Source of the DNA: Terrimonas sp.
Lineage (GTDB): Bacteria > Bacteroidota > Bacteroidia > Chitinophagales > Chitinophagaceae
Assembly: GCF_003075435.1 (NCBI RefSeq)
Contig: NZ_QCZJ01000002.1
Span: 1-64,000 of the forward strand
Direction: 5' to 3'
Length of the DNA stretch: 64,000 nucleotides
A program made the translations under genes and the position numbers. Below are positions 1 to 64,000 of the stretch, one piece after another. Every line of letters starts with the position of its first letter. Within the stretch, counting starts at the first letter, position 1. Below the pieces are notes generated by a model, which saw only the letters and a list, made by a program, of their open reading frames with translations, searched no databases and was not told the origin of the DNA.

Positions 1-248
1 TAGCTGTAAATCAAATAAGTTTATAATAATCCACAATTAAAATGTGGATTGTAAAAAGAAAAAAAGTAACAAAAAAAAGAAAAAGGGTAATAGTAGTAAT
101 AGTGTCTACTTTTTTCAGGACATGACAATAAGGTCAAACGGTAAAACAGGCTGTATACCTTTTAACGAAGTATAAGGTGTAAGGTATCTTTGTCGTGTTA
201 AACCTGCTAACGGCTGATACCTGACGGCTGATAGCTATCGGCTGGCCG
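1..248. other. Left-edge spacer with heptamer array
   Basis: No gene is visible. An 8-bp hairpin (AATCCACA/TGTGGATT) lies at 28-50, without a T-run that would make it a convincing terminator. Short heptamer-like words (AGGTGTA, AGGTATC) occur at about 171-190. A clearer array of seven 7-nt units of the GCTGATA type runs 206-254. It contains the TAG stop codon (249-251) of the minus-strand gene that follows. Confidence 0.6.
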
Positions 249-254
249 CTATCT
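206..254. repeat. Heptanucleotide array, GCTGATA type, 7 units
   Basis: Seven consecutive 7-nt units in unbroken phase, with variants such as GCTGATA, CCTGACG and GCTATCG. The last unit contains the stop codon of the CrtC-like gene. The same word family recurs at 6316-6343, 11832-11873, 53943-53970 and 56576-56617. Confidence 0.7.
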
Positions 255-1853
255 TTTCACAAATTTCAATACTACCGAACGTTCCGGTAAGTACAGTTTG
301 AGAAAATACACTCCGGTTGGCAAAAAGCTCACATCAATCTTAGAGGAAAATAAATTGCCTGGTATTACACGGATTATCCGCCCGTTTATATCAATAATTT
401 TACCTTGTGTAACACTATTGGCAGGTAAGCCGGGTTGTAAAAACAAATCGTTGCTTACAGGGTTTGGAAACAATTTAATTTGTAAGCTGTCAGCATTGCC
501 CGCCATTACTGCCGATGGAGATGTACTGACAGCAGTACCTTTTAACTTTCCGTCTATTGAATTGGCAGTAATTTTAAACCAAATGCTATCATCATTGGAA
601 AGGCTGGAATTATTCCATAGATAAAAAGTATCTTTTACCCCCTGTGCAATTGGTGTAAAGGTTACCTTGTTGTTTACACTGTATTCAATATCGTAGGTTA
701 CAGGGCGTCCTTCATCGGGATTCAGCAATTGCCACGAAATGGGCAAAGCAGCGTTAAATATTTCACCGGCGGGTTTTTTAATAGCAAGCGCCGGATGTTC
801 ATAAGGATGCAATAGTTCGGCAAAGCCAATGCCCGTAACGGCCTGTCCATTTACTGTTCCGGTAATGGTGGTGGCTCCTTCAAAAAACCTGAAAGGCAAT
901 GTAATTTCACTATTATTATTATTTGATGTGATCGTTAAATCGAGGTTGTTTTTCGCAGAAGTCAGCCTCCATTTAGCTGAGTAGCACATGGCGCTGTCGG
1001 GCATCCAGTTAAAAGCCAGTCGCTCAATTGTAAAATCGCTGATGGTGTATTGGGTAGATTCATCAACATAGGCTGCCAATATCCGGTATTTTTCATTATC
1101 GGGTATTGTATTTTCAACGGTAAAAATATTCCATAGATTTATATCCATGCCATTTGATAACTGCAACTGGAACCATTCATACTTTTCTCCCGTAAACGGG
1201 TTGAAATTTCCATATTGCCTGTCAATCCAGGAGGTCCCGGTCACGTCTTCGGTAATTCCGTTAAGGGTTAATTTCCCGGTAACCGTATTACGGGTTTGGG
1301 AATAATAGTAGGTGTAATTCTCGGCGCCCTGATCAAGATACCCATCATCACCAGGCAGTAAGGGACGTTTTAAACTTTTACAATCCAAATTCAATCCACC
1401 GCTTGCAGATGCTGCCTTGATAGTATATTCAAACGGAATTAAATTACCATTACCATCTGTTTTATTACTCCAGCTTTCATTAGCCCTGTTATAAACCGAT
1501 GCCTGAATATCAAGGTGTGTGGTAGACAGTGTGGTGTAATGAAGCGGCCTTGTTTCTTCATAAACTTTTCCTGAAGCATCATCTTCGATATTCAATATCC
1601 TGAAACCATCAAAACCGCTTGCCGGAAAGTAAAAATAAGTCAGCATGTAACTGTAGGTCTTGCCGGAATTAACTCCTTTAAGCTGCCCTGAAGTATACCA
1701 CCATTCCACAGGTTCTGTACTGTGCCGCCCCTCATCCTTAGGAAAAGAAACCTTACTTCCGGCAGGTGTATAAGGAAATGTTTTCCAGTCCTGTGAATAA
1801 CTATATGAGCTTAAGAATGTTGTTGCAATTAAAAGGAGGTAAATACATTTCAT
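249..1853 (-). CDS. Secreted CrtC/lipocalin-like protein with type IX sorting domain
   Basis: A 534-residue protein with an N-terminal signal peptide (MKCIYLLLIATTFLSSYSYSQ region). Residues of about 25-350 resemble the hydroxyneurosporene synthase (CrtC)/AttH lipocalin-like fold: an EPVEWWYTSG motif near the start and a TGTSWIDRQYGNF motif in the middle are typical. A fibronectin-III-like stretch follows at roughly 360-450. The last ~75 residues form a type IX secretion C-terminal sorting domain (LFPNPVSN start, GVYFLKL, final KFVKR). It is therefore probably exported and attached to, or released from, the outer membrane. The substrate is unknown; the family includes carotenoid hydratases and uncharacterised secreted proteins. 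The stop codon lies in a heptamer array. It stands alone on the minus strand. Confidence 0.8.
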   Translation of the reverse strand: MKCIYLLLIATTFLSSYSYSQDWKTFPYTPAGSKVSFPKDEGRHSTEPVEWWYTSGQLKGVNSGKTYSYMLTYFYFPASGFDGFRILNIEDDASGKVYEETRPLHYTTLSTTHLDIQASVYNRANESWSNKTDGNGNLIPFEYTIKAASASGGLNLDCKSLKRPLLPGDDGYLDQGAENYTYYYSQTRNTVTGKLTLNGITEDVTGTSWIDRQYGNFNPFTGEKYEWFQLQLSNGMDINLWNIFTVENTIPDNEKYRILAAYVDESTQYTISDFTIERLAFNWMPDSAMCYSAKWRLTSAKNNLDLTITSNNNNSEITLPFRFFEGATTITGTVNGQAVTGIGFAELLHPYEHPALAIKKPAGEIFNAALPISWQLLNPDEGRPVTYDIEYSVNNKVTFTPIAQGVKDTFYLWNNSSLSNDDSIWFKITANSIDGKLKGTAVSTSPSAVMAGNADSLQIKLFPNPVSNDLFLQPGLPANSVTQGKIIDINGRIIRVIPGNLFSSKIDVSFLPTGVYFLKLYLPERSVVLKFVKR

Positions 1854-2340
1854 TCAAAACAGTTTTCAGATAGTGCATTAATGGTAAAATAATTGCAATC
1901 ATTTTACTATTCGTACGGCGGCACTAAGGTACTACGACTAAAGGAGATTTTATAGGATTACGGGTGTTTTATTCAAAGCTGTGGTGTATGTGTCATGTTT
2001 TCGTATTCAAAAATATGTGCTGGCATCGTCCAGTCCTCTCCTTAGGTCGGGGTAACAAGCTATAGTACAATGTTGAGCATTAGTACAAATATTAAACAAT
2101 CGTACTAATGTTCAGCAGAATTTCTACAGCTTGACACCCCGACCTAAGGAGGGGGCTATACCCGGCACAGCCTTACATATGTTAAATTCTTAAACAGGCA
2201 TTGCATAAATAGCCTGGCTATTATTATAGTGAGACAAGTAATGCTTAGGCAGCAGGTCAACCAACACATAACGCCAGTGCCGCAGACCATACTTGCCTTT
2301 TTAAAGAAAAGCTGGTTATATTTACATAACAACCTTACAT
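1854..2340. other. Intergenic region holding a large imperfect palindrome
   Basis: This 487-bp spacer between divergent genes has no credible coding sequence. It contains a long imperfect palindrome at about 2036-2153, listed separately. The word CCTTACATATG occurs twice (near 2171 and at 2332-2342), the second time overlapping the start codon of the next gene. No clear TTTG/TAnnTTTG promoter was found. Confidence 0.5.
2036..2153. repeat. Imperfect palindrome sharing a core with 54590-54690
   Basis: The left arm (from about 2036, containing CCTTAGGTCGGGGT) and right arm (to about 2153, containing ACCCCGACCTAAGG) are inverted copies about 49 nt long with mismatches. They surround a 15-nt AT-rich loop. 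The inner part holds GTACTAATG and TTGAGCATTAGTAC words. On the opposite strand these read GTACTAATGCTCAAC, which is also found in a second composite palindrome at 54636-54650. No transposase is present. It could be a REP-like or MITE-like dispersed element or a structured RNA. Confidence 0.6.
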
Positions 2341-3315
2341 ATGATCAAAAATCCGATAATCACCGTAGTGTTTCTTTTATTAATCCTGATATCCTGCACG
2401 AAACAAAATGATGATCCTCCTCCTGTGCAAAATGTAGACTCCCTGGGGGTTGGATGGAAAAAAGTTGCAATTGGTGAGGGGAGACAAACAAGTGATATCT
2501 GGTTTTCTGGCAATACCGGATTTTTGGTTGGAGGACATGAAATTCTGAAGTCGGATGATTCCGGCGATACATGGAATGTTGTGCTGAATACAAAATCCCC
2601 GGTTTTTAATGTAAGCATGGGCGGTCCACAGAATATTATGGCCATTGGCTACCCCCAAACGATTTATTATTCCAACGATGCAGGGGCATCATTTGATAGT
2701 ATAGCGTTACAGGACAAACAACTGAACGAAATATTTTGTATCAATTCAACGGTTGCATATGCAATTGGATATGATCTCTGGAAGACATCTGATGCCGGAA
2801 AGAATTGGCAAAAAATATATAGTTTTCCTATTTATAATGAAAGATTATACCGTACTGTTCATTTCATTAATGAACTTGAAGGATGGGCAATCGCCGGGAG
2901 AAATCTGACGGAAGTAGGAGTGTATAATACGCAGGATGGAGGAAATAGTTGGCAGTTCCTGGATAGCGGACTGGTAAAATTTGGTTTGAATAGCCTTTTC
3001 TTTACCGATAATATGATTGGCTATTCCGGTAATGGTTCACAGGTTTTGAAAACAATGGATGGTGGGTCAACCTGGGAAATTATAAAAGGCGGTGTAAGTG
3101 GATTCGTGGATACACATTTCTTTTCTTCGGAAAGTGGATATGTCTCCGGAGATAAAAAGATATACAAAACTATTGACGGAGGTCTGCATTTTACAACAGA
3201 AGTCAGTTTAAGTGCGACAAATGATGATGCAAAAGTAGTTGAAATATATTTTACTGATCCGGATAAGGGTTGGGCTTGCGGATACAAAGGGTATATACTG
3301 AAATATCAGAAGTAA
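2341..3315 (+). CDS. BNR/Ycf48-like repeat lipoprotein
   Basis: A 324-residue lipoprotein. The N-terminus is a hydrophobic segment followed by the lipobox ILISC (Cys about residue 19). The rest carries at least six Asp-box/BNR-like repeats with the pattern S/T-x-D-x-G-x-x-W/F (SDDSGDTW, SNDAGASF, TSDAGKNW, TQDGGNSW, TMDGGSTW, TIDGGLHF). These predict a beta propeller like the Ycf48 photosystem assembly factor or sialidase-type folds. No catalytic residues of a sialidase were identified, so the function is unknown. It probably sits in the outer membrane or periplasm. A hairpin lies between it and the convergent iolE gene. Confidence 0.75.
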   Translation: MIKNPIITVVFLLLILISCTKQNDDPPPVQNVDSLGVGWKKVAIGEGRQTSDIWFSGNTGFLVGGHEILKSDDSGDTWNVVLNTKSPVFNVSMGGPQNIMAIGYPQTIYYSNDAGASFDSIALQDKQLNEIFCINSTVAYAIGYDLWKTSDAGKNWQKIYSFPIYNERLYRTVHFINELEGWAIAGRNLTEVGVYNTQDGGNSWQFLDSGLVKFGLNSLFFTDNMIGYSGNGSQVLKTMDGGSTWEIIKGGVSGFVDTHFFSSESGYVSGDKKIYKTIDGGLHFTTEVSLSATNDDAKVVEIYFTDPDKGWACGYKGYILKYQK

Positions 3316-3338
3316 GCATTATCAATAGCTTACCAACA

Positions 3339-3366
3339 CTATGCATGGCGTCTTCACCACGCATAG
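3339..3366. terminator. Hairpin between convergent genes
   Basis: CTATGC pairs with GCATAG and TGG pairs with CCA around an 8-nt loop, with one mismatch. It sits between the 3' ends of the BNR lipoprotein gene (plus) and iolE (minus). No U-run follows on either strand, so a terminator role is only suggested by position. Confidence 0.35.
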
Positions 3367-3395
3367 TTGTCTCGTCGTCTCCGGGCGACATAGTA

Positions 3396-4298
3396 TTACA
3401 AACCTGTCAACCGTTTAATATATTCTCTCGCTTTCAACGCATACTCAAAAGGATTCGCTTTTGCAGGATCCTGTTCTGCTTCTACCACCATCCAGCCGGT
3501 ATAGCCGGAGGATTTTATGATTTCAAACAATGCGGGGAAATTGATGCATCCTTCCTCATCGCCGGGCACAGTAAATACCCCATCTCTTACTGCATCTAAA
3601 AAGCTCATGCGGTTATCTTTTACTTTCTGCAATACTTTCGGACGAATATCTTTAAGATGTATATGCGCTGTGCGTGAAATAAATTTCTCCAGGCAGGCAA
3701 CAGGATCTTCTCCGGCAAAATAGAAATGGCCGCAATCGTAATTGAGCCATACATTTTCAGCATCGGTTTCATTCAACATTCTTTCTGTTTCTGCCGCCGT
3801 CTGTATGCAGGTACCCATGTGATGGTGGAAAGATAATTTCATACCCCGGTCTCTTGCTATTTTCCCGAGTTCATTCAGTCCGTACGTAAATTTCTTCCAG
3901 TCATTTTCTGTAGAAAGCATTCCTTTGCCTTCCAACACAGGCACATCTTTTTTACCCTGGCAGCTATTGCCTGTTTCACCGCCGCCAATTACTTTAGCGC
4001 CCATCGCCTCAAGAAAATCAAGAAGCTGGGTAAAGTCCTTTTTATTCTCTTCCAGCGATTTTGTGGTAAGTTCATAACTGTTCCACTGGTTGCATATACG
4101 CAGTCCGCGCAATACAAGCGCTTTTTTCAGCTCATGTACATTACGCGGAAATTTATTGCCTACTTCGCAGCCTGTATAGCCAGCCAGCGCCATCTCGCTG
4201 ATGCATTGTTCAAAAGTATTTTCAGCGCCAAGCTCAGGCATGTCATCGTTGGTCCAGTTAATAGGAGCGATGCCGAGTTGTATGTTTTCGAAGTTCAT
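3396..4298 (-). CDS. iolE: myo-Inosose-2 dehydratase
   Basis: A 300-residue protein, the usual IolE length. It dehydrates 2-keto-myo-inositol (scyllo-inosose) to 3D-(3,5/4)-trihydroxycyclohexane-1,2-dione, the second step of myo-inositol breakdown. The sequence shows the sugar isomerase/AP endonuclease-2 TIM barrel. An N-terminal IAPINWTNDD motif, SFHHHMGTC in the middle, NYDCGHFYFAGEDP, HIHLKDI and a C-terminal VVEAEQDPAKANP are all IolE-like. The clustered His, Asp and Glu residues are the expected metal ligands. It is the last gene of the minus-strand iol cluster, about 130 bp after iolD, with a heptamer array in the spacer. Confidence 0.93.
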   Translation of the reverse strand: MNFENIQLGIAPINWTNDDMPELGAENTFEQCISEMALAGYTGCEVGNKFPRNVHELKKALVLRGLRICNQWNSYELTTKSLEENKKDFTQLLDFLEAMGAKVIGGGETGNSCQGKKDVPVLEGKGMLSTENDWKKFTYGLNELGKIARDRGMKLSFHHHMGTCIQTAAETERMLNETDAENVWLNYDCGHFYFAGEDPVACLEKFISRTAHIHLKDIRPKVLQKVKDNRMSFLDAVRDGVFTVPGDEEGCINFPALFEIIKSSGYTGWMVVEAEQDPAKANPFEYALKAREYIKRLTGL

Positions 4299-4356
4299 GT
4301 GCTAATTAGAGATTTGAAATTTAATATTTGGATGAAATTGCAATCCGCGTTTGTGA

Positions 4357-4434
4357 TTTATAGTTTTTTGTTGTGGTTTGTGCGCAACGGAAAACCACAA
4401 ACTATAAACCACAAACTTTGTAACCTGCAACTAT
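4357..4434. repeat. Heptamer array with inverted arms at the iolD 3' end
   Basis: Six in-phase 7-nt units (AACCACA, AACTATA types) run 4393-4434, and the last contains the TAG stop codon of iolD (4431-4433). The opposite-sense words at 4357-4379 (TTTATAG, GTGGTTT) make an inverted repeat with 4392-4408. The transcript of the iolD-iolE spacer could therefore fold. Confidence 0.65.
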
Positions 4435-6296
4435 AAAAAGATTCTTTGCTGCTTCTTATTTTCCTTATAAGTTTCATACGCTTTTTGTACGGTTGCGGAA
4501 GTAGATACTTCTGCAACCGGCACTTCCCACCAGGCATGATAGCCTTTTACGGTGCGATGCAAATGCGTTTCTATATACACTATAGTTACTTTTTTCTGTT
4601 TGCTGGCTTGCAGTAACGCTTCCTGTAAGGATTTCGCATCTGTAGCTTTAATTACCACCGCGCCAAGGCTCTCCGCATTTTTTGCAAGGTCAACCGGCAA
4701 TATATCTCCGGATAGTTGTCCAGTATTTTCTTCGCGATATAAGTATTTTGTACCGAATCTTTCGCTGCCGATGCTTTCACTTAAACCACCGATACTTGCA
4801 AAGCCATTATTGTTAAGTAATAATATAGTGAAGTGAATACCTTCCTGTACTGCGGTAACAATCTCACTGTTATTCATCAGGTAGCCGCCATCGCCACAAA
4901 TTACATATACCTGCCTTTCAGGCGCGGCTATCTTAGCACCAAGACCGGCGGCTATTTCATATCCCATAGTAGAATAGCCATATTCCAAATGAAAGTTTTT
5001 AGGATTGGTAGCCCGCCATAGCTTATGCAAATCGCCGGGGGCGCTGCCGGAAGCATTGATCATAATATCTTCCTTATTCATAAAAGTATTGAGTGTGCCG
5101 ATCACTACAGCCTGGTCAATCGGTGGTTTGCTGCCATTGCCTGTAGCATATATTTCAGTTACTTCATCATCCCATCGCTTATTTATTTCGGCTATACGTT
5201 TACGGTAGCTGTCAGCAACCTTGTATTCATTTAATAAAAACAGCAATTCATCCAGCGTGGTTTTGGCATCGCCGGTAAGTGGTAAGGCATTATGTTTGTA
5301 TGCATCAAATTCATTTACATTGATATTGATGAATTTAACCTTAGGATTTTTGAACAATGATTTGGAGGCTGTAGTAAAATCGCTGTAGCGGGTTCCGATA
5401 CCGATAATCAAATCTGCCTCATTCGCTACATCAATGGCATATTTGGTACCTGTTGCGCCGAGCCCTCCAATACTATAAGGTTCATTATACATTACAGCAC
5501 CTTTGCCGGCAAATGTTTCACCAACAGGTATACCGGTTTGCGATGCAAAGCTGTGCAACACTTCTGTAGCACCGCTATATATTGTGCCGCCCCCCGCAAT
5601 GATAACGGGCTGTTTGGAAGCCTTGATCCATTCCGCCGCTTTTTTCAGTAGGTTGGTATCAGGTCTTGAACGTGGTATATGCCATACCCGTTTTACAAAC
5701 AGTTCAGCAGGAAAATCATACGCATGTGTCTGCACATCCTGCGGCATTGATAAAGTGACTGCGCCGGTTTCGGCAGGGGAGGTGAGTACCCTCATTACTT
5801 CCGGTAGCGCATATATCAACTGCTCCGGGCGATTTATCCTGTCCCAGTATTTTGATACCGGTTTGAAGCAATCATTTACAGAAATATCCTGTGTAGCAGC
5901 ACTCTCTAACTGCTGCAATACAGGTGCCGGTTCACGGGTGGCGAAAATATCGCCCGGCAATAAAAGTACTGGTATACGGTTGATGGTTGCCAGCGCCGCA
6001 CCGGTGATCATATTGGTTGCACCGGGGCCTATAGATGTTGTGCATGCAAATGTGCTGAGCCTGTTCTTTACTTTTGCATAAGCAACGGCGGTATGTACCA
6101 TGCTTTGTTCATTGCGGCATTGATAGTAACGGAAGCCGGGATTTTCCTGCAAGGCTTGTCCCAAACCTGCAACATTACCATGACCAAATATACCAAAGCA
6201 TCCTGCAAAAAATGGTTGTTCAACGCCATCGCGTTCTACGTATTGATTTTTCAGAAATGCGATTGTTGCCTGTGCAACGGTTAATCTTTTTTTCAT
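4431..6296 (-). CDS. iolD: 3D-(3,5/4)-trihydroxycyclohexane-1,2-dione acylhydrolase
   Basis: A 621-residue thiamine-diphosphate enzyme that opens the cyclic dione to 5-deoxy-glucuronate, the third step of the pathway. The three ThDP-enzyme domains are visible. The N-terminal pyrimidine-binding part has CRNEQSMVHTAVAYAK with the activating Glu. The central domain has PVIIAGGGTIYSGA. The C-terminal pyrophosphate-binding domain has GDGGYLMNNSE followed by NNNGFASIG, which is the GDG-x(n)-NN signature. The length fits IolD rather than acetolactate synthase, and the neighbours settle the assignment. The start ATG follows a short spacer with a heptamer array at 6316-6343. Confidence 0.94.
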   Translation of the reverse strand: MKKRLTVAQATIAFLKNQYVERDGVEQPFFAGCFGIFGHGNVAGLGQALQENPGFRYYQCRNEQSMVHTAVAYAKVKNRLSTFACTTSIGPGATNMITGAALATINRIPVLLLPGDIFATREPAPVLQQLESAATQDISVNDCFKPVSKYWDRINRPEQLIYALPEVMRVLTSPAETGAVTLSMPQDVQTHAYDFPAELFVKRVWHIPRSRPDTNLLKKAAEWIKASKQPVIIAGGGTIYSGATEVLHSFASQTGIPVGETFAGKGAVMYNEPYSIGGLGATGTKYAIDVANEADLIIGIGTRYSDFTTASKSLFKNPKVKFININVNEFDAYKHNALPLTGDAKTTLDELLFLLNEYKVADSYRKRIAEINKRWDDEVTEIYATGNGSKPPIDQAVVIGTLNTFMNKEDIMINASGSAPGDLHKLWRATNPKNFHLEYGYSTMGYEIAAGLGAKIAAPERQVYVICGDGGYLMNNSEIVTAVQEGIHFTILLLNNNGFASIGGLSESIGSERFGTKYLYREENTGQLSGDILPVDLAKNAESLGAVVIKATDAKSLQEALLQASKQKKVTIVYIETHLHRTVKGYHAWWEVPVAEVSTSATVQKAYETYKENKKQQRIFL

Positions 6297-6315
6297 CTGA
6301 AATTGTTTTTATGGC

Positions 6316-6343
6316 TATGAGCTGTCAGCTATCAGCTTTCAGC
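6316..6343. repeat. Heptamer array, four units, upstream of iolD
   Basis: Four in-phase units (TATGAGC, TGTCAGC, TATCAGC, TTTCAGC) begin about 20 bp upstream of the iolD start codon. This is the same word family as 11832-11873, which lies just upstream of iolA. Confidence 0.6.
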
Positions 6344-6365
6344 ATTATATTTCAAACAAATGCCT

Positions 6366-6407
6366 CATCCTTTTATCCTTCTCCTCGCAGAGAAGGATAA
6401 AAGGATG
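6366..6407. repeat. Perfect 18-bp inverted repeat
   Basis: The arms 6366-6383 and 6390-6407 are exact reverse complements (CATCCTTTTATCCTTCTC and its complement) around the 6-nt loop CTCGCA. It sits inside the iol transcript between the aldolase gene and iolD. It could be a structured mRNA element that protects or partly terminates the message. Related words (CTCATC...CTTCTCC...GGAGAAGG) occur at 11909-11945 and 13301-13335. Confidence 0.7.
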
Positions 6408-6464
6408 ATAAATCCAAGCTTTATAACTACCACATCATCTATTGAATAAATACAAACCTGGCGT

Positions 6465-6516
6465 TCCACATCTCCACATTTTCACATTCCTCCTAACATC
6501 TTCAAATTTTCAAATT
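6465..6516. repeat. Octamer array overlapping the 3' end of the aldolase gene
   Basis: In the sense of the gene, 8-nt units run AATTTGAA (twice), GATGTTAG, a 4-nt insertion, then AATGTGAA, AATGTGGA and GATGTGGA. The TGA stop codon (6482-6484) lies inside one unit. The final ten codons of the gene are also array sequence. Confidence 0.65.
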
Positions 6517-7444
6517 CAGTATTCCTCCCCACAGCACCCGTTAACTCAAATTTTTTTATTATAAATTCTTTATAGGTTTCCATAAATATTTTACCCGGCG
6601 TAGTAGGTGCAAATTCTTCCGGCTTATCTCTGAAAAATTCACGATTTACCATTGTCCATACCAGGCGCATATCTGTTGCTATATTCACTTTGCATATACC
6701 TAAAGCTATTGCTTTTTTTAACTCATCATCCTGCACACCTTTGGCACCTGTTTTTATTTTGCCGCCGGCAGCATTTATTCTGGTTACTACTTCTTCGCTA
6801 ACATTAGAGCCGCCGTGCAATACCAGCGGAAAGCGTGGTAGTCTTTCCTGTATTTCTTTTAATATCTGTAACTGCAATCCCTGTCCACCTGAAAATTTAT
6901 ATGCACCATGACTTGTGCCTACGGCAATGGCTAAACTATCACAACCGGTAAGCTGAACAAACCGTTCAACATCTGAAGGGTTGGTATAAAAAGAGTGACT
7001 TTCCTCAACCGTAAGGTCATCTTCCACGCCTGCCAATACACCTAATTCTGCTTCTACACTAATGCCTTTTTCATGTGCTTTTTGCACCACGGCTTTTGTT
7101 CTTTCAACATTTTTTTCAAAATCATCATGCGATGCATCAATCATTACAGAGGTATAGCCACCGCTTTCAACAGCATCCCATATATGTGATTCATAACCAT
7201 GATCGAGATGAACGGCATATACCGTATCAGGGTAAATTTCTGCCGCGGTTTTTATCATTGCCAGCAGCATTTTTGCATTGGCGTAATCACGTGCAAAAGG
7301 TGTTGTTTGTACAATGAAAGGCGCTTTTGCTTCCTGCGCAGCAGCGAACAGTCCATGTATTTCTTCCATAAAAAATACATTCACTGCCGCTATTGCATAG
7401 CCGCCGTAGCATTTATTAAAAAGTTGTTTGGTTGTTAGTAACAT
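6482..7444 (-). CDS. iolJ: Class II aldolase, probable 6-phospho-5-dehydro-2-deoxygluconate aldolase
   Basis: A 320-residue class II (zinc) aldolase of the fructose-bisphosphate aldolase family. AVHLDHGYES carries a metal-ligand His, VEAELGVLAG carries the Glu/Asp region, and LVLHGGSNV and KVNIATDMR are the phosphate-binding and His-ligand segments. In the iol cluster it most likely cleaves 2-deoxy-5-keto-gluconate-6-phosphate to dihydroxyacetone phosphate and malonate semialdehyde, as IolJ does. Sequence alone cannot exclude ordinary fructose-bisphosphate aldolase activity. The start is taken at the ATG at 7444; a TTG lies one codon upstream. The last ten residues (FENLKMLGGM) and the stop codon are encoded by an octamer array, so the natural C-terminus may have been replaced. 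Confidence 0.85.
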   Translation of the reverse strand: MLLTTKQLFNKCYGGYAIAAVNVFFMEEIHGLFAAAQEAKAPFIVQTTPFARDYANAKMLLAMIKTAAEIYPDTVYAVHLDHGYESHIWDAVESGGYTSVMIDASHDDFEKNVERTKAVVQKAHEKGISVEAELGVLAGVEDDLTVEESHSFYTNPSDVERFVQLTGCDSLAIAVGTSHGAYKFSGGQGLQLQILKEIQERLPRFPLVLHGGSNVSEEVVTRINAAGGKIKTGAKGVQDDELKKAIALGICKVNIATDMRLVWTMVNREFFRDKPEEFAPTTPGKIFMETYKEFIIKKFELTGAVGRNTEFENLKMLGGM

Positions 7445-7447
7445 CAA

Positions 7448-7517
7448 GTTTATGGTTTATAGTTTTTAGTTTAGGGTTTAAGGTTGTTGCAACTATAAAC
7501 CATAAACATTAAACAGT
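7448..7517. repeat. Heptamer array with perfect 17-bp inverted repeat
   Basis: Ten 7-nt units in continuous phase (GTTTATG, GTTTATA, then after a switch AAACCAT, AAACATT). Arms 7448-7464 and 7491-7507 are exact reverse complements. The array fills almost the whole spacer between the symporter stop (7519-7521) and the aldolase start. Confidence 0.7.
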
Positions 7518-7518
7518 T

Positions 7519-9129
7519 TTACCAAAACACCGAATACAGCGCTACCAATATTCCGCAAATAATTGTTGCGCCTATAACAAATGAGCGGCTGAGACTGAAT
7601 GATGGTAATGCTATTCTCATTTCTTCTGTTGTTTCTTTACGTGGTGTAAGCAGACTGACAGCAATCATTACTACGCACAATACCAGGAATACAAAACCCA
7701 TCCTGTTTAAGAAAGGCACTTCAGGTATCCAGAATTTAAACAACGTTGACAACGGTATTGTTAACAATGCCGTTATTAAAGCGGCATTGGCTGTTGCTCT
7801 TTTCCAGAACATACCAAAAACAAAAATTGCCAGAACCCCGGGAGTGATAAAGCTGGAATACTCCTGGATGAACTGGTATGCCTGTTCGAGTACGCGTAAC
7901 TGTGGTGCGATGAGTGCAGCGATCAGCATAGCTATCCATACGGCGGCACGGCCTACGCGGATCAAATGTTTTTCCGAAGCTTTGGGATTGAAATAGAGCT
8001 TGTATATATCTAATGTAAAGATGGTGGAAATGCTGTTGGCTTTGCCCGCAAGCGATGCCACGATGGCGGCAGTTAATGCTGCGAAGGCAACTCCTTTCAG
8101 TCCACTGGGTAATAAATCAAGTAATACAGGGTAAGCACGGTCTGGCTTTACAATGCCTGCGGCATCAACCATTTCTTTCTGGAACATGCCGTTTTGATGC
8201 AGAACATAAGCGGCTATACCGGGAATAACAACAATAAGCGGTACGAGCAGTTTTAGAAACGCTGCAAATAAAATGCCTTTGCGGGCAGTATTGAGATCAG
8301 CGCCCAGCGTACGTTGAATGATATACTGGTTACATCCCCAGTAGGCGAGGTTATTGATCCACATGGCGCCAATAATTACACTTAACCCCGGCAGGTCTTT
8401 ATAATATGGATTGTCTTCTTTGATCACCATATGGAAATGTGAATCTGCCTGTTTGGTTAGTGTAGAGAACGCACCTAACACGGAGCTGTTGCCGAATTGT
8501 TTGGCAACGAGATCGAGTGCGAGATAGGTAGTGAGCAAACCGCCAACTATTAATACTATTACCTGTATAACATCTGTATAGCCGATTACTTTCATGCCAC
8601 CAATGGTAATGATAACGGCAAAGAGTGATAAGGCTATAACTGCTGCGGTGAAATTTATGCCTGCAGTTACTTCAAGTGCCAGGGCGCCGAGGTAAATAAT
8701 GGAGGTAAGATTAACGAAGACATACAGCAGCAGCCAGAATACTGCCATAGTAGTTGCAACGCCACGGTTATACCGCTGCCTCAAAAATTGAGGCATGGTG
8801 TATATGTTATTTTTAAGGTATACCGGTAAAAAGAAAATAGCTACTACTATCAGCGCAGCAGCGGCCATCCATTCGTAAGAGGATATGGCAAGACCGATAG
8901 CGAAGCCTGAACCTGACATACCGATAAAATGCTCCGCGGAAATATTGGAGGCGATAAGTGATGCGCCTATAGCCCAGAATGTCAGTGAACCTTCTGCCAG
9001 GAAAAAGCCTGAAGCAGTATCTGATTTATTGGTTTTCTTTTTATATATCCAGTACCCATACAGCGCGATAATGATTAAATAAAAGGCGAAAACAATGTAG
9101 TCCAGTGTGTGCAGGCCTGATTGATTCAT
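7519..9129 (-). CDS. Sodium:solute symporter, probable myo-inositol transporter
   Basis: A 536-residue integral membrane protein of the SSS (SGLT-like) family, with about 13-14 hydrophobic segments. Family features include an N-terminal LDYIVFAFYLIIIALYGYW helix, SNISAEHFIGMSGSGFA, the GMKVIGYTDVIQ motif in the middle and CNQYIIQRTLGA. Its position inside the iol operon, between iolG and the aldolase gene, implies sodium-coupled uptake of myo-inositol or a stereoisomer. The family also includes glucose and galactose carriers, so the substrate is inferred from context. It is followed directly by a heptamer array. Confidence 0.85.
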   Translation of the reverse strand: MNQSGLHTLDYIVFAFYLIIIALYGYWIYKKKTNKSDTASGFFLAEGSLTFWAIGASLIASNISAEHFIGMSGSGFAIGLAISSYEWMAAAALIVVAIFFLPVYLKNNIYTMPQFLRQRYNRGVATTMAVFWLLLYVFVNLTSIIYLGALALEVTAGINFTAAVIALSLFAVIITIGGMKVIGYTDVIQVIVLIVGGLLTTYLALDLVAKQFGNSSVLGAFSTLTKQADSHFHMVIKEDNPYYKDLPGLSVIIGAMWINNLAYWGCNQYIIQRTLGADLNTARKGILFAAFLKLLVPLIVVIPGIAAYVLHQNGMFQKEMVDAAGIVKPDRAYPVLLDLLPSGLKGVAFAALTAAIVASLAGKANSISTIFTLDIYKLYFNPKASEKHLIRVGRAAVWIAMLIAALIAPQLRVLEQAYQFIQEYSSFITPGVLAIFVFGMFWKRATANAALITALLTIPLSTLFKFWIPEVPFLNRMGFVFLVLCVVMIAVSLLTPRKETTEEMRIALPSFSLSRSFVIGATIICGILVALYSVFW

Positions 9130-9189
9130 CGTTAGTTGTTTAGTTTTGGAGATGCTGTTCTAAATATTACAGGTTTGATTTTTATTTTT

Positions 9190-9240
9190 TCGCCTCACCC
9201 CAATCTCTCTCCGTTCGGAGGGGAATTCAAAGCCTCAATG
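9190..9240. repeat. CCTCACCCC-type intergenic palindrome
   Basis: GCCTCACCCCAATCTCTCTC is followed by CGTTCGGAGGGGA. This is a degenerate palindromic element like those at 11909-12042, 12162-12206 and 13301-13350. It lies between iolG and the symporter gene. Confidence 0.45.
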
Positions 9241-9266
9241 ATATTAAATTGCTGTTTCAATAATCA

Positions 9267-10283
9267 CTATGCCTTATATACTTCTTCAATTTTAACCGGG
9301 CGTCCTTCTTTTAAAGATATACCCGCTGCAAGTCCAACCACGGTTGCCATTAATCCGTCATGTGCGTCAACAGGCGATGGTTTATCATTCAGCACACAAT
9401 TCACAAAAGTTTGAATACAGGATTGATAAGCTTTTTCATATCGTTCCAAAAAGAAGTGTAATGGTAATGCAGACTGTCCACCCTTATCATCAAACTGAAT
9501 TACGTTGTCGGGAGTATTGTTCTCGGCCTTTGCCATTCCTTTTGAACCGAATACTTCCAGCCGTTGATCGTAACCATATACCGCTTTGCGGCTGTTATCA
9601 ATTACCCCGATTGCACCATTGGCAAAAGTGAGTACGATAACGGCAGTGTCAATATCATTATACTGTTTGATGCGCGGATCAATCAACGCATCTCCTTTTA
9701 CATATACTTCGGTTACTTCGCTGCCGGTAATATATCGTGCCATATCAAAATCGTGAATGGTCATATCAAGAAATAATCCTCCTGAAACTTTTACATATTC
9801 CAATGGGGGAGGAGCAGGGTCGCGGCTGGTAACTTTTACTATATGCGGATCGCCAATGCTGCCATTGCCAACCAGAGATTGTACACGGGCAAAGTTTGGA
9901 TCGAAACGACGGTTAAAGCCCAACATGAGTTTCACTCCGTTATCCTTCACGGCTTTTTGTGCTGAAAGAATAGCCGGTATGGTAACATCCAATGGTTTTT
10001 CACAAAACACATGCTTCTTCGCCTGTGCGGCAGCGATAGTGTAGGGCACATGCTGTGGAGTTGGTGCGCAAATAACCACGGCTTCAACATCCGGATGATT
10101 GATCACTTCTTCTGCACTATTGGTAGTGGCAACGCCTGCTTTTTTAGCAGCGGCATGCGCTGCTTCGGATACATCAGAAGCAATGATTACTTCTGCTTCG
10201 GGGGTGTGATAAAGTAAATTAGCCAGATGAATTTGCCCGATTCTTCCAAGACCGATAATGCCTGTTTTTAATTTGCGGGACAT
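9267..10283 (-). CDS. iolG: Inositol 2-dehydrogenase
   Basis: A 338-residue Gfo/Idh/MocA oxidoreductase. It oxidises myo-inositol to 2-keto-myo-inositol with NAD+, the entry step of the pathway. The Rossmann motif GLGRIG lies at residues 11-16, the family EKP motif at 95-97, and the catalytic Asp/His pair in DMTIHDFD (Asp173, His177). The VTSRDPAPPP segment is typical of inositol dehydrogenases. It lies between iolA and the symporter gene. The spacer upstream of its start carries a heptamer array (10289-10316) and an octamer array (10329-10360). Confidence 0.9.
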   Translation of the reverse strand: MSRKLKTGIIGLGRIGQIHLANLLYHTPEAEVIIASDVSEAAHAAAKKAGVATTNSAEEVINHPDVEAVVICAPTPQHVPYTIAAAQAKKHVFCEKPLDVTIPAILSAQKAVKDNGVKLMLGFNRRFDPNFARVQSLVGNGSIGDPHIVKVTSRDPAPPPLEYVKVSGGLFLDMTIHDFDMARYITGSEVTEVYVKGDALIDPRIKQYNDIDTAVIVLTFANGAIGVIDNSRKAVYGYDQRLEVFGSKGMAKAENNTPDNVIQFDDKGGQSALPLHFFLERYEKAYQSCIQTFVNCVLNDKPSPVDAHDGLMATVVGLAAGISLKEGRPVKIEEVYKA

Positions 10284-10288
10284 AGTTA

Positions 10289-10316
10289 GTTTATTGTTTA
10301 TGGTTTGTAGTTAAAG
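10289..10316. repeat. Heptamer array, GTTTATG type, four units
   Basis: Four in-phase units (GTTTATT, GTTTATG, GTTTGTA, GTTAAAG) immediately upstream of the iolG start codon. Confidence 0.6.
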
Positions 10317-10328
10317 CCTCAACTCATT

Positions 10329-10360
10329 TTCAAATTTTTAAATTCCCACATTCTCACATT
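10329..10360. repeat. Octamer array at the iolA stop codon
   Basis: Four in-phase 8-nt units, read in the iolA sense as AATGTGAG, AATGTGGG, AATTTAAA, AATTTGAA. The TAA stop codon of iolA (10359-10361) overlaps the first unit by two bases. Confidence 0.65.
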
Positions 10361-11825
10361 AAAATTTCCTCGTCCACTCTTTCAGCCATCGTTCAATCAC
10401 TACCTTGGTTTGTGTGAAGAATTCAACAGCATGCTTGCCCTGTCCGTGCAGGTCGCCGAAGAAGCTTTCCTTCCAGCCGCTGAATGGAAACTGAGCCACC
10501 GGCGCAGCCACACCTATATTGATACCGATATTACCTGCATCCGCTTCATTCCTGAATTTACGTGCATGCAAACCGCTGCTGGTAAATATGCAGGCCATAT
10601 TGCCATATTTATTTCCGTTTACATACGCAATAGCATCATCAATGGTATTAATATGCGCAAGGCTCATTACCGGTCCAAAAATTTCTGTTCCGGCTAATTC
10701 ACCATTGAGCGGTAATCCTTCAATAATGGTAGGCTGAACAAAATTACCTTTTTCGTAACCCGGTATTTTTGCATTACGGCCATCTACCAATACTTTTCCT
10801 CCTTCGCCAATACCTTTTTCTATTAAACCATTAATACGTGTTTTACTTTCTGGTGTAATAACCGGTCCCATCAATACATTTTCATCCAATCCAAAACCGG
10901 TTGTTCGTTTTTTTGCACTTTCCACCAGGCTTTCTGTAATGTTTTTATGTTCGCCAACGGTAATAATGGTTGATGCCGCCAAACAACGCTGACCAGCGCA
11001 GCCATATACACTGTCTATTATAATTTGCGTGGTAACATCTATATCTGCATCAGGCAGAATAATCACGGGGTTTTTAGCACCTCCTTGTGCCTGCACTCTT
11101 TTACCGTTTGCCGCGCCCCTGCTGTATACATAACGGGCAACATTAGACGAACCCACAAAGCTGATGGCCTTAATGCCCGGATGATTGAGTATACCATCCA
11201 CAATCGCTTTTCCGCCATGTACCATATTAATTACACCGGCAGGAAGATCCAACTTATGCACCAGTTCCATTACTTTCGACATGGTGAGCGGAACTTTTTC
11301 AGAAGGCTTGATGATAAATGTATTGCCGCAGGCAATAGCATATGGCAGGAACCAAAAAGGTATCATGCCCGGAAAATTGAAAGGAGAGATACAGGCGCAA
11401 ACACCCAGCGGCTGGCGAATCATGTATTCATCAATACCCGTGGCGATGTCTTCAGAAAAATCGCCCTGCATTAAGGCAGGTATGCCACAGGCATTTTCTA
11501 CATTTTCTATAGCACGCACCCATTCAGCTTTTGCTTCTACATAAGTTTTACCTGATTCCAGCGTAATGGTACGCGACAGCTCATCAATATTTTCTTCGAG
11601 GAGTCTTTTTAGCTGAAAAAGGTATTGTATCCGCTTGCCCGCAGGTATTCTTTTCCATGTTGCATAAGCGGTTTCTGAAGATCTTACGGCAGCGTCAACA
11701 TCTGCGGCCGTGCCTGCAGGTACCAATGCCATCACTTCCTGGCTGGCAGGGTTTACCACGTTCCAGTAATCCGTAGCGCTACTTGCTACCCACTGCCCGT
11801 TAATGTAGTTTTGTAATTTGTTCAT
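10359..11825 (-). CDS. iolA: CoA-acylating methylmalonate/malonate-semialdehyde dehydrogenase
   Basis: A 488-residue aldehyde dehydrogenase of the MmsA/IolA type. It converts malonate semialdehyde with CoA and NAD+ to acetyl-CoA and CO2, the last step of inositol catabolism; many members also use methylmalonate semialdehyde. Visible motifs are the cofactor-binding [15 protein letters not shown] region (about 147-161), [12 protein letters not shown] (223-234), the catalytic Cys281 in [11 protein letters not shown], and EIFGPVMSL. The QRC context and C-terminal [12 protein letters not shown] are characteristic of MmsA rather than of hydrolytic aldehyde dehydrogenases. The stop codon touches an octamer array. 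Confidence 0.92.
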
Positions 11826-12207
11826 TGTATTCAGGAGCTATGAGCAGTCAGCAGTCAGCTATCAGCTATCAGCCTTTTGCCCGGTTATTGATTTTTTTTA
11901 ATATTCGCCTCATCATCTTATCCTTCTTCCCGCGGAGAAGGACGGTGCTGCAGAATAGAGCCCTCACCCTCCTTCTCCCTCTCCCTGCCTACCGGACAGG
12001 CAGGCATGCAATGGCGAGGGAGCGGTGCTGTAGTACAAAGCCAGTCAATATCACTACCATATCAGCTATAAAATATATCCAAACAAAGCATTTAAATATT
12101 TATCACACTTTTAGATTTTCAACCTCCCCCTCTTGCTGTTTTGTCAACCTGATTCAGATATAGGCTCCCCTCTACACGGAGTGGGGAGGGGCTGGGGGTG
12201 AGGGTAT
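11826..12207. other. iolC-iolA spacer, mosaic of intergenic repeats
   Basis: This 382-bp spacer has no coding sequence. It holds, in order: a heptamer array (11832-11873); a CCTCATC...CTTCTTCC...GGAGAAGG palindrome (from 11909); a CCTGCCT/AGGCAGG hairpin (11984-12004); an AT-rich stretch; and a CTCCCC...GGGGAGG palindrome followed by GGGGGTGAGGG (about 12162-12206). The last element reaches to within five bases of the iolC stop codon. Despite its length the spacer separates co-directional pathway genes. Confidence 0.6.
11832..11873. repeat. Heptamer array, six units, upstream of iolA
   Basis: Six in-phase 7-nt units (CAGGAGC, TATGAGC, AGTCAGC twice, TATCAGC twice) start seven bases upstream of the iolA start codon. 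Confidence 0.65.
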
Positions 12208-13221
12208 TTACAGCCCTCCTCTCTCATCCGTAAACGCCATTACTTCTTCCAGTGTTGGCATAAAGTTGGCACAGCCTTCTCTTGTTACAATAATTGCCCC
12301 GCAGGCATTGCCCATGCGCACGCTTTTGTATAAATCCCATCCGTTCAGGTAACCATAAGAAAATCCTCCCGCAAACGCATCGCCGGCACCTAAAACATTC
12401 AATACTTCTACAGGAAACCCGGGTACTTTTACTTCCGTTTTTCCTTTTTCAAAAATAGAAGCGCCTTCTTTTCCTCTCTTCACAATCAGCGTATCCACAC
12501 CTGTATCAACAATGTGCTGAATAGCTTTTTCTATATTCCCCTTTATCTCAGGGGCAGATATCTGCTGGTGTTTAATGGATACCTGGTTGATATCGGTAAG
12601 ATAAGCCGCCAGTATTTCTTCTTCGGTACCAATAACAATATTGAATTGCGGTAATAATGTTCTGATCACCACGCCAAATGAACGTGGATCATCCCATTGA
12701 TCGGCACGGAAGTCAAGATCGAGTAATTTTGTTACACCGTTTTTTTGTGCAAGCTCCAATGCGTAAAACATAGCGGTACGGCTCGGATCTCTGCTGAACG
12801 CTGTTCCGGAAAACACCGCTGCTTTAAAATCAGCAAAGGGTATATTGTCTACATGATCAAGATTAAGATGAATATCCGCACAATTGTCGCGATAATATAC
12901 CAGCGGAAATCTGTCGGGTGGTTCAATACCCAGTATTACCGCAGAGCTTCGGGTACCCGTGATAGTCGGTATAAAATCAGTTACTACTTTTTCCTGCAGC
13001 AGAAAGTTTTTGATGAATGCGCCTACCTGGTCGTTACCAACGCCTGTAAGGATAGCTGTTTTTAAACCAAGCCTTGTAGCGCCCACAGCTATATTGGTAG
13101 GACAACCACCAACAAAAGCGTTGAAGGCTTTAATATCAACAAACGGGCTTCCCACATTGGCGGAATATAGGTCAATGGAAGACCGTCCTATAGTAAGCAG
13201 ATCGTATTTTTTAGCAGTCAT
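12208..13221 (-). CDS. iolC: 5-Dehydro-2-deoxygluconokinase
   Basis: A 337-residue PfkB-family (ribokinase-like) kinase. It phosphorylates 2-deoxy-5-keto-gluconate at C6 before aldolase cleavage. The substrate-side motif FVGGCPTNIAVGATRLG lies at about 36-52, and the ATP-site/catalytic motif LGAGDAFAGGF at 277-287 with Asp281 as catalytic base. It is a stand-alone kinase: the DUF2090 aldolase-like domain fused to IolC in some bacteria is absent, which fits the separate aldolase gene in this cluster. It sits between iolB and iolA. Confidence 0.92.
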   Translation of the reverse strand: MTAKKYDLLTIGRSSIDLYSANVGSPFVDIKAFNAFVGGCPTNIAVGATRLGLKTAILTGVGNDQVGAFIKNFLLQEKVVTDFIPTITGTRSSAVILGIEPPDRFPLVYYRDNCADIHLNLDHVDNIPFADFKAAVFSGTAFSRDPSRTAMFYALELAQKNGVTKLLDLDFRADQWDDPRSFGVVIRTLLPQFNIVIGTEEEILAAYLTDINQVSIKHQQISAPEIKGNIEKAIQHIVDTGVDTLIVKRGKEGASIFEKGKTEVKVPGFPVEVLNVLGAGDAFAGGFSYGYLNGWDLYKSVRMGNACGAIIVTREGCANFMPTLEEVMAFTDERGGL

Positions 13222-13300
13222 TTTAAGTTATGTTTCGCACAAAGCCTGCAAAGGAGCAAAGTGTGCAGCGTGTTTGATTTTAAAGTATATTTTCTCTAAG

Positions 13301-13350
13301 CCTCATCCTCTTCTCCCTCTCCGCACGGAGATGGACGGTGCTACATAATT
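13301..13350. repeat. CCTCATC...CTCTCCGCACGGAGA palindromic element
   Basis: Degenerate copy of the palindromic family seen at 6366-6407 and 11909-12042, followed by ACGGTGCTACA, which resembles the ACGGTGCTGCA in the 11.9 kb copy. It lies in the iolB-iolC spacer. Confidence 0.45.
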
Positions 13351-13423
13351 TATCCGATCTTAAGATCCTGCCACATTATCTAAAGAATGTATGCTGTCTT
13401 TAAACAAACGCATCCTTCATGCT

Positions 13424-13471
13424 TCCACATTCCCACATTTCCACATTTTCAAATTGCCCAATTTTCAAATT
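13424..13471. repeat. Octamer array containing the iolB stop codon
   Basis: Six in-phase 8-nt units. In the iolB sense they read AATTTGAA, AATTGGGC, AATTTGAA, then AATGTGGA-type units. The TGA stop codon of iolB is part of the first unit. The first three units match those at 15505-15528 after the regulator gene, in the opposite genomic orientation. Confidence 0.7.
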
Positions 13472-14340
13472 GTATTATTCATCCCCGCCGTCACCATCGG
13501 CAATCTCGGGTCCTGGCCTTTCCATGTGCCAAATATCCATTCCTGCTGCGGATCGGGTGTATTGGCAAGCGACTGATCACTTCCTGCCAGGAAATTCAGG
13601 TAATATACATTATAACCATGCCCTGCAACAACAGGATGATACCCTTCGGGCACAAGCACTGCTTCATTATTATGCACTTTAATCACTTCGTCTAAAGAGC
13701 GGTCATCATTGTATACCTGTTGTATGGCAAAGCCATTCGGCTTATCTGTCTTATAAAAATAAATTTCCTCCAGGTCAGCTTCCAGCAGGTCACCGTTGGC
13801 ATCTATTTTTCTTACATCGTGTTTATGTGCGGGGTAAGAGCTCCAGTTACCGGATGGTGTATATACTTCTACACATACAATTTTATGACAGTCGAAACCT
13901 GGTTGCAGTAAACTATTGATCTGCCGGTTGGCATTATCGCCACCACGAAATTCAATCGCCGCTTCTTCCGGTTGTTTAAGATATGCAGGATGGTCTTCAT
14001 CCGTAGCTACCCAACAGATAGCGATGTCGGTATTGTTTTTTGTAGCGGTTAAGGCAAAATTTGTTCTGCGGGGAAGATATAATGTATGCGCTATACCGCT
14101 GAAAACATCCTTTCTGCCATTGGTAGTCTCCCAATCTCCTTTGTCTGATGTTACTTTGAAGTTTCCGCCAAGCAGTACAATGCAATATTCATATTCCGCT
14201 GTGAATTGTGTAAATGATTCATTCAGGTTTAACGTTCGAGCCTCAAAATTCAGGTATTCCCAGCCGGCCTGCTCAGCGGTAAGATTGTGATAAATACCGC
14301 TGTTTATGGTAGGTTTAACAAGCAATGATCGTTGAGACAT
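13465..14340 (-). CDS. iolB: 5-Deoxy-glucuronate isomerase
   Basis: A 291-residue protein of the KduI/IolB bicupin family. It isomerises 5-deoxy-glucuronate to 2-deoxy-5-keto-gluconate. Conserved features include NLTAEQAGWEYLNFEAR near the N-terminus, FSGIAHTLYLPRRTNF, CVEVYTPSGNWSSYPAHKHD with cupin metal-ligand His residues, EEIYFYKTDKPNGFA and VLVPEGYHPV. It is the first gene of the minus-strand iol cluster and is divergent from the LacI-type regulator, with a palindromic operator candidate between them. The final residues (NNTI) and stop codon coincide with the start of an octamer array. Confidence 0.92.
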   Translation of the reverse strand: MSQRSLLVKPTINSGIYHNLTAEQAGWEYLNFEARTLNLNESFTQFTAEYEYCIVLLGGNFKVTSDKGDWETTNGRKDVFSGIAHTLYLPRRTNFALTATKNNTDIAICWVATDEDHPAYLKQPEEAAIEFRGGDNANRQINSLLQPGFDCHKIVCVEVYTPSGNWSSYPAHKHDVRKIDANGDLLEADLEEIYFYKTDKPNGFAIQQVYNDDRSLDEVIKVHNNEAVLVPEGYHPVVAGHGYNVYYLNFLAGSDQSLANTPDPQQEWIFGTWKGQDPRLPMVTAGMNNTI

Positions 14341-14403
14341 ATATACCGTTTGTATCTGGTAAACTTAGCATTATAATTTTATTTAACAGGCATATACTAC
14401 CTG

Positions 14404-14413
14404 CAAACGTTTG
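14404..14413. promoter_or_regulatory. LacI-family operator candidate in the iolB-regulator spacer
   Basis: CAAACGTTTG is a perfect 10-bp palindrome with the central CG typical of LacI/GalR operators. It lies in the 132-bp spacer between divergent iolB and the regulator gene, so one bound dimer could control both directions. No consensus -33/-7 pair could be placed confidently on either side. Confidence 0.55.
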
Positions 14414-14472
14414 AAATTTTTTGAGTAAGAAAAAATAACGGAAATTGGGTAGGATTTCCACCCTTGAATTGT

Positions 14473-15495
14473 ATGAATAAACCGGTTACGATAAAAGATA
14501 TAGCAAAAAAATTTAAATGTTCTCCGTCTACCGTATCCAGAGCTTTAAATAACCATCCTTCTATTAATGAGGATACCCGGCGTAATTTGCAGGAGTATGC
14601 GCAGAAAGTAGGCTATCAGCGCAACCAGGTATCGTTGAGCCTCCTGAATAAAAAAACAGCCACCATAGGGGTGATTGTACCCACGATCAATAACTATCAT
14701 GAATCTGCTATTATAGAAGGTATTGAATCCGGATTACAACCTTTGGGATACACGCTTAATATTTGTGTTACCAATGAGCAGTATCTTCTTGAATCAGAAT
14801 ATGTAGAAAAGCTGCTTTCCAACAGGGTAGAAGGTGTTTTTCTCTCCATATCGCAGGAAACTTATGACTCAGGGCACTACGAGCATCTTGAGCAAATAAA
14901 GAAAAGAAGTATACCACTGATTTTTATTGACAGGGAATATGAGGGCTTTGCAACCGGGAGTGTTACTATTGATGATTATCATGGCGCATTTAAAGCGGTG
15001 GAACATCTTATAAAAACAGGAAGAAAAAGAATAGCACACCTGAAAGGCCCGAATGGAATGGCTGTGGCGGAAGAAAGGCTACGTGGATATATAGAATGTT
15101 TGAAAAAACATGATTTGCCTGTAGACGAAGATTTGATATTGAATACCAATTTTAAGGTGGAGAGCGCTATAGAGCCGGTTACAAAACTGATGAATTTACC
15201 TGAATTGCCTGATGCTATTTTTGGCGTAAACGACCAGGTAGCTATCGGCGCAATGAAGGTTATTCGTGATAAAGGATTAAACATACCGGGAGACATAGCT
15301 GTGGCGGGGTTTGATAATGCGCCTATATCTGCGTATATACATCCTTCACTTACATCGGTTGCCCGCCCCGGGCGACAGATAGGTATTGAAGCGGCTAAAA
15401 TATTTACGGATTATCTGCAATCGTCTGAAGCATTACCATCCAGGAATATTGTTCTGCCATCGGAGTTGATTGTGAGGGAGTCGACGGCGGGGTAG
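14473..15495 (+). CDS. LacI-family transcriptional regulator of the iol cluster
   Basis: A 340-residue regulator. The N-terminal LacI helix-turn-helix reads VTIKDIAKKFKCSPSTVSRALN, with the hinge at about residues 45-60. The periplasmic-binding-protein-like effector domain follows (IGVIVPTINNYHESAIIEGI, GVNDQVAIGAMKVIRDKG, VAGFDNAPISAYIHPSLTSV). The ATG at 14473 is preferred; a TTG lies three codons upstream. Position and operator suggest control of inositol catabolism, probably by an inositol-derived effector. Other bacteria use DeoR- or RpiR-type IolR proteins, so this is a functional replacement rather than an IolR orthologue. An octamer array begins 10 bp after the stop. Confidence 0.85.
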   Translation: MNKPVTIKDIAKKFKCSPSTVSRALNNHPSINEDTRRNLQEYAQKVGYQRNQVSLSLLNKKTATIGVIVPTINNYHESAIIEGIESGLQPLGYTLNICVTNEQYLLESEYVEKLLSNRVEGVFLSISQETYDSGHYEHLEQIKKRSIPLIFIDREYEGFATGSVTIDDYHGAFKAVEHLIKTGRKRIAHLKGPNGMAVAEERLRGYIECLKKHDLPVDEDLILNTNFKVESAIEPVTKLMNLPELPDAIFGVNDQVAIGAMKVIRDKGLNIPGDIAVAGFDNAPISAYIHPSLTSVARPGRQIGIEAAKIFTDYLQSSEALPSRNIVLPSELIVRESTAG

Positions 15496-15504
15496 GAATA
15501 ATAT

Positions 15505-15576
15505 AATTTGAAAATTGGGCAATTTGAAAATTTGAAAATGTGTGAGTGTAGAAATGTGAGAATGTGAAAATATAAA
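15505..15576. repeat. Octamer array, nine units, after the regulator gene
   Basis: Nine 8-nt units in perfect phase, drifting from AATTTGAA through AATTGGGC and AATGTGAG to AATATAAA. The first units are an inverted copy of the array at 13448-13471, so the pair brackets iolB and its regulator. Confidence 0.7.
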
Positions 15577-15734
15577 ACGTTAGGCCTGGAATTGCTCAAT
15601 GTTGATGTGGACGATATACTGATTGGGATAGAATTACAGCACTACTCAGTTTTCCATGGAAAGGCAGGTTGGGACGATAGGCTTTAAGGGAGCCTGTTTT
15701 GCCTGAAACTTCCTATCTTAATGCAAATTCTTTT

Positions 15735-18700
15735 ATGAGGCGGCTGTTGATCATATTTTCTGTTTACTGCTTTGCACAGCACTCAATAGCCCAGCAATCC
15801 TCTTTTCTCTTCAGAAATTTAACCATCAATGACGGACTTTCACAGAACAGTGTTGTTTCTATAATAGAAGACAAAACGGGTTTTTTATGGTTTGCCACAC
15901 AGGATGGACTGAACAGGTACGATGGTAAAGATTTTTTTTCACTACCAAAAACATTTGATGATAAAACCACATCGTACGACAGGAAATTGGGCAAAATAAT
16001 CTCTGTATCGGATAGAGCCCTGTGGCTGATAACCACTAATGGCAAGCTGGAAAGTTTTGACCTCTTTAATTACCAAACCATTCCCATTGAAATATTGCCG
16101 GGAACAGATTTTGTTCTTCCAAAGCTTAATACTATGCTGCGTGATTCAAAAGGTGATATCTGGCTTGGTACTGAAAATGAAGGTTTAATATTGTTTAAGT
16201 ACAGTGCCCGGCAGGCCAGGCAATTAAAAGAGCCTGCACCAGGCAATAATGCTCTGCGATCTGTTAATAATATTTATGAAGATGCCCAGCATAATATATG
16301 GTGTGCAACAGGAGACGGATTGCTGTTCTATTCATCGAACGGGGAATTTAAGAAACATTTTTTGTCATCTGCTTCTGCTTCATCTCCGCATTTATCTTTT
16401 AGCTGTATAACTCAAGATAAAGCGGGAAATATATGGGCCGGAAGTTTTGGGAGCGGGCTTTTTGTAAAACAAAAAAATACCGGAGGTTTTACTGCTTTCA
16501 GGGGACTGAACAATTTTGAATTGCAATCACCTTCGCTTGTGGTTGAAGCCTTACTGGCTGATGAAAACAACATGTTATGGATCGGCACTTATGGAAAAGG
16601 GCTGTTTGTACATGATATTAATGATTCAGCCACGCAGCAATTTTTGAATAATAAGGCCAATGCATATTCTATAGGTTTTAATGATGTGCTTGAAATATAC
16701 AGGGATAAGCAGGGAAGTATATGGCTCGGCACAGACGGAGGAGGCGTAAGTTATTACAGTCAGCAAATTAATAATTTCAACCTGGTTTCTAACAGTAATG
16801 TTCCCGGAGATGTTTCCGTTGCGCCAATACGTTCTATTACAGTTGATGAAGACGGGCTGGTTTGGGTTGGAACAAGCAGCGGTGGATTTACCAGTATTGA
16901 TGTAAAAAAGAAAAAATATCAAACTTATTTTCTGCCTTCTTTTAGTAAAGAGATAAGCAATTCCAACAGGATTGTTTCTCTTTCGGCTGATGGAGATGAT
17001 ATATGGGTTGGTACGCAGGGCAACGGGCTATTGTTGTTTGATATAAAGACCCGGACCCATAAAAAATGGTTACACTCCCAGGCTGCATCTTCTTTGGATA
17101 TCCCCGACAATACGATATGGTGTATTGCAGAAGAAGCCGATCATACAATATGGTGCGGAACACAGTCTGGATTTTTAATGTTGATAGATAAGAATAAAGG
17201 ACTTTTAGAAAATATCCATCCGCCTGCAGATCATGATTCTGCTTATAATGGAGCTATCCGTGCTATTTCAAAAATGAACGACAGTATTTTATTGATCGGC
17301 CGCGAAAACGGAGCCATCAATTTTTTTAACCGGTTTGATCACTCTTTTTCAAAGACATCAGTAGATATAGCAGGGCAATTGGACGTTCCAATAATATTAA
17401 AAAGTATCTTGTTCAAATATCCAGATATATGGATTGGTACATTGGGTAACGGGTTATTGTCGTATAATATTAATACTACAAAATTATCTTCCTTTACCGA
17501 GCAGGAAGGATTACCGAACAGTACCGTATATGGGATACTGGATGATGAGTTTAATAATTTATGGATAAGTACAAATAAAGGTATCTGCAGTTTCAGTTTA
17601 TCTGTGCCTGAAAAAGATCATAATCAATCATTGTTCCGGGTATTTAAAATGTCTGATGGATTGCAGGGAAATGAATTTAATACCGGTGCTTTTTTTAAAG
17701 CCGCTGACGGCACTTTGTTCTTTGGGGGGATAAACGGGTTGAATTTTTTTAAGCCGCGGGATTTTTCTGAAACAGCAAAGCATACAAATGTTGCCATAAC
17801 AAATATTATTGTAGATAATGTTGGAATGGAGAGAGATACCACACTTACATTTAAAAAGCAACTGGTTTTATCCCATCAATATCGCTCTCTTACATTCCGG
17901 TTTTCGGTGCTTGATTTTGCTTCCTCCGGCAGGTATACTTATTATTATCAAATGACCGGGTATGACAAGCAGTGGATAAAAGCAAACGATCAAAACTTTG
18001 CCACATATACAAACCTGCCACCTGGGAAATATATTTTTAAGGTAAAAGCTGCTATTCCGGGGTCAGCTATAGAAAGCGACATTACCTCAATGCCTATCAT
18101 TATCAATCCTCCGTTCTGGAAAACATGGTGGTTTATATTAATTATTGTTGCGGCATTATGCGCTGCGTTGTATGGGTTATACCGCTACAGAATCAACCAG
18201 TTGATGCAGGTTCAGTCGGTGCGTAACCGTATCGCAACAGATCTGCATGATGAGATAGGGTCGGCATTGTCTAATATTAATATGCTGGCAGCCATCGCTC
18301 AAAAAAAATTAGACCAGCCTTCAGAAGCAGATAAATACCTTGGTCGTATCAGTGAGGAAGTAACAGCATCAGGACAGGCGCTGGATGATATTATATGGAG
18401 TGTTGATACTAAGAATGATACCCTTGAAGAGATGATTGCACGAATGCGCCGTTACGCCGCAGAATTATTTGAAGCCAAAGATAATATTAAGTGCGAACTG
18501 GATTTTGAAGATGGATTTACATCGAGAAAAATAAACATTGAACAGCGAAGGGATATTTATCTGGTATATAAAGAAGCGTTGAATAATATTTGCAAGCACT
18601 CACAGGCTACTTACTTTACCGTAAAAGTTTTTTTAAGGGGGGATATGCTTCACCTGCAGGTTAAAGATAATGGCGTAGGGTTTGATACTACGAGGACCAC

Positions 18701-18818
18701 ACATAGAAACGGGTTGAAAAATATGAGAGCGCGTATTGAAAGGTGGAAAGGGAAAATAATAATCACGTCAGGTGCCGGGGGAAGCAGGATAGAAGCAGAA
18801 ATACCTGTGCTAGCTTAA
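15735..18818 (+). CDS. Two-component-regulator-propeller sensor histidine kinase
   Basis: A 1027-residue kinase. The ATG at 15735 gives a clean signal peptide (MRRLLIIFSVYCFAQHSIAQ); a TTG lies 12 codons upstream. About 700 residues of repeated W-x-G/A-T-x-x-G-L segments (IWLGTENEGL, MLWIGTYGKGL, IWVGTQGNGL) form paired seven-bladed propellers. A Y_Y_Y domain (YTYYYQMTGYDKQW) and one membrane helix (WWFILIIVAALCAALYGLY) follow. The kinase core is of the HisKA_3/NarX type: RIATDLHDEIGSALS with phospho-acceptor His838, N-box EALNNICKHS, G-box DNGVGFD and RNGLKNM. The regulator gene follows 84 bp downstream. The periplasmic ligand is unknown; propeller kinases of this type often sense glycans. 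Confidence 0.9.
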   Translation: MRRLLIIFSVYCFAQHSIAQQSSFLFRNLTINDGLSQNSVVSIIEDKTGFLWFATQDGLNRYDGKDFFSLPKTFDDKTTSYDRKLGKIISVSDRALWLITTNGKLESFDLFNYQTIPIEILPGTDFVLPKLNTMLRDSKGDIWLGTENEGLILFKYSARQARQLKEPAPGNNALRSVNNIYEDAQHNIWCATGDGLLFYSSNGEFKKHFLSSASASSPHLSFSCITQDKAGNIWAGSFGSGLFVKQKNTGGFTAFRGLNNFELQSPSLVVEALLADENNMLWIGTYGKGLFVHDINDSATQQFLNNKANAYSIGFNDVLEIYRDKQGSIWLGTDGGGVSYYSQQINNFNLVSNSNVPGDVSVAPIRSITVDEDGLVWVGTSSGGFTSIDVKKKKYQTYFLPSFSKEISNSNRIVSLSADGDDIWVGTQGNGLLLFDIKTRTHKKWLHSQAASSLDIPDNTIWCIAEEADHTIWCGTQSGFLMLIDKNKGLLENIHPPADHDSAYNGAIRAISKMNDSILLIGRENGAINFFNRFDHSFSKTSVDIAGQLDVPIILKSILFKYPDIWIGTLGNGLLSYNINTTKLSSFTEQEGLPNSTVYGILDDEFNNLWISTNKGICSFSLSVPEKDHNQSLFRVFKMSDGLQGNEFNTGAFFKAADGTLFFGGINGLNFFKPRDFSETAKHTNVAITNIIVDNVGMERDTTLTFKKQLVLSHQYRSLTFRFSVLDFASSGRYTYYYQMTGYDKQWIKANDQNFATYTNLPPGKYIFKVKAAIPGSAIESDITSMPIIINPPFWKTWWFILIIVAALCAALYGLYRYRINQLMQVQSVRNRIATDLHDEIGSALSNINMLAAIAQKKLDQPSEADKYLGRISEEVTASGQALDDIIWSVDTKNDTLEEMIARMRRYAAELFEAKDNIKCELDFEDGFTSRKINIEQRRDIYLVYKEALNNICKHSQATYFTVKVFLRGDMLHLQVKDNGVGFDTTRTTHRNGLKNMRARIERWKGKIIITSGAGGSRIEAEIPVLA

Positions 18819-18902
18819 CGAAACAGTGATATAATTTCAAGCCTGTGTGGCCTACTCAAATGAGTGATGATTTTTCTGAATAGTCTGTTTAAATTCGTCT
18901 TA

Positions 18903-19538
18903 ATGAGCATCAGTGTTATAATATTTGAAGACAACGAACGCCTGAGGGAATCGCTTGTTTTTTTATTGGGTAATTCAGGAGAGTATAAAGTTGTTGCTGA
19001 TTATAATAATTGTAATGACGCCTCTAATGTTGCACGGCTATATAAACCCGATGTTGTATTAATGGATATTGATATGCCCGGTGAAAGCGGCATTAAAGGC
19101 GTGAGTATGGTGAAAGAAGCCTCTCCGCACACTGCCGTAATTATGTATACTGTTTTTGAAGATGATGAAAAATTATTTAACTGTCTTTGTGCCGGCGCCA
19201 ATGGTTACCTGCTAAAAAAAGTTTCACCGGAGCGCTTGTTTTCTGCCATAAAAGAAGTGGTAGAAGGCGGTGCGCCAATGTCGCCATCCATAGCCCGTAA
19301 AGTGTTAAACAGCTTTGATCGCAGTAAAATGAAAGCTAATCAATACCAGCTTACTGCAAGAGAACTGGAAGTGTTGCAATTTCTTACCAGGGGCTACAGC
19401 AGCAAAATGATAGGAGCGGAGCTGGGAATATCTTTTGATACAGCCCGTTCTCATCTCAAAAATATATACAACAAGCTGCATGTAAACTGTGGCAAGGAAG
19501 CAATAGTGAAAGCGTTGAGTGAACATATTCTCTCGTAA
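18903..19538 (+). CDS. NarL/LuxR-family response regulator
   Basis: A 211-residue regulator starting at the ATG at 18903 (a GTG is possible 13 codons upstream, but its translation adds a non-family tail). The receiver domain has the acidic pair Glu9/Asp10, phospho-acceptor Asp55 in LMDIDMPGESG, and a conserved Lys in GYLLKKV. The C-terminal LuxR helix-turn-helix (LTARELEVLQFLTRGYSSK, then GISFDTARSHLKNIYNKL) binds DNA. It is the evident partner of the upstream HisKA_3 kinase. Targets are not evident from the window. Confidence 0.92.
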   Translation: MSISVIIFEDNERLRESLVFLLGNSGEYKVVADYNNCNDASNVARLYKPDVVLMDIDMPGESGIKGVSMVKEASPHTAVIMYTVFEDDEKLFNCLCAGANGYLLKKVSPERLFSAIKEVVEGGAPMSPSIARKVLNSFDRSKMKANQYQLTARELEVLQFLTRGYSSKMIGAELGISFDTARSHLKNIYNKLHVNCGKEAIVKALSEHILS

Positions 19539-19563
19539 CATATTTGACCTGTAAATTTTTTTT

Positions 19564-20220
19564 ATGAAAAGTATAACCTCCGGCAGGCGTGAGTTTCTGC
19601 AAACTACGGTGAGGGCTACAGTTGCGTTCTCATCGCTTTCTATGCTACCTTTTATAACTGATGCCACACCCGTATTGCCTGGCGATAGTTTGCATATTGT
19701 TGGACCAAAGGAAGGCTATTCTCCGCAAATTGGCACACTGGTTTCAATGATGAACTGGATGAGGGAAACCATGCTATATTCAGTAAAAGGAATGGCGCAG
19801 GAACAGCTTGATTTCTTGCTTGATGAAAAAGCTAATACTATTGGTGCAATGCTTTTGCACCTTGCGGCAACAGAAACATTTTACCAGGCAAACACTTTTG
19901 AAGGAAGAACAGATTATAACGATGCAGAGAAAAAGCAATGGGAAGCTGCAATGAATCTTGGCGATGAAGGTCGTAAAAATATAAAAGGGCATAACCTGGA
20001 TTTTTATCTTGCTATACTTAAAGAAACAAGAGAAAAAACATTAATGGAATTTCGCAAACGGGATGATAAATGGCTTATGCAGGTTGATCCACATTTTTTT
20101 GATGACAAGCCTACCAATAATTATTGCAAATGGTTCCATGTATGTGAACATGAATCTAACCATAATGGACAAATTAAATGGTTGAAAAGCAGGTTGCCCG
20201 GCTCCTGGAAAGGACAATAG
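19564..20220 (+). CDS. Exported DinB-like protein
   Basis: A 218-residue protein with a twin-arginine-like N-terminus (RREFLQTTVRATVAFSSLS) and a DinB four-helix-bundle body at about 50-218. Likely metal-site His residues are in MLLHLAATE and in HVCEHESNHNGQIKW. DinB-family members include thiol-dependent metal enzymes such as bacillithiol S-transferases, but most are uncharacterised. Export would be unusual for the family; the function here is unknown. It lies 25 bp after the response regulator gene and may be co-transcribed. Confidence 0.75.
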   Translation: MKSITSGRREFLQTTVRATVAFSSLSMLPFITDATPVLPGDSLHIVGPKEGYSPQIGTLVSMMNWMRETMLYSVKGMAQEQLDFLLDEKANTIGAMLLHLAATETFYQANTFEGRTDYNDAEKKQWEAAMNLGDEGRKNIKGHNLDFYLAILKETREKTLMEFRKRDDKWLMQVDPHFFDDKPTNNYCKWFHVCEHESNHNGQIKWLKSRLPGSWKGQ

Positions 20221-20267
20221 CCCGCTTCACTTAGCCTCATAAATATATTTTCAACTCTGCTGAGTAT

Positions 20268-22784
20268 CTACACCACTCTTCCCATCGCAGGGTCACTTAT
20301 ACTCGCTTTACCGGTTTCAACCCTTCCTGCATAGCGTTTTTCAAAATCATTATTGCCTTTTATTTTCACGCTGAAGTCGTACCAGCCCTGGTATTTGCCG
20401 GTATCAATGGTGATGGTTGCCTGGGCGCCTGCACCTAAAACCCTGGTTTGTGTTTTAGCTTTATAAGCATTATCCTGCACTTCAATAGTTAATGACTGCT
20501 TTGAATTATTTTTTAATCTCAGTGCAATTTTACCGGTGAGATTTTTTTTGCCGGAAGCTGCTGATTCGTATTCGCACAATACATCCAGTAACGGGTCATT
20601 TACGGTTCCTTTAAATTCCCGGAAGAAACCATTTGGCCCATATATCTGCAGGTGATAATCTTTATCAATAGTCCACTCATCCGTTAAGCTGTCTCCGGCA
20701 AGCACCGCGTAATTTCTGGGTAATATATTAGTGCCGGGCGCATAAATATTAAATGGTGAGCCGATAGCTTTCGTTCCAAAAACTTCATTTTTTGCGTCAA
20801 GCTTTATCTTAAATGATTTTTTATCGTTGCTTAATTTTCCTTCGGCATATAACTGGTAAGGCAAAGCGCAGGAAGAGCGCGTGCCTTTTTCCTGCTGTGG
20901 CATTACAGGCGAAGCAAACCTGTCTGTATTGATCTGCTTTACTTCTTCATTGGTCAGTAATTTATAACCGGAAGGCATAGCCTTAAACTGCGCTTTATGT
21001 ATGCTTTCCAAAAAAGGAATTCTTTCGACCGGTGCTGGTGCAGGTATCTTTTCACCATTATATGGTCTGAATGCAGAAGTAAGATTGCCGCTCACTGCTC
21101 TCCTCCAACTGGTAACTTCTGCGGATTCGATTTTCTTTCCTGTTTTATGCGAAAGAAAATGCTCCATGAATTGTATTGGCGAAGTAAGATCAAAAACTTC
21201 TGAACAAACCCATCCGCCGCGCGTCCAGGGAGAGGCAATAACTAATGGAACCCTGAAACCTAGTCCAATAGGGCTTTCCCTGTCATCTTCATCCGCGGGT
21301 TTTGTTTTCATCCATGTTTGATCCTTACCTACATAATCTGTTTTTGTTACAATGCCTTCTGAAACTTTCCCGCTGTTGGGTTTATAAGGGTTTGGCGGCA
21401 CAAATGGCGGTATATGATCAAAATAGCCGTCATTCTCATCATAATTCAAAATAAATATGGTTTTCTTCCACACTTCCGGATTTTGTGTAAGAATATCAAT
21501 TACCTCGCTCAAATACCAGGCGCCATACCATGGCGATCCGGGGTGATCAGAAAAATTAGAAGGTGCTACAACCCATGATACCGTAGGCAATGTGCCATTT
21601 TTTACGTCTTCCCTGAATTGGAACAGCACATCACTTTTAGGTATCTGCATGGTTCTTTGCGTACCATTATCATCATAAGTAATAGATGTAAGCGACCGGT
21701 ATTTGGGATCATTCCTGTTGTCAGAAAAAGCTTTATTGTGAAGGTTTTTTTCGCGGGTTGAAAGTTTCTCAAAATTTTCAGGCGTATATTTCTGCAGGGC
21801 ATCTTTCACATACTCCCATTGCGCCTGTCTTTGCTTTAATTCGCGTTGCAGTTTTGGTAATTCACTGTTCCCTTCGGGAAGTGATTTTATCTTTTCTTCA
21901 AGCTTTGCAATTGCTTCAGGCAATATTTTGGCAGCTTTGGGCAAAAACTTCATATGTCCGTGCGAGAACCGGATGTTGAATTGTTTAAACCATTCAAGCG
22001 GATTGTCGGTGAAATTTGCCAGCCAGTCATCTTCTTCCCCTTCAAAGCCGGTTTCGATACTCACTTCATTCTGGTATACTTTCCAGGGAATATTATTTTC
22101 TTCAAGATATTCCGGAAAGGTTTTCCATGATGCTTCCCTGTTATAGGTAACATCAGAGTTGTATACATTTGCAATCACATTCTCGTCGTGTTTTTCGCGA
22201 ATTGTACCGGTCCAGAAATACAACCTGTTCGGGGTAGTTCCTGTAAGTGAAGAACAAAAATGCTGATCACATACTGTAAATGCATCTGCCAGTGCGTAAT
22301 AAAAAGGAATATCCTCCCGGTTGTAGAAACCCATGGTAAGCGGCATATCCTTACATTCTTTGCGGCCGGATCGTTTCGCGTCAAGCCATTTATCGTGTTT
22401 GCCTTCATTCCTTGCATCAACCATATTATCCCATGAATGGGGAAGGGAACCAAGCCATGTGGATTTGCTGTCTCTTATGTTCAACCTGAAAGGCGCATAA
22501 GTTTCGCCTTTTTCATTGGTTTGGGTCCATACTGTATTATTATTGGGGAGTGTTATAGCCCGTGGATCATTATATCCTCTTACGCCCTGCAGTGTTCCAT
22601 AACAATGGTCGAACGAGCGGTTTTCCTGCATTAAAAAAACAATATGCTCTGCATCAAGATAGGTGGAGCCTGCTTTGGGATCAATAGCAAATGCTTTTTG
22701 AATGGATTCGGGTAAGCCTCCCAGTAATCCTGAACCTCCGGACAGGAGTGCTGCTTTTTTGATAAATGCTCTTCGGGTATCCAT
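20268..22784 (-). CDS. Phosphocholine-specific phospholipase C
   Basis: An 838-residue enzyme of the acid phosphatase/phospholipase C superfamily (PlcN/PlcH-like). The N-terminus carries a Tat signal (DTRRAFIKKAALLSGG). The catalytic domain starts with HIVFLMQENRSFDHCYGTLQGVRG (about 47-70; Glu, Asn and Asp residues expected to bind substrate or metal), followed by SLTGTTPNRLYFWTG, FILNYDENDGYFDHIPP and GFRVPLVIASPWTRGG. Two C-terminal beta domains (about 640-830) match the repeats found in bacterial phosphocholine phospholipases. It probably hydrolyses phosphatidylcholine or sphingomyelin after folded export. It is a single gene, convergent with the DinB-like gene. Confidence 0.88.
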   Translation of the reverse strand: MDTRRAFIKKAALLSGGSGLLGGLPESIQKAFAIDPKAGSTYLDAEHIVFLMQENRSFDHCYGTLQGVRGYNDPRAITLPNNNTVWTQTNEKGETYAPFRLNIRDSKSTWLGSLPHSWDNMVDARNEGKHDKWLDAKRSGRKECKDMPLTMGFYNREDIPFYYALADAFTVCDQHFCSSLTGTTPNRLYFWTGTIREKHDENVIANVYNSDVTYNREASWKTFPEYLEENNIPWKVYQNEVSIETGFEGEEDDWLANFTDNPLEWFKQFNIRFSHGHMKFLPKAAKILPEAIAKLEEKIKSLPEGNSELPKLQRELKQRQAQWEYVKDALQKYTPENFEKLSTREKNLHNKAFSDNRNDPKYRSLTSITYDDNGTQRTMQIPKSDVLFQFREDVKNGTLPTVSWVVAPSNFSDHPGSPWYGAWYLSEVIDILTQNPEVWKKTIFILNYDENDGYFDHIPPFVPPNPYKPNSGKVSEGIVTKTDYVGKDQTWMKTKPADEDDRESPIGLGFRVPLVIASPWTRGGWVCSEVFDLTSPIQFMEHFLSHKTGKKIESAEVTSWRRAVSGNLTSAFRPYNGEKIPAPAPVERIPFLESIHKAQFKAMPSGYKLLTNEEVKQINTDRFASPVMPQQEKGTRSSCALPYQLYAEGKLSNDKKSFKIKLDAKNEVFGTKAIGSPFNIYAPGTNILPRNYAVLAGDSLTDEWTIDKDYHLQIYGPNGFFREFKGTVNDPLLDVLCEYESAASGKKNLTGKIALRLKNNSKQSLTIEVQDNAYKAKTQTRVLGAGAQATITIDTGKYQGWYDFSVKIKGNNDFEKRYAGRVETGKASISDPAMGRVV

Positions 22785-22877
22785 AAAATGAAGTGGTATA
22801 TAATGTGAAATTATCGATTAATCAAACACAAAACCCTTGTGTAATATCAAGAGATCGTTATGAGCCGGCGATACTGT

Positions 22878-24134
22878 TTATTTGAATAACATAAATGCAA
22901 TTATCAGCGTAATGATGATATTAAACAATTGTGCAATCAAAAAAGCACCAAATGCAATGGCATTATTCTTACGGAATAACTCTTTGAAATTGGTTTCAAG
23001 GCCAATACTTGTAAATGCAAGTACAAACCATAAGGTTTGCATATTTTTTAAAGGGTTTTTTACAGCAGCAATTGTTTCCTGGCTGATGAAAAAAGAGAAG
23101 AATACTGATGCGGCAACAAAACCGATTACAAATTTTGGAAACCGCTCCCATATAATAGATAGTGTAGGTTTTTGGTCAACGCCGGTTACGTTTTCTTTTT
23201 TCGTAATTGTCCAGTATACAGAAATAGCGAATGCGGCAATGCCCAATAATACATTTTGAGAAAACTTTACAATAGTACTAACCTTCAAAGCCTCATCGCC
23301 TACCAGGGTTCCTGATGCGGCAACAGCGCCGGTGGTATCTATGGTTCCGCCCAGCCACGCACCGGTTACGGCTTCCGGAAATTGAAACGCGTTTGCTATC
23401 ACCGGCATAAATATCATCATAGGAATGGCAGTAAGTAAAACCATTGACACTACATAGCTCAGCTTTTTTGAGTCTCCTTTAATGGCGCCGGAGGTTGCAA
23501 TAGCTGCGGAAACACCACAAATGGAAACGGCACTTGCCATCATAATACCCAATTCATCATCCACCTTCATTTTTTTGCTTATCCAATACGCGAAATACCA
23601 AACAGAAATAACAACTGCCACAGCTTGTATTAAACCTTTTGATCCGGTTTTGAGCACATCTGAAAATAGTACGGACGTACCTAAAAGCACCAATCCTATT
23701 TTTACAAACATTTCTGTTGTAAGCGTTTCCCTGAACCATCCGGGTAATTTCACAAGATTACCAACTATTAATCCCACCACCAGGCTGAATATTACTGCTT
23801 CAAGGTTATAATCTTTCGCAAAATTGCTTCCTGATATGATGAGGGCAAATATGCTTAGCATAAAAACCACGATGAATACAATAATCATTTTACGCATGTC
23901 CTTACCCGTTAGCCAGGTGCCAAGGATTACGGTAATAAAGGCAATCAGGAATTGAATGCCGATTTTAGAAAGATTGTCTGCTGATAATACAGTACCAAAT
24001 AATTGTTCTGATGATGACCATCCATAAGAAGGCGCAGCGAAATGAAGTCCGGCAATAGCCGCGATAATAATCAGGAAACCGAGCACAACTACTGCCCAGT
24101 CTTCAACAAGTAAAGGTTTTTTTTGTAAAGACAT
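22878..24134 (-). CDS. YeiH-family putative sulfate exporter
   Basis: A 418-residue integral membrane protein with about 10-11 hydrophobic segments, of the YeiH/UPF0324 family. Recognisable stretches are VVGLIVGNLVKLPGWF, MMASAVSICGVSAAIATSGAI, GAWLGGTIDTTGAVAASGTL and ALAFTSIGLETNF. The family is named for putative sulfate or organic-acid export, but direct biochemical evidence is limited. The long spacer upstream suggests its own promoter. Confidence 0.85.
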   Translation of the reverse strand: MSLQKKPLLVEDWAVVVLGFLIIIAAIAGLHFAAPSYGWSSSEQLFGTVLSADNLSKIGIQFLIAFITVILGTWLTGKDMRKMIIVFIVVFMLSIFALIISGSNFAKDYNLEAVIFSLVVGLIVGNLVKLPGWFRETLTTEMFVKIGLVLLGTSVLFSDVLKTGSKGLIQAVAVVISVWYFAYWISKKMKVDDELGIMMASAVSICGVSAAIATSGAIKGDSKKLSYVVSMVLLTAIPMMIFMPVIANAFQFPEAVTGAWLGGTIDTTGAVAASGTLVGDEALKVSTIVKFSQNVLLGIAAFAISVYWTITKKENVTGVDQKPTLSIIWERFPKFVIGFVAASVFFSFFISQETIAAVKNPLKNMQTLWFVLAFTSIGLETNFKELFRKNNAIAFGAFLIAQLFNIIITLIIAFMLFK

Positions 24135-24376
24135 TGAGTTATGGTTTAGAGCCTCTAATGTAAAATATTATTTTGTGTATTACTGAAGAGATGATATTTT
24201 GTTTTTGTACTTATACAAAACCGGCAAAATAATTTCTGTATCTTCGCGTTATCATATCGCAATTGTGCATTCAATCATACCCGGCACAATCTTCCGCTTG
24301 CTTATTTCTTGTCCTAACTTGTTTGTCCGGAATCATTATCGTTTGCTGCTGTTTATTATAAACTAAAATCTGGTAT

Positions 24377-25198
24377 ATGCAGAAAACAGGATTTTTAATT
24401 GATATGGATGGCGTGATTTACAAAGGAGCTGAACCCATTCCCGGTGCCGTGGAGTTTATTAATGGATTAAAAGAAAAAGGGTTCCCATTTTTATTTCTTA
24501 CCAATAATAGCCAGCGCACAAGCAGGGATGTATGTTACAAGCTTTTGAAAATGGGCTTCAACGTTACGGATGAAGATATATTTACCTGCGCTATGGCAAC
24601 AGCAAGATACCTTGCCTCAAAAACTCCGCAGGGAACAGCATATGTTATTGGCGAAGGCGGACTCTTGACTGAATTACATAAAGCCGGTTATTCTATTGTT
24701 GATGATCATCCTGACTACGTGGTGATAGGAGAGGGCAGAACAATTATGCTGGAGTCTGTTGATAAAGCAATCAACATGATCATGAAAGGATCAAAACTTA
24801 TTGCTACCAATCTTGATCCCAATTGCCCTGTAGCTAACGGAAAATACAGGGCAGGATGTGGTGCTTTTGTGGCAATGATAGAAGTAGCAACTGGTAAAAA
24901 GGCCTTCAGTGTAGGAAAACCAAGCCCGGTAATGATGCGCATGGCAAGAAAGACGCTTGACCTTGCAACAGATGATACCGTTATGATCGGTGATACCATG
25001 AGCACAGATATTTTAGGCGCGGGCTCTATGGGCTTTACAACTGTATTAACATTATCGGGCGTTACGCAGGAAAATGATCTTGACGGATTTGGATATGCTC
25101 CTGATTTTATTGTAAAATCTATTAAGGATCTATTGAATGTAGAGCTATTTGAAAAAGTGATTGAAAAGCATAGTGAAAAGGAATTCATGTTTAATTAA
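24377..25198 (+). CDS. HAD-IIA family phosphatase (NagD-like)
   Basis: A 273-residue HAD hydrolase. Motif I is DMDGVIYKG (nucleophile and acid/base Asp), motif II is FLTNNSQRT, the motif III Lys lies in SVGKPSPVMM, and motif IV is MIGDTMSTDI. The C2 cap between about residues 60 and 185 is of the NagD/pyridoxal phosphatase type. Substrates of this subfamily are varied nucleotides and sugar phosphates, so none is assigned. It overlaps the convergent acyltransferase gene by 4 bp. A TATCTTCG sequence at 24239-24246 may be a -7 box, but no TTTG element was found at the right distance. Confidence 0.88.
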   Translation: MQKTGFLIDMDGVIYKGAEPIPGAVEFINGLKEKGFPFLFLTNNSQRTSRDVCYKLLKMGFNVTDEDIFTCAMATARYLASKTPQGTAYVIGEGGLLTELHKAGYSIVDDHPDYVVIGEGRTIMLESVDKAINMIMKGSKLIATNLDPNCPVANGKYRAGCGAFVAMIEVATGKKAFSVGKPSPVMMRMARKTLDLATDDTVMIGDTMSTDILGAGSMGFTTVLTLSGVTQENDLDGFGYAPDFIVKSIKDLLNVELFEKVIEKHSEKEFMFN

Positions 25199-25935
25199 CC
25201 TTGCTTTTTATATCCGTCGCTTTGCTCAATAGCGTCCATGATTTGTGAAAGTATATCATCCAGGCTGTCATTGTAATTAATTTGCATTGGCGCTTTAATA
25301 TTCACTGTAATGGTAGTGCCTTTTTGCAGCAGTTTGAGGCTTTTTTTGTGAAAAGCCTTGTTGAAGTTTTCTATAACAATAGGTATTACCAGGGCTTTAC
25401 TTTGTTTCACTAAAAAAGCCGTTCCTTTTCTACCCGGTGCAAATGGAGTTGTAGTGCCTTGGGGAAATGTAATTACCCAATTGTTTTTAAGCGTGGTTAA
25501 TATTTTTTTTGAGTCTGACAAATTCAGCCCCTTTCTGACGGCTTTATCTTCTTCAACCCAGGTACGCTTTACCGTAAGGGCTCCAGCCATTGCCATTAAT
25601 TTAGTCATAAAGGTTTTTTTCATGGTATCTTCTGCAGAAACAAAATATACTTTGGTAAATGGATTGAGAAGATAATAAGGAATACCGAGTTTATTTTGCT
25701 TACGCCATTTTACCGCGCAGAAAATATGAAGGAAGGCAATCACATCCATAAAATAGGTTTGATGATTGCTTACAAAAAGTACATTTCGCGGAGGCAGGTT
25801 ACTGATGTGTTCTGTTCCGGTTATTTTGATGCGATTAATAATGGCAAGCCCCGGATAAGATAAACTACCAATAATTACATACACGAACTTTCTAACAATA
25901 TTTATACTTTTTAACCTTTCCTGCAAAGATGCCAT
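25195..25935 (-). CDS. PlsC-like acyltransferase with variant motifs
   Basis: A 246-residue protein starting at the ATG at 25935 (a TTG ten codons upstream is less likely). It belongs to the 1-acylglycerol-3-phosphate acyltransferase superfamily. Motif I reads NHQTYFMD, with five residues between His58 and Asp64 instead of the usual four. The motif III position reads FPQGT where FPEGT is standard, so the Glu is replaced by Gln. Both are features of a divergent clade. The lipid substrate is therefore uncertain; it could make phosphatidic acid or acylate another lipid. A second, canonical PlsC is encoded at 27999-28757. Confidence 0.8.
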   Translation of the reverse strand: MASLQERLKSINIVRKFVYVIIGSLSYPGLAIINRIKITGTEHISNLPPRNVLFVSNHQTYFMDVIAFLHIFCAVKWRKQNKLGIPYYLLNPFTKVYFVSAEDTMKKTFMTKLMAMAGALTVKRTWVEEDKAVRKGLNLSDSKKILTTLKNNWVITFPQGTTTPFAPGRKGTAFLVKQSKALVIPIVIENFNKAFHKKSLKLLQKGTTITVNIKAPMQINYNDSLDDILSQIMDAIEQSDGYKKQG

Positions 25936-26064
25936 ATGATATTGTAACCTCAGTTTAAAGCACAATATAGGTTATTTGCAAAAACTTTGTTAAGTACTTT
26001 GTGTGTATGGGCTAATGCTGTGTAATGGTCATAAGCTTTGCATCAAACTCAAAAATTTATAGTC

Positions 26065-26805
26065 ATGAAAAAATTACTTTTAACAGTTTTGAGCATATAT
26101 ATTATCTCTGGTATTGCTATCAGCCAAGCCAATACTCCTTCATATATAAATCCCTATCCTAAAACAATAGCTGTTACAGGCAGCGCGGAGATGGAAATAA
26201 TTCCTGATGAAATTTTTGTGCAGGTAGATTTGCGTGAGTATGAAAAAAAGGGTGGACATAAAATAGATATAGAAACCATCAAGGATAAATTTTTGAATGC
26301 CTGCAAAGCTATAGGCATACCTGATACTTCAATAAGTACCGCATCTTACCAGGGAATGGATCGTTTATACTGGCTATATAAGAAACGTAAGACGCCTGAT
26401 ATGACATCAACGATAAGCTACCAGGTAAAATTCAGCAATACAAAAGCAATTGAATCATTAATAGAAAAGCTGGACGATGAGGCGACACAGCATTTTTTTA
26501 TTGCCAGAATATCTCATAGCAGGATGGATGAATTCAGGAGGTTGCTTAAAATTCAGGCTGCAAAAGCTGCCCGTGATAAAGCCGGCTACCTGGCAGAAGC
26601 TATAGGAGAAAAAGTAGGAGAGGCTATATCGATCCGGGAACCATTGGAAAAAACCGAAATGCCATTTCAAAATTTTGATCTTGCTTCAAACACACTTATG
26701 AGAAAGCAGGTAAATGCAGGAGAAAGTTTTGAGAAAGGCGAAGGAACAGACTTCAAAAAAATTAAAATCAAGTTTGAAATAAGTACTGTTTTTGCCCTGA
26801 AATAA
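26065..26805 (+). CDS. SIMPL-domain (DUF541) secreted protein
   Basis: A 246-residue protein with signal peptide (MKKLLLTVLSIYIISGIAIS), starting at the ATG at 26065. The body is a SIMPL/DUF541 domain: ITVTG-type opening (TIAVTGSAEMEIIPDEIFVQV), a central IEKLDDE helix, and the RRLLKIQAAKAARDKAGYLAEAIG segment typical of the family. Relatives form oligomeric periplasmic or surface assemblies, some linked to stress resistance; the role here is unknown. The next gene lies 106 bp downstream. Confidence 0.8.
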   Translation: MKKLLLTVLSIYIISGIAISQANTPSYINPYPKTIAVTGSAEMEIIPDEIFVQVDLREYEKKGGHKIDIETIKDKFLNACKAIGIPDTSISTASYQGMDRLYWLYKKRKTPDMTSTISYQVKFSNTKAIESLIEKLDDEATQHFFIARISHSRMDEFRRLLKIQAAKAARDKAGYLAEAIGEKVGEAISIREPLEKTEMPFQNFDLASNTLMRKQVNAGESFEKGEGTDFKKIKIKFEISTVFALK

Positions 26806-26867
26806 AAGGTGGAGATGAATTTATGATAGCGCTGCTAAAATTAACATCTCATGGCATATATTTTGAG

Positions 26868-26907
26868 ATATTGTACAAAATAATTGAGTATATTGAACAA
26901 AATAATT
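26868..26907. repeat. Two direct repeats with 22-bp period
   Basis: ATATTGTACAAAATAATT (26868-26885) and ATATTGAACAAAATAATT (26890-26907) differ at one base and are spaced 22 bp apart, about two helical turns. They end four bases before the next start codon. They could be tandem protein-binding sites or part of the promoter/leader of the small membrane protein. Confidence 0.5.
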
Positions 26908-26911
26908 TGGT

Positions 26912-27121
26912 ATGAGAAAAATAAACAGGAATGATTTATTGATAGCTGCTGCGGTTGGCGCTGCAACAGGTATTCTGGTGTATCTTACAAGACGAATCAA
27001 GGAACATCGTATGCTAACAAAAGTGTCAGATGAAGGATATGAAACTGCACATGAGGTGCTTTATCCCCAAAAAAAACAAATGAGTGGCAAGCTGCATTAC
27101 GGGCCTGTTTTACCTGAATAA
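26912..27121 (+). CDS. Small single-span membrane protein
   Basis: A 69-residue basic protein with one hydrophobic segment near the N-terminus (LLIAAAVGAATGILVYLT), flanked by MRKINRND and RRIKEHR, and a soluble C-terminal tail. The layout resembles YtxH-like small membrane proteins, but no specific family is recognised. A strong intrinsic terminator follows at 27141-27171, which supports a real transcription unit ending here. Confidence 0.6.
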   Translation: MRKINRNDLLIAAAVGAATGILVYLTRRIKEHRMLTKVSDEGYETAHEVLYPQKKQMSGKLHYGPVLPE

Positions 27122-27140
27122 TATTTTTCAGGATTAAGAA

Positions 27141-27171
27141 AAAGCCGATCAACAAAAGATCGGCTTTTTTT
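27141..27171 (+). terminator. Intrinsic terminator
   Basis: AAAGCCGATC and GATCGGCTTT form a perfect stem around AACAAAA, followed by a T-run. It lies 20 bp downstream of the small membrane protein gene. Confidence 0.9.
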
Positions 27172-27410
27172 ATAATAAGCTCATTATCAATCAAAATCAT
27201 TACATGTGCCAGGGAAAAAAGGGAAAAAAATATTTTAAAAATTAATTGTTTATGCAACCAATTCGTATTGGTATGCGTCAAATATACCCGAATGCTCGTT
27301 TTTAATCCTGTTATTGTTGAACAAACTTGTTTTAACGCTTGTAATTAAAAAGCCTTATCCGTTCCCATTTTAAATTTAGTGTAAATAAGAAAATGATTTT
27401 AAAGATTGAG

Positions 27411-27577
27411 GACCGGCTGGTCTTAATCTTTAGCCAGAACCATCATTTCCTTAGGCTGGTAATAAAACAGTCAATGAGTGCTATTTGATACAATGAAATA
27501 GTTCAGGGAAAATTATGCTACTACCGGAATCATCATGAGAGAACAACACCTGTTATTCAGTATTTATGTAAAGACCT
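27411..27577 (+). ncRNA. Candidate structured RNA, copy 1
   Basis: First copy of a diverged tandem duplication. It opens with the hairpin GACC-GGCT-GGTC. A middle segment contains AGTTCAGG and a TTATG...CATGA pairing. It ends in a 24-nt block (27554-27577) that matches copy 2 at 22 of 24 positions. Frames are not conserved between copies: the frame open in copy 2 on the minus strand has a stop codon here. Strand is inferred from the downstream terminator. No known RNA family was recognised. Confidence 0.4.
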
Positions 27578-27714
27578 AATTTTTATTCTCCCCAAAAAGG
27601 AAAATTCGCACACGATTCAGAAAATACCCCTTTGGAAATCAACCTTAGCCTTTAGAAGAACCCTTTATCTTTCCCTATTGAAAGAAGTATAACTAACACC
27701 TTTTGTAGATAAAA

Positions 27715-27883
27715 GTCCGGCCGGATTTTATCTGCTGATCTGGTATGAAGATTCCAGGAAAGCACCACTTCTAAGAAGCAGTTGTTTTGAATTAAGAAAA
27801 ACAGTTCAGGTTGATTCATGCTTCTTTTGAAACCACATGAAACAACAGCCCAACCTATGTATTCAATATTTATGCAAAGACCT
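27715..27883 (+). ncRNA. Candidate structured RNA, copy 2
   Basis: Second copy, about 305 bp downstream of the first. The opening hairpin is GTCC-GGCC-GGAT. Compared with copy 1 the A-T pair is now T-A and G-C is G-T, so pairing is kept despite sequence change. The TTCATG/CATGAA stem is perfect here. The conserved 3' block (27860-27883) runs into a T-rich stretch, and an intrinsic terminator follows at 27909-27948. A minus-strand reading frame across this copy looks accidental. Confidence 0.4.
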
Positions 27884-27908
27884 TTTTTTGTTTTTTGCAA
27901 ACAGAAAA

Positions 27909-27948
27909 CTCATCCTTTTTTATAATAAAGAAGGGATGGGTTTTTTTT
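27909..27948 (+). terminator. Intrinsic terminator of a non-coding transcript
   Basis: CATCCTTTTTT (27911-27921) pairs with AAGAAGGGATG (27928-27938) using two G-T wobbles around a 6-nt loop, and is followed by GG and eight T. The T-run is on the plus strand, so it cannot serve the minus-strand acyltransferase gene at 27999. The only plus-strand material between it and the preceding terminator is non-coding. Confidence 0.8.
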
Positions 27949-27998
27949 ATTGCAAATAAGCGGGAATAGTTTAAATAACTAAACTCGAATCAGAAATT

Positions 27999-28757
27999 TC
28001 ATTTACTATTAATAATAGTCTTTCCAATTTTTGCTTCGGAAAAACTATACATTATTTGAAAGATATTTTCTCTGAGGGAAATTACAGAATCTCCGGGTTG
28101 AACATGAACAGCAGGAAGAAAATGCATTTCCATTTTTGCAGGCCATAAATAAAAAGGTTTACTGCTGCCAGGTAAAACCTTTTTGGTATTAAATAATAAT
28201 ACAGGAATAATTGGTTTCCCCGTATCAATAGCAAGTTTAAAAGCCCCGTCGTGAAATGATTTTAGAGGTTCATTAGTGCGGTTGCGGGTACCTTCGGGGT
28301 AAATACACATGTGCATACCGGCTCCAAGTACTGCCTTCATTTTACCAAAACTTTCTTTCCGGCTTCGTTCACTTTTTCTATCAACCAATATTGAGCCGCG
28401 TTTATATATTGTTCCGAATAAAGGAACTTTTGCCAACTCTGCCTTAGCAATAGTTTTATTAGGCCCGGGAATAAATGGTGTTGTGAGTGGAACATCCATA
28501 TACGAGTTATGGTTACTTACAACAATGTAGTTTTGTCCTTTAATAAAATTTTCTTTGCCTTTAATAATTAACCTGCAGCCAATCAAAAAAATAAATACCT
28601 GCATCCATAGTTTGGATATACGGCGAAAAATTTCTGTACCTCCCGGTTCTTTTATATAATTAGTGAGCCAGATAGGTATAATAGCTATCAATAAGGTGGA
28701 TATGAAAACGATAGCTCCCCACGTTGCCCATATCCTGCCAAAAATGTTTTTTATCAT
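27999..28757 (-). CDS. plsC: 1-Acyl-sn-glycerol-3-phosphate acyltransferase
   Basis: A 252-residue PlsC-family enzyme with canonical motifs: motif I NHNSYMD (His83, Asp88, HX4D) and motif III YPEGTRNRT. An N-terminal hydrophobic segment of about 30 residues (WGAIVFISTLLIAIIPIWL) and a second hydrophobic stretch near 50-66 anchor it to the inner membrane. It acylates lysophosphatidic acid to phosphatidic acid in phospholipid synthesis. It is transcribed alone on the minus strand. Confidence 0.88.
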   Translation of the reverse strand: MIKNIFGRIWATWGAIVFISTLLIAIIPIWLTNYIKEPGGTEIFRRISKLWMQVFIFLIGCRLIIKGKENFIKGQNYIVVSNHNSYMDVPLTTPFIPGPNKTIAKAELAKVPLFGTIYKRGSILVDRKSERSRKESFGKMKAVLGAGMHMCIYPEGTRNRTNEPLKSFHDGAFKLAIDTGKPIIPVLLFNTKKVLPGSSKPFYLWPAKMEMHFLPAVHVQPGDSVISLRENIFQIMYSFSEAKIGKTIINSK

Positions 28758-28880
28758 AGCTGTTCAAAAGCCGAATGTAAGAAGGAAAAAGAATATCAGG
28801 TAAATTGAATTGCACTGTAAGGTGCGGATCAGTTATTTATCTTATTACATCCGGGAAGTGAAAAAAGTGAACTTTTACTA

Positions 28881-28888
28881 TACTTTTG
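28881..28888 (+). promoter_or_regulatory. Bacteroidetes -7 box close to the bshB1 start
   Basis: TACTTTTG matches the Bacteroidetes -7 consensus TAnnTTTG. It ends four bases before the bshB1 ATG, so transcription from it would give an almost leaderless message. No TTTG element was found at the expected -33 distance, which weakens the call. Confidence 0.35.
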
Positions 28889-28892
28889 CGAA

Positions 28893-29630
28893 ATGAAATT
28901 AGATATACTTGCTATAGCCGTACATCCTGATGATGTGGAATTAGGTTGTTCAGGCGTATTAATGACAGAAAAGCAGAATGGTAAAAAAACAGGCGTTTTG
29001 GATTTAACCCGCGGCGAATTAGGGACGCGTGGCAGTGCGGAGACCCGCGATCTTGAAGCGGCTGCGGCTGCGGAAATTATGGGGCTCGATATCAGGGAAA
29101 ACCTTGGAATGGCAGATGGTTTTTTTAAGAATGATGAAGCGCACCAGCGCCTGCTGATTAAGTATATTCGCAAATATCAACCTGAAATTGTTTTATCAAA
29201 TGCGCTGGATGACCGCCATCCGGATCATGGGCGGGCAGGGCATCTTATTAAAGATGCTTGTTTTTTAAGCGGGTTAAGAAAAATTGAAACAAAGAACGAA
29301 AATGGAGACCCGCAGCAGCACTGGCGCCCAAAGTATATATTTCATTATATACAGGACAGGTATTATGAGCCGGATTTTGTGTATGATATTACAGAAGTTT
29401 TTGAAAGAAAAATCCAATCCATTAGAGCATATAGCTCCCAGTTTCATTCGCAGGAATATCATAGTAACGAGCCCCAAACATATATTTCAACGCCTGAGTT
29501 TTTAAATTCTATTATTGGCCGCCAGGCGATGTTCGGCAAAATGATAGGCGTGCCTTATGCGGAAGGGTTTAAAACGGAGAAGATGATTGGAATAAACAAT
29601 TTTGACTCTTTTATACAACGGGATACCTGA
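28893..29630 (+). CDS. bshB1: Bacillithiol biosynthesis deacetylase BshB1
   Basis: A 245-residue LmbE/PIG-L family zinc deacetylase of the BshB1 type. It removes the acetyl group from N-acetylglucosaminyl-malate in bacillithiol synthesis. The zinc site is formed by HPDD (residues 11-14) and HPDH (109-112). DLTRGELGTRGSAETRDLEA, SNALDDRHPDHGRAGH and YRTGQF-like HYIQDRYYEPDFVYDI segments match BshB1. The steps by BshA and BshC are not encoded in the window. Confidence 0.92.
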   Translation: MKLDILAIAVHPDDVELGCSGVLMTEKQNGKKTGVLDLTRGELGTRGSAETRDLEAAAAAEIMGLDIRENLGMADGFFKNDEAHQRLLIKYIRKYQPEIVLSNALDDRHPDHGRAGHLIKDACFLSGLRKIETKNENGDPQQHWRPKYIFHYIQDRYYEPDFVYDITEVFERKIQSIRAYSSQFHSQEYHSNEPQTYISTPEFLNSIIGRQAMFGKMIGVPYAEGFKTEKMIGINNFDSFIQRDT

Positions 29631-29719
29631 CCTGTCGGGCTGCCTGCTTTGATGATAAGTTTCTGCCATGGTTTATTGTTGATGCCAATCTTAAAGTTTA
29701 AAGACACAAAACTTAATAT

Positions 29720-30763
29720 ATGATACAAGTAAAAGGCTATGCTGCCCAAACACCCACAAGCGATCTGGCACCCTGGAGTTTTGAAAGACGTGAGGTAAGC
29801 CCGCATGATGTGCAGTTTGATATTATGTATTGTGGGGTATGCCATAGTGATCTCCATCAGATCCGTAATGATTGGTTTGAAGGGATTTTCCCTATGGTTC
29901 CTGGTCATGAAATTGTGGGCAGAGTGAAAAAAGTCGGAAGTAATGTAAAGAAATTTAAAGTGGGTGATCTGGCTGCTGTAGGTTGCCAGGTAGACAGCTG
30001 TCGTGAATGTGAAAATTGTAAAGATGGACTGGAAAATTATTGTCTCAATGGAAACTCACAAACTTATAATGGATTGGAGCAGGACAAAAAAACACCAACT
30101 TATGGAGGATATTCCAATACAATTGTAGTGCATGAACATTTTGTACTGCATGTAAATGAAAAGCTGAACCTTCCGGCAGTTGCTCCGTTATTGTGCGCAG
30201 GAATTACTACCTGGTCTCCGCTCCGCCACTGGAAAGTAGGTAAAGGACATAAACTGGCGGTATTGGGGCTGGGTGGTTTGGGACATATGGGTGTGAAATT
30301 TGGAGTAGCATTTGGTGCTGAAGTAACCGTGCTGAGTACTTCTGCAAAAAAAGAAGCTGACGCCAAAAAATTAGGCGCTCATCATTTTGTGGTAACTACC
30401 GACAAAGAGCAGGTAAAAAAAGCAAGGGGCTCATTTGATTTTATATTGGATACTGTAAGCGCCGAACACGATCTCGTGTTTTATCTTAATATGCTAAAAA
30501 CAAATGGCGTGCATATTTGTGTAGGTGCTCCATCCAAACCATATAGTCTGTCGCCTTTTCCGCTGATTGTTGGCCGCAAAAGTGTAGTAGGCTCCGGCAA
30601 CGGTGGTATACCCGAAACACAGGAAATGCTCGATTTTTGTGCTGAACATAATATTGTATCTGACATTGAGATGATTGATATCAAAAATATACATAACGCA
30701 TACGAGAGAATGCTGAAAGGTGATGTTCGTTACAGGTTTGTAATTGATATGGCTACGCTTTAG
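29720..30763 (+). CDS. Zinc-dependent NAD(P) alcohol dehydrogenase (CAD/YahK type)
   Basis: A 347-residue medium-chain dehydrogenase. Catalytic zinc ligands Cys38 (in [12 protein letters not shown]) and His63 (GHEIVG) are present, as is the four-Cys structural zinc loop (Cys94, 97, 100, 108). The cofactor motif is [11 protein letters not shown]. The pattern matches the cinnamyl-alcohol dehydrogenase/YahK group, broad NADPH-dependent aldehyde reductases. Its end overlaps the convergent queG gene by 11 bp. Confidence 0.9.
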
Positions 30764-31688
30764 TAATGAATTTCAAATTTCTTTTTATGCCCTGAAACTT
30801 TGACCGTTTTAAAGGGGAGTGCCTGAATATTTTTTTGAAGCTTTCTTCAGTTAATTCTTCCCAGTTTTCTTTGGTAAAATCAAGAATTTCGGGGATGGGC
30901 GTAAACCGGGTTTCTGTAGTTGGCGAGCTGAAACGATTCCAGGGGCAAACATCCTGGCAAACATCGCAGCCAAACATCCAGTTGTCAAATTTTCCTTTCA
31001 TATTGTCGGGTATCAGGGCATCTTTCAGCTCTATGGTGTAATAAGAAATGCATTTGCTGCCATCTACCACGCGGTTATCAAGTATGGCATTTGTGGGGCA
31101 GGCATCAATACATTTGGTACATGTACCACAAAAATCTTTTGCGAGGGGGTCATCATATTCCAGTTCAATATCAACTATTAATGTTGCTATAAAAAAGAAA
31201 GAGCCTGATTGTTTATTAATAAGGTTACCGTTTTTACCAATCCAACCCAAACCGCTGCGTTGAGCCCATGCTCTTTCAAGAACAGGAGCTGAATCAACAA
31301 ACCCTCTTCCATGCACATCACCTATGCGTAATTTTATTTCCTCAATAAAGGATCTGAGCTTAGCTTTTATTACTTCATGATAGTCGTTACCCCAGGCATA
31401 TTTTGAAATTTTGGGAACATCTCTGCCGGCGGTCGGTATATCAGCTGGGTAATAATTTAATAATAATGTAATAACTGACTTTGCACCCGGTACCAGTTTC
31501 TGAGGGTTTATCCTTAGCTCAAAATGATTTTCCATATATTGCATATTGCCATTGTAACCTTTGTTAAGCCATGTTTCCAGGCGACGGGCATCTTCATCCA
31601 ATGGCAACGCTCTGGCAATACCGCAATAATCAAAGCCGGATTGCGTTGCTATCTGTTTAATAATATGTGAATTTCCGAACGTATTCAA
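30753..31688 (-). CDS. queG: Epoxyqueuosine reductase
   Basis: A 311-residue enzyme that reduces epoxyqueuosine to queuosine in tRNA, using cobalamin and two [4Fe-4S] clusters. The catalytic Asp lies in [12 protein letters not shown] (Asp132). Cluster ligands are Cys187/190/193/197 in [12 protein letters not shown] and Cys213, 241, 244, 248 ([11 protein letters not shown]). The start is TTG: an in-frame stop codon lies immediately upstream, and the next Met would remove the conserved N-terminus. The C-terminal HEAT-like region found in longer QueG proteins is reduced, as is common in Bacteroidetes. The queuosine precursor transporter is at 53026-53802. Confidence 0.92.
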
Positions 31689-31766
31689 TCAAAAAAAATA
31701 AGCAAAAAAATATTATCGGTTGCAAAAAATATATCTTCGTATTCACACAACCCTAAACTATTAATC

Positions 31767-33776
31767 ATGAAGATTAAACACCTCCTGCCCCTGATTGTGC
31801 TGTTTAGCTTTGCACAAAATTACCTTATTGCCCAGGATAAACTGAATATAAAATTCGGTAAAATAACGCCTGCTGATTTTGACCTCTCAAAACAAAAGTA
31901 CGACACCGGAGCTGCTGCAGTAATAATTGCAGATATCGGCAGCTCGGAGTTTGATGGAAACAATGATGGTTGGTTTTCGCTGGATTATAAAAGGCATACC
32001 CGTATTAAAATTATAAATAAAAACGGTATGGATGCTGCTAATGTAGAGATTCCATTATATTTCTCAGGGCAGAGAGAAGAGAAGGTTCAGAATATAAAAG
32101 CGGTTACTTATACATTAGAAGGGGGCAAAGTAATAGAAACTGAGCTTGATAAAAAATCCATTTTTAAGGATAAATATGATAAGAACTATATGAAGGTGAA
32201 GTTTACGCTTCCGGGAGTAAAAGAAGGCTGCATTATTGAGTATAGTTATAACTTGGTATCTGATTTTTTGCAAAACCTGCAGCCCTGGGAGTTTCAGGGT
32301 GATTATCCGGTATTATGGAGCCAGTATGAAGTGAAAATGCCTGAGTTTTTTAATTATGTTTTTTTGTCACAGGGACATTTTCCTTTGGAACATTCAGTAG
32401 AAACTTCGCGTAGCGCTTATAATATATCAAGAAGCAATACCGCGGGAAGTACAAGCCATACCAGCTTATCAGCAAGCGTTGCATGGCATAAATGGATAGC
32501 CCGGAATGTGCCGGTGCTTAAAGAAGAGAGCTTTACATCATCTATACATAATCATATTTCCAAAGTAGAATTTCAACTTTCACAATACAGGTTTCCGGAG
32601 CAACCTGTAGAAGATATAATGGGAACCTGGAGCAAATTAGCAACTTTACTGATGAAAAATGAAGACTTTGGGGCTTCGCTTACTAAAAGCAATAACTGGC
32701 TTGATGATGAACTGAAACCAATAACACAAGGTGTTAGCGATAAGCTTGAAAAGACACGTAAAATATATGCTTATGTAAGGGATAGATTTACCTGTACCGG
32801 CAAAAGGGGAATATTGTTATCCGCTTCTCTTAAAACAACTGATAAAAATAAGAACGGTTATGTTGCCGATATAAATATTTTACTGGCTGCCATGCTCAGG
32901 CACGAAGATATAGACGCTTATCCAGTGCTGTTGAGTACAAGGGGGCATGGTTATACTAATGAAATATACCCATTGGTTAACAGGTTTAATTATGTAATCT
33001 GCGGTGTTACTATAAATGATAAAACCTACACTCTTGATGCTACAGATCCGTCACTTGGTTTTAATCGACTTGCAGATGAATGTTATAATGGACATGCAAG
33101 AGCAATCTTCCCGGATATAGCACAAGCTGTATATTTTAATCCTGATTCCTTAAATGAAAAAAAGCTGGTTACGGTTTTTATAAGAAGCAATAAGCCAGGA
33201 GAGTGGGCCGGGCATTTTACGTCAAATATGGGCTATTACGAATCATTAAATACAAGATCGAAAATAAAAGATAAGGGAGAAGAAACTTTCTTTAAAAATA
33301 TCCAAACTTCATATACTGGTGAGATGGAATTAGCGGATAAAAAAATTGAAAATCTTAAAGAACTCGATCAGACAATAAAAGTGGAATATGATTTTACAAT
33401 GAAGCAGGATGAAGATATTATCTATTTCAGCCCGATGATGAATGAGGGGTATAAAGAAAATTATTTTAAAGCGGCTGAGCGTTCATATCCTGTAGAGATG
33501 CCTTACGTGTTTGATGAAACCTATATTTTCAATTTTGATATACCGGCTGATTACACTGTAGAAGACCTGCCGAAATCAACCAAGGTGAATTTTGGAGAAG
33601 CGGATGGTTTTTTTGAGTACATAATAGATAAAACACCGGAAGCTATCCGGTTGCGCTCCCGCCTGAAACTCAATCGTTCCTATTATGAACCTGAAGAGTA
33701 TAATGATCTCCGTGAGTTTTTTAGTTATGTGGTAAAAAAGCATGCTGAACCTATTGTATTAAAAAAGAAAAAGTAA
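31767..33776 (+). CDS. DUF3857 protein with degenerate transglutaminase domain
   Basis: A 669-residue exported protein (signal peptide MKIKHLLPLIVLFSFAQNYLIAQ). Residues of about 60-230 form a DUF3857 domain (VKFTLPGVKEGCIIEYSYN), and about 300-430 a transglutaminase-like fold. Aligned with its neighbour, the catalytic Cys is Val366 (NGYVADIN) and the catalytic His is Tyr409 (RFNYVICG); only the Asp (TLDATDP) remains. It is thus predicted to be inactive as a protease or transglutaminase. It may be a binding subunit acting with the active-looking paralogue whose gene starts 3 bp downstream. Confidence 0.85.
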   Translation: MKIKHLLPLIVLFSFAQNYLIAQDKLNIKFGKITPADFDLSKQKYDTGAAAVIIADIGSSEFDGNNDGWFSLDYKRHTRIKIINKNGMDAANVEIPLYFSGQREEKVQNIKAVTYTLEGGKVIETELDKKSIFKDKYDKNYMKVKFTLPGVKEGCIIEYSYNLVSDFLQNLQPWEFQGDYPVLWSQYEVKMPEFFNYVFLSQGHFPLEHSVETSRSAYNISRSNTAGSTSHTSLSASVAWHKWIARNVPVLKEESFTSSIHNHISKVEFQLSQYRFPEQPVEDIMGTWSKLATLLMKNEDFGASLTKSNNWLDDELKPITQGVSDKLEKTRKIYAYVRDRFTCTGKRGILLSASLKTTDKNKNGYVADINILLAAMLRHEDIDAYPVLLSTRGHGYTNEIYPLVNRFNYVICGVTINDKTYTLDATDPSLGFNRLADECYNGHARAIFPDIAQAVYFNPDSLNEKKLVTVFIRSNKPGEWAGHFTSNMGYYESLNTRSKIKDKGEETFFKNIQTSYTGEMELADKKIENLKELDQTIKVEYDFTMKQDEDIIYFSPMMNEGYKENYFKAAERSYPVEMPYVFDETYIFNFDIPADYTVEDLPKSTKVNFGEADGFFEYIIDKTPEAIRLRSRLKLNRSYYEPEEYNDLREFFSYVVKKHAEPIVLKKKK

Positions 33777-33779
33777 TCA

Positions 33780-35696
33780 ATGTTTACCAGAAAGTTTTTT
33801 ATTCAGTTTATAGCAATTACAGTTACTGCTCTCAATTGTTTTGCCGGTGACGGGGATTATTCCGTAAGTAAAATACCGGAAGAGCTTATGAAGGATGCGA
33901 ATGTTGTAATGAGGATGGATGAAACACGTTTTGAAGTAATTAATATTGGCAAAAGCATTATTAAAAGAAAATATGCTATTACTGTATTGAATGAAAATGG
34001 CGATGATTATGCTTATTTGTATTTATGGTACGATAAACTCCGCTCTGTTAATAGTATGGATGGTATATTATATGATGCAACCGGAAAAAAAATAAAGAGT
34101 TTAAAAAAAAGTGACGTAAAAGATTTAAGCGCCACAGATGAAGGAACACTTGCTGATGATAATCGCTATAAATGGTTTTCTTTCTTTCATAAGATTTATC
34201 CTTATACTGTTGAGTATGAATATGAGTTGCAAATGAAGGGGACATACAATTACCCACGCTGGCAGCCATTAAACAAAGAAAAATACGCGATAGAGCAGAG
34301 TGCACTTACGATTGTAATTCCCCAGGATATAACCTTTCGCTATAAGACGTTCAACTATAAGGGTCAACCGGTAAGCGGCACAGATAAATCCGGTAAAACC
34401 CTAAGGTGGGAGGTAAAGGCTTTACCGCCGGTAGAATTGGAATATGCCAGCCCATCATGGGATTATATTGTTCCAACAGTATATACAGCCCCTGATAATT
34501 TTAAACTGGATGATTATGAAGGCAACATGTCTACATGGGAAGAATTTGGAAAATTTGCAGCCCTCTTAAACAAAGGGAGAGATAAATTACCTGATGACAT
34601 AAAACAAAAAGTGCACGCACTGGCTGATGGTTTAAAAAATGACAGAGAAAAAGTGAGGGTTTTATATGAATATATGCAGCAAAATACCCGCTATATAAGT
34701 ATTCAGTTAGGTATTGGTGGCTTACAGCCTTTTGATGCATCTTTTGTTGCCACGAAAAAATATGGAGATTGCAAGGCGTTGTCTAATTACATGTATTCTT
34801 TATTAAAAGAAGCCGGTATAAAATCGCATTACACATTGGTAAGGGCAGGACAGGGCGCTAATTATATGTTGAAAGATTTTCCTTATGACCCCTTTAATCA
34901 CATCATACTTTGTGTGCCACTGCAAAAAGATACTGTTTGGCTGGAATGCACCAGCCAGATTGAACCGGCAGGCTACCTTGGTAATTTTACCGATGACCGC
35001 TATGTATTACTGGTAGATGAAACAGGCGGTAAACTGGTTAAAACACCTAAATATACCAAACAGCAAAACCTCCAGATAAGAAGTATACAGGGGAAAATAG
35101 GAGAAGACGGATTGCTTACCATTAATGTTAACTCTTCGTACGGCGCCTTGCAGCAAGACAGAAGACATGGTGTTTTTAATTCGCTGTCACGTGATAAACA
35201 AATGGAGTATTTAAAAGAGCAGATTGATCTGCCCCATTACGATGTAGTGAATTTCAATTTCTCAGAAGATAAAGCTGCAATACCTACACTAAAAGAACAT
35301 CTTGAAATTAAAGCATTGAATTATGCTTCGCAAACAGGAAAAAGATTATTTGTGACACCTAACATTATCAGCCGTACTTATTCCAGGTTAAAGCCAATTG
35401 AAAACAGGAAATATCCTGTTTCATTAGGCATGGATTTTATTGACATTGATACAACAGTGTTGGAAATGCCCGGCGGTTATATAGTAGAAGCACTTCCACA
35501 AGCCTTGAAGCTGGAAAGTAAATTCGGGAAATTTGAATGTTCCACCGAATTAAAAGAAAATAAACTGGTGTATCACCGGTATATTGAAAGAACAGGTGGC
35601 GAATATCCTGCCTCCGATTATAATGAGCTCGTAAAATTTTACGACCAGATATATAAAGCCGACCGCAGCAGGGTAGTACTGGTTAAAAAAGAATAA
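33780..35696 (+). CDS. DUF3857/transglutaminase-domain protein
   Basis: A 638-residue exported protein (signal peptide about 1-22). An N-terminal DUF3857 domain (HKIYPYTVEYEYEL) precedes a transglutaminase core: Cys331 in KKYGDCKALSNYM, His374 in DPFNHIILCV, and Glu in the usual Asp position (VWLECTS). A C-terminal DUF3858-like beta region follows. The Cys-His pair suggests catalytic competence, perhaps as a cysteine peptidase or cross-linking enzyme in the periplasm. The substrate is unknown. It forms a two-gene operon with the upstream degenerate paralogue. Confidence 0.85.
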   Translation: MFTRKFFIQFIAITVTALNCFAGDGDYSVSKIPEELMKDANVVMRMDETRFEVINIGKSIIKRKYAITVLNENGDDYAYLYLWYDKLRSVNSMDGILYDATGKKIKSLKKSDVKDLSATDEGTLADDNRYKWFSFFHKIYPYTVEYEYELQMKGTYNYPRWQPLNKEKYAIEQSALTIVIPQDITFRYKTFNYKGQPVSGTDKSGKTLRWEVKALPPVELEYASPSWDYIVPTVYTAPDNFKLDDYEGNMSTWEEFGKFAALLNKGRDKLPDDIKQKVHALADGLKNDREKVRVLYEYMQQNTRYISIQLGIGGLQPFDASFVATKKYGDCKALSNYMYSLLKEAGIKSHYTLVRAGQGANYMLKDFPYDPFNHIILCVPLQKDTVWLECTSQIEPAGYLGNFTDDRYVLLVDETGGKLVKTPKYTKQQNLQIRSIQGKIGEDGLLTINVNSSYGALQQDRRHGVFNSLSRDKQMEYLKEQIDLPHYDVVNFNFSEDKAAIPTLKEHLEIKALNYASQTGKRLFVTPNIISRTYSRLKPIENRKYPVSLGMDFIDIDTTVLEMPGGYIVEALPQALKLESKFGKFECSTELKENKLVYHRYIERTGGEYPASDYNELVKFYDQIYKADRSRVVLVKKE

Positions 35697-35722
35697 CCAG
35701 TGACACCCTTTCTGCGTTCAGA

Positions 35723-38086
35723 TTAAAACTTTACATTGAGCCCAAAGACAAAATTGGTGCCTGCTATCGGGAAATAGAAATTTTCATTTACCATTTTCCC
35801 TTCATAAATATACCCGTAGGTATAGCCATTGGGTTCATACTTTTTGTTGAAGATATTGTTGACCTGCGCCAGCAGGTTTATTTCTTTGAATAAAAATTTG
35901 GATATAGCGTACGTTAATCGTACATCCTGCACATAAAACGTGTTTAATTTTTTTTCATCGCTTGAAGTATTGTCAAGATATTGCTTACCCACATATTTGC
36001 TTAACAAGCTGAATTCAACATTTTTTGCAGGAATAAAATTCAACATTCCAGCCCCGACAATTGATGGTGAAAAAGAGATGTCAGTTTCTTTATAAGTTTC
36101 AGCTTTTTGCCCGCCGTTATCATAATCATCATAAAAGGCCGTATAGTCTTTTATTTTGTTTTTGCTGAAGGCAATATTGGCAGATGCATTGAGCCATTGC
36201 AGCGGTTGCCATTTAGCCTGCAGCTCAATACCTGCCCTGTAGCTGTTGGGAACATTGGTTCTGGTATAAGCGCCCACATCATTTATTTTCCCTGTTTGTA
36301 CCAGTTGATTTTTATACTGCATATAATAGAAGTTGGCGCCCCAGCTAAAGCTGTAGCTTCTTTGTTCAATGCCAAGTTCAATATCCTGTAGTCTTTCCGG
36401 CTTGGGTTGTTGAGATGCGCCGGCTTCAAAATCATCCCTGTTAGGCTCTTTGGAAGCAATAGCATAAGAAGCAAATGCAGTCCAGTTATTATTGGTGTAC
36501 GAAAGTCCGGCCTTAGGATTAATGAAATGATAGTTGTTGTTAATAAGCAAGTCTGGATTATCCCTGAAGCCATTTAACGTATAGCGGATATTCCTGTATT
36601 GAATATCTCCGAATATATCAAAATGCTCAGCAACACGTTGCTGCAATTTTGTATAAATATTAAAGTCTGTTTTCTTAGCGTTCAGGTTATACCATTCATA
36701 ATTGTTGGGTACATCTGTTTGCGACCAAATGATCTTTCCATAATGTCCGCCATCATACCTGTTCCATCCGCCGCCGGTAAGCCATTGGGTTCCTTTATTT
36801 TTGTATTGCAGCGAGAAAATTCCGCCGTAATAATAATTGTCTAACCACAATTGCCTTATGAGGTCTGTTTCCGTGATTACCGAATCACCGATAATAATAT
36901 CCTGCAGACCATATTTGGCTAACGATTCGCCTCCCTTATATTGTTCATAATATCCTTTTCCGCGGGAAAGAAATCCTGCAATATTAAAGCTCCAGTTATC
37001 ATTGATGCCCTGGTTTAAAAATAACTGGTAATGTGTTTGCACATAGTTATCTGTTTCGTTGTCGTATGGCTCGCCGGGCTTATCAGTTCCGGCGGAATTA
37101 TAGGTGCGGTTGATTTTCAACATACTTTCCGGTACGCCATTCCATGCCTGGTAAGTTTTTTCTTTGCCGGAAAAAACATTAAAACGCAGGGATGTTCTGT
37201 TGTTAATATATGCTGTAGAAACATAGAATGATTTCAGGTTGCTGCCGGCGCGGTCGATATAACCGTCACTGCTGAGTGAAGAAAGTCTTGCATCAATAGT
37301 AAAATGCCCGTTGATTAAACCTGTGCCTGCTTTCAGCGTATGCTTCCAGGTATTGAATGAGCCGAATGTGTTATTGCTTTCCGCATAAGCCTCTTCAATA
37401 AATTCGTTGGTGGTCATGTTGATGGTAGCACCAAACGCGCCGGCACCGTTGCTACTGGTACCAACGCCACGCTGTACCTGTATACTATTGACAGATGAAA
37501 CAAAATCAGGCAGGTCAACAAAAAAGCTACCCTGCGATTCCGCATCATTATAGGGTATGCCATTCAGCGTAACATTTATCCTGGTAGCGTCGCTTCCCCT
37601 TATGCGCAAGCCTGTGTACCCCACACCGTTACCAGCATCGGAATTTACAACTACTGAGGGTAATTGATTGAGCACAAAAGGCAGATCCTGCCCGGTGTTT
37701 ACTTTTTCAATTTCTTTTTTGGAGAGATTGCTTTTAGCGAAAGGCGCTCTTTCCCCTGCTCTTACAGCCCTGATCTCCACAGGTTGAAGCATCAGCGGAA
37801 TACGCTCAAGTGCAATATTCAGTTCAGCGCCTGTTTGAACGGATTGGGTAACCGTACGATAACCAACACCTGACACGGTAACAGTGTATGTGCCCTGCCG
37901 TAAGCCGGTGATGCTGAAATTACCATAGCCATCGGAAACAGTGGCAAGATTGACTGAAATACTTACCGTAGCATTCGGAACAGGAAGATTACTTTCTTTT
38001 TCTGTAACCTTACCTTTAATAGTGGTTTGGGCCAATAACCCAATGTGCATGGCAATAGCCATGATAATCATTAAGGAACTTTTCAT
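35723..38086 (-). CDS. TonB-dependent receptor under TPP riboswitch control, probable thiamine transporter
   Basis: A 787-residue outer membrane receptor. After the signal peptide, a carboxypeptidase-regulatory-like domain (residues about 20-95) precedes the plug (about 115-225, with LRIRGSDATRINVTLNGIPYND) and a 22-strand beta barrel. The barrel ends in an aromatic-rich C-terminus (FVFGLNVKF). A thiamine pyrophosphate riboswitch lies in its leader, so the receptor is predicted to import thiamine or a derivative when TPP is scarce. This parallels TPP-regulated receptors known in Bacteroides. It is annotated from sequence alone only as a siderophore/cobalamin-type receptor; the substrate comes from the riboswitch. 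Confidence 0.9.
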   Translation of the reverse strand: MKSSLMIIMAIAMHIGLLAQTTIKGKVTEKESNLPVPNATVSISVNLATVSDGYGNFSITGLRQGTYTVTVSGVGYRTVTQSVQTGAELNIALERIPLMLQPVEIRAVRAGERAPFAKSNLSKKEIEKVNTGQDLPFVLNQLPSVVVNSDAGNGVGYTGLRIRGSDATRINVTLNGIPYNDAESQGSFFVDLPDFVSSVNSIQVQRGVGTSSNGAGAFGATINMTTNEFIEEAYAESNNTFGSFNTWKHTLKAGTGLINGHFTIDARLSSLSSDGYIDRAGSNLKSFYVSTAYINNRTSLRFNVFSGKEKTYQAWNGVPESMLKINRTYNSAGTDKPGEPYDNETDNYVQTHYQLFLNQGINDNWSFNIAGFLSRGKGYYEQYKGGESLAKYGLQDIIIGDSVITETDLIRQLWLDNYYYGGIFSLQYKNKGTQWLTGGGWNRYDGGHYGKIIWSQTDVPNNYEWYNLNAKKTDFNIYTKLQQRVAEHFDIFGDIQYRNIRYTLNGFRDNPDLLINNNYHFINPKAGLSYTNNNWTAFASYAIASKEPNRDDFEAGASQQPKPERLQDIELGIEQRSYSFSWGANFYYMQYKNQLVQTGKINDVGAYTRTNVPNSYRAGIELQAKWQPLQWLNASANIAFSKNKIKDYTAFYDDYDNGGQKAETYKETDISFSPSIVGAGMLNFIPAKNVEFSLLSKYVGKQYLDNTSSDEKKLNTFYVQDVRLTYAISKFLFKEINLLAQVNNIFNKKYEPNGYTYGYIYEGKMVNENFYFPIAGTNFVFGLNVKF

Positions 38087-38187
38087 TCTGTTTTTGTTGT
38101 CGGCACGACAATGTGCAATTCACTGCACTCACTTATTATCTTGCCGGATTTACAAAAACAGGAAAGGAGAGATGTGAGGACTCGTCC

Positions 38188-38270
38188 TTCCCTGCGCAGG
38201 CATTACCCTGATCAGGTTCTACGGGTTTGATCTCAGCCCCCCGATATTAAATCGGGGAACACCCCGGGAA
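38188..38270 (-). promoter_or_regulatory. TPP (THI) riboswitch
   Basis: Read on the minus strand, the aptamer opens with TTCCCGGGGTG and has a variable hairpin (CCCCGAT/ATCGGGG). The invariant GGCTGAGATCAAACCCGT, then GAACCTGATCAGGGTAATGC follow, and the last strand is GCGCAGGGAA, which closes P1. All core elements of the THI box are present. The distance to the receptor start is about 100 nt. GGACGAGTCC follows the aptamer directly, but no intrinsic terminator is visible, so control may act on translation. Confidence 0.95.
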
Positions 38271-38309
38271 TCACTGAGGTTAAATATGTTTTAACCGCGT
38301 TTGCTGGCG

Positions 38310-38342
38310 CAAAGGTAAAGGACTTTTCAAATATTTTCCAAA
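38310..38342 (-). promoter_or_regulatory. Bacteroidetes promoter of the riboswitch-receptor unit
   Basis: On the minus strand, TTTG (38339-38342) and TACCTTTG (38310-38317) are separated by 21 bp. This matches the Bacteroidetes -33/-7 consensus. The predicted start site lies just upstream of the TPP aptamer. The same 21-bp spacing is seen before tRNA-Cys. Confidence 0.7.
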
Positions 38343-38407
38343 TAGCGTAACTTTTAACTGCGTAGAACGTATTACAATTATTATTACTTAAATTTCAATA
38401 TAAAAGA

Positions 38408-39133
38408 ATGAAGCAATTACTACTATTTGCTGTATCCGCAGTTTTTGCATTAAGCGTTATGGCGCAGGATGATAAGGTGTTTGTTAAAGATGCCAATGCA
38501 CGGCAGCGTACTATATCCGGCTCATTTTCGGGAATAACAGTTTCCGGGGCTATTGACCTGTATCTTTCTCAAAGTGATGAAGAAGTAGTAGTGGTGAGTG
38601 CTGCTGCGCCGGAATTCAGGGACAGGATTGTAACCGAAGTAAAAAATGGGGTGCTGGAAATTTCCTACAATGATAGGGGGATGAAGTGGACCCGCGACAG
38701 GAAGTTAAAAGCCTATGTTTCTTTTAAAACATTAAATAAGCTTGAGGCTTCCGGCGCATCTGATATATATGCTAACGGTGTAATTAAATCTTCCTCTTTA
38801 AAGATCACCCTCAGTGGTTCAAGTGATTTTAAAGGCGCTGTTGACCTGCAGGAATTATCACTCAACCAAAGCGGAAGTTCAGATTCACAGATCAGCGGCA
38901 GAGCTGATCGGGTAAATATTTCTGTAAGCGGGGCAAGTGATGTTAAGGGCTACGATCTTATTACTGAATATTGCGAGGCAAATGCTTCCGGTGCTTCAGA
39001 TATACAGCTTACCGTTAATAAACAGATCAACGCGGTTGCCAGCGGCTCAAGCGATATTGTTTATAAGGGTAGTGCAACGGTATCAAATGTAAAAAGCAGC
39101 GGAGCAAGCTCGGTGAAGAGGAGTGGGAGATAG
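38408..39133 (+). CDS. GIN-domain (DUF2807) secreted protein
   Basis: A 241-residue protein with signal peptide (MKQLLLFAVSAVFALSVMA). The body is a head-GIN/DUF2807 beta-helix-like domain, with repeated GASD/GSSD turns (SGASDIYANG, SGSSDFKG, SGSSDSQISG, SGASDVKG). Such proteins are common in Bacteroidetes as putative auto-transporter adhesins or surface proteins without proven function. A strong bidirectional terminator follows. Confidence 0.85.
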   Translation: MKQLLLFAVSAVFALSVMAQDDKVFVKDANARQRTISGSFSGITVSGAIDLYLSQSDEEVVVVSAAAPEFRDRIVTEVKNGVLEISYNDRGMKWTRDRKLKAYVSFKTLNKLEASGASDIYANGVIKSSSLKITLSGSSDFKGAVDLQELSLNQSGSSDSQISGRADRVNISVSGASDVKGYDLITEYCEANASGASDIQLTVNKQINAVASGSSDIVYKGSATVSNVKSSGASSVKRSGR

Positions 39134-39144
39134 GGGAAACTCAT

Positions 39145-39185
39145 AAAAAGAATAAGCCACGACAAAATCGTGGCTTATTCTTTTA
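39145..39185. terminator. Bidirectional intrinsic terminator
   Basis: GAATAAGCCACGA and TCGTGGCTTATTC form a perfect 13-bp stem around CAAAA, with A-run on the left and T-run on the right. It lies between the convergent GIN-domain and lipoprotein genes and can serve both. Confidence 0.92.
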
Positions 39186-39197
39186 GTTTCAACTTCT

Positions 39198-39629
39198 TTA
39201 ATTTACTCTATTCATTATTGAGAACTTACCTGTATTACCAGGTTTTATATACGGATTATCAGTGTCCTGCCATGTTCCATCGGTCATCTTTCCTGAATCA
39301 TCAAAAGTTAATATTCCTGATTGTTTTATGGGTAGTGGCTCAACATTAATAGTTGTTATATTAAATGAAAATTTATCTCCTGTTAATGTCCATGTGCCCT
39401 CACTATAATAAGAAATGCCATCACTTCCTTTTGATTCTGTTAAAAGAGTACCTCCGGGTTTAACAGAAAAACTATAGAATAAGGGTTGTTGATCAGGATA
39501 GCGATCTACAGTGTAGGTGCCAATCCATAAACCTTCTACCGGATATTTAATTGGTGGGTCTTTTTTGCAGGAGACAAAACTTAAAGTTAAACAAACAATC
39601 AGCAGAGTAAAAGCGAGCTTTAATTTCAT
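39198..39629 (-). CDS. Lipocalin-like lipoprotein
   Basis: A 143-residue lipoprotein: a hydrophobic N-terminus ends in the lipobox SFVSC (Cys21). The mature part has the pattern GLWIGTY...GTWTLTGDKFSF...GTW typical of small lipocalin-like or DUF4488/DUF5004-type beta-barrel lipoproteins. The function is unknown. It is separated from the polysaccharide cluster by about 40 bp and may lie at its end or have its own promoter. Confidence 0.7.
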   Translation of the reverse strand: MKLKLAFTLLIVCLTLSFVSCKKDPPIKYPVEGLWIGTYTVDRYPDQQPLFYSFSVKPGGTLLTESKGSDGISYYSEGTWTLTGDKFSFNITTINVEPLPIKQSGILTFDDSGKMTDGTWQDTDNPYIKPGNTGKFSIMNRVN

Positions 39630-39669
39630 AGATGTTAATTCAGTGGTAAATTGTATTCAGCAAACATAA

Positions 39670-40791
39670 TCAAATAATCTTATTAATGCTTTCCCAAAGC
39701 AAGTCTGCCGTTTTATTCCAGGAAAAGAAGCCTTTTCGTACAGCTCCTTTAGCTATTAGTTCTTTTCTAAGTTGTTTATTTTCAGATACTTTTGCCATTG
39801 CGCTGGCAACCTCTAACAGGTTATAAGGATCAACAATTAAAGCGGCATCACCGCATATTTCAGGAACAGATGTTACATTAGATGCGATAACAGGCACGTT
39901 GCATTGCATTGCTTCTATAGGTGGAAGCCCAAAACCTTCAAACAAGGGAATAAATACCAGGGAAATAGCGGAAGCAAGGATTTTTTTTACGTTTTCATCG
40001 CCTTGCCTGCCGGTAAAAATGATATCTTTTGAATGAGAAAGTTTTGCTTTGAATTCCATCAATTCTCCTTCCTTATACATTCCTTTTCCTACAATCAATA
40101 ATTTATGATCATTGCTCGAATTCGTCTTATAAATTTCAAAGGCTTCCATTAAACGTAGTATGTTTTTTCTTGGGCTTAATGTTCCAATGAAAACAAAGTA
40201 TTCACAGCCTTCACTGAATTGTAACCTGGTTTTTTGTGCATCATCGTTGGTAACCGGTTGATAAAAGCTATTAATACCGCTATATACTATGTCTATTTTA
40301 CTTTCAGGAATACCATAGGTTTTTATAATGTCATTTTTACTATATGCAGATACAGTGGCTAACCGGGCAGCTTTCTTTGCATACTTAGGAAAAAAGTAAT
40401 TGTAGTATTTGCGGTTGCTGAATTTTAATGCCTCCGGCATATGCACAAAATTGATATCATGTATTACACCATACTGTTTTCCATTCCAGCCAAGGCAAAG
40501 ACTTCCATCTGGAGAAAGGAAAAGATCAGGATTAATTTTCTGCAACATCCGTTTTACACTCCATTCAAACCACATAACATTAAGTAATGCATGTTTGGTT
40601 GGAGGAAAGAGATTATGTGGTATAATATTTTCACCAAATAAAAACGACGAATCAATGCCTGAATCAAAGAAGAAATAGAATTCAATATCTGGGTTGTCCG
40701 TAGTAATTTTTTGCAGGGTATTATAGGTAAACCAGCCAATGCCATCCATTTTACCTTTTCTCAGCAAACGGGTATTAACAGCTATTTTCAT
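39670..40791 (-). CDS. Family 4 glycosyltransferase
   Basis: A 373-residue GT-B transferase. The acceptor-side domain carries [15 protein letters not shown]; the donor domain has [17 protein letters not shown] and the E-x7-E motif EGFGLPPIE, followed by [18 protein letters not shown]. This is the GT4 pattern of mannosyl- and other hexosyltransferases. It is the last gene of the minus-strand polysaccharide cluster and probably adds one sugar of the repeat unit. Confidence 0.88.
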
Positions 40792-40800
40792 GAGTTCAAT

Positions 40801-41814
40801 TTAGGGATAAAAACTTTTTTTGTAAATCTTTTTAAAGGATAGATAGCAATGTTGCAGAAAGAGATTATTGTCAATTAATTTTGACAACCGAATGCTGAAT
40901 TGGTCAAGGGGCTGGAAATGATTTCCCGGAGAAAGTATATCGGCTTTTTGCTTACAATTCAAAATAAATGAAGCTACTGTTTTACCATCTCTTTGGTTAA
41001 CAGGAGTTTTTAGCAGACGATGTGTTAAAGAAGTGCAGTAAAACTGAATATATCCCGGCACATGTTCTCTGATGATTTCTTTTAAATGTTCATTCTTTTT
41101 TTCAAGTATAGAGAGGAAATCTAAAAACATGTAAAAGGCATCAATATATTTTGAAGCACCGGATAGTTTTGATGTACTCTGATTAAGTCTGTAAGAGAAA
41201 CATTCCTTTTCAGAAACTGCCATAAACGAAAGGCCTGTCAGTTGAATCCATAATGCATGATCCGCAAATAATAAATTCGGGTATGGAGGTATACCGGATA
41301 ATTGATCATAATCTGCGGCTCTCATCATATAGCCAGTACCTGTACTGTCAAGTTTGTCTTCAAGGATAGCCTCTAAATATGCAGGTTGTATATATTTTTT
41401 AAGCATTCTTCGACATAGCTTTACCAAAGCACCCTCTGCATTGATAAATTTGAAATGTGTTTGGTAGAGGCTGGCATTTGGATAAAATTCAATCAGATTG
41501 CTCATTTCTTCCAAATAATCTGCATGTAGCAAATCATCATGTCCGATAAGTGTTATAAACTCATTTTTAGGAATATCTTTTATTCTTGACCAGTTTTCTT
41601 CAATTGTTAAAGGCCGGGTAGAAGGGAAAATTTTTATTTTTTCATTATCCAATGATTGTAGCCATTCGCTTGTTCCGTCTATGCTGCAATTATCAAGAAT
41701 GAGTAAATCGAAATTTTGATTTGTCTGTGAAAGAATACTTTGAATACATCTCTTTACTAGTTCTCCTCCGTTTCTTACAGGAAGTATAATGCTAAATTTT
41801 TTTAACAAGCTCAC
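40801..41814 (-). CDS. Family 2 glycosyltransferase
   Basis: A 337-residue GT-A transferase. The N-terminal FSIILPVRNGGELVKRCIQSI, the LDNCSIDGTSEWLQS segment and the GHDDLL (DxD-like) metal site place it in GT2. The start appears to be GTG. The C-terminal half is less conserved and has no membrane helix, so it should be a cytosolic or peripheral enzyme building surface polysaccharide. It follows the next GT2 gene by about 90 bp. Confidence 0.87.
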   Translation of the reverse strand: MSLLKKFSIILPVRNGGELVKRCIQSILSQTNQNFDLLILDNCSIDGTSEWLQSLDNEKIKIFPSTRPLTIEENWSRIKDIPKNEFITLIGHDDLLHADYLEEMSNLIEFYPNASLYQTHFKFINAEGALVKLCRRMLKKYIQPAYLEAILEDKLDSTGTGYMMRAADYDQLSGIPPYPNLLFADHALWIQLTGLSFMAVSEKECFSYRLNQSTSKLSGASKYIDAFYMFLDFLSILEKKNEHLKEIIREHVPGYIQFYCTSLTHRLLKTPVNQRDGKTVASFILNCKQKADILSPGNHFQPLDQFSIRLSKLIDNNLFLQHCYLSFKKIYKKSFYP

Positions 41815-41905
41815 TTTTTATGTATTACTATAATTTTGTAAAACTACAAAAGCATATATTGACTGGTTAAAGTACCAAACGTAGTTCACAAATCACCAAA
41901 GCAAA

Positions 41906-42940
41906 TTATATTTTTCTCTTTTTTAACTTTAACAAATATTCAAAAGTATTTGGAAGATATGCGCTTATGTAGTATTTAAATCTCCATTTTGAAATATATT
42001 TAATTTGAAATATTTTTTTCAAAATTTTTTTAAGTTCATCTTGCGGTAATTGATTTGTGGATAAATGTTTTTTTATTGAAACTCCATACCCAACCATCCA
42101 TCTGGCAATATATTTTTCTATTTCTGGCTTTAACACTTCCCAATCTTTCCTGAAATTCATTCTATCTTCAATCCACGAATGAAAGCCATTTGCCGTTTTA
42201 TAATATCCTTCATATTTATCGTTCTGTGTGTACCCGAAGTTGTTGCCATGTACAACCTGTGCTCCAAGAGAGGTATTTATAACAACAGCTCCGGAATGAG
42301 AACAAATAAGTAATGTATAGGCAAGGTCACTCATAAATGGAGTTCCAAAATCAGGTATTCCACCTATATCAATAAGGATATCTTTTTTTACTACACCTAC
42401 AGACCACAACATATAGTTATTAACTGAATTGTGCAGAAATGCTAAAGGAAAATCTTCTTTAGAAAAAATTCTGACATAACCTATAGGATAATCGTTTGAT
42501 AAGCACGAATTAGTTCCAACCTTTCCCCGGCAGGAGAATGCCATTTCAGGCGTATAATATACTACATCACAACCGCCGTGATATACTCCATATCCTGGAT
42601 ATCTAAGAAATAGATCATGTAATGTTTCTAACATTTCGGGATATACCGGATCATCATCAGTAATCATTACTATGTATTCGGCCGATGCTCTTTCAATACT
42701 CTTGTTGAAGCTTTTAACCATACCGAGGTTAGTGCCATTATGAAAGTATTTAAACCTTGAATCATTGAAAGAGTTTACAACTTCCTGCGCACTTGCATCA
42801 GGATCATTGTCTGATATTACTACTTCAAAAGCTTTGAAAGTTTGTTCTTGTAGTGTCAATATAGCTTTTCTTAAAAATTCAGGGCGCTTATATGTACTCA
42901 TACAAAAGCTTACCCAAGGTGTATTTGTGATATCGGGCAT
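41906..42940 (-). CDS. Family 2 glycosyltransferase
   Basis: A 344-residue GT2 enzyme. VSFCMSTYKRPEFLRKAILTL, EVVISDNDPDA and the metal-binding ITDDDPVY are the GT-A landmarks. The C-terminus is basic and aromatic-rich (WRFKYYISAYLPNTFEYLL) and may contact the membrane. The start lies 7 bp after the stop of the CmcI-like gene, so the two are translationally close. Donor and acceptor are unknown. Confidence 0.87.
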   Translation of the reverse strand: MPDITNTPWVSFCMSTYKRPEFLRKAILTLQEQTFKAFEVVISDNDPDASAQEVVNSFNDSRFKYFHNGTNLGMVKSFNKSIERASAEYIVMITDDDPVYPEMLETLHDLFLRYPGYGVYHGGCDVVYYTPEMAFSCRGKVGTNSCLSNDYPIGYVRIFSKEDFPLAFLHNSVNNYMLWSVGVVKKDILIDIGGIPDFGTPFMSDLAYTLLICSHSGAVVINTSLGAQVVHGNNFGYTQNDKYEGYYKTANGFHSWIEDRMNFRKDWEVLKPEIEKYIARWMVGYGVSIKKHLSTNQLPQDELKKILKKIFQIKYISKWRFKYYISAYLPNTFEYLLKLKKRKI

Positions 42941-42947
42941 TTCATTC

Positions 42948-43685
42948 TTATTTTATTCTTTTCAAATATCCTTTAGGTGCTACGCTGATCAGTAATTTAT
43001 TGTCAATTGACTTATCAATTATGAACTGATCATTGTCTTTTATAAATTCATCAACTGCTGTCATTGGATTGTTGCCAATTCCCCATGGTCTTTTTTGGGA
43101 AAAATAGCCCTCAGGTAAATTCTCAACAATAGTGTCAAATGCAATAATATATGACCCTAAACTTACAAAAGGTGAATACATTTTCAATTCCTCTAATACA
43201 TGATCATGCGTATGGTTTGAGTCCAGGCAAACAATGATTTTTTCTTTTCCTGTGGCATATGCTATTACTTGCTGCAATGTATCGTTACTGATGGCGGATC
43301 CTTCAATCATTGTAATCCGCTTAAACATCGGGTGCTTTTCAATTTCAGCTTTATTGTGCTTTCTGATATCTATATCAATGCCAAGCACTTCTCCTTTCCC
43401 GATCAATTCCAATAGAGAAGCATAATATATTAAAGAACCTCCATGCGCTATACCTGTTTCAATAATCAAATCAGGTTTAATATCCCAAATAATTTCCTGC
43501 ATGGCTATCATATCCTGCGGATATTGAATGATCGGTCTTCCCATCCATGAAAAATTATAGGAATATTGTGATCTGTTTGATTCTGTATTAAATGATCGGG
43601 CTGCTTCCTGTAAAGCTGTGTTTTCTCCATTCTTTTCTATGCGTTCAATACGCTCTTGTATAAATTCCTGAACAGGATTACTCAT
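42948..43685 (-). CDS. CmcI-family methyltransferase-like protein
   Basis: A 245-residue protein of the cephalosporin hydroxylase (CmcI) family, a SAM-dependent Rossmann fold. DLIIETGIAHGGSLIYYA is the SAM-binding glycine motif, then VLGIDIDIRKHN and IIVCLDSNHTHDHVLEEL follow, the latter with metal-binding Asp/His residues. Despite the name, relatives in polysaccharide clusters act as sugar O-methyltransferases (rhamnosyl O-methyltransferase type). It overlaps the upstream SDR gene by 8 bp. O-methylation of the surface glycan is the likely role. Confidence 0.82.
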   Translation of the reverse strand: MSNPVQEFIQERIERIEKNGENTALQEAARSFNTESNRSQYSYNFSWMGRPIIQYPQDMIAMQEIIWDIKPDLIIETGIAHGGSLIYYASLLELIGKGEVLGIDIDIRKHNKAEIEKHPMFKRITMIEGSAISNDTLQQVIAYATGKEKIIVCLDSNHTHDHVLEELKMYSPFVSLGSYIIAFDTIVENLPEGYFSQKRPWGIGNNPMTAVDEFIKDNDQFIIDKSIDNKLLISVAPKGYLKRIK

Positions 43686-44532
43686 GAATTATTGTTTTTA
43701 ATTTGCCATTATCTCCCCAAAAATGCATGGGCTCATAATCTGGATAGGGATAATAGCCGAGGTTTAATTTTATAGTTTTATGTTTTTGCTTTAGATAATT
43801 TAATACCAGGTGTTTAATGGTTACCGGAACGCCGCTGCAACAATTGATTATTCCTGTTACATTTGTCTGCGCTGCAATATTTACAATATATTTTGCTACT
43901 GTTTCTACAGGCAAAAAATCTCTTGTTTGCTCGCCTCCGCTCATATTAAAAACTTCTTCTTTCCGGTCAATTGCCTGTTGCAGTTGCGAAAGTAAGGATT
44001 TTGGATTTTGCCCCTTCCCAAACATATAAAACAGTCTTATCCATTTATAGTTAAAGTGATATTTCCCCTGGAGGGTCTCTATAAAAACCCTAAGGTCATT
44101 CTTGGCCAGTGCATAGGGATTTGAGGGATACACCACCCTATCTTCTTTTAACTTTCCTTCCTGCATACCATATTCAAAGCAGGTGCCTGTAATATTTATA
44201 TTTTGTAACCCGTTGGCTATAATGTTTTCAAGAAAAGCTTTATGCCTGGGTAGATTTCTCCCGATATGAAAACTATCCTTATAATTAGGCAGTCCTTCCC
44301 AACTCAGGTGAATCATGATATCAGGCTTATCAAAATATTCAAAATAGTTTTGAACATCTGACAGGTATGCTAAATCTAGCGGACGATAATCAACCTGGGA
44401 AAACCATATTTTTTGCCTGGCATTGGTTTCATTGGCGGAACTTGCAATAATATGGTAATCGCGTTGCAGCAATTCCTGCACTACATAATCTCCAATAAAT
44501 CCGGTTGCGCCTGTTACCAATACCTTTTGCAT
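43678..44532 (-). CDS. NAD-dependent epimerase/dehydratase, probable sugar 4-ketoreductase
   Basis: A 284-residue extended SDR. The cofactor motif is TGATGFIGDY and the catalytic Tyr/Lys pair is in NPYALAKNDLR. The short length and position after the methyltransferase and epimerase genes fit a 4-keto-reductase that finishes a CDP-6-deoxyhexose. It is close in type to proteins of paratose/tyvelose and yersiniose pathways, but the exact stereochemistry cannot be read from sequence. Confidence 0.8.
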   Translation of the reverse strand: MQKVLVTGATGFIGDYVVQELLQRDYHIIASSANETNARQKIWFSQVDYRPLDLAYLSDVQNYFEYFDKPDIMIHLSWEGLPNYKDSFHIGRNLPRHKAFLENIIANGLQNINITGTCFEYGMQEGKLKEDRVVYPSNPYALAKNDLRVFIETLQGKYHFNYKWIRLFYMFGKGQNPKSLLSQLQQAIDRKEEVFNMSGGEQTRDFLPVETVAKYIVNIAAQTNVTGIINCCSGVPVTIKHLVLNYLKQKHKTIKLNLGYYPYPDYEPMHFWGDNGKLKTIIHE

Positions 44533-44535
44533 GTA

Positions 44536-45765
44536 TTATTTTATAATTTGCAGATGAGGTATAGGTATTACAAATTGCCCGCCCCATTGCGAGATGTATG
44601 CAAGCTGTTTAATAACCTCGTCTTTTAAATTCCATGGGAGAATAATCACATAATCCGGCTTATTTTTTTTCAGATAATCTTCATTTACTACAGGTATATG
44701 ACTTGCAGGTAACCATTTATTTTGCTTATATGGATTGGCGTCTGCTATATAATCTATCATGTCGTTTTTAATGCCGCAATAATTTAACAGCGTATTGCCT
44801 TTTGCCGCTGCACCATAAGCAGCAACTTTTTTGCCGTCTTTTTTACAATTAAGTAAAAAGGTGGTAAGGTCAATTTTAACCTTCATGGCTTTTGCCTGAA
44901 AGCCATTATAGTAGTTAAGATTATCTAATCCTTTATCTGCTTCTTTCTTTAATAATGCAGATACATTATGGGTAATTTGCTTTGTGATGTCTTCTTGGTG
45001 TTTCGCATAAATGCGCAGGGATCCTCCGTGTGTAGGAATTTCTTCCACATCAAACAACTCCAAACCCTGCGAGGCGAAGATTTTCTGTACTGTGGTAAAG
45101 GATAAATAGGAAAAATGTTCATGATAAATGGTATCGAACTGGTTATTGTCAACCAATTGCATCAGGTGGGGAAATTCCATTGTAATTACGCCCTGTGATG
45201 CAAGAACTATTTTCATTCCTCCCACAAAATCAATTATATCGGGTACATGTGCCAATACGTTGTTACCGAGGAGTAAATCAGCGAATATTTTTTTTTCGGC
45301 AAGTGCTTTTGCAAGCCTTACACCAAAGAAATCAACAACAGTTTCTATTCCCTTTTTTACTGCTACTTCCGCTGTATTTGCAGTAGGTTCAATACCTAAT
45401 ACAGGAATATTTTTTTCATGAAAATATTGTAATAAGTAACCATCGTTGGAAGCTATTTCTATGACTTTGGAACCAGTGTTTAAACCGAACCTCTCTGTCA
45501 TTTTTTCGGTATAGACTTTTGCATGATTTAGCCAACTGGTTGAGTAAGATGAAAAATATACATAATCGCTGTTAAAGATGGCATCAGATTTTTTGTATTC
45601 ATCCACCTGCACTAAAAAACAATTGTGACAGGTATATACTTTAAGCGGGTAGAAGGTTTCCGGCTCATTCAATTGCTCTTTGGTTAAGAAAGAGTTAGAG
45701 GCAGGAGAATTTATGAGATCAATAAAAACATGTTCAAGCTCCGTTTTGCAAAACCTGCATTGCAT
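44536..45765 (-). CDS. Sugar C-methyltransferase
   Basis: A 409-residue SAM-dependent methyltransferase of the TylC3/NovU type. The N-terminal zinc-binding part has Cys3, Cys6 (CRFCKTE) and a second pair in YTCHNCF. The SAM motif is KVIEIASNDGYLLQYF. The C-terminal Rossmann-like domain (KKVAAYGAAAKGNTLLNYC) is characteristic of NDP-4-keto-sugar C-methyltransferases. It probably adds a methyl branch at C3 (or C5) of CDP-4-keto-6-deoxyglucose. Gaps to both neighbours are 3 bp. Confidence 0.87.
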   Translation of the reverse strand: MQCRFCKTELEHVFIDLINSPASNSFLTKEQLNEPETFYPLKVYTCHNCFLVQVDEYKKSDAIFNSDYVYFSSYSTSWLNHAKVYTEKMTERFGLNTGSKVIEIASNDGYLLQYFHEKNIPVLGIEPTANTAEVAVKKGIETVVDFFGVRLAKALAEKKIFADLLLGNNVLAHVPDIIDFVGGMKIVLASQGVITMEFPHLMQLVDNNQFDTIYHEHFSYLSFTTVQKIFASQGLELFDVEEIPTHGGSLRIYAKHQEDITKQITHNVSALLKKEADKGLDNLNYYNGFQAKAMKVKIDLTTFLLNCKKDGKKVAAYGAAAKGNTLLNYCGIKNDMIDYIADANPYKQNKWLPASHIPVVNEDYLKKNKPDYVIILPWNLKDEVIKQLAYISQWGGQFVIPIPHLQIIK

Positions 45766-45768
45766 AAT

Positions 45769-46314
45769 TTATATTCCTTTAAAATTGTTATCAATATATG
45801 GATAAGCGGCATCTCTGTCTGAAAGGATACTTACCGGTAATGGCCAGTGTATGTTAATACCGGCATCATCATACTTTATCCCACCCTCTGCGCCGGGAGT
45901 ATAGTATTCAGAATGATGGTATAATAGTTCCGCATTATCAGTTAATGACTGAAAGCCATGTGCAAACCCTTCAGGAATGTAGATCATCTTTTTGGTTTCT
46001 GCAGACAATTCAACTCCAAACCATTGCAAAAATGTAGCAGAATCTTTTCTTATATCTACAATTACATCAAATACGGCGCCTGCAATGCACCTGATCATTT
46101 TAATTTCCCTGTAGGGTGCAACCTGGTAGTGCATACCCCTTATAGTTCCCCTGGACGCAGTAAACGAATGGTTCATCTGCACCCATTCCTTATCATGATT
46201 TATTTTGCTGAATTCTTTTTTACAAAAATATCTTGCAAACCAGCCCCGGTTATCTGTAAACTGTTCCGGCTCTATAATATAACTGCCTTTTAATGGAGTG
46301 GGGGAGAAGATCAT
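45769..46314 (-). CDS. rfbC: dTDP-4-dehydrorhamnose 3,5-epimerase-like protein
   Basis: A 181-residue cupin of the RmlC family. The catalytic His lies in RGTIRGMHYQ, and the ligand-binding Arg/Lys region in REIKMIRCIAGAVFDVIVDIRKDS. IYIPEGFAHGFQSL and YHHSEYYTPGAEGGI follow. Given CDP-glucose genes on one side and a C-methyltransferase on the other, it probably epimerises a CDP-4-keto-6-deoxyhexose at C3 and/or C5 rather than the dTDP sugar. It overlaps rfbG by 4 bp. Confidence 0.88.
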   Translation of the reverse strand: MIFSPTPLKGSYIIEPEQFTDNRGWFARYFCKKEFSKINHDKEWVQMNHSFTASRGTIRGMHYQVAPYREIKMIRCIAGAVFDVIVDIRKDSATFLQWFGVELSAETKKMIYIPEGFAHGFQSLTDNAELLYHHSEYYTPGAEGGIKYDDAGINIHWPLPVSILSDRDAAYPYIDNNFKGI

Positions 46315-47396
46315 AAAGCAAGATATGTATTGATTTGCTGTAGTGTGAATTCCTTTTTCTCCTTATCAGGTTGCTTGTACCAGTCAATTGCCCAATTAAT
46401 GGATGATGCTGCATCCAGCTTTGGTATCCATTTTAACTCCTGTTGCGCTTTGGTTATATCTAATTGTAATAAACCTGCCTCATGCGGTTGACCAGGGTTT
46501 GAAGCATCTGTCCAGTTACCACTGCCCCAACTTTCAATGGCTTTTTTAACAAGATCTTTTACTGCCAGGTGATCACCTGGCAAAGGTCCAAAATTAAAAG
46601 CTGTTGAATATTTTTCATGATGTTGGTTAAGTAATCCGCCCAATAAAAGATAACCGGTTAAAGGTTCCAGTACATGTTGCCATGGGCGCACAGATGATGG
46701 ATTGCGCACTATAATATTTTGTTTTGCTTGCAGCGAACGGATAATATCCGGGATAATTCTGTCTGTACTCCAATCTCCGCCACCAATTACATTACCTGCC
46801 CTTGCACTCGCAAGGGCCTTTTGGTGTTTATCAAATTGAGTGATATTAAAAAAGCTATTCCTGAATGAACTTACTACAAGCTCGGTACAGGCTTTACTGG
46901 CACTATAAGGATCATAGCCCCCCAAGGCATCATCTTCCTTATAAAGAATATGTTGTTCTTTATTTTCATATACTTTATCAGTTGTTATAACAACAATAGT
47001 ACATTTATTGGATAATGCGCTGATGCTTTCAAGCAGGTTTGCTGTACCGGCAACGTTCACTTCAAACGTTTCAGCAGGAATATTGTAAGAACGGCGAACC
47101 AGCGGTTGTGCTGCCAGGTGAAAAACATAATCAGGCTGAAATATAGCTATTTCCTTTTTCAGGTGATTCATATCTCTTATATCTGCAATAACGCTTTCTG
47201 AAAGGGAACCGGCATTGATGATGCTGAATAATGAAGGTTCATATTCAGGTTGCAGCGCATATCCTTTAACAGTGGCGCCCAGCTCTTTTAAAAGCAACAA
47301 TAGCCAGCTTCCTTTGAAACCTGTATGCCCTGTTACAAATACTTTTTTGTTATTGTAAAAATGTGCAAGCGATTGTTTACTTACCATTTTTTCCAT
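46311..47396 (-). CDS. rfbG: CDP-glucose 4,6-dehydratase
   Basis: A 361-residue extended SDR. KVFVTGHTGFKGSWLLLLL is the signature N-terminus of CDP-glucose dehydratases, with the cofactor loop GHTGFKG. Catalytic Tyr/Lys are in YDPYSASKACTELV. The enzyme makes CDP-4-keto-6-deoxyglucose. The start overlaps the end of rfbF by 16 bp; an internal ATG three codons in would reduce the overlap to 7 bp. Confidence 0.93.
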   Translation of the reverse strand: MEKMVSKQSLAHFYNNKKVFVTGHTGFKGSWLLLLLKELGATVKGYALQPEYEPSLFSIINAGSLSESVIADIRDMNHLKKEIAIFQPDYVFHLAAQPLVRRSYNIPAETFEVNVAGTANLLESISALSNKCTIVVITTDKVYENKEQHILYKEDDALGGYDPYSASKACTELVVSSFRNSFFNITQFDKHQKALASARAGNVIGGGDWSTDRIIPDIIRSLQAKQNIIVRNPSSVRPWQHVLEPLTGYLLLGGLLNQHHEKYSTAFNFGPLPGDHLAVKDLVKKAIESWGSGNWTDASNPGQPHEAGLLQLDITKAQQELKWIPKLDAASSINWAIDWYKQPDKEKKEFTLQQINTYLAL

Positions 47397-48157
47397 TTTG
47401 CATTATTGTTTTGCCACATGGCTTCCAGCTCCAGCTTATCACGCATGGCATCCATACATTTCCAGAATCCCTCGTGCTTAAAAGCAACCAGTTCATTGTT
47501 TTTTGTAAGATTTTCCAATGGCTCGTCTTCCCACATCATTTCATTCATATTTCCCTGAAGGTATTTGAAAACTTCAGGCTTTAGTACAAAAAAACCGGCA
47601 TTTATCCATTTGCTTTCATCTTTTGCTTTTTCACGAAATGATGCAACTGCATTATCCGGGCTAATGTCCATCCCTCCAAAGCGTGCCTCTAATTGCACAG
47701 CTGTAACGGTAGCTATTTTATCATGTGATTTATGAAATTTTAAAAGGTCAGCAATATTTATATCAGCTACTCCATCGCCATAAGTAAGCATAAAATCTTC
47801 GTTGCCGATATATTGCTGCACTTGTTTTAAACGTCCTGCAGTTTTGGTGGTGCTGCCGGTTTCTATCAAAGTAACTTTAAATGCTTCCGAGTGCGTTCCT
47901 AAAACCTCCATCCTGTTGTTGGCTATATCAATAGTAATATCAGAATTATGAAGAAAATAATTCACAAAATATTCTTTGATGACATAGCCTTTATAACCAA
48001 GACAAATAATAAAGTCGTTGAATCCGTAATGACTGTATATTTTCATAATATGCCACAGAATAGGCTTACCGCCGATTTCAACCATTGGTTTTGGCCTGGT
48101 ATCTGTTTCTTCGGCTATTCTTGTTCCAAGCCCTCCGGCAAATATTACAACTTTCAT
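47381..48157 (-). CDS. rfbF: Glucose-1-phosphate cytidylyltransferase
   Basis: A 258-residue nucleotidyltransferase. FAGGLGTRIAEETDTRPKPM is the nucleotide-binding N-terminus, and LTYGDGVADINI and EGFWKCMDAMRDKLELE are typical of CDP-glucose pyrophosphorylase. It makes CDP-glucose from glucose-1-phosphate and CTP. It is the first gene of a nine-gene minus-strand run (to 39670) with mostly overlapping or near-touching genes, so the run is probably one operon. Confidence 0.94.
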   Translation of the reverse strand: MKVVIFAGGLGTRIAEETDTRPKPMVEIGGKPILWHIMKIYSHYGFNDFIICLGYKGYVIKEYFVNYFLHNSDITIDIANNRMEVLGTHSEAFKVTLIETGSTTKTAGRLKQVQQYIGNEDFMLTYGDGVADINIADLLKFHKSHDKIATVTAVQLEARFGGMDISPDNAVASFREKAKDESKWINAGFFVLKPEVFKYLQGNMNEMMWEDEPLENLTKNNELVAFKHEGFWKCMDAMRDKLELEAMWQNNNAKWKKW

Positions 48158-48174
48158 GAGCGTATAAAATTGAG

Positions 48175-48182
48175 CAAAACTA
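48175..48182 (-). promoter_or_regulatory. -7 box candidate of the rfbF operon
   Basis: On the minus strand TAGTTTTG matches TAnnTTTG and lies 18 bp upstream of the rfbF start codon. A TTG occurs 15 bp further upstream, closer than the usual -33 spacing, so only the -7 element is persuasive. Confidence 0.45.
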
Positions 48183-48261
48183 AATGATTTAGAGGAACAA
48201 TAACATCTTTATAAATGCTAGGGGAATTGAAAATTTAAAGAGATTAACTGTTCGATAAATG

Positions 48262-48292
48262 AAAAAACCCCGATGGAATATCACCGGGGCCT
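48262..48292 (-). terminator. Intrinsic terminator after the PKD/DNRLRE lipoprotein gene
   Basis: On the minus strand CCCCGGTG pairs with CATCGGGG (one G-T pair) around a short AT-rich loop and is followed by six T. It lies about 25 bp past the stop codon at 48317 and separates that gene from the rfbF operon. Confidence 0.85.
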
Positions 48293-48316
48293 TATTACAA
48301 GAAATTCTGTTAACTA

Positions 48317-49270
48317 TTAATTTGAATAGACTATAACTAATTTCGGATGTTTAGATGCGTCAGAATATTGGCTTGTCGCAAATATTCTTGAATTATAATA
48401 TACTTCGTTCTGTAACCTTAGAAAGAAACCATAGTTGGTATTAGATCCGGTCATATCTTTTACCAGTTGTGTAACATCTACATCAAGCAAATCAAGAAAC
48501 GCCTGATCGGTAGAAGGAATCACAACCTGATTATTAGTAGTAGAAGAAGGTTGATTATTGAATGTAAGCGTTTGAGGATCCCACGCGCCAGTTACCTTCT
48601 GAATAAGCATAGTGTTATTTGAACCATAATTTGCTCTCACTTCTTCATATTGATGACCATTAATGGGTGCTGGATGAGAGTACAAAGATAATTTTGCCGA
48701 TTTAATGGTAGCACCTGAAGGTATGCTGCTGAAATTAAACTTAAGTATTCCGCGAATTGCTATAGGACTGCCGCCTTTTGTCCATGCTGCGGCTCCTATT
48801 TCTTTGGTATCAGCGCCGGTTTCGTTTATACTTGAATTACCGAAAATAATCGCTTCATCGGGATTGTCGGCAGGTTGCAGCGATAATGTAATATACTCAG
48901 GGCCTTTTACAATCACAGACACCGTATCAACTCCAGTAGCGCCATCATTATCAACCACCATTAATTGAAAAAGGTAGGACCCTGTAATTAATCCCTTTAC
49001 TTCTGTAACTGGTGCACCTTCATTAACTATTTCTGAAGCACCTGGTCCGGAAACCTGGCTCCACATATAGGCTACTACATTGCCGTCGGCATCAGCACCG
49101 GTACCTGTTAATGTGGCCGTAGCAGTCCCTACTCCCTCCTGTATTTGTACTGTCTGGCTTTCACCGGCTTCTGCAACAGGTACTTTGTTATTAATGATTT
49201 CTTCTTTCTGACAACTTGTGAGAAATAAAAAACTTGCTAAGGCAAGTAATAAATAGGGTCTTAAGGTCAT
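48317..49270 (-). CDS. PKD and DNRLRE domain lipoprotein
   Basis: A 317-residue lipoprotein (lipobox FLTSC, Cys about 20). Residues of about 30-125 form a PKD-like beta sandwich (AGESQTVQIQEG, then GSYLFQLMVVDNDGAT). Residues 130-317 match the DNRLRE domain of secreted Bacteroidetes proteins (ILKFNFSSIPSGATIKSAKL, VTQLVKDM). Such domains are usually attached to surface enzymes or adhesins; here there is no catalytic module. It has its own terminator and lies between two polysaccharide gene groups. Confidence 0.8.
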   Translation of the reverse strand: MTLRPYLLLALASFLFLTSCQKEEIINNKVPVAEAGESQTVQIQEGVGTATATLTGTGADADGNVVAYMWSQVSGPGASEIVNEGAPVTEVKGLITGSYLFQLMVVDNDGATGVDTVSVIVKGPEYITLSLQPADNPDEAIIFGNSSINETGADTKEIGAAAWTKGGSPIAIRGILKFNFSSIPSGATIKSAKLSLYSHPAPINGHQYEEVRANYGSNNTMLIQKVTGAWDPQTLTFNNQPSSTTNNQVVIPSTDQAFLDLLDVDVTQLVKDMTGSNTNYGFFLRLQNEVYYNSRIFATSQYSDASKHPKLVIVYSN

Positions 49271-49336
49271 TTTCAGGTGTTTAAAAAGTTTAATATTAAA
49301 CGAAGATAATATTTATTATAAATAATTCGCAATTGA

Positions 49337-50473
49337 TTAACGAAATCTTGCCACAGCTTGTTGTACAATATTTTTCCATGAAAAATAATTAAAAAAATAT
49401 ATATGTATAATATTTTTTATTAACAGATTAGATAAAATATTTTGGCTAAATGTAAAGGCATCATCACGCTTACTTATTCTCAAGTTTTTTCCAGCTATAT
49501 CTCCCGGTATTCCCCATGCGCCTTCCTCAAAAGATATAACCGTGCAATTTGCCGCCAGTGCCTCAACCACTTTTGTTTTTATACCGCCACCTTCCGAAAT
49601 TGGGTTCAGGAAGATATCGGCTGCTGTAAAATATTCATCAATATTATCCACAAAGCCGGCGTAGGTAATATTAAGATTGGAATATGCTTTAAGATTATCG
49701 TATTCGCCCGGTAATCCGCTACCACAAATCAGTATGGAATATGGCAGGCCGGATTTCAGTAATAATGGATTTAATGCTGATAATATAAAATCCAATCCCT
49801 TCTGGTTCGGTGGATATTTTAAGGCGGCGCTATATAACAATAATGGCTTTCCTGCATCGAGCTGATGCCTTGCACTGATGATCTTTTTGGCAGCAGATTT
49901 TTCTTCTTTTGAAGGAGCAACCACTCTTTCTGTACCATAAGTAATAACTGCGCATTTATCTTTCTGCAATCCAAAATGGGCGATGGCATAGGATTCGTCT
50001 TCTGGCGTAATAAAAAAGCTTATATCCGCCGTGCGGTGAACCATCTTTTCATATTGCCATAATATCCGCCACCACCATTTGCCGATGCTTTTAAATCTTA
50101 ACCCTTCAATATTATGTGAGTGAATAACAAGCTTAATACCTGTGAGCTTTTTCAGCAACCAGCCAAGCCAACCATAATATGGATGTTCAATTAATACATG
50201 GGTTATGCTTCTTTCCCGGATTATTTTTTTTAAAGAAAAAAAATAGAACAGATTGATATACCGGAGGGGGTTACTGGAAAAAATTGTCAACAAATCATAA
50301 TTGCCATCATCGTTGGTTTTCGTTGTGCCTTTTACCGTTGCGCAGGTAAAGGATACCTGTGCCGAAAAATATTTATAGAATAAGGCAATGTTTTTTTGTC
50401 CGCCATTAATGGCGGGAAGAAAGCGATAAGGCGCGATAGCCAATACCTGTATCTGCTTATCATGACCTGTCAT
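49337..50473 (-). CDS. Family 4 glycosyltransferase
   Basis: A 378-residue GT-B transferase taken from the ATG at 50473, which overlaps the YfhO stop codon as TGATG. A GTG ten codons upstream is the alternative. Features: FLPAINGGQKNIALFYKYF (acceptor loop), KLVIHSHNIEGLRFKSIGKWWW, LLLYSAALKYPPNQKGLDFIL, and the donor-site NPISEGGGIKTKVVEALA with E-x7-E-like spacing. It resembles enzymes of polysaccharide synthesis. The overlap with the YfhO-like gene indicates translational coupling. Confidence 0.87.
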   Translation of the reverse strand: MTGHDKQIQVLAIAPYRFLPAINGGQKNIALFYKYFSAQVSFTCATVKGTTKTNDDGNYDLLTIFSSNPLRYINLFYFFSLKKIIRERSITHVLIEHPYYGWLGWLLKKLTGIKLVIHSHNIEGLRFKSIGKWWWRILWQYEKMVHRTADISFFITPEDESYAIAHFGLQKDKCAVITYGTERVVAPSKEEKSAAKKIISARHQLDAGKPLLLYSAALKYPPNQKGLDFILSALNPLLLKSGLPYSILICGSGLPGEYDNLKAYSNLNITYAGFVDNIDEYFTAADIFLNPISEGGGIKTKVVEALAANCTVISFEEGAWGIPGDIAGKNLRISKRDDAFTFSQNILSNLLIKNIIHIYFFNYFSWKNIVQQAVARFR

Positions 50474-52959
50474 CAGGCAGTTGCAGTTTTTCTTTGTTTC
50501 CACAGTGCAAAAGCGGCACCTGCCAAAGCAAGGTAAAACAGCATATTTCCAAAATAAATCAGCTTTTGCCCGGTATAATAGGATGCAGGTTCAAATTTGA
50601 AAACAATTTCATGCTTTCCTGCCGGTACCGGCATGCCTCTTAAAACATAATTCACTTTAGCATAATTGACTTTCTTACCATCAAGATAGGCATTCCATCC
50701 TGCGGGATAATATATTTCGCTGAATACCGCGAACTGGGGCGAATTACTTGTGGAACTGTATTTTATCTCATCATTATCATAATCTTCCAGTTTAATAGTT
50801 GCCGTTGAATCATAAACAGGATCATTGCCGGCAATATTTTTCAGACTGTTATCAATAATAACAGTGTCTTTCGGTCCAAATTTGTCAAGCGCTGTAATTT
50901 CTTCTACCGGGCCGTTTACATATTTAATATGTTTTACAAACCATGCTGCACCCAGCGCACTGTCATTTTTATATACGCCGTATTGTCCTTGTTGTTCTTG
51001 CGGCGGGATGATCAAATATCTTGTATCCAGCATATTCAGTACATCCATGTTCATAGGATTCCTGGCAAGTTGGGTTTCAATCAAATCCTGGTATATGCGC
51101 AGTTTTGCCGGGTGATAACCACCAATGGAACGATGGAAATATGATGTAATGGCATCATTAAACCTGTCCTGTGAAAGATTGTACACCCTGTAATGAGCAT
51201 CCTTATCCTGTAAAATTTGTGTGTTGGCAGCCGTTGGATTAAAGCTTTGAGATTGATAGCTATCCTCATCAAGATAATTGTCGGCGTTTAAATAACGGTT
51301 GCTGATCACCAAAAGATCAATTGTATTAATAACAGTGAATATGATGATGACCGGCAAAGGTTTTAATGCATTTTTGATATACAGGAATAATAATCCCACT
51401 ACCAATCCTGCAAAAAAAAGAGCCCTGAAAATGCTTGAAAGGAACATGCTTTTACGTTCCGCTTTTAAAGCGTTTATAATAACGGTGCCTATTTCGTTAG
51501 AGCCATTTTGAGGATTAGAATAAGCCGCTAATATCTGTGTATCAACAGCAGTTCTGAAATCATTAAAAAAATAAATGAGCAAGGTTATCACAAAAAGCCC
51601 GCCCAGTGCATAGTAAATCTTTTTAAGTGATGCCTGCAGTTCTTCTTTTCCTTTTGCAGTGAAGAAGATTTCCTGCAAGCCCATTACAGCCAGCACCGGC
51701 AGCAGAAACTGCGGTATAATCAGCGCGGTATTGGGGGATCTGAATTTATTATACAGCGGAAAATAATCAAGCAAAAAAGCATTAAATCCTGAAAAATTTC
51801 TGCCCCATGCCATAAAGATAAACAATACGATAGCAGCGGCTATCCACCATTTGATGGGATTCTTTATCACTACCATTGCTATAATAGCGAGAAAACAAAT
51901 GATAGCACCATAATATAATGTTCCTCCTGTTGCTTCCTGCATTCCGCCCCAATACCTGGGTAAAGATGCCGCCAGTTGGTTGGCCTGGTTTTCAGGGATG
52001 TTTCTTGCTACCAGCTCGCTTACCAGCTTTGAATCCTCATCGAAATGCATGAATGAGCTTTCACCAAAAACGCCCGGCATAAATGCGGTAAGGATCTCAC
52101 TCTTTCCAATACTGTACTGAAAAGCATAGTCCTTATCAAGCCCTTTTGTATCAGCCTTTTTTATTTCCGTACCTGAAGTTTCAATTGTTTTACCACCGCG
52201 CATGGTATATTTTGCATATTCAGCAGTAGTGAGCAGGGTCATTGCTGAATTTGCTACAGAGGCAATGCCTGCAAGGGCTGCTAAAGCAATTGATATAGCT
52301 AAATGCTTCCATTCTTTTTCTTTTACCCATTTTACAATATAACCCAGTGTAATTATTCCCGCGGCAATTACAAAATAATAGGTAATCTGCGGATGGCTGA
52401 ATGCCACTTCCCAATTGCCGGCTATAACTGCAACAGCTAATCCTATCCAGTATTTTTTTTGATAAATAAGCAACAGTCCTGCAAGCAGCGCGGGCATATA
52501 AGCCATTGTCCACATCTTGGTATCATGTCCTGCTGCAATTATCAGCGCGTTATAGGTGGCATAAGCAAAAGCCAGGCTGCCCAAAATGCCAATTGCCGGC
52601 CGGATTTTTAATGTGCAGCACAGTATATAAAAGCTGAGACAGGCTAAAAAGAAGAAGCCTATCGGTTTAGGCAGACCTAATGTAAATACAGCATGCAGGT
52701 TAGGTATGAAAGACTTTGCCTCCATTGCCACCTGGTAGTTTGGCATACCGCTGAAAAGGTGTGTATTCCAAAAGGGAAAATGTCCTTTCTGTGCTTTGTA
52801 TTCAAAAGAGTTTTGTGCCATTCCTTTCCAGTGCACATTATCACTTTGAAATAAAACCTTACCCTCCAGTGCCGGGCGGCAATATATAACCGCTACAATT
52901 AAAAAAATGCCTATAGCAATAAGATGAGGTACAAGCGCTTTGAAATTGAAATTTTTCAC
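50473..52959 (-). CDS. YfhO-family polytopic membrane protein
   Basis: An 828-residue integral membrane protein with about 12-13 hydrophobic segments and a soluble C-terminal beta domain (about 620-800). The start FLIVAVIYCRPALEGKVLFQSD and SGMPNYQVAMEAKSF resemble YfhO/GT-C-like membrane glycosyltransferases that use polyprenyl-linked sugars. The C-terminal PAGWNAYLDGKKVNYAKVNY and PAGKHEIVFKFEP are typical of YfhO. It probably glycosylates a cell-envelope polymer. The start codon appears to be GTG. Confidence 0.87.
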   Translation of the reverse strand: MKNFNFKALVPHLIAIGIFLIVAVIYCRPALEGKVLFQSDNVHWKGMAQNSFEYKAQKGHFPFWNTHLFSGMPNYQVAMEAKSFIPNLHAVFTLGLPKPIGFFFLACLSFYILCCTLKIRPAIGILGSLAFAYATYNALIIAAGHDTKMWTMAYMPALLAGLLLIYQKKYWIGLAVAVIAGNWEVAFSHPQITYYFVIAAGIITLGYIVKWVKEKEWKHLAISIALAALAGIASVANSAMTLLTTAEYAKYTMRGGKTIETSGTEIKKADTKGLDKDYAFQYSIGKSEILTAFMPGVFGESSFMHFDEDSKLVSELVARNIPENQANQLAASLPRYWGGMQEATGGTLYYGAIICFLAIIAMVVIKNPIKWWIAAAIVLFIFMAWGRNFSGFNAFLLDYFPLYNKFRSPNTALIIPQFLLPVLAVMGLQEIFFTAKGKEELQASLKKIYYALGGLFVITLLIYFFNDFRTAVDTQILAAYSNPQNGSNEIGTVIINALKAERKSMFLSSIFRALFFAGLVVGLLFLYIKNALKPLPVIIIFTVINTIDLLVISNRYLNADNYLDEDSYQSQSFNPTAANTQILQDKDAHYRVYNLSQDRFNDAITSYFHRSIGGYHPAKLRIYQDLIETQLARNPMNMDVLNMLDTRYLIIPPQEQQGQYGVYKNDSALGAAWFVKHIKYVNGPVEEITALDKFGPKDTVIIDNSLKNIAGNDPVYDSTATIKLEDYDNDEIKYSSTSNSPQFAVFSEIYYPAGWNAYLDGKKVNYAKVNYVLRGMPVPAGKHEIVFKFEPASYYTGQKLIYFGNMLFYLALAGAAFALWKQRKTATA

Positions 52960-53025
52960 CTGTTGAAATTTAAGGCGGCAAATTAATGCTATTTTTAATC
53001 TTCCCTTTAATTTTAAGACACTAAT

Positions 53026-53802
53026 ATGATATCAGCCATTCTTAAAGATAAGCCCACCAAACTATTCATTGCTATTACTGCTTTTTTTGTTGCTAACGCT
53101 TTAATAGCTGAATGTATAGGTGGTAAAATATTTTCTCTCGAGAAATTGTTTGGATTTGAACCTGTAAATTTTACCATATTAGGCTATGGCGGACTGTCTT
53201 TTTCTCTTACCTGCGGGGTATTGCTGTGGCCGCTTGAGTTTGTAATAACAGATATTGTGAATGAATATTACGGACCTAAAGCGGTGAAACGGATAAGTTA
53301 TACAGCCGTAGCATTAATCAGCTACGCGTTTATTATGTTTTATGTAAGCATTCATATTCCGTCGGCAGACTGGTGGCCGGCTTCAAAAAAGCAGGATGGC
53401 ATTGATGACCTGCAACTAGCTTTCAATGGTATATTCGGACAGGGTATGTGGATCATTTTCGGAAGCCTGGTTGCCTTTTTGGTGAGCCAGTTGGTTGATG
53501 TATTTGTATTTCATAAGATCAAGAAGATAACAGGAGAAAAAAAGATATGGCTGAGAGCAACAGGCTCAACATTGGTATCGCAGTTAATAGACAGTTTTAT
53601 TGTGCTTACCATTGCTTTTAAATTCGGTAATAACTGGACATGGAAGCAGGTGATAGCAGTGTGCTGCATGAATTACATGTATAAAGCAACCGTAGCCATA
53701 TTGCTTACCCCGGTTATTTATTGGGCAGAAAAACGAATTGAAAGGTATTTTGGCAGTGAATTAACCATGCAGATGAAGAAAGCGGCAATGGGGAAGATTT
53801 GA
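53026..53802 (+). CDS. yhhQ: Queuosine precursor transporter
   Basis: A 258-residue membrane protein of the VUT/YhhQ (DUF165) family with about six to seven membrane segments. VANALIAECIGGKIFSLE near the N-terminus, VITDIVNEYYGPKAVKRI and LVSQLIDSFIVLTIAF are family landmarks. It imports 7-cyano-7-deazaguanine or 7-aminomethyl-7-deazaguanine, a precursor of queuosine; the last enzyme QueG is encoded at 30753-31688. The TGA stop is the end of the first unit of a long heptamer array. Confidence 0.88.
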   Translation: MISAILKDKPTKLFIAITAFFVANALIAECIGGKIFSLEKLFGFEPVNFTILGYGGLSFSLTCGVLLWPLEFVITDIVNEYYGPKAVKRISYTAVALISYAFIMFYVSIHIPSADWWPASKKQDGIDDLQLAFNGIFGQGMWIIFGSLVAFLVSQLVDVFVFHKIKKITGEKKIWLRATGSTLVSQLIDSFIVLTIAFKFGNNWTWKQVIAVCCMNYMYKATVAILLTPVIYWAEKRIERYFGSELTMQMKKAAMGKI

Positions 53803-53970
53803 AATTTGAGATTGGATATTTGAGATTGGTGGATGAGGATGTGAGGGACGTTTATAGTTTGTAGTTTATGGTTTGTGGTTTCATACGGTAACCTGAAACG
53901 TGAACCTGGAACTTGAGACTTGTAACCTGCAACCAATGATTACTGACAGCTCATAGCCCATAGCTGCCAG
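53796..53970. repeat. 25-unit heptamer array between convergent genes
   Basis: Twenty-five consecutive 7-nt units in unbroken phase. The unit sequence drifts through several word types: GATTTGA, GATTGGT, TTGTAGT, TTGTGGT, TGAACCT, GTAACCT and CTCATAG. The first unit ends with the stop codon of the queuosine transporter gene. Units near the other end contain the stop codon and last six codons of the Nudix gene. It is the longest such array in the window. Confidence 0.75.
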
Positions 53971-54421
53971 CTTTCTTTACTAACTCAGCCACAACTTTAT
54001 CTATAGGCAGCGTTACGCTGTCGCCAGAAAAATCATTCCGGTCAATAAAGCGGAAAGTTTCTGTTTCGCCGGTTTTGTTATAAACTTCCATTTGTTTTTC
54101 ATCAAAGTCGAATGGTTTGGTACGAAGCGGCACCGTAATAGGCTCCAGCGCTTTGGCGGCATAGTATATGGCAATGATCTGGTGATCGGGCGTAAAGGCA
54201 GACATCTGGAAAAAATCGGTAGTATATAAATGATCGGTTATTTCTACATTAAGGTTCATCTCTTCCATGAATTCTCTCTTGAGGCAATCTCTTGTGCCTT
54301 CGCCAAACTCCAAACCACCACCCGGGAATTTGGTATAATAGCTGCCCCTGATATATTCATCACTTACCAGTACCTGTTTTTTATCGTTGATAAGAAGACC
54401 GTAAACCCTGACGTTGAACAT
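53951..54421 (-). CDS. Nudix hydrolase
   Basis: A 156-residue Nudix protein starting at the ATG at 54421 (a TTG four codons upstream is possible). The Nudix box reads GGLEFGEGTRDCLKREFMEEMNL; the REF-x-EE core is intact, but the final Gly is Asn. It hydrolyses a nucleoside diphosphate derivative that cannot be specified. The last six residues (AGSYGL) and the stop codon are encoded by units of the adjacent heptamer array, which suggests the original C-terminus was altered. Confidence 0.85.
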   Translation of the reverse strand: MFNVRVYGLLINDKKQVLVSDEYIRGSYYTKFPGGGLEFGEGTRDCLKREFMEEMNLNVEITDHLYTTDFFQMSAFTPDHQIIAIYYAAKALEPITVPLRTKPFDFDEKQMEVYNKTGETETFRFIDRNDFSGDSVTLPIDKVVAELVKKAGSYGL

Positions 54422-54433
54422 TTTTTTGTTCAA

Positions 54434-54764
54434 ATATAGTATATAAGGAGGAAGGTATAGGGTTTAAGGTGTAAGGTGGGAGATCTTGCTTTTAGAAAAA
54501 ATCTAAGGCAAATTGCAACAGCTACAGGAGATTGCTGAAGACATCTTCATTATAAACGAGCAACACGGGAACTTACTATCATCGTTTTTGCGCGGGTGAG
54601 ATACCAGCCTGCGGCAGGCAGGTCTGCCGGGCTTTTGTACTAATGCTCAACTTTTGTACTACTGACCAACAGATTGCTTCACCCGTCACAACATACATTT
54701 AATTCAGGCTTCATCCGGGCGGGTTCGCAAAAACCATAAACTACAAACCATAAACCACAAACTT
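54434..54764. other. Nudix-CorA spacer with composite palindrome and heptamer arrays
   Basis: This 331-bp spacer has no gene. Short AGGTATA/AGGTGTA heptamer words lie at about 54449-54480. A composite palindrome is at about 54590-54690, with outer arms CGGGTGA/TTCACCCG and an inner CCTGC...GGCAGG hairpin. It includes the word GTACTAATGCTCAAC shared with the 2.1 kb palindrome. A five-unit heptamer array (54735-54769) reaches into the corA stop codon. Confidence 0.55.
54590..54690. repeat. Composite palindrome with GTACTAATGCTCAAC core
   Basis: Outer arms near 54592 (CGGGTGA) and 54677 (TTCACCCG) enclose GCCTGCGGCAGGCAGG and TTTGTACTAATGCTCAAC. The last word is present on the opposite strand at about 2070-2088. 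The CCTGC...GGCAGG hairpin is also seen at 11984-12004. Confidence 0.5.
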
Positions 54765-54769
54765 CTAAA
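54735..54769. repeat. Heptamer array at the corA stop codon
   Basis: Five in-phase units (CATAAAC, TACAAAC, CATAAAC, CACAAAC, TTCTAAA). The last contains the TAG stop codon of corA (54765-54767, minus strand). Confidence 0.65.
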
Positions 54770-55703
54770 ACCATTTCTTTCTCAAAAAATATGCAGCCAT
54801 AATAATTGAAACGGAAAGCGCAAGAATTATAGGAATATAAAAAGCATGGGGTTGATGCTGGTAGGGGATAGGAACATTCATACCATAAATGCTGGCAATC
54901 AACACGGGAAACTGGAGTATGATAGTGATTGATGTCAACCTTTTTAAAACCATATTCTGGTTATTGGAAATAATACTGGCAAAAGCATCCAGCGTACTGC
55001 TGAGGATATTAGTATATATATTGGCCATTTCAAGCGCCTGCGACATATCTACCACAAGATCATCCAGTACTTCTTTCTCATCTTCATTTAATGCCAGGAA
55101 ATTAGTACGGGATAATTTCAGCAATAACATTTCATTAGAGCGGAGTGCTGTAACAAAATACACGAGGCTTTTTTGTATACGCATCAATTCAAGCAACTCT
55201 TCATTACGGTTAGATGCATATAGCTTTTGCTCCAGGATATTGCGGCGATGGTTGATTTCTTTCAGGTATTCCATGAATGCCTGGGTTATCTTCTCAAAGA
55301 TTTTTAACACCATCATGCTTTTTTTATCCGCATGCCTGTTTTGAAAAGTATTCAGGAATTTTTTTATAGCTCCGTTTTCAAAAGAATTAACAGTTACAAT
55401 CTGGTTATGTGTCAGGATTATACAGATAGGAATCGTAATATAAAAGGCATCACTTTCGTTAAAGGAGTTATTTTCTGTAGGGGTTTTAATAACAATAAGC
55501 TTCACATTGTCTTCAATCTCAAACCTCGAACGTTCATCAATATCAAGTGAGTCCTGCAAAAATTCAATGGGCACTTCAAGGGTGTTGGCTACTTCAGCAA
55601 ATTCCTCATGTTTTAACGGGGGTAAAATATTTACCCAAGTTTCATTATCCGCCTTTTCTACAGCTGTAGTTACTCCCTCAATATTTTTGAAGTATTGAAT
55701 CAT
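54765..55703 (-). CDS. corA: CorA-family magnesium transporter
   Basis: A 312-residue protein. The long N-terminal cytosolic domain (about 1-245) is rich in charged helices (EKITQAFMEYLKEINHRRNILE). Two C-terminal membrane helices follow, with the signature GMN at the end of the first (IYGMNVPIPY). The C-terminal tail is basic (FLRKKWF). It is a pentameric Mg2+/Co2+ channel-like importer. The stop codon is inside a heptamer array. Confidence 0.92.
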   Translation of the reverse strand: MIQYFKNIEGVTTAVEKADNETWVNILPPLKHEEFAEVANTLEVPIEFLQDSLDIDERSRFEIEDNVKLIVIKTPTENNSFNESDAFYITIPICIILTHNQIVTVNSFENGAIKKFLNTFQNRHADKKSMMVLKIFEKITQAFMEYLKEINHRRNILEQKLYASNRNEELLELMRIQKSLVYFVTALRSNEMLLLKLSRTNFLALNEDEKEVLDDLVVDMSQALEMANIYTNILSSTLDAFASIISNNQNMVLKRLTSITIILQFPVLIASIYGMNVPIPYQHQPHAFYIPIILALSVSIIMAAYFLRKKWF

Positions 55704-55740
55704 CGCGGCGAAGGTAGGTTTGCCAAAGCAAACATAAAAA

Positions 55741-56526
55741 TCATTTCAGCCTGATTTGACCTTTAAAAACAAACTCAGCCGGGCCCCGGAGCCATATATT
55801 GGAGAATGAAGTATTATTGATAGTTTCAAATTCTACGCAAAGATTGCCACCGATTGTCTTTACATCTATTTCATTAAACCCGTTTTCATTATGAGCCGAT
55901 ACTAATGCTGCCGCTGTTACTCCTGTTCCGCAACTCAATGTTTCATCCTCAACACCACGTTCATATGTACGCACAAATATGGTATGTTCATCAAGTTCCT
56001 CTACAAAATTTACATTAATACCTTCTTCGCTAAATGGTTTGCTGTTGCGTATTTTACTGCCTTCTTCTTTTACAGGAGCTTCCTGCAGATTTTTAATAAA
56101 TTTTACATAATGAGGCGAACCTGTGTTCAGCACAAAATGGTCTGCTTCTTCCTGTACAGAAACAACATCTTTCATTTTTAACCTTACTTCTCCATTAAAA
56201 TCAATTTCAGCTTCGTGAGAGCCATCTGTAGCAATAAACTTATAATGACTTTTCTTAATGCCGGCATCAGAAGCAAACCTTACCAAACATCTTCCCCCAT
56301 TCCCGCACATGCTTCCCTCATTGCCATCGGCGTTGTAATACACCATTTCAAAATCGTAATTACCATGCTCGTTGAGCAGCATTAAACCATCTCCGCCAAT
56401 TCCAAATTTTCGATCGCATAAAAATTTTACCTGTTCATTGGTAAGTTCGTCATATTGATGTGCCCTGTTATCCAAAATCACAAAATCATTGCCTGTGCCC
56501 TGGTATTTATAGAAAATTATGTCCAT
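55741..56526 (-). CDS. dapF: Diaminopimelate epimerase
   Basis: A 261-residue enzyme, taken from the ATG at 56526 because FYKYQGTGNDFVILDN is the family N-terminus; a TTG 16 codons upstream only adds array-proximal sequence. It interconverts LL- and meso-diaminopimelate for lysine and peptidoglycan synthesis. The two catalytic Cys residues are in MCGNGGRCLVRFA and in LSCGTGVTAAAL. Its stop is about 35 bp from the corA start, so the two may be co-transcribed. Confidence 0.94.
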   Translation of the reverse strand: MDIIFYKYQGTGNDFVILDNRAHQYDELTNEQVKFLCDRKFGIGGDGLMLLNEHGNYDFEMVYYNADGNEGSMCGNGGRCLVRFASDAGIKKSHYKFIATDGSHEAEIDFNGEVRLKMKDVVSVQEEADHFVLNTGSPHYVKFIKNLQEAPVKEEGSKIRNSKPFSEEGINVNFVEELDEHTIFVRTYERGVEDETLSCGTGVTAAALVSAHNENGFNEIDVKTIGGNLCVEFETINNTSFSNIWLRGPAEFVFKGQIRLK

Positions 56527-56575
56527 TATGTATTTTATTAAACGCTGCAAAGTTATTGGTTTGTTGGCAATCATC

Positions 56576-56715
56576 GGTCAGGTATCAGGTGTCAGCTATC
56601 AGCCTTCAGCTTTCAGTTGCAAACGGTTATTAGTTAGGGCTCACAACTTTAAACTACAAACCACAAACAATAAACGCCCCTCACATCCTCATCCACCAAT
56701 CTCAAATTTCAAATC
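56576..56715. repeat. 20-unit heptamer array between dapF and the nucleoside phosphorylase gene
   Basis: Twenty 7-nt units in continuous phase, drifting from GGTCAGG/TATCAGC types through ACTACAA/ACCACAA to ACCAATC/TCAAATT. Its right part is close to the reverse complement of 53796-53866. The TGA stop codon of the nucleoside phosphorylase gene (56709-56711) lies in the last unit. Confidence 0.75.
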
Positions 56716-57584
56716 CCCACCATTATTTCCAGTGTCTTTCGTATAAGCTCATCAACTGCGGCAGCACCATCTTTACTGAATGTTTTGTTCACCCTGTTTG
56801 CTACGATGGCGCTCAGGCTTAAACACTGATGTCCTAAAATTTTTCCCAATCCATAAATTCCTGATGTTTCCATTTCAAAATTGCAAATGCGGTGCTGCCC
56901 AAAACTAAATTCCGTTAAGCGGTCTATAAATCCCGGGTGGCTTACGCCCATTCGTAAAATTCTGCCCTGGGGTCCATAAAATCCGGGGCATGTTATGGTT
57001 ATGCCATTAAAATAGTTTTGAGTGAAATGTTTGATAAGTCCAACGTTTGCACTGCTTATATATGGGATAGCAATATTGTCATGCAGTTGTGTTTGCGTTA
57101 TGAAAGATTGCAGGAGTTCCTTTTCTTCCATGTTATAATCGTGCCGGTAAAAATGCAGCAAATTATCAATACCTATGCCATGCGAGCTGGCTACAAAACT
57201 GTCAACAGGAATATCTGCCTGTAATGATCCGGCAGTGCCGATCCTGATAACCTGCAGTGCTGTAAAATCATCTTTTACTGTTCTGGATGTTAAATCGATA
57301 TTAACCAGTGCGTCCAGTTCATTCATTACAATATCAATATTGTCAGTACCAATACCTGTAGAAATAACCGAAATATTTTTGTTGCCGATGCGCCCGGTGT
57401 GTGTAACAAACTCCCTGTGCTGACGGCGGTATGCGATGGTATCAAAATATTTGCTTACAGCCGATACCCTGTCCGGATCACCTACGGTAATAATGGTATG
57501 GGCCAGTTCATGCGGTAATAAATCCAGGTGATAAATAGCGCCACGGCTGTTAAGGATTAATTCAGATGCTGCAATTTGATGCAT
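56709..57584 (-). CDS. Uridine phosphorylase-like nucleoside phosphorylase
   Basis: A 291-residue enzyme of the PNP/UDP superfamily. GDPDRVSAVSKYFD near residue 35 is the phosphate-binding segment, VISTGIGTDNIDIVMNEL and VIRIGTAGSLQADIPV line the active site, and ICNFEMETSGIYGLGKILGH carries the Glu-Met-Glu ribose-binding motif. It cleaves a nucleoside (most likely uridine) with phosphate. The stop codon is part of a heptamer array. Confidence 0.88.
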   Translation of the reverse strand: MHQIAASELILNSRGAIYHLDLLPHELAHTIITVGDPDRVSAVSKYFDTIAYRRQHREFVTHTGRIGNKNISVISTGIGTDNIDIVMNELDALVNIDLTSRTVKDDFTALQVIRIGTAGSLQADIPVDSFVASSHGIGIDNLLHFYRHDYNMEEKELLQSFITQTQLHDNIAIPYISSANVGLIKHFTQNYFNGITITCPGFYGPQGRILRMGVSHPGFIDRLTEFSFGQHRICNFEMETSGIYGLGKILGHQCLSLSAIVANRVNKTFSKDGAAAVDELIRKTLEIMVGI

Positions 57585-57593
57585 ATCAATATA

Positions 57594-57626
57594 TTTGTTA
57601 TTGTTCGTAAAAATATCCTATTTTCG
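57594..57626 (+). promoter_or_regulatory. Promoter of tRNA-Cys
   Basis: TTTG (57594-57597) and TATTTTCG (57619-57626) are separated by 21 bp, a good match to the Bacteroidetes -33/-7 promoter (TTTG, TAnnTTTG/TTCG). The -7 box ends 14 bp before the mature tRNA 5' end. Confidence 0.65.
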
Positions 57627-57640
57627 CAACCCCGTAAAAT

Positions 57641-57711
57641 GGTCCTGTGGCCGAGTGGCTAGGCAGAGCTCTGCAAAAGCTCCTACAGCGGTTCGAATCC
57701 GCTCGGGACCT
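57641..57711 (+). tRNA. tRNA-Cys (GCA)
   Basis: A complete 71-nt cloverleaf. The acceptor stem GGTCCTG pairs with CGGGACC (one G-T pair). The anticodon stem GAGCT/AGCTC encloses the loop CTGCAAA with anticodon GCA. The T-loop is GGTTCGAATCC. The discriminator base is T (U73), the identity element of bacterial tRNA-Cys. CCA is not encoded. Confidence 0.97.
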
Positions 57712-57810
57712 CCCTTTTCTTTCTCAGTATTTATAGATTTGTGCAATTCCATCCCCATACCTCATATTTAAAAAAAATACAGATTTAAATCAAGAGATTA
57801 TTCCTTAGCG

Positions 57811-57818
57811 TATCTTTG
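57811..57818 (+). promoter_or_regulatory. -7 box candidate upstream of the M43 protease gene
   Basis: TATCTTTG is a perfect TAnnTTTG element about 150 bp before the start codon at 57970. No TTTG lies at the expected -33 position, so this is tentative. Confidence 0.35.
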
Positions 57819-57969
57819 TAAAACTCAGGAAATGAAATCCTCTATCAGCTTCTAATCCACTTGTAATGTCCCAACGAAAGACTCTTGAAGTATTGATTTA
57901 AAGTTATTGGCGTATATATCAGTACGTCAATAAAAAAACGTCAGGTTTATTTCACTTTTTTGCAAGTTT

Positions 57970-60900
57970 ATGCGAAGAATATTAATTCTGCATAGGTGGT
58001 GGGGACTATTTTTAGCCTGTTTTTTTACTTTTTCGCATGCTTATACTCAAACAACCTGTGGTTTTGACCACATAAATACTTCTTTGAAAAAGCATTTTCC
58101 CTCTGTTGCGAAATCAATTGCTGATAACGAGGCCGCGATTCAGCAAATCATCCTGCAAAAAAGAAAACAACCCGGTGCTGAAAAAAGGATTATGACAACC
58201 TATAGCATTCCTGTAGTGGTTCATATTTTGCATACCGGCGAAGATATCGGAACACAAAATAATCCCACCGATACTAAAATTATAGAAGCAATAGATTACC
58301 TGAACGAAGTTTATGGTGGTACTAACAGTATGCTTACTCCTGCGGGAGTTAACGCAGCCGGGGATATCGGAATCAGGTTTGTATTAGCTCAACGCGATCC
58401 TGATTGTAATCCAACCAATGGCATAAACAGGGTTAATATGTCAGCCAACCAGGACTATGTTGCAAATGGAGCTAATTACCAGGATGTGACTGCTGATGTT
58501 GCTATGAAAGCGTCGATCATCTGGGATAAATCAAGGTACTATAATATTTATGTGGTAAATAAAATTAATGGTCAGGATGGATTTGAAGCGCCATTTGTGG
58601 CCGGGTATGCTTATTTGCCCAACAGTAGTGCTATTGATGGAGCCGTTATGCTTGCTTCGCACATGAAAAGAGGGTCAACAACATTAGTACATGAAATAGG
58701 GCACGCATTTAATTTGTATCATCCTTTTGAAGGGTCAAATGGTAAGGGTGAATGCCCTGTTGGAGAAGGTGATATGGTTGATGACACAGAACCAATATCC
58801 CGCAATGCAGGCAGTGATGGAACGATTGATTTCACCTGCCGCACCGGTCCAAATCCCTGCAACAATAATCAACCGTATACTATAAGAACAGAAAATAATT
58901 TCATGAACTATACGGCTTGTAATACGCTCTTTACGCCGGGGCAAAAAGAGCGTATGCTGGCCAGTTTGCTGTTAGAAGACCGTAAAACGCTTATTACTTC
59001 AACTGCAATATTACCTACCCATCAAAGCCCTGTTTGTCAGCCGAAAATTAATTTTGAAAAGGAATATACTGAACTGGAAAGAACTTCATATCGTACCATT
59101 GAGTGCCGTAGTTATAAAGATTATACAATTAATCTTTCTATCAGTAACAAACCATTGAAACAGGTAACAGCACAATTATTTGTTGATACAGGTTCAACTG
59201 CCGTTGAAAATATTGATTTTAACTTCCCGGCAGGTAAGTCCATTGTTTTTCCGGCAGGACAATACAATGCACAACCTTTTAAAGTACGCGTATTCAGTGA
59301 TGAGCATTATGCTCAACCACGCATATTAAAACTTGGGTTTTCAATTGATGATGGTACTGACGCATTAAAAGGTACAGCTATTACTACCATGCGTATTGTG
59401 CTGTTGCCTAAAGACGAAAAACCCTCGCCCCCAGGTGCTACAGTCAGCCGGCGGGTGGGTTTATACGACCCTGAAATTACAGGTACTAAAATTTTTAATG
59501 GAGAAGTCACATCACAAAAAAGCCAGATTTTATACCGCGCAAACGAACTACGCAGCGCAGGAATAGTAGCCGGGAATATTGCAGGCTTTAGTTTTTATCT
59601 TCAAAAACAAACTTTAAAACCATTTAAAAATATTACTGTAAAAATGGGGCACACTCAGTATAATGCCCTGGTAGACAATGGTACAATATATACTGTAAGT
59701 AATATTTCAACAGTATCCAGCCTTTCATCCTACACAACATTCCAGGGATGGAATTATTTTAAGTTCAACGTTCCGTTTGCATGGAACGGAGTGGATAATA
59801 TTGTAATTGAAATCTGTATTGATAATGATAAGGATGCTGGTTTTGGATTGGATGATATGTATGCGTTTGCAGATACCGGATATGTTGATCGTGGTAATAC
59901 AATATTCTCAACCAATGAAGGCTGCCAGGCAAATTTTACATCTGTATCTTATTATTCAAATGGTATACGACCAGTTATACAATTCGAGTGTATTAAACCT
60001 GCAAATGCCGTTGCAGATACTATCTCGGTTTCTGCTTCAGGATATCTTGGGCCTTATGCTGAAATTTATTTTTACGACAACTCTTCTCCACGAAAAATTC
60101 TCGGTAAAATTAAAAACCTGAGTTACTGGAACTACGGCTGTACAAATATCAGTATTGACAGGTGTGGTAATACAGTAGCGGCCTTCTTAAATAATGTAAA
60201 ATCGCAATTTCTTGCACAAAAAACTTTTTTAATTACTCCTCAGCGAAATAATCCTGATGGTAAATATGAACTGACGCTTTACTATACTTCAACAGAAAAA
60301 GATGGATATGAGCAGGGAACCGGAGTACAATGGAACGATATAAAAATGATTAAAGCGCATGCTCCTGTAAGTTCAGTGTCTCCTGAAAATCCGCCGCCAG
60401 GTAATATAGAAGTGGTTCAATTATATGAGGTTAACCGTTATGGTGATGCATATGCGTTAACTGCCCGTTTCAACACCGGGTTTTCTGCATATGGCATAGG
60501 TGTGATAAGCAATGCCGCGTTACCGGTTGAGTGGCTTACATTGCAAGCCCTTGCTGTTAATGAAAATGATGTTTTGCTGCAATGGCAAACAGCTTCAGAA
60601 ATTAATAACAGCTATTTTGAGGTAGAAAAAAGTGATGACGCTGTAAACTTTACAGTTGCAGGCAGGATATACAGTAAAGGGAACAGCAATACAATATCCT
60701 CCTATGAGTTTCTGCACCGTAACCCGGTTGCTTCAGGAAAAATATATTACCGGTTAAAGCAGGTGGATAATGACGGCAGATTTAATTACAGCAGCACGGT
60801 AAATGTAAATTTTGATAACAGTACAACTCCTTCCATATACCCTGTTCCGGCAGTTGGATACATCCACATTAATTTTGGCAAAACTGTATTAAATCCGGTA

Positions 60901-61062
60901 ATTGAAATATTCAGCAACGATATGAAATTATTAGGTATATCCAGAAAAACGACCAGGACCGCTTCTGAAAAGATCAATATACAGCACCTTATTCCCGGAA
61001 ATTATATTGTTCGCCTGAGCTTTGAAGGAAAAACATATGCATTGAAGTTTATTAAGCTTTAA
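57970..61062 (+). CDS. Secreted M43-family metalloprotease with type IX sorting domain
   Basis: A 1030-residue protein. Signal peptide about 1-27. The catalytic domain has the zinc motif HEIGHAFNLYH (His241, Glu242, His245, His251) and a Met-turn segment NFMNYTACNTLFTPGQKERM, the pappalysin-like (M43) metzincin pattern. Asn replaces the usual Gly at position 8 of the motif. Middle regions (about 350-850) are beta-rich, including a DUF-like jelly-roll segment and Calx-beta-like stretch. An SO/FnIII-like LTLQALAVNENDVLLQWQTA segment precedes the type IX C-terminal sorting domain (about 955-1030, SIYPVPAVGYIHINF to LKFIKL). It should be exported and attached to the cell surface or released. Confidence 0.9.
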   Translation: MRRILILHRWWGLFLACFFTFSHAYTQTTCGFDHINTSLKKHFPSVAKSIADNEAAIQQIILQKRKQPGAEKRIMTTYSIPVVVHILHTGEDIGTQNNPTDTKIIEAIDYLNEVYGGTNSMLTPAGVNAAGDIGIRFVLAQRDPDCNPTNGINRVNMSANQDYVANGANYQDVTADVAMKASIIWDKSRYYNIYVVNKINGQDGFEAPFVAGYAYLPNSSAIDGAVMLASHMKRGSTTLVHEIGHAFNLYHPFEGSNGKGECPVGEGDMVDDTEPISRNAGSDGTIDFTCRTGPNPCNNNQPYTIRTENNFMNYTACNTLFTPGQKERMLASLLLEDRKTLITSTAILPTHQSPVCQPKINFEKEYTELERTSYRTIECRSYKDYTINLSISNKPLKQVTAQLFVDTGSTAVENIDFNFPAGKSIVFPAGQYNAQPFKVRVFSDEHYAQPRILKLGFSIDDGTDALKGTAITTMRIVLLPKDEKPSPPGATVSRRVGLYDPEITGTKIFNGEVTSQKSQILYRANELRSAGIVAGNIAGFSFYLQKQTLKPFKNITVKMGHTQYNALVDNGTIYTVSNISTVSSLSSYTTFQGWNYFKFNVPFAWNGVDNIVIEICIDNDKDAGFGLDDMYAFADTGYVDRGNTIFSTNEGCQANFTSVSYYSNGIRPVIQFECIKPANAVADTISVSASGYLGPYAEIYFYDNSSPRKILGKIKNLSYWNYGCTNISIDRCGNTVAAFLNNVKSQFLAQKTFLITPQRNNPDGKYELTLYYTSTEKDGYEQGTGVQWNDIKMIKAHAPVSSVSPENPPPGNIEVVQLYEVNRYGDAYALTARFNTGFSAYGIGVISNAALPVEWLTLQALAVNENDVLLQWQTASEINNSYFEVEKSDDAVNFTVAGRIYSKGNSNTISSYEFLHRNPVASGKIYYRLKQVDNDGRFNYSSTVNVNFDNSTTPSIYPVPAVGYIHINFGKTVLNPVIEIFSNDMKLLGISRKTTRTASEKINIQHLIPGNYIVRLSFEGKTYALKFIKL

Positions 61063-61172
61063 CGCATAAGCTTATTTATATATACTTGTAATAAGACTTA
61101 TAGTACAGGATGGTTGTTTTCATTTATCTTTTTAAATTGTGTTCTTTGTAAATCAAGCTTGCTTTTCCACAA

Positions 61173-63659
61173 ATGAAATCCTTGAAAGTTTTATTTACCG
61201 GTCAAATTATTTCAACCAGTTCTGCGAAGTTTTTCGTAAAAAGTTTTGCAGTGCTATTTGCAGTGTCTGTGCTTTTTGCTGTGCCGGGTATGGCAGAGCC
61301 AACTGAAGAAGTTGCTAAAGAGCCCGTTTTTTGGCTTTGGGCTTTTTTAGGACGGCTGCACCCCATGATTGTTCACTTCCCTATCAGTTTATTGTTTATT
61401 GCATTGTTCATGGAATTGTTGGGCAGAAAATCCGGCAAGTACAATGTTGCAATAAAAATGCTGGTTTACACAGGCGCAGCCTCTGCTGTTCTGTCTGTAA
61501 TACTTGGATTACTATTAGCAGGCACCGAAGAATATGGAAGTGATGTATTCTCTATTCATAAATGGACAGGAATTGCTACAATGGTTCTTGGATTGCTTAG
61601 TGCGGCTGCTTATGCATTTTCGAACAGAACTGTACAACGGACACTGCTTACTTTTACAGTACTTGGAGTAACCATAGCAGGACATTATGGAGCATCGCTT
61701 ACGCATGGTGAAGACTACCTGACAAGCGTTTTGCCTGGTAAAGATGCTCCGGGAGAAGGACAAACCACCGCGGCTAATTTTGTGCTAACCGCACAAGCCG
61801 GCCCATTAAATGAAACACAGATACAGGAACTGAACCTGCAGGTGAGAACAATTCTTGCACATAATTGTTACAATTGTCATGGCTCTGCAAAAGTAAAGGG
61901 TGAGTTAAGGCTGGATTCAAAAGAAGCGATTTTTAAAGGCGGTGAGCATGGCAAAGTAATTGTTCCGGGCGATGTACATACAAGCGAGTTATTGCGCCGT
62001 ATCAAACTTCCGCGAAGCGATAAGGAAGCAATGCCTACCAAAGGCAAAGCCCTGAGCAAAGAAGAAATTGCTGTTATTGAATATTGGATCAAACAGGGTG
62101 CTCCCTGGCCAAGCGGTGAGCTAAAGAGTTTATACAGGGTGGCTGAGTTAGCCCCGCGCCTTCCAAAAATTCCGGTAGTAACAGGTGATCTTAGCAATCC
62201 GGTAGATCTTTTTGTAAATGATTACTTTAAAAAAAATAAAATAAAATGGGTAGCGCCTGTTGATGACCGAACATATATCAGGCGTGTGTACATTGACGTT
62301 ACAGGGCTTTTGCCACCCCCTGATTCAATAGATGCTTTTCTTAAAGATGCAGACCCGGGCAAACGTTCAGCATTGGTTAGCCGGTTGCTTACCCGCGATG
62401 ATGATTATGCCCAACACTGGCTCACATTCTGGAATGATGCGTTGCGTAATGATTATACCGGCACAGGTTATATTACAGGAGGCAGATGGGATATCACCAA
62501 ATGGTTGTATGCTTCTTTAAAAGAAAATAAACCATATAATGAATTTGTAAGGCAATTGGTTAGCCCAGATAAAGAATCGCAGGGTTTTGTAAAAGGTATT
62601 AAATGGAGAGGAACGATTAACTCAAGTCAGCGTACAGAAATGCAGGCTGCGCAAAATGTTGCCCAGGTATTTTTAGGGTTAAACCTGAAGTGTGCGTCAT
62701 GCCACGATAGCTTTATCAGCGATTGGAAACTGGAAGACTCATACGCTTTTGCTAATTTGTTCAGCGATAGCATACTCGAAATTAACCGTTGCGACAAACC
62801 AACCGGCATTATGGCGCCACGGCGTATGCTGTATAAAGAATTAGGTGAAATTGATACCAATGCTGTTACGCAGGAGCGCCTTAAACAGCTTGCAGATCTG
62901 CTGGTGCAACCTAAAGACGGGCGACTGTATCGTACATTGATAAACAGGATATGGGCACAGTTAATGGGGCGCGGAATAGTGGAGCCGGTTGATGTAATGG
63001 ATAATGCTCCCTGGAGCCAGGATCTGCTGGATTGGCTTGCATATGATTTTGTTGAAAACGGATATGATATCAAAAAACTCATTTATAAGATACTTACTTC
63101 GAAAACATATCAGCTTCCTTCAGTTGGTGTTAAAGAACCAGAGGAGATAATGTCGCCTAATTATGTATTTAACGGAATGCTGCGCAGAAGACTGACCGCA
63201 GAAGAATTTTCAGATGCGGTAAGTGTTGCCATACAACCAGTTTATGCTGATAGCATGGCTGTATTTAAATTGTTGCCGGAAGATTTTAACAGGAATATCC
63301 CTTTTGCAAGGGCATCTCTTGTAAAGAATGATCCTTTCTTAACTGCACTTGGCAGACCGAACCGGGAAACGGTTTCTACCAGTCGTACCTCGCAGGCAAG
63401 TTTATTGCAGGCATTAGAATTAACCAATGGTTCAAAATTTAATGATGCCATGAAGCATGGCGCAGCTAAATGGAAAAACAAATATCCTGATACTAAAACA
63501 TTGGTGAAGGAAGTTTACCGGAGTGCCATAGGCAGATTGCCTGGTAAAGCTGAAGAAGAAGTGGCAGAAAAAGCATTAGGCAATAATCCGGCAGAAGCGG
63601 CAATACAGGATTTTATGTGGGCAATGGCCCTGCATCCGGAGTTTCAGCTGATATACTGA
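61173..63659 (+). CDS. PSD1/DUF1549/DUF1553 cytochrome c protein with DUF2231 membrane domain
   Basis: An 828-residue protein. The N-terminal ~185 residues carry four or five membrane helices of DUF2231 type (LHPMIVHFPISLLFIALFME). A planctomycete-type cytochrome c domain follows (heme motif CYNCH at 232-236, then MPTKGKALSKEEIAVIEYW with the distal Met). DUF1549 (about 345-560) contains a second CxxCH (CASCH, 507-511), and DUF1553 (about 575-825) ends the protein. Such proteins are paired with DUF1501 proteins, as here, and are thought to act in extracytoplasmic redox reactions or glycan degradation. The role is unproven. Confidence 0.87.
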   Translation: MKSLKVLFTGQIISTSSAKFFVKSFAVLFAVSVLFAVPGMAEPTEEVAKEPVFWLWAFLGRLHPMIVHFPISLLFIALFMELLGRKSGKYNVAIKMLVYTGAASAVLSVILGLLLAGTEEYGSDVFSIHKWTGIATMVLGLLSAAAYAFSNRTVQRTLLTFTVLGVTIAGHYGASLTHGEDYLTSVLPGKDAPGEGQTTAANFVLTAQAGPLNETQIQELNLQVRTILAHNCYNCHGSAKVKGELRLDSKEAIFKGGEHGKVIVPGDVHTSELLRRIKLPRSDKEAMPTKGKALSKEEIAVIEYWIKQGAPWPSGELKSLYRVAELAPRLPKIPVVTGDLSNPVDLFVNDYFKKNKIKWVAPVDDRTYIRRVYIDVTGLLPPPDSIDAFLKDADPGKRSALVSRLLTRDDDYAQHWLTFWNDALRNDYTGTGYITGGRWDITKWLYASLKENKPYNEFVRQLVSPDKESQGFVKGIKWRGTINSSQRTEMQAAQNVAQVFLGLNLKCASCHDSFISDWKLEDSYAFANLFSDSILEINRCDKPTGIMAPRRMLYKELGEIDTNAVTQERLKQLADLLVQPKDGRLYRTLINRIWAQLMGRGIVEPVDVMDNAPWSQDLLDWLAYDFVENGYDIKKLIYKILTSKTYQLPSVGVKEPEEIMSPNYVFNGMLRRRLTAEEFSDAVSVAIQPVYADSMAVFKLLPEDFNRNIPFARASLVKNDPFLTALGRPNRETVSTSRTSQASLLQALELTNGSKFNDAMKHGAAKWKNKYPDTKTLVKEVYRSAIGRLPGKAEEEVAEKALGNNPAEAAIQDFMWAMALHPEFQLIY

Positions 63660-63727
63660 ATAGTGAATAGTCAATGGTGAATGGACGATTCTTGATTGAC
63701 TATTCACTATTGACTATTCACTTTTGT
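63658..63727. repeat. Heptamer array forming a 20-bp inverted repeat
   Basis: Ten in-phase 7-nt units (GAATAGT, CAATGGT, then CTATTCA, CTATTGA). The first unit overlaps the TGA stop codon of the PSD1-type gene. Arms 63663-63682 and 63702-63721 are reverse complements with one mismatch, so an mRNA hairpin is possible between this gene and the next. Confidence 0.7.
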
Positions 63728-63774
63728 AACTTTGATTAAACATCACGGGTCTTTCAATTCAAAATAATAATGAC

Positions 63775-64000
63775 ATGAAGCGCAATTGGAACAGAAGAGA
63801 CTTTATAAGGCAAACCGGCGCGGCAACTTTAGCCGCCATGGCGGCGGCGGCTCCTGTGCCTGCTATATTAAGCGGCTGCAATAGCAAAAATAAAATTGCA
63901 GGCAATACTTCTGCTGATACCGTTATATTATTATGGATGGCCGGCGGTATGGCACATACTGAAACATTTGATCCTAAAAGATACACACCATTTGAAACAG
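63775..64000 (+). CDS. DUF1501 protein, 5' part (cut by the window edge)
   Basis: Only the first 75 codons are present; the frame is open at the edge. The N-terminus is a Tat signal (NWNRRDFIRQTGAATLAAM) that continues to ILSGC, a possible lipobox, so it could be a Tat-exported lipoprotein. The mature start TVILLWMAGGMAHTETFDPK is the DUF1501 family opening (alkaline-phosphatase-like fold). DUF1501 genes usually follow DUF1549/DUF1553 genes, as here, and the two products are thought to work together. Confidence 0.85.
   Translation, partial: MKRNWNRRDFIRQTGAATLAAMAAAAPVPAILSGCNSKNKIAGNTSADTVILLWMAGGMAHTETFDPKRYTPFET

Follow-up and report, generated by a model that had tools for sequence, protein, structure and literature searches.

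Tandem arrays of 7-nt words, and of one 8-nt word, lie in many of the gene spacers of the window, by which we mean the whole analysed stretch of 64,000 nucleotides. The genome is that of an Agriterribacter-like soil bacterium (Chitinophagaceae). The arrays occur around an iol gene series and again from 53.8 kb onwards, and were located with TRF, a lag caller, a word-pattern search, BLAST or by eye, as given for each:

207–251, minus strand: AGCNNTN heptad array after and touching the stop of the CrtC-like gene (249–251); TRF, pattern, by eye
4349–4382, minus: GTTTRTR-type arm facing the 4392–4433 array, first arm (on the plus strand) of the spacer below iolD; by eye
4392–4433, minus: GTTTRTR array plus two GTTNCAR units, overlapping the iolD stop (4431–4433); TRF, lag caller, pattern
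6314–6346, plus: AGCNNTN heptad array upstream of the iolD start; TRF, lag caller
6465–6488, minus: octad AATNTGRR array spanning the aldolase stop (6482–6484); lag caller, pattern
7448–7508, minus: inverted GTTTRTR pair in the spacer from the symporter stop (7519) to the aldolase start; lag caller, pattern
10289–10312, plus: GTTTRTR array upstream of the Gfo/Idh start; lag caller
10326–10361, minus: octad array extending into the iolA stop (10359–10361); lag caller, pattern
11835–11873, plus: AGCNNTN heptad array upstream of the iolA start; lag caller
13425–13471, minus: octad array spanning the iolB stop (13465–13467), in a 58-nt inverted copy of the post-lacI array; lag caller, BLAST, pattern
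15505–15577, plus: octad array after the stop of the lacI-type regulator (15493–15495); lag caller, BLAST, pattern
53797–53827, plus: ATTTGAR array spanning the PF02592 transporter stop (53800–53802), the beginning of a composite with further parts at 53850–53881 and 53890–53934; lag caller, BLAST, pattern
53850–53881, plus: GTTTRTR array of this composite; lag caller
53890–53953, minus: AACCTGN (GTTNCAR reversed) array leading to AGCNNTN-like units at the Nudix stop (53951–53953); lag caller, pattern
54454–54478, plus: AGGTRTA-type heptad array upstream of the Nudix start; lag caller
54728–54762, minus: GTTTRTR array 2 nt past the corA stop (54765–54767); lag caller, pattern
56578–56616, plus: AGCNNTN array in the spacer above the DAP epimerase start; lag caller
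56645–56675, minus: GTTTRTR array of the composite after the nucleoside phosphorylase gene; lag caller
56680–56715, minus: ATTTGAR array overlapping the nucleoside phosphorylase stop (56709–56711), in a 65-nt inverted copy of the 53.8-kb array; BLAST, pattern
63653–63725, plus: GTGAATR inverted pair after and touching the PSCyt/PSD1 stop (63657–63659); TRF, lag caller, pattern

A preliminary description of this DNA had named twelve genes with an array in or close to the stop codon (CrtC-like, iolD, aldolase, symporter, iolA, iolB, LacI, PF02592 transporter, Nudix, corA, nucleoside phosphorylase and PSD1), and the link is found in all of them: each has a word array of at least two units that begins no more than 25 nt past the stop, and in the word-pattern search the orientation is plus in 12/12 and minus in none. 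The stop lies within the array, as had been claimed, in five of the 12 genes by pattern match (iolD, aldolase, iolA, PF02592 transporter, nucleoside phosphorylase) and in four further genes by eye (CrtC-like, iolB, Nudix, PSD1). The corA array adjoins its stop but a gap of 2 nt takes the place of the overlap described. The symporter array lies 11 nt from the stop, within the distance of about 12 nt given earlier, and the LacI array does so by the lag caller (9 nt) but not by the pattern (25 nt). A stricter, lag-only caller (score 8) gives five stop overlaps and three other arrays within 15 nt at the same 12 genes.

The region from 15.6 to 53.7 kb is free of arrays, as had been noted: they are found in 0 of its 18 spacers vs. 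97 of 644 sampled genome spacers, which at P ~0.05 is weak evidence. Array density is also uneven (variance/mean 2.4 over 56 bins of 20 kb), with 19 bins lacking arrays where 11.2 are expected, and two of the three richest bins fall in the window.

Period, orientation and unit order

The autocorrelation test proposed along with the preliminary description was applied to a sample of the genome. Of 647 windows of 70 nt at stops, 37 pass at lag 7, compared with 0.4 in dinucleotide-shuffled sequences; the figures are 28 of 630 upstream of starts (0.2 from dinucleotide shuffles) and 0 of 648 in gene interiors. Seven of the 41 stretches of this sample had been chosen for containing matches. In 724 kb not chosen for matches, 33 of 402 spacers show the lag-7 signal (0.0 expected) and seven the lag-8 signal (0.3 expected), while none of the other lags below 14 exceeds four spacers and lag 21 stands out only because it is three times 7. 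One family pattern has 99 matches genome-wide and none when the same pattern is reversed, and it should be kept in mind that strict long patterns undercount arrays. The phase-locked 7- and 8-nt arrays are thus borne out by lag tests against shuffles and controls.

With plus and minus labels that were set with the data in view, the families being defined from these same genomes, plus arrays follow the stop in 123 of the 2024 sampled genes and minus arrays in 21, whereas the arrays before starts are minus in 43 genes and plus in 10; the reversed-pattern control gives 12 genes. Anchoring at stops, as first proposed, is supported but is not the whole picture. In codirectional spacers, 43 of 113 arrays overlap a stop or lie within 12 nt of it, and 18 of 113 end within 12 nt of a start, close to the 16.7 that a uniform distribution would give. 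Anchoring is not exclusive to stops, and the minus-oriented arrays before starts make it incomplete. The suggestion that arrays act as stop donors is supported. Genes with a plus array just past the stop use TAG 50, TGA 34 and TAA 39 times and those without one 365, 408 and 1128 times, respectively (p 4e-10), i.e. array genes are shifted to TAG; moreover, the iol orthologues share the end position, while the family of the array that encloses the stop, as judged by eye, changes from one species to another. Some families favour the phases in which the unit contains a stop, to which we give little weight because the overlap itself forces this preference.

Where opposite arms share a spacer, the order is plus-then-minus in 39 of 41 cases, and this polarity holds for all gene orientations. 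The two arms of a spacer belong to the same family but are not matched base by base. The inverted pairing with one fixed polarity and the dispersed copying (see below) are features that the preliminary description had missed.

It had, on the other hand, seen a gradual drift of the unit sequence, and here the counts point the other way. Adjacent units are identical in 30 of 389 cases, i.e. more rarely than in random order (49.3 expected), and units two apart in 50 of 236, i.e. more commonly (30.1 expected); two three-unit arrays, mostly coding, were removed from this analysis. The apparent drift is an alternation in which like neighbours are avoided and second neighbours are favoured. Drift is further contradicted by some arrays that are unchanged base for base in one species pair (L009/L010).

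Shared words and turnover between genomes

Five common word families recur across the genus. One of them is abundant in another bacterial family, where the arms have the same polarity in 11/11 close pairs (by eye, among the matches listed). Out of 142 array words of genome G000, 67 are also present in G002 and 37 in G003. BLAST gave 1654 array-type matches between different spacers in the five genome samples; the best inter-spacer copy is 177 nt long at 89% between two G002 spacers, and the window has copies of 58 and 65 nt at 89–90%. A 20-kb query from G002 matched 93 places in G005. Spacers with similar arrays lie no nearer to each other than random placement predicts (7 pairs within 10 kb vs. 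10.1 expected), and an excess of close pairs (28 vs. 15.3) that came with all repeat types included was gone for arrays.

Among 79 orthologous adjacent gene pairs from ten genome pairings, arrays are present in both genomes in 3 cases, in one only in 10 and in none in 66. A G002/G005 spacer differs by 14-nt, 7-nt and 18-nt indels and by little besides. In the 10 spacers compared between L009 and L010, which are metagenome assemblies of one project so that assembly error could raise spacer identity, four are 97.7–100% identical, three are replaced and three are intermediate; identity at third codon positions is 65–84%. The spacers of a more distant pair, an isolate and an unrelated MAG, align at 55–88% and there is no class at 98–100%.

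The order-wide pattern search matched 18 of 198 genomes and its reversed control 12, therefore only the rich genomes (99, 32, 26 and 15 matches) are convincing at this level. Phylum-wide, 27 of 395 genomes matched and three in the reversed control. At least 120 stretches with the GTTTRTR pattern were also seen in viral contigs, a count uncalibrated against chance.

Possible origins of the arrays

We favour, with about even confidence, the explanation that the arrays are dispersed, copied-in short repeats that are changed in whole-unit steps and tolerated at gene ends. The small vocabulary of words would build dispersed intergenic elements. Shared composite sequences at non-orthologous places show that whole arrays are copied into spacers, by a putative enzyme, and the copies would then gain or lose whole units, 7 or 14 nt per step. 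The plus words contain TGA, TAG or TAA, so an array inserted where a reading frame ends could provide the stop codon and would for that reason be tolerated there; arrays in coding DNA are probably removed by selection. Plus arrays would tend to enter a spacer from the left and minus arrays from the right, so that a mirrored pair of one polarity results whichever way the genes run. A host function is not needed to explain the arrays; the mirrored pair could influence mRNA folding weakly. This explanation fits better than slippage alone, selected RNA hairpins or REP/RAYT elements. Copying alone, however, predicts neither the fixed polarity nor the avoidance of identical neighbours. Discrete element ends and target duplications were not found and no donor-recipient pair was caught. 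As for the enzyme, Y1 transposase genes (PF01797) occur in 14 of the 15 genomes searched, including nine genes in the array-poor G007, and one of 12 Y1 loci has a vocabulary array in the flanks examined by eye. A reverse transcriptase as the writer was rejected since PF00078 counts do not follow the arrays, and foldback copying of one arm from the other was rejected for recent events, the arms being without shared variable bases.

Local replication slippage of heptads plus point mutation, i.e. ordinary microsatellites with per-site growth and mutational decay, appears unlikely to us. It agrees with the fact that only periods 7 and 8 are raised, with the whole-unit 7- and 14-nt indels of the G002/G005 spacer, and with heptads being the commonest long simple repeat in many bacteria, as Mrazek is cited in the portion of PMC4679880 consulted. 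But slippage predicts like neighbours, and identical ones are rarer than in random order (30 vs. 49.3); a fast loss of perfect neighbours could deplete them, yet the excess at distance two (50 vs. 30.1) needs 14-nt steps, and local growth would not lead one to expect the recurrence of these words at unrelated sites and in further species. The mirrored arrays could also be selected RNA hairpins (terminators or intercistronic stabilisers) in which both arms are kept, which we regard as improbable. Same-spacer arrays give inverted matches in 27 of 95 pairs vs. 9.2% between spacers, with direct matches in 8 of 95 (10.3% between spacers), and folding is somewhat better in the 80 spacers with arrays than in the 120 without (p 0.006; codirectional p 0.008). 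On the other hand, the variable positions agree equally well in true arms (0.537) and other arms (0.531; 232 of 500 shuffles as good; one family, 25 pairs), G-U among arm mismatches in kind shows no excess (19/47 vs. 0.36 expected), convergent array spacers fold no better (median z -1.13 vs. -1.58 array-free), and many arrays are within the iol gene series, which is an odd place for terminators. Nor does any Rfam family match the arrays in the window, L200, L123 and L010, the only matches in these four sources being two tRNAs and one TPP riboswitch. Binding sites for a trans-acting, heptad-reading DNA- or RNA-binding protein, by analogy with the proposals for TAACTGA and for the constant-size repeats of Bacillus, would suit the strict period with variable sequence, the several families of one period and the fixed orientation to gene ends; we consider them very unlikely, as orthologous spacers quickly swap arrays for other families and there is no candidate protein.

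The polarity would be accommodated by end addition, in which both 3' ends of a double-strand break are extended with the same G/T-rich word and then joined, leaving plus-then-minus arms; we give this route only a slim chance. Arrays would then be scars of telomere-like end repair in Bacteroidota, in which the extending enzyme has a template or memory just two units long and Ku aids the joining in some lineages, a proposal that we find equally doubtful. Since the added strand abounds in stop codons, such scars would persist at gene ends, and the plus-then-minus polarity, the same-family but independent arms and the 14-nt alternation would follow. End addition accounts for a fixed polarity whatever the gene orientation, for arms of one family with independent bases, and is in line with the same polarity in another bacterial family (the 11/11 close pairs above, by eye, among the matches listed). 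A link between Ku and arrays was predicted ahead of the searches. Within the genus, F1 counts are 99, 104, 34, 75, 88, 58 and 1 in genomes with Ku and 10, 0, 3, 4 and 0 in those without (p 0.02), and in genus g116 Ku is present in 8 of the 9 genomes with the pattern and in 3 of the 14 without it (p 0.003), statistics that take no account of relatedness. However, genome size predicts arrays as well (g116, p 0.0004; nearly so in g1, p 0.06), outside these two genera Ku is found in 5 of 17 genomes with the pattern and in 11 of 40 without it, and the very array-rich G322 is without Ku. Thus, the Ku test is suggestive but confounded within two genera and fails elsewhere. Reverse transcriptase genes do not track arrays, and the nested order of families suggested by end addition is absent in the sole informative spacer, which has two paired families.

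Comparison with known repeats

Repeats of this broad sort are known, while the set of rules found here (fixed polarity, independent arms, avoidance of identical neighbours, 7- and 14-nt unit steps) looks new. If it is right, ~6% of the sampled genes (123/2024) have a stop-carrying word array at the 3' end, so gene ends and spacers would be in the process of being rewritten by a rule-bound repeat system, and the rules make the origin and spread of bacterial dispersed heptamer repeats testable in a cultured isolate. A literature search, with subscription papers mostly outside it, found no report of stop-anchored, mirrored heptads in Chitinophagaceae.

The STRR heptanucleotide repeats of cyanobacteria are dispersed, intergenic and made of degenerate units. 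To our knowledge, they have not been described as following an orientation rule at stops, a fixed inverted polarity or an alternation of neighbouring units. Our arrays share the 7-nt period and the dispersed, intergenic location with STRR/LSSR repeats but not the near-identity of units within an array, as the units vary at set positions. REP/BIME sequences, associated with RAYT (Y1) transposases, are short, dispersed, intergenic palindromic elements with a fixed polarity at gene 3' ends. Unlike them, the present arrays are not single GC-rich hairpins, have no discrete ends and no link to Y1 genes; an identity with REP/RAYT was rejected since Y1 genes neither track nor neighbour the arrays (14/15 genomes; 1/12 loci).

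TAACTGA heptamer direct repeats occur in Beggiatoaceae, cyanobacteria and some Bacteroidetes, and mobility or gene rearrangement is suspected by the authors, according to the sections of PMC4679880 consulted. The likeness to this description comprises the 7-nt unit, many intergenic sets per genome, patchy taxa, some stop overlaps and other heptamers nearby; the TAACTGA repeats have one fixed unit and are mostly just before starts, whereas here several variable families are mainly after stops, in one orientation and with mirrored arms. Tandem TAACTGA was found in 0 pairs in 2.72 Mb of the five genome samples, and forward placement before starts is not the rule here (10 plus arrays there vs. 123 after stops). 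The (GATAGRA)n satellites of Chloroflexus aurantiacus are numerous, dispersed, built on one degenerate heptamer and thought to be transposed; they differ in being a single family, with no gene-end rule in the part of the description consulted (PMC6749651). Subirana and Messeguer described tandem repeats of constant size and variable sequence in Bacillus and other Firmicutes (PMC8161180). As far as the consulted part of that description goes, these resemble our arrays in the fixed period, the varying sequence and the several families per period in a species; stop anchoring and mirrored polarity appear here and not in it, and the period is 52 or 20–21 nt there and 7 and 8 nt here.

Position and period of the arrays

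The preliminary description placed the arrays at stop codons, and this is confirmed in the window, where a plus-oriented array begins at most 25 nt past the stop in all 12 named genes (CrtC-like, iolD, aldolase, symporter, iolA, iolB, LacI, PF02592 transporter, Nudix, corA, nucleoside phosphorylase, PSD1). The claimed period also holds: lag analysis of the spacers gave 7 nt, or 8 nt in the AATNTGRR family, otherwise only multiples. The lag-7 signal was strong in three of the four genome samples (33/402, 26/218 and 19/227 spacers versus 0.0, 0.3 and 0.7) and weak in the MAG ACE_BAC12 (2/232 versus 0.3). With a looser threshold, lag-7 stretches were seen in 73/644 spacers of the source genome, 32/218 of ACE_BAC11, 22/227 of Agriterribacter humi, 33/233 of ACE_BAC13 and 6/232 of ACE_BAC12.

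The arrays are oriented with respect to gene ends. Among 2024 genes from five samples, a plus array lies within 25 nt after the stop in 123 and a minus array in 21 (reversed-pattern control: 12 matches), while minus arrays precede 43 starts and plus arrays 10. Codirectional spacers hold 113 arrays. At the stop, 19 of these overlap it and another 24 come within 12 nt of it; at the start the corresponding numbers are 2 and 18, the expectation within 12 nt of an end being 16.7.

The arrays also donate stop codons, as had been suggested; stop usage of array genes is shifted toward TAG. In iolA the C-terminal residues are the same in all eight orthologs and, by eye, the stop leads directly into an array in six, with three array families represented; no array was evident by eye at the stop in L011 and L014. 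Aldolase orthologs have varying end lengths, with different arrays supplying the stop (by eye).

Order of units and polarity of paired arrays

The supposed gradual drift of unit sequence was not borne out. Identical neighbours are rarer than after shuffling the units (30/389 versus 49.3; 0/2000 shuffles that low), identical second neighbours are more frequent (50/236 versus 30.1; 0/2000 within-array shuffles that high), and third neighbours are near expectation (12/83 versus 11.3, units shuffled within arrays).

Neighbouring arrays are mirrored with a fixed polarity. GTTTNTN neighbours within 150 nt were plus-minus in 25 cases, minus-minus in 3, plus-plus in 1 and minus-plus in 0, a count that takes in 7 stretches chosen because hits were in them. 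With every family counted, oppositely oriented neighbours at most 250 nt apart in one spacer were plus-minus in 39 cases and minus-plus in 2. The arms differ in composition, the first being rich in G and T and the second in A and C (Spearman -0.44, p 2e-7, n=130 heptad arrays), with the same sign across the four gene orientations; the trend is nearly absent from array-free spacers. Among the close pairs listed, 7/7 in genome G374 and 4/4 in G523 were plus-minus (by eye). The arms share a family, i.e. 27 of 95 within-spacer pairs match in inverted form versus 9.2%. No agreement was found between the arms at the variable bases, and the folding gain of array spacers is small.

Vocabulary, spread and change between species

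The arrays are dispersed and draw on a shared vocabulary, with 1654 array-type matches between different spacers.

Array families (arrays of at least 3 units, mainly outside coding DNA; 2 mostly coding arrays excluded)
GTTTNTN: 42
AGCNNTN: 39
ATTTNAN: 30
GTTNCNN: 23
octad AATNTGNN: 10
GTNAATN: 4
AGTNGNN: 3
AGGNNNA: 2
CGTNANA: 0

Matches to the GTTTRTR pattern were obtained in 10 of the 12 members of the genus (g1) and in 12 of 38 genomes overall; the backwards control matched in 4 of 38. Arrays of GTTTCAG (up to 2 changes) are abundant in three genomes of g116, a genus of another family (156, 59 and 187 matches; controls 0, 1 and 6), and in G322 (143; control 0), scarce in G343 (2) and absent from G202 (0). 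In G015, a single-contig 5.1-Mb genome (G015:C1), 6/6 GTTTRTR matches are on the same strand, and in A. humi the strands carry 28 and 6, as though orientation tracked replication direction or genes.

The iolD protein shares 82-96% identity (best segment) with Chitinophagaceae loci, A. humi included. Between the iol-region loci L009 and L010, which come from two species, third codon positions are 65-84% identical. Four of 10 spacers are 97.7-100% identical (one 134/134), one short spacer 94.7%, two 79.5 and 85%, and three 59-72%, not really alignable. The near-identical spacers at 11867-12000 and 8699-8984 stand beside third codon positions that differ by 15-35%; this reflects either recent spacer exchange, strong constraint or assembly error, both being MAGs of one project. 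For L012/L013, spacers align at 55-88% and third positions at about 67-80% in well-aligned genes.

Arrays change in whole-unit steps. A spacer of ACE_BAC11 and ACE_BAC13 differs by 14, 7 and 18 nt, the last being a GC-rich small palindrome within an ATTTGAR array. Such palindromes (18-20 nt, CCTG-initial) were noted in ATTTGAR arrays of L009 (4363, 5978, 8853), L010 (8878) and L200 (near 16430), and their place within the unit is always the same. One in ACE_BAC11 is missing from the same ACE_BAC13 site. Among 79 orthologous adjacent pairs, an array is present on at least one side in 13 and on both sides in just 3.

Origin of the arrays and neighbouring features

For the reading that dispersed repeats are copied in and tolerated at gene ends we see roughly even chances. 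Whole arrays would be copied into spacers by one or more enzymes, and insertions in coding DNA would be purged. Telomere-like end addition, which we consider improbable, gives the best account of the polarity and the independent arms but is without an enzyme. Its Ku forecast, set down beforehand, held in g1 (p 0.02) and g116 (p 0.003), although in g116 genome size does as well. Beyond these genera Ku is not linked to arrays (5/17 positives versus 11/40 negatives), in a test where a negative genome is negative for a single pattern only and which left out 17 pattern-positive genomes with one or two matches (order-wide and phylum-wide searches).

Heptamer arrays and repeats of constant size and variable sequence are already known (PMC4679880, PMC8161180, PMC6749651). 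No description of the rules observed here turned up in a literature search that had most subscription papers outside its reach; the rule set appears new in a known kind of repeat.

A longer MITE-like element, starting CCTCACCC and ending GGGTGAGG, is seen by eye at about 11880-12200 of the window and at 2924-3212 of L009, i.e. in differing iol-series spacers from species to species. The source genome (G000; 6.18 Mb in 82 contigs, the window being C2:1-64000) also has long dispersed intergenic repeats (about 180-680 nt, 90-97% identity; C1:153795-154601, C1:453410-454246, C4:151248-152014 and others), some with a mirrored CTTTGTG core. Further features of the window are:

38172-38276, minus strand, TPP riboswitch
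57641-57711, plus strand, tRNA
61173-63659, PSCyt1/PSCyt2/PSD1 protein, in a Bacteroidota genome, of families named from planctomycetes
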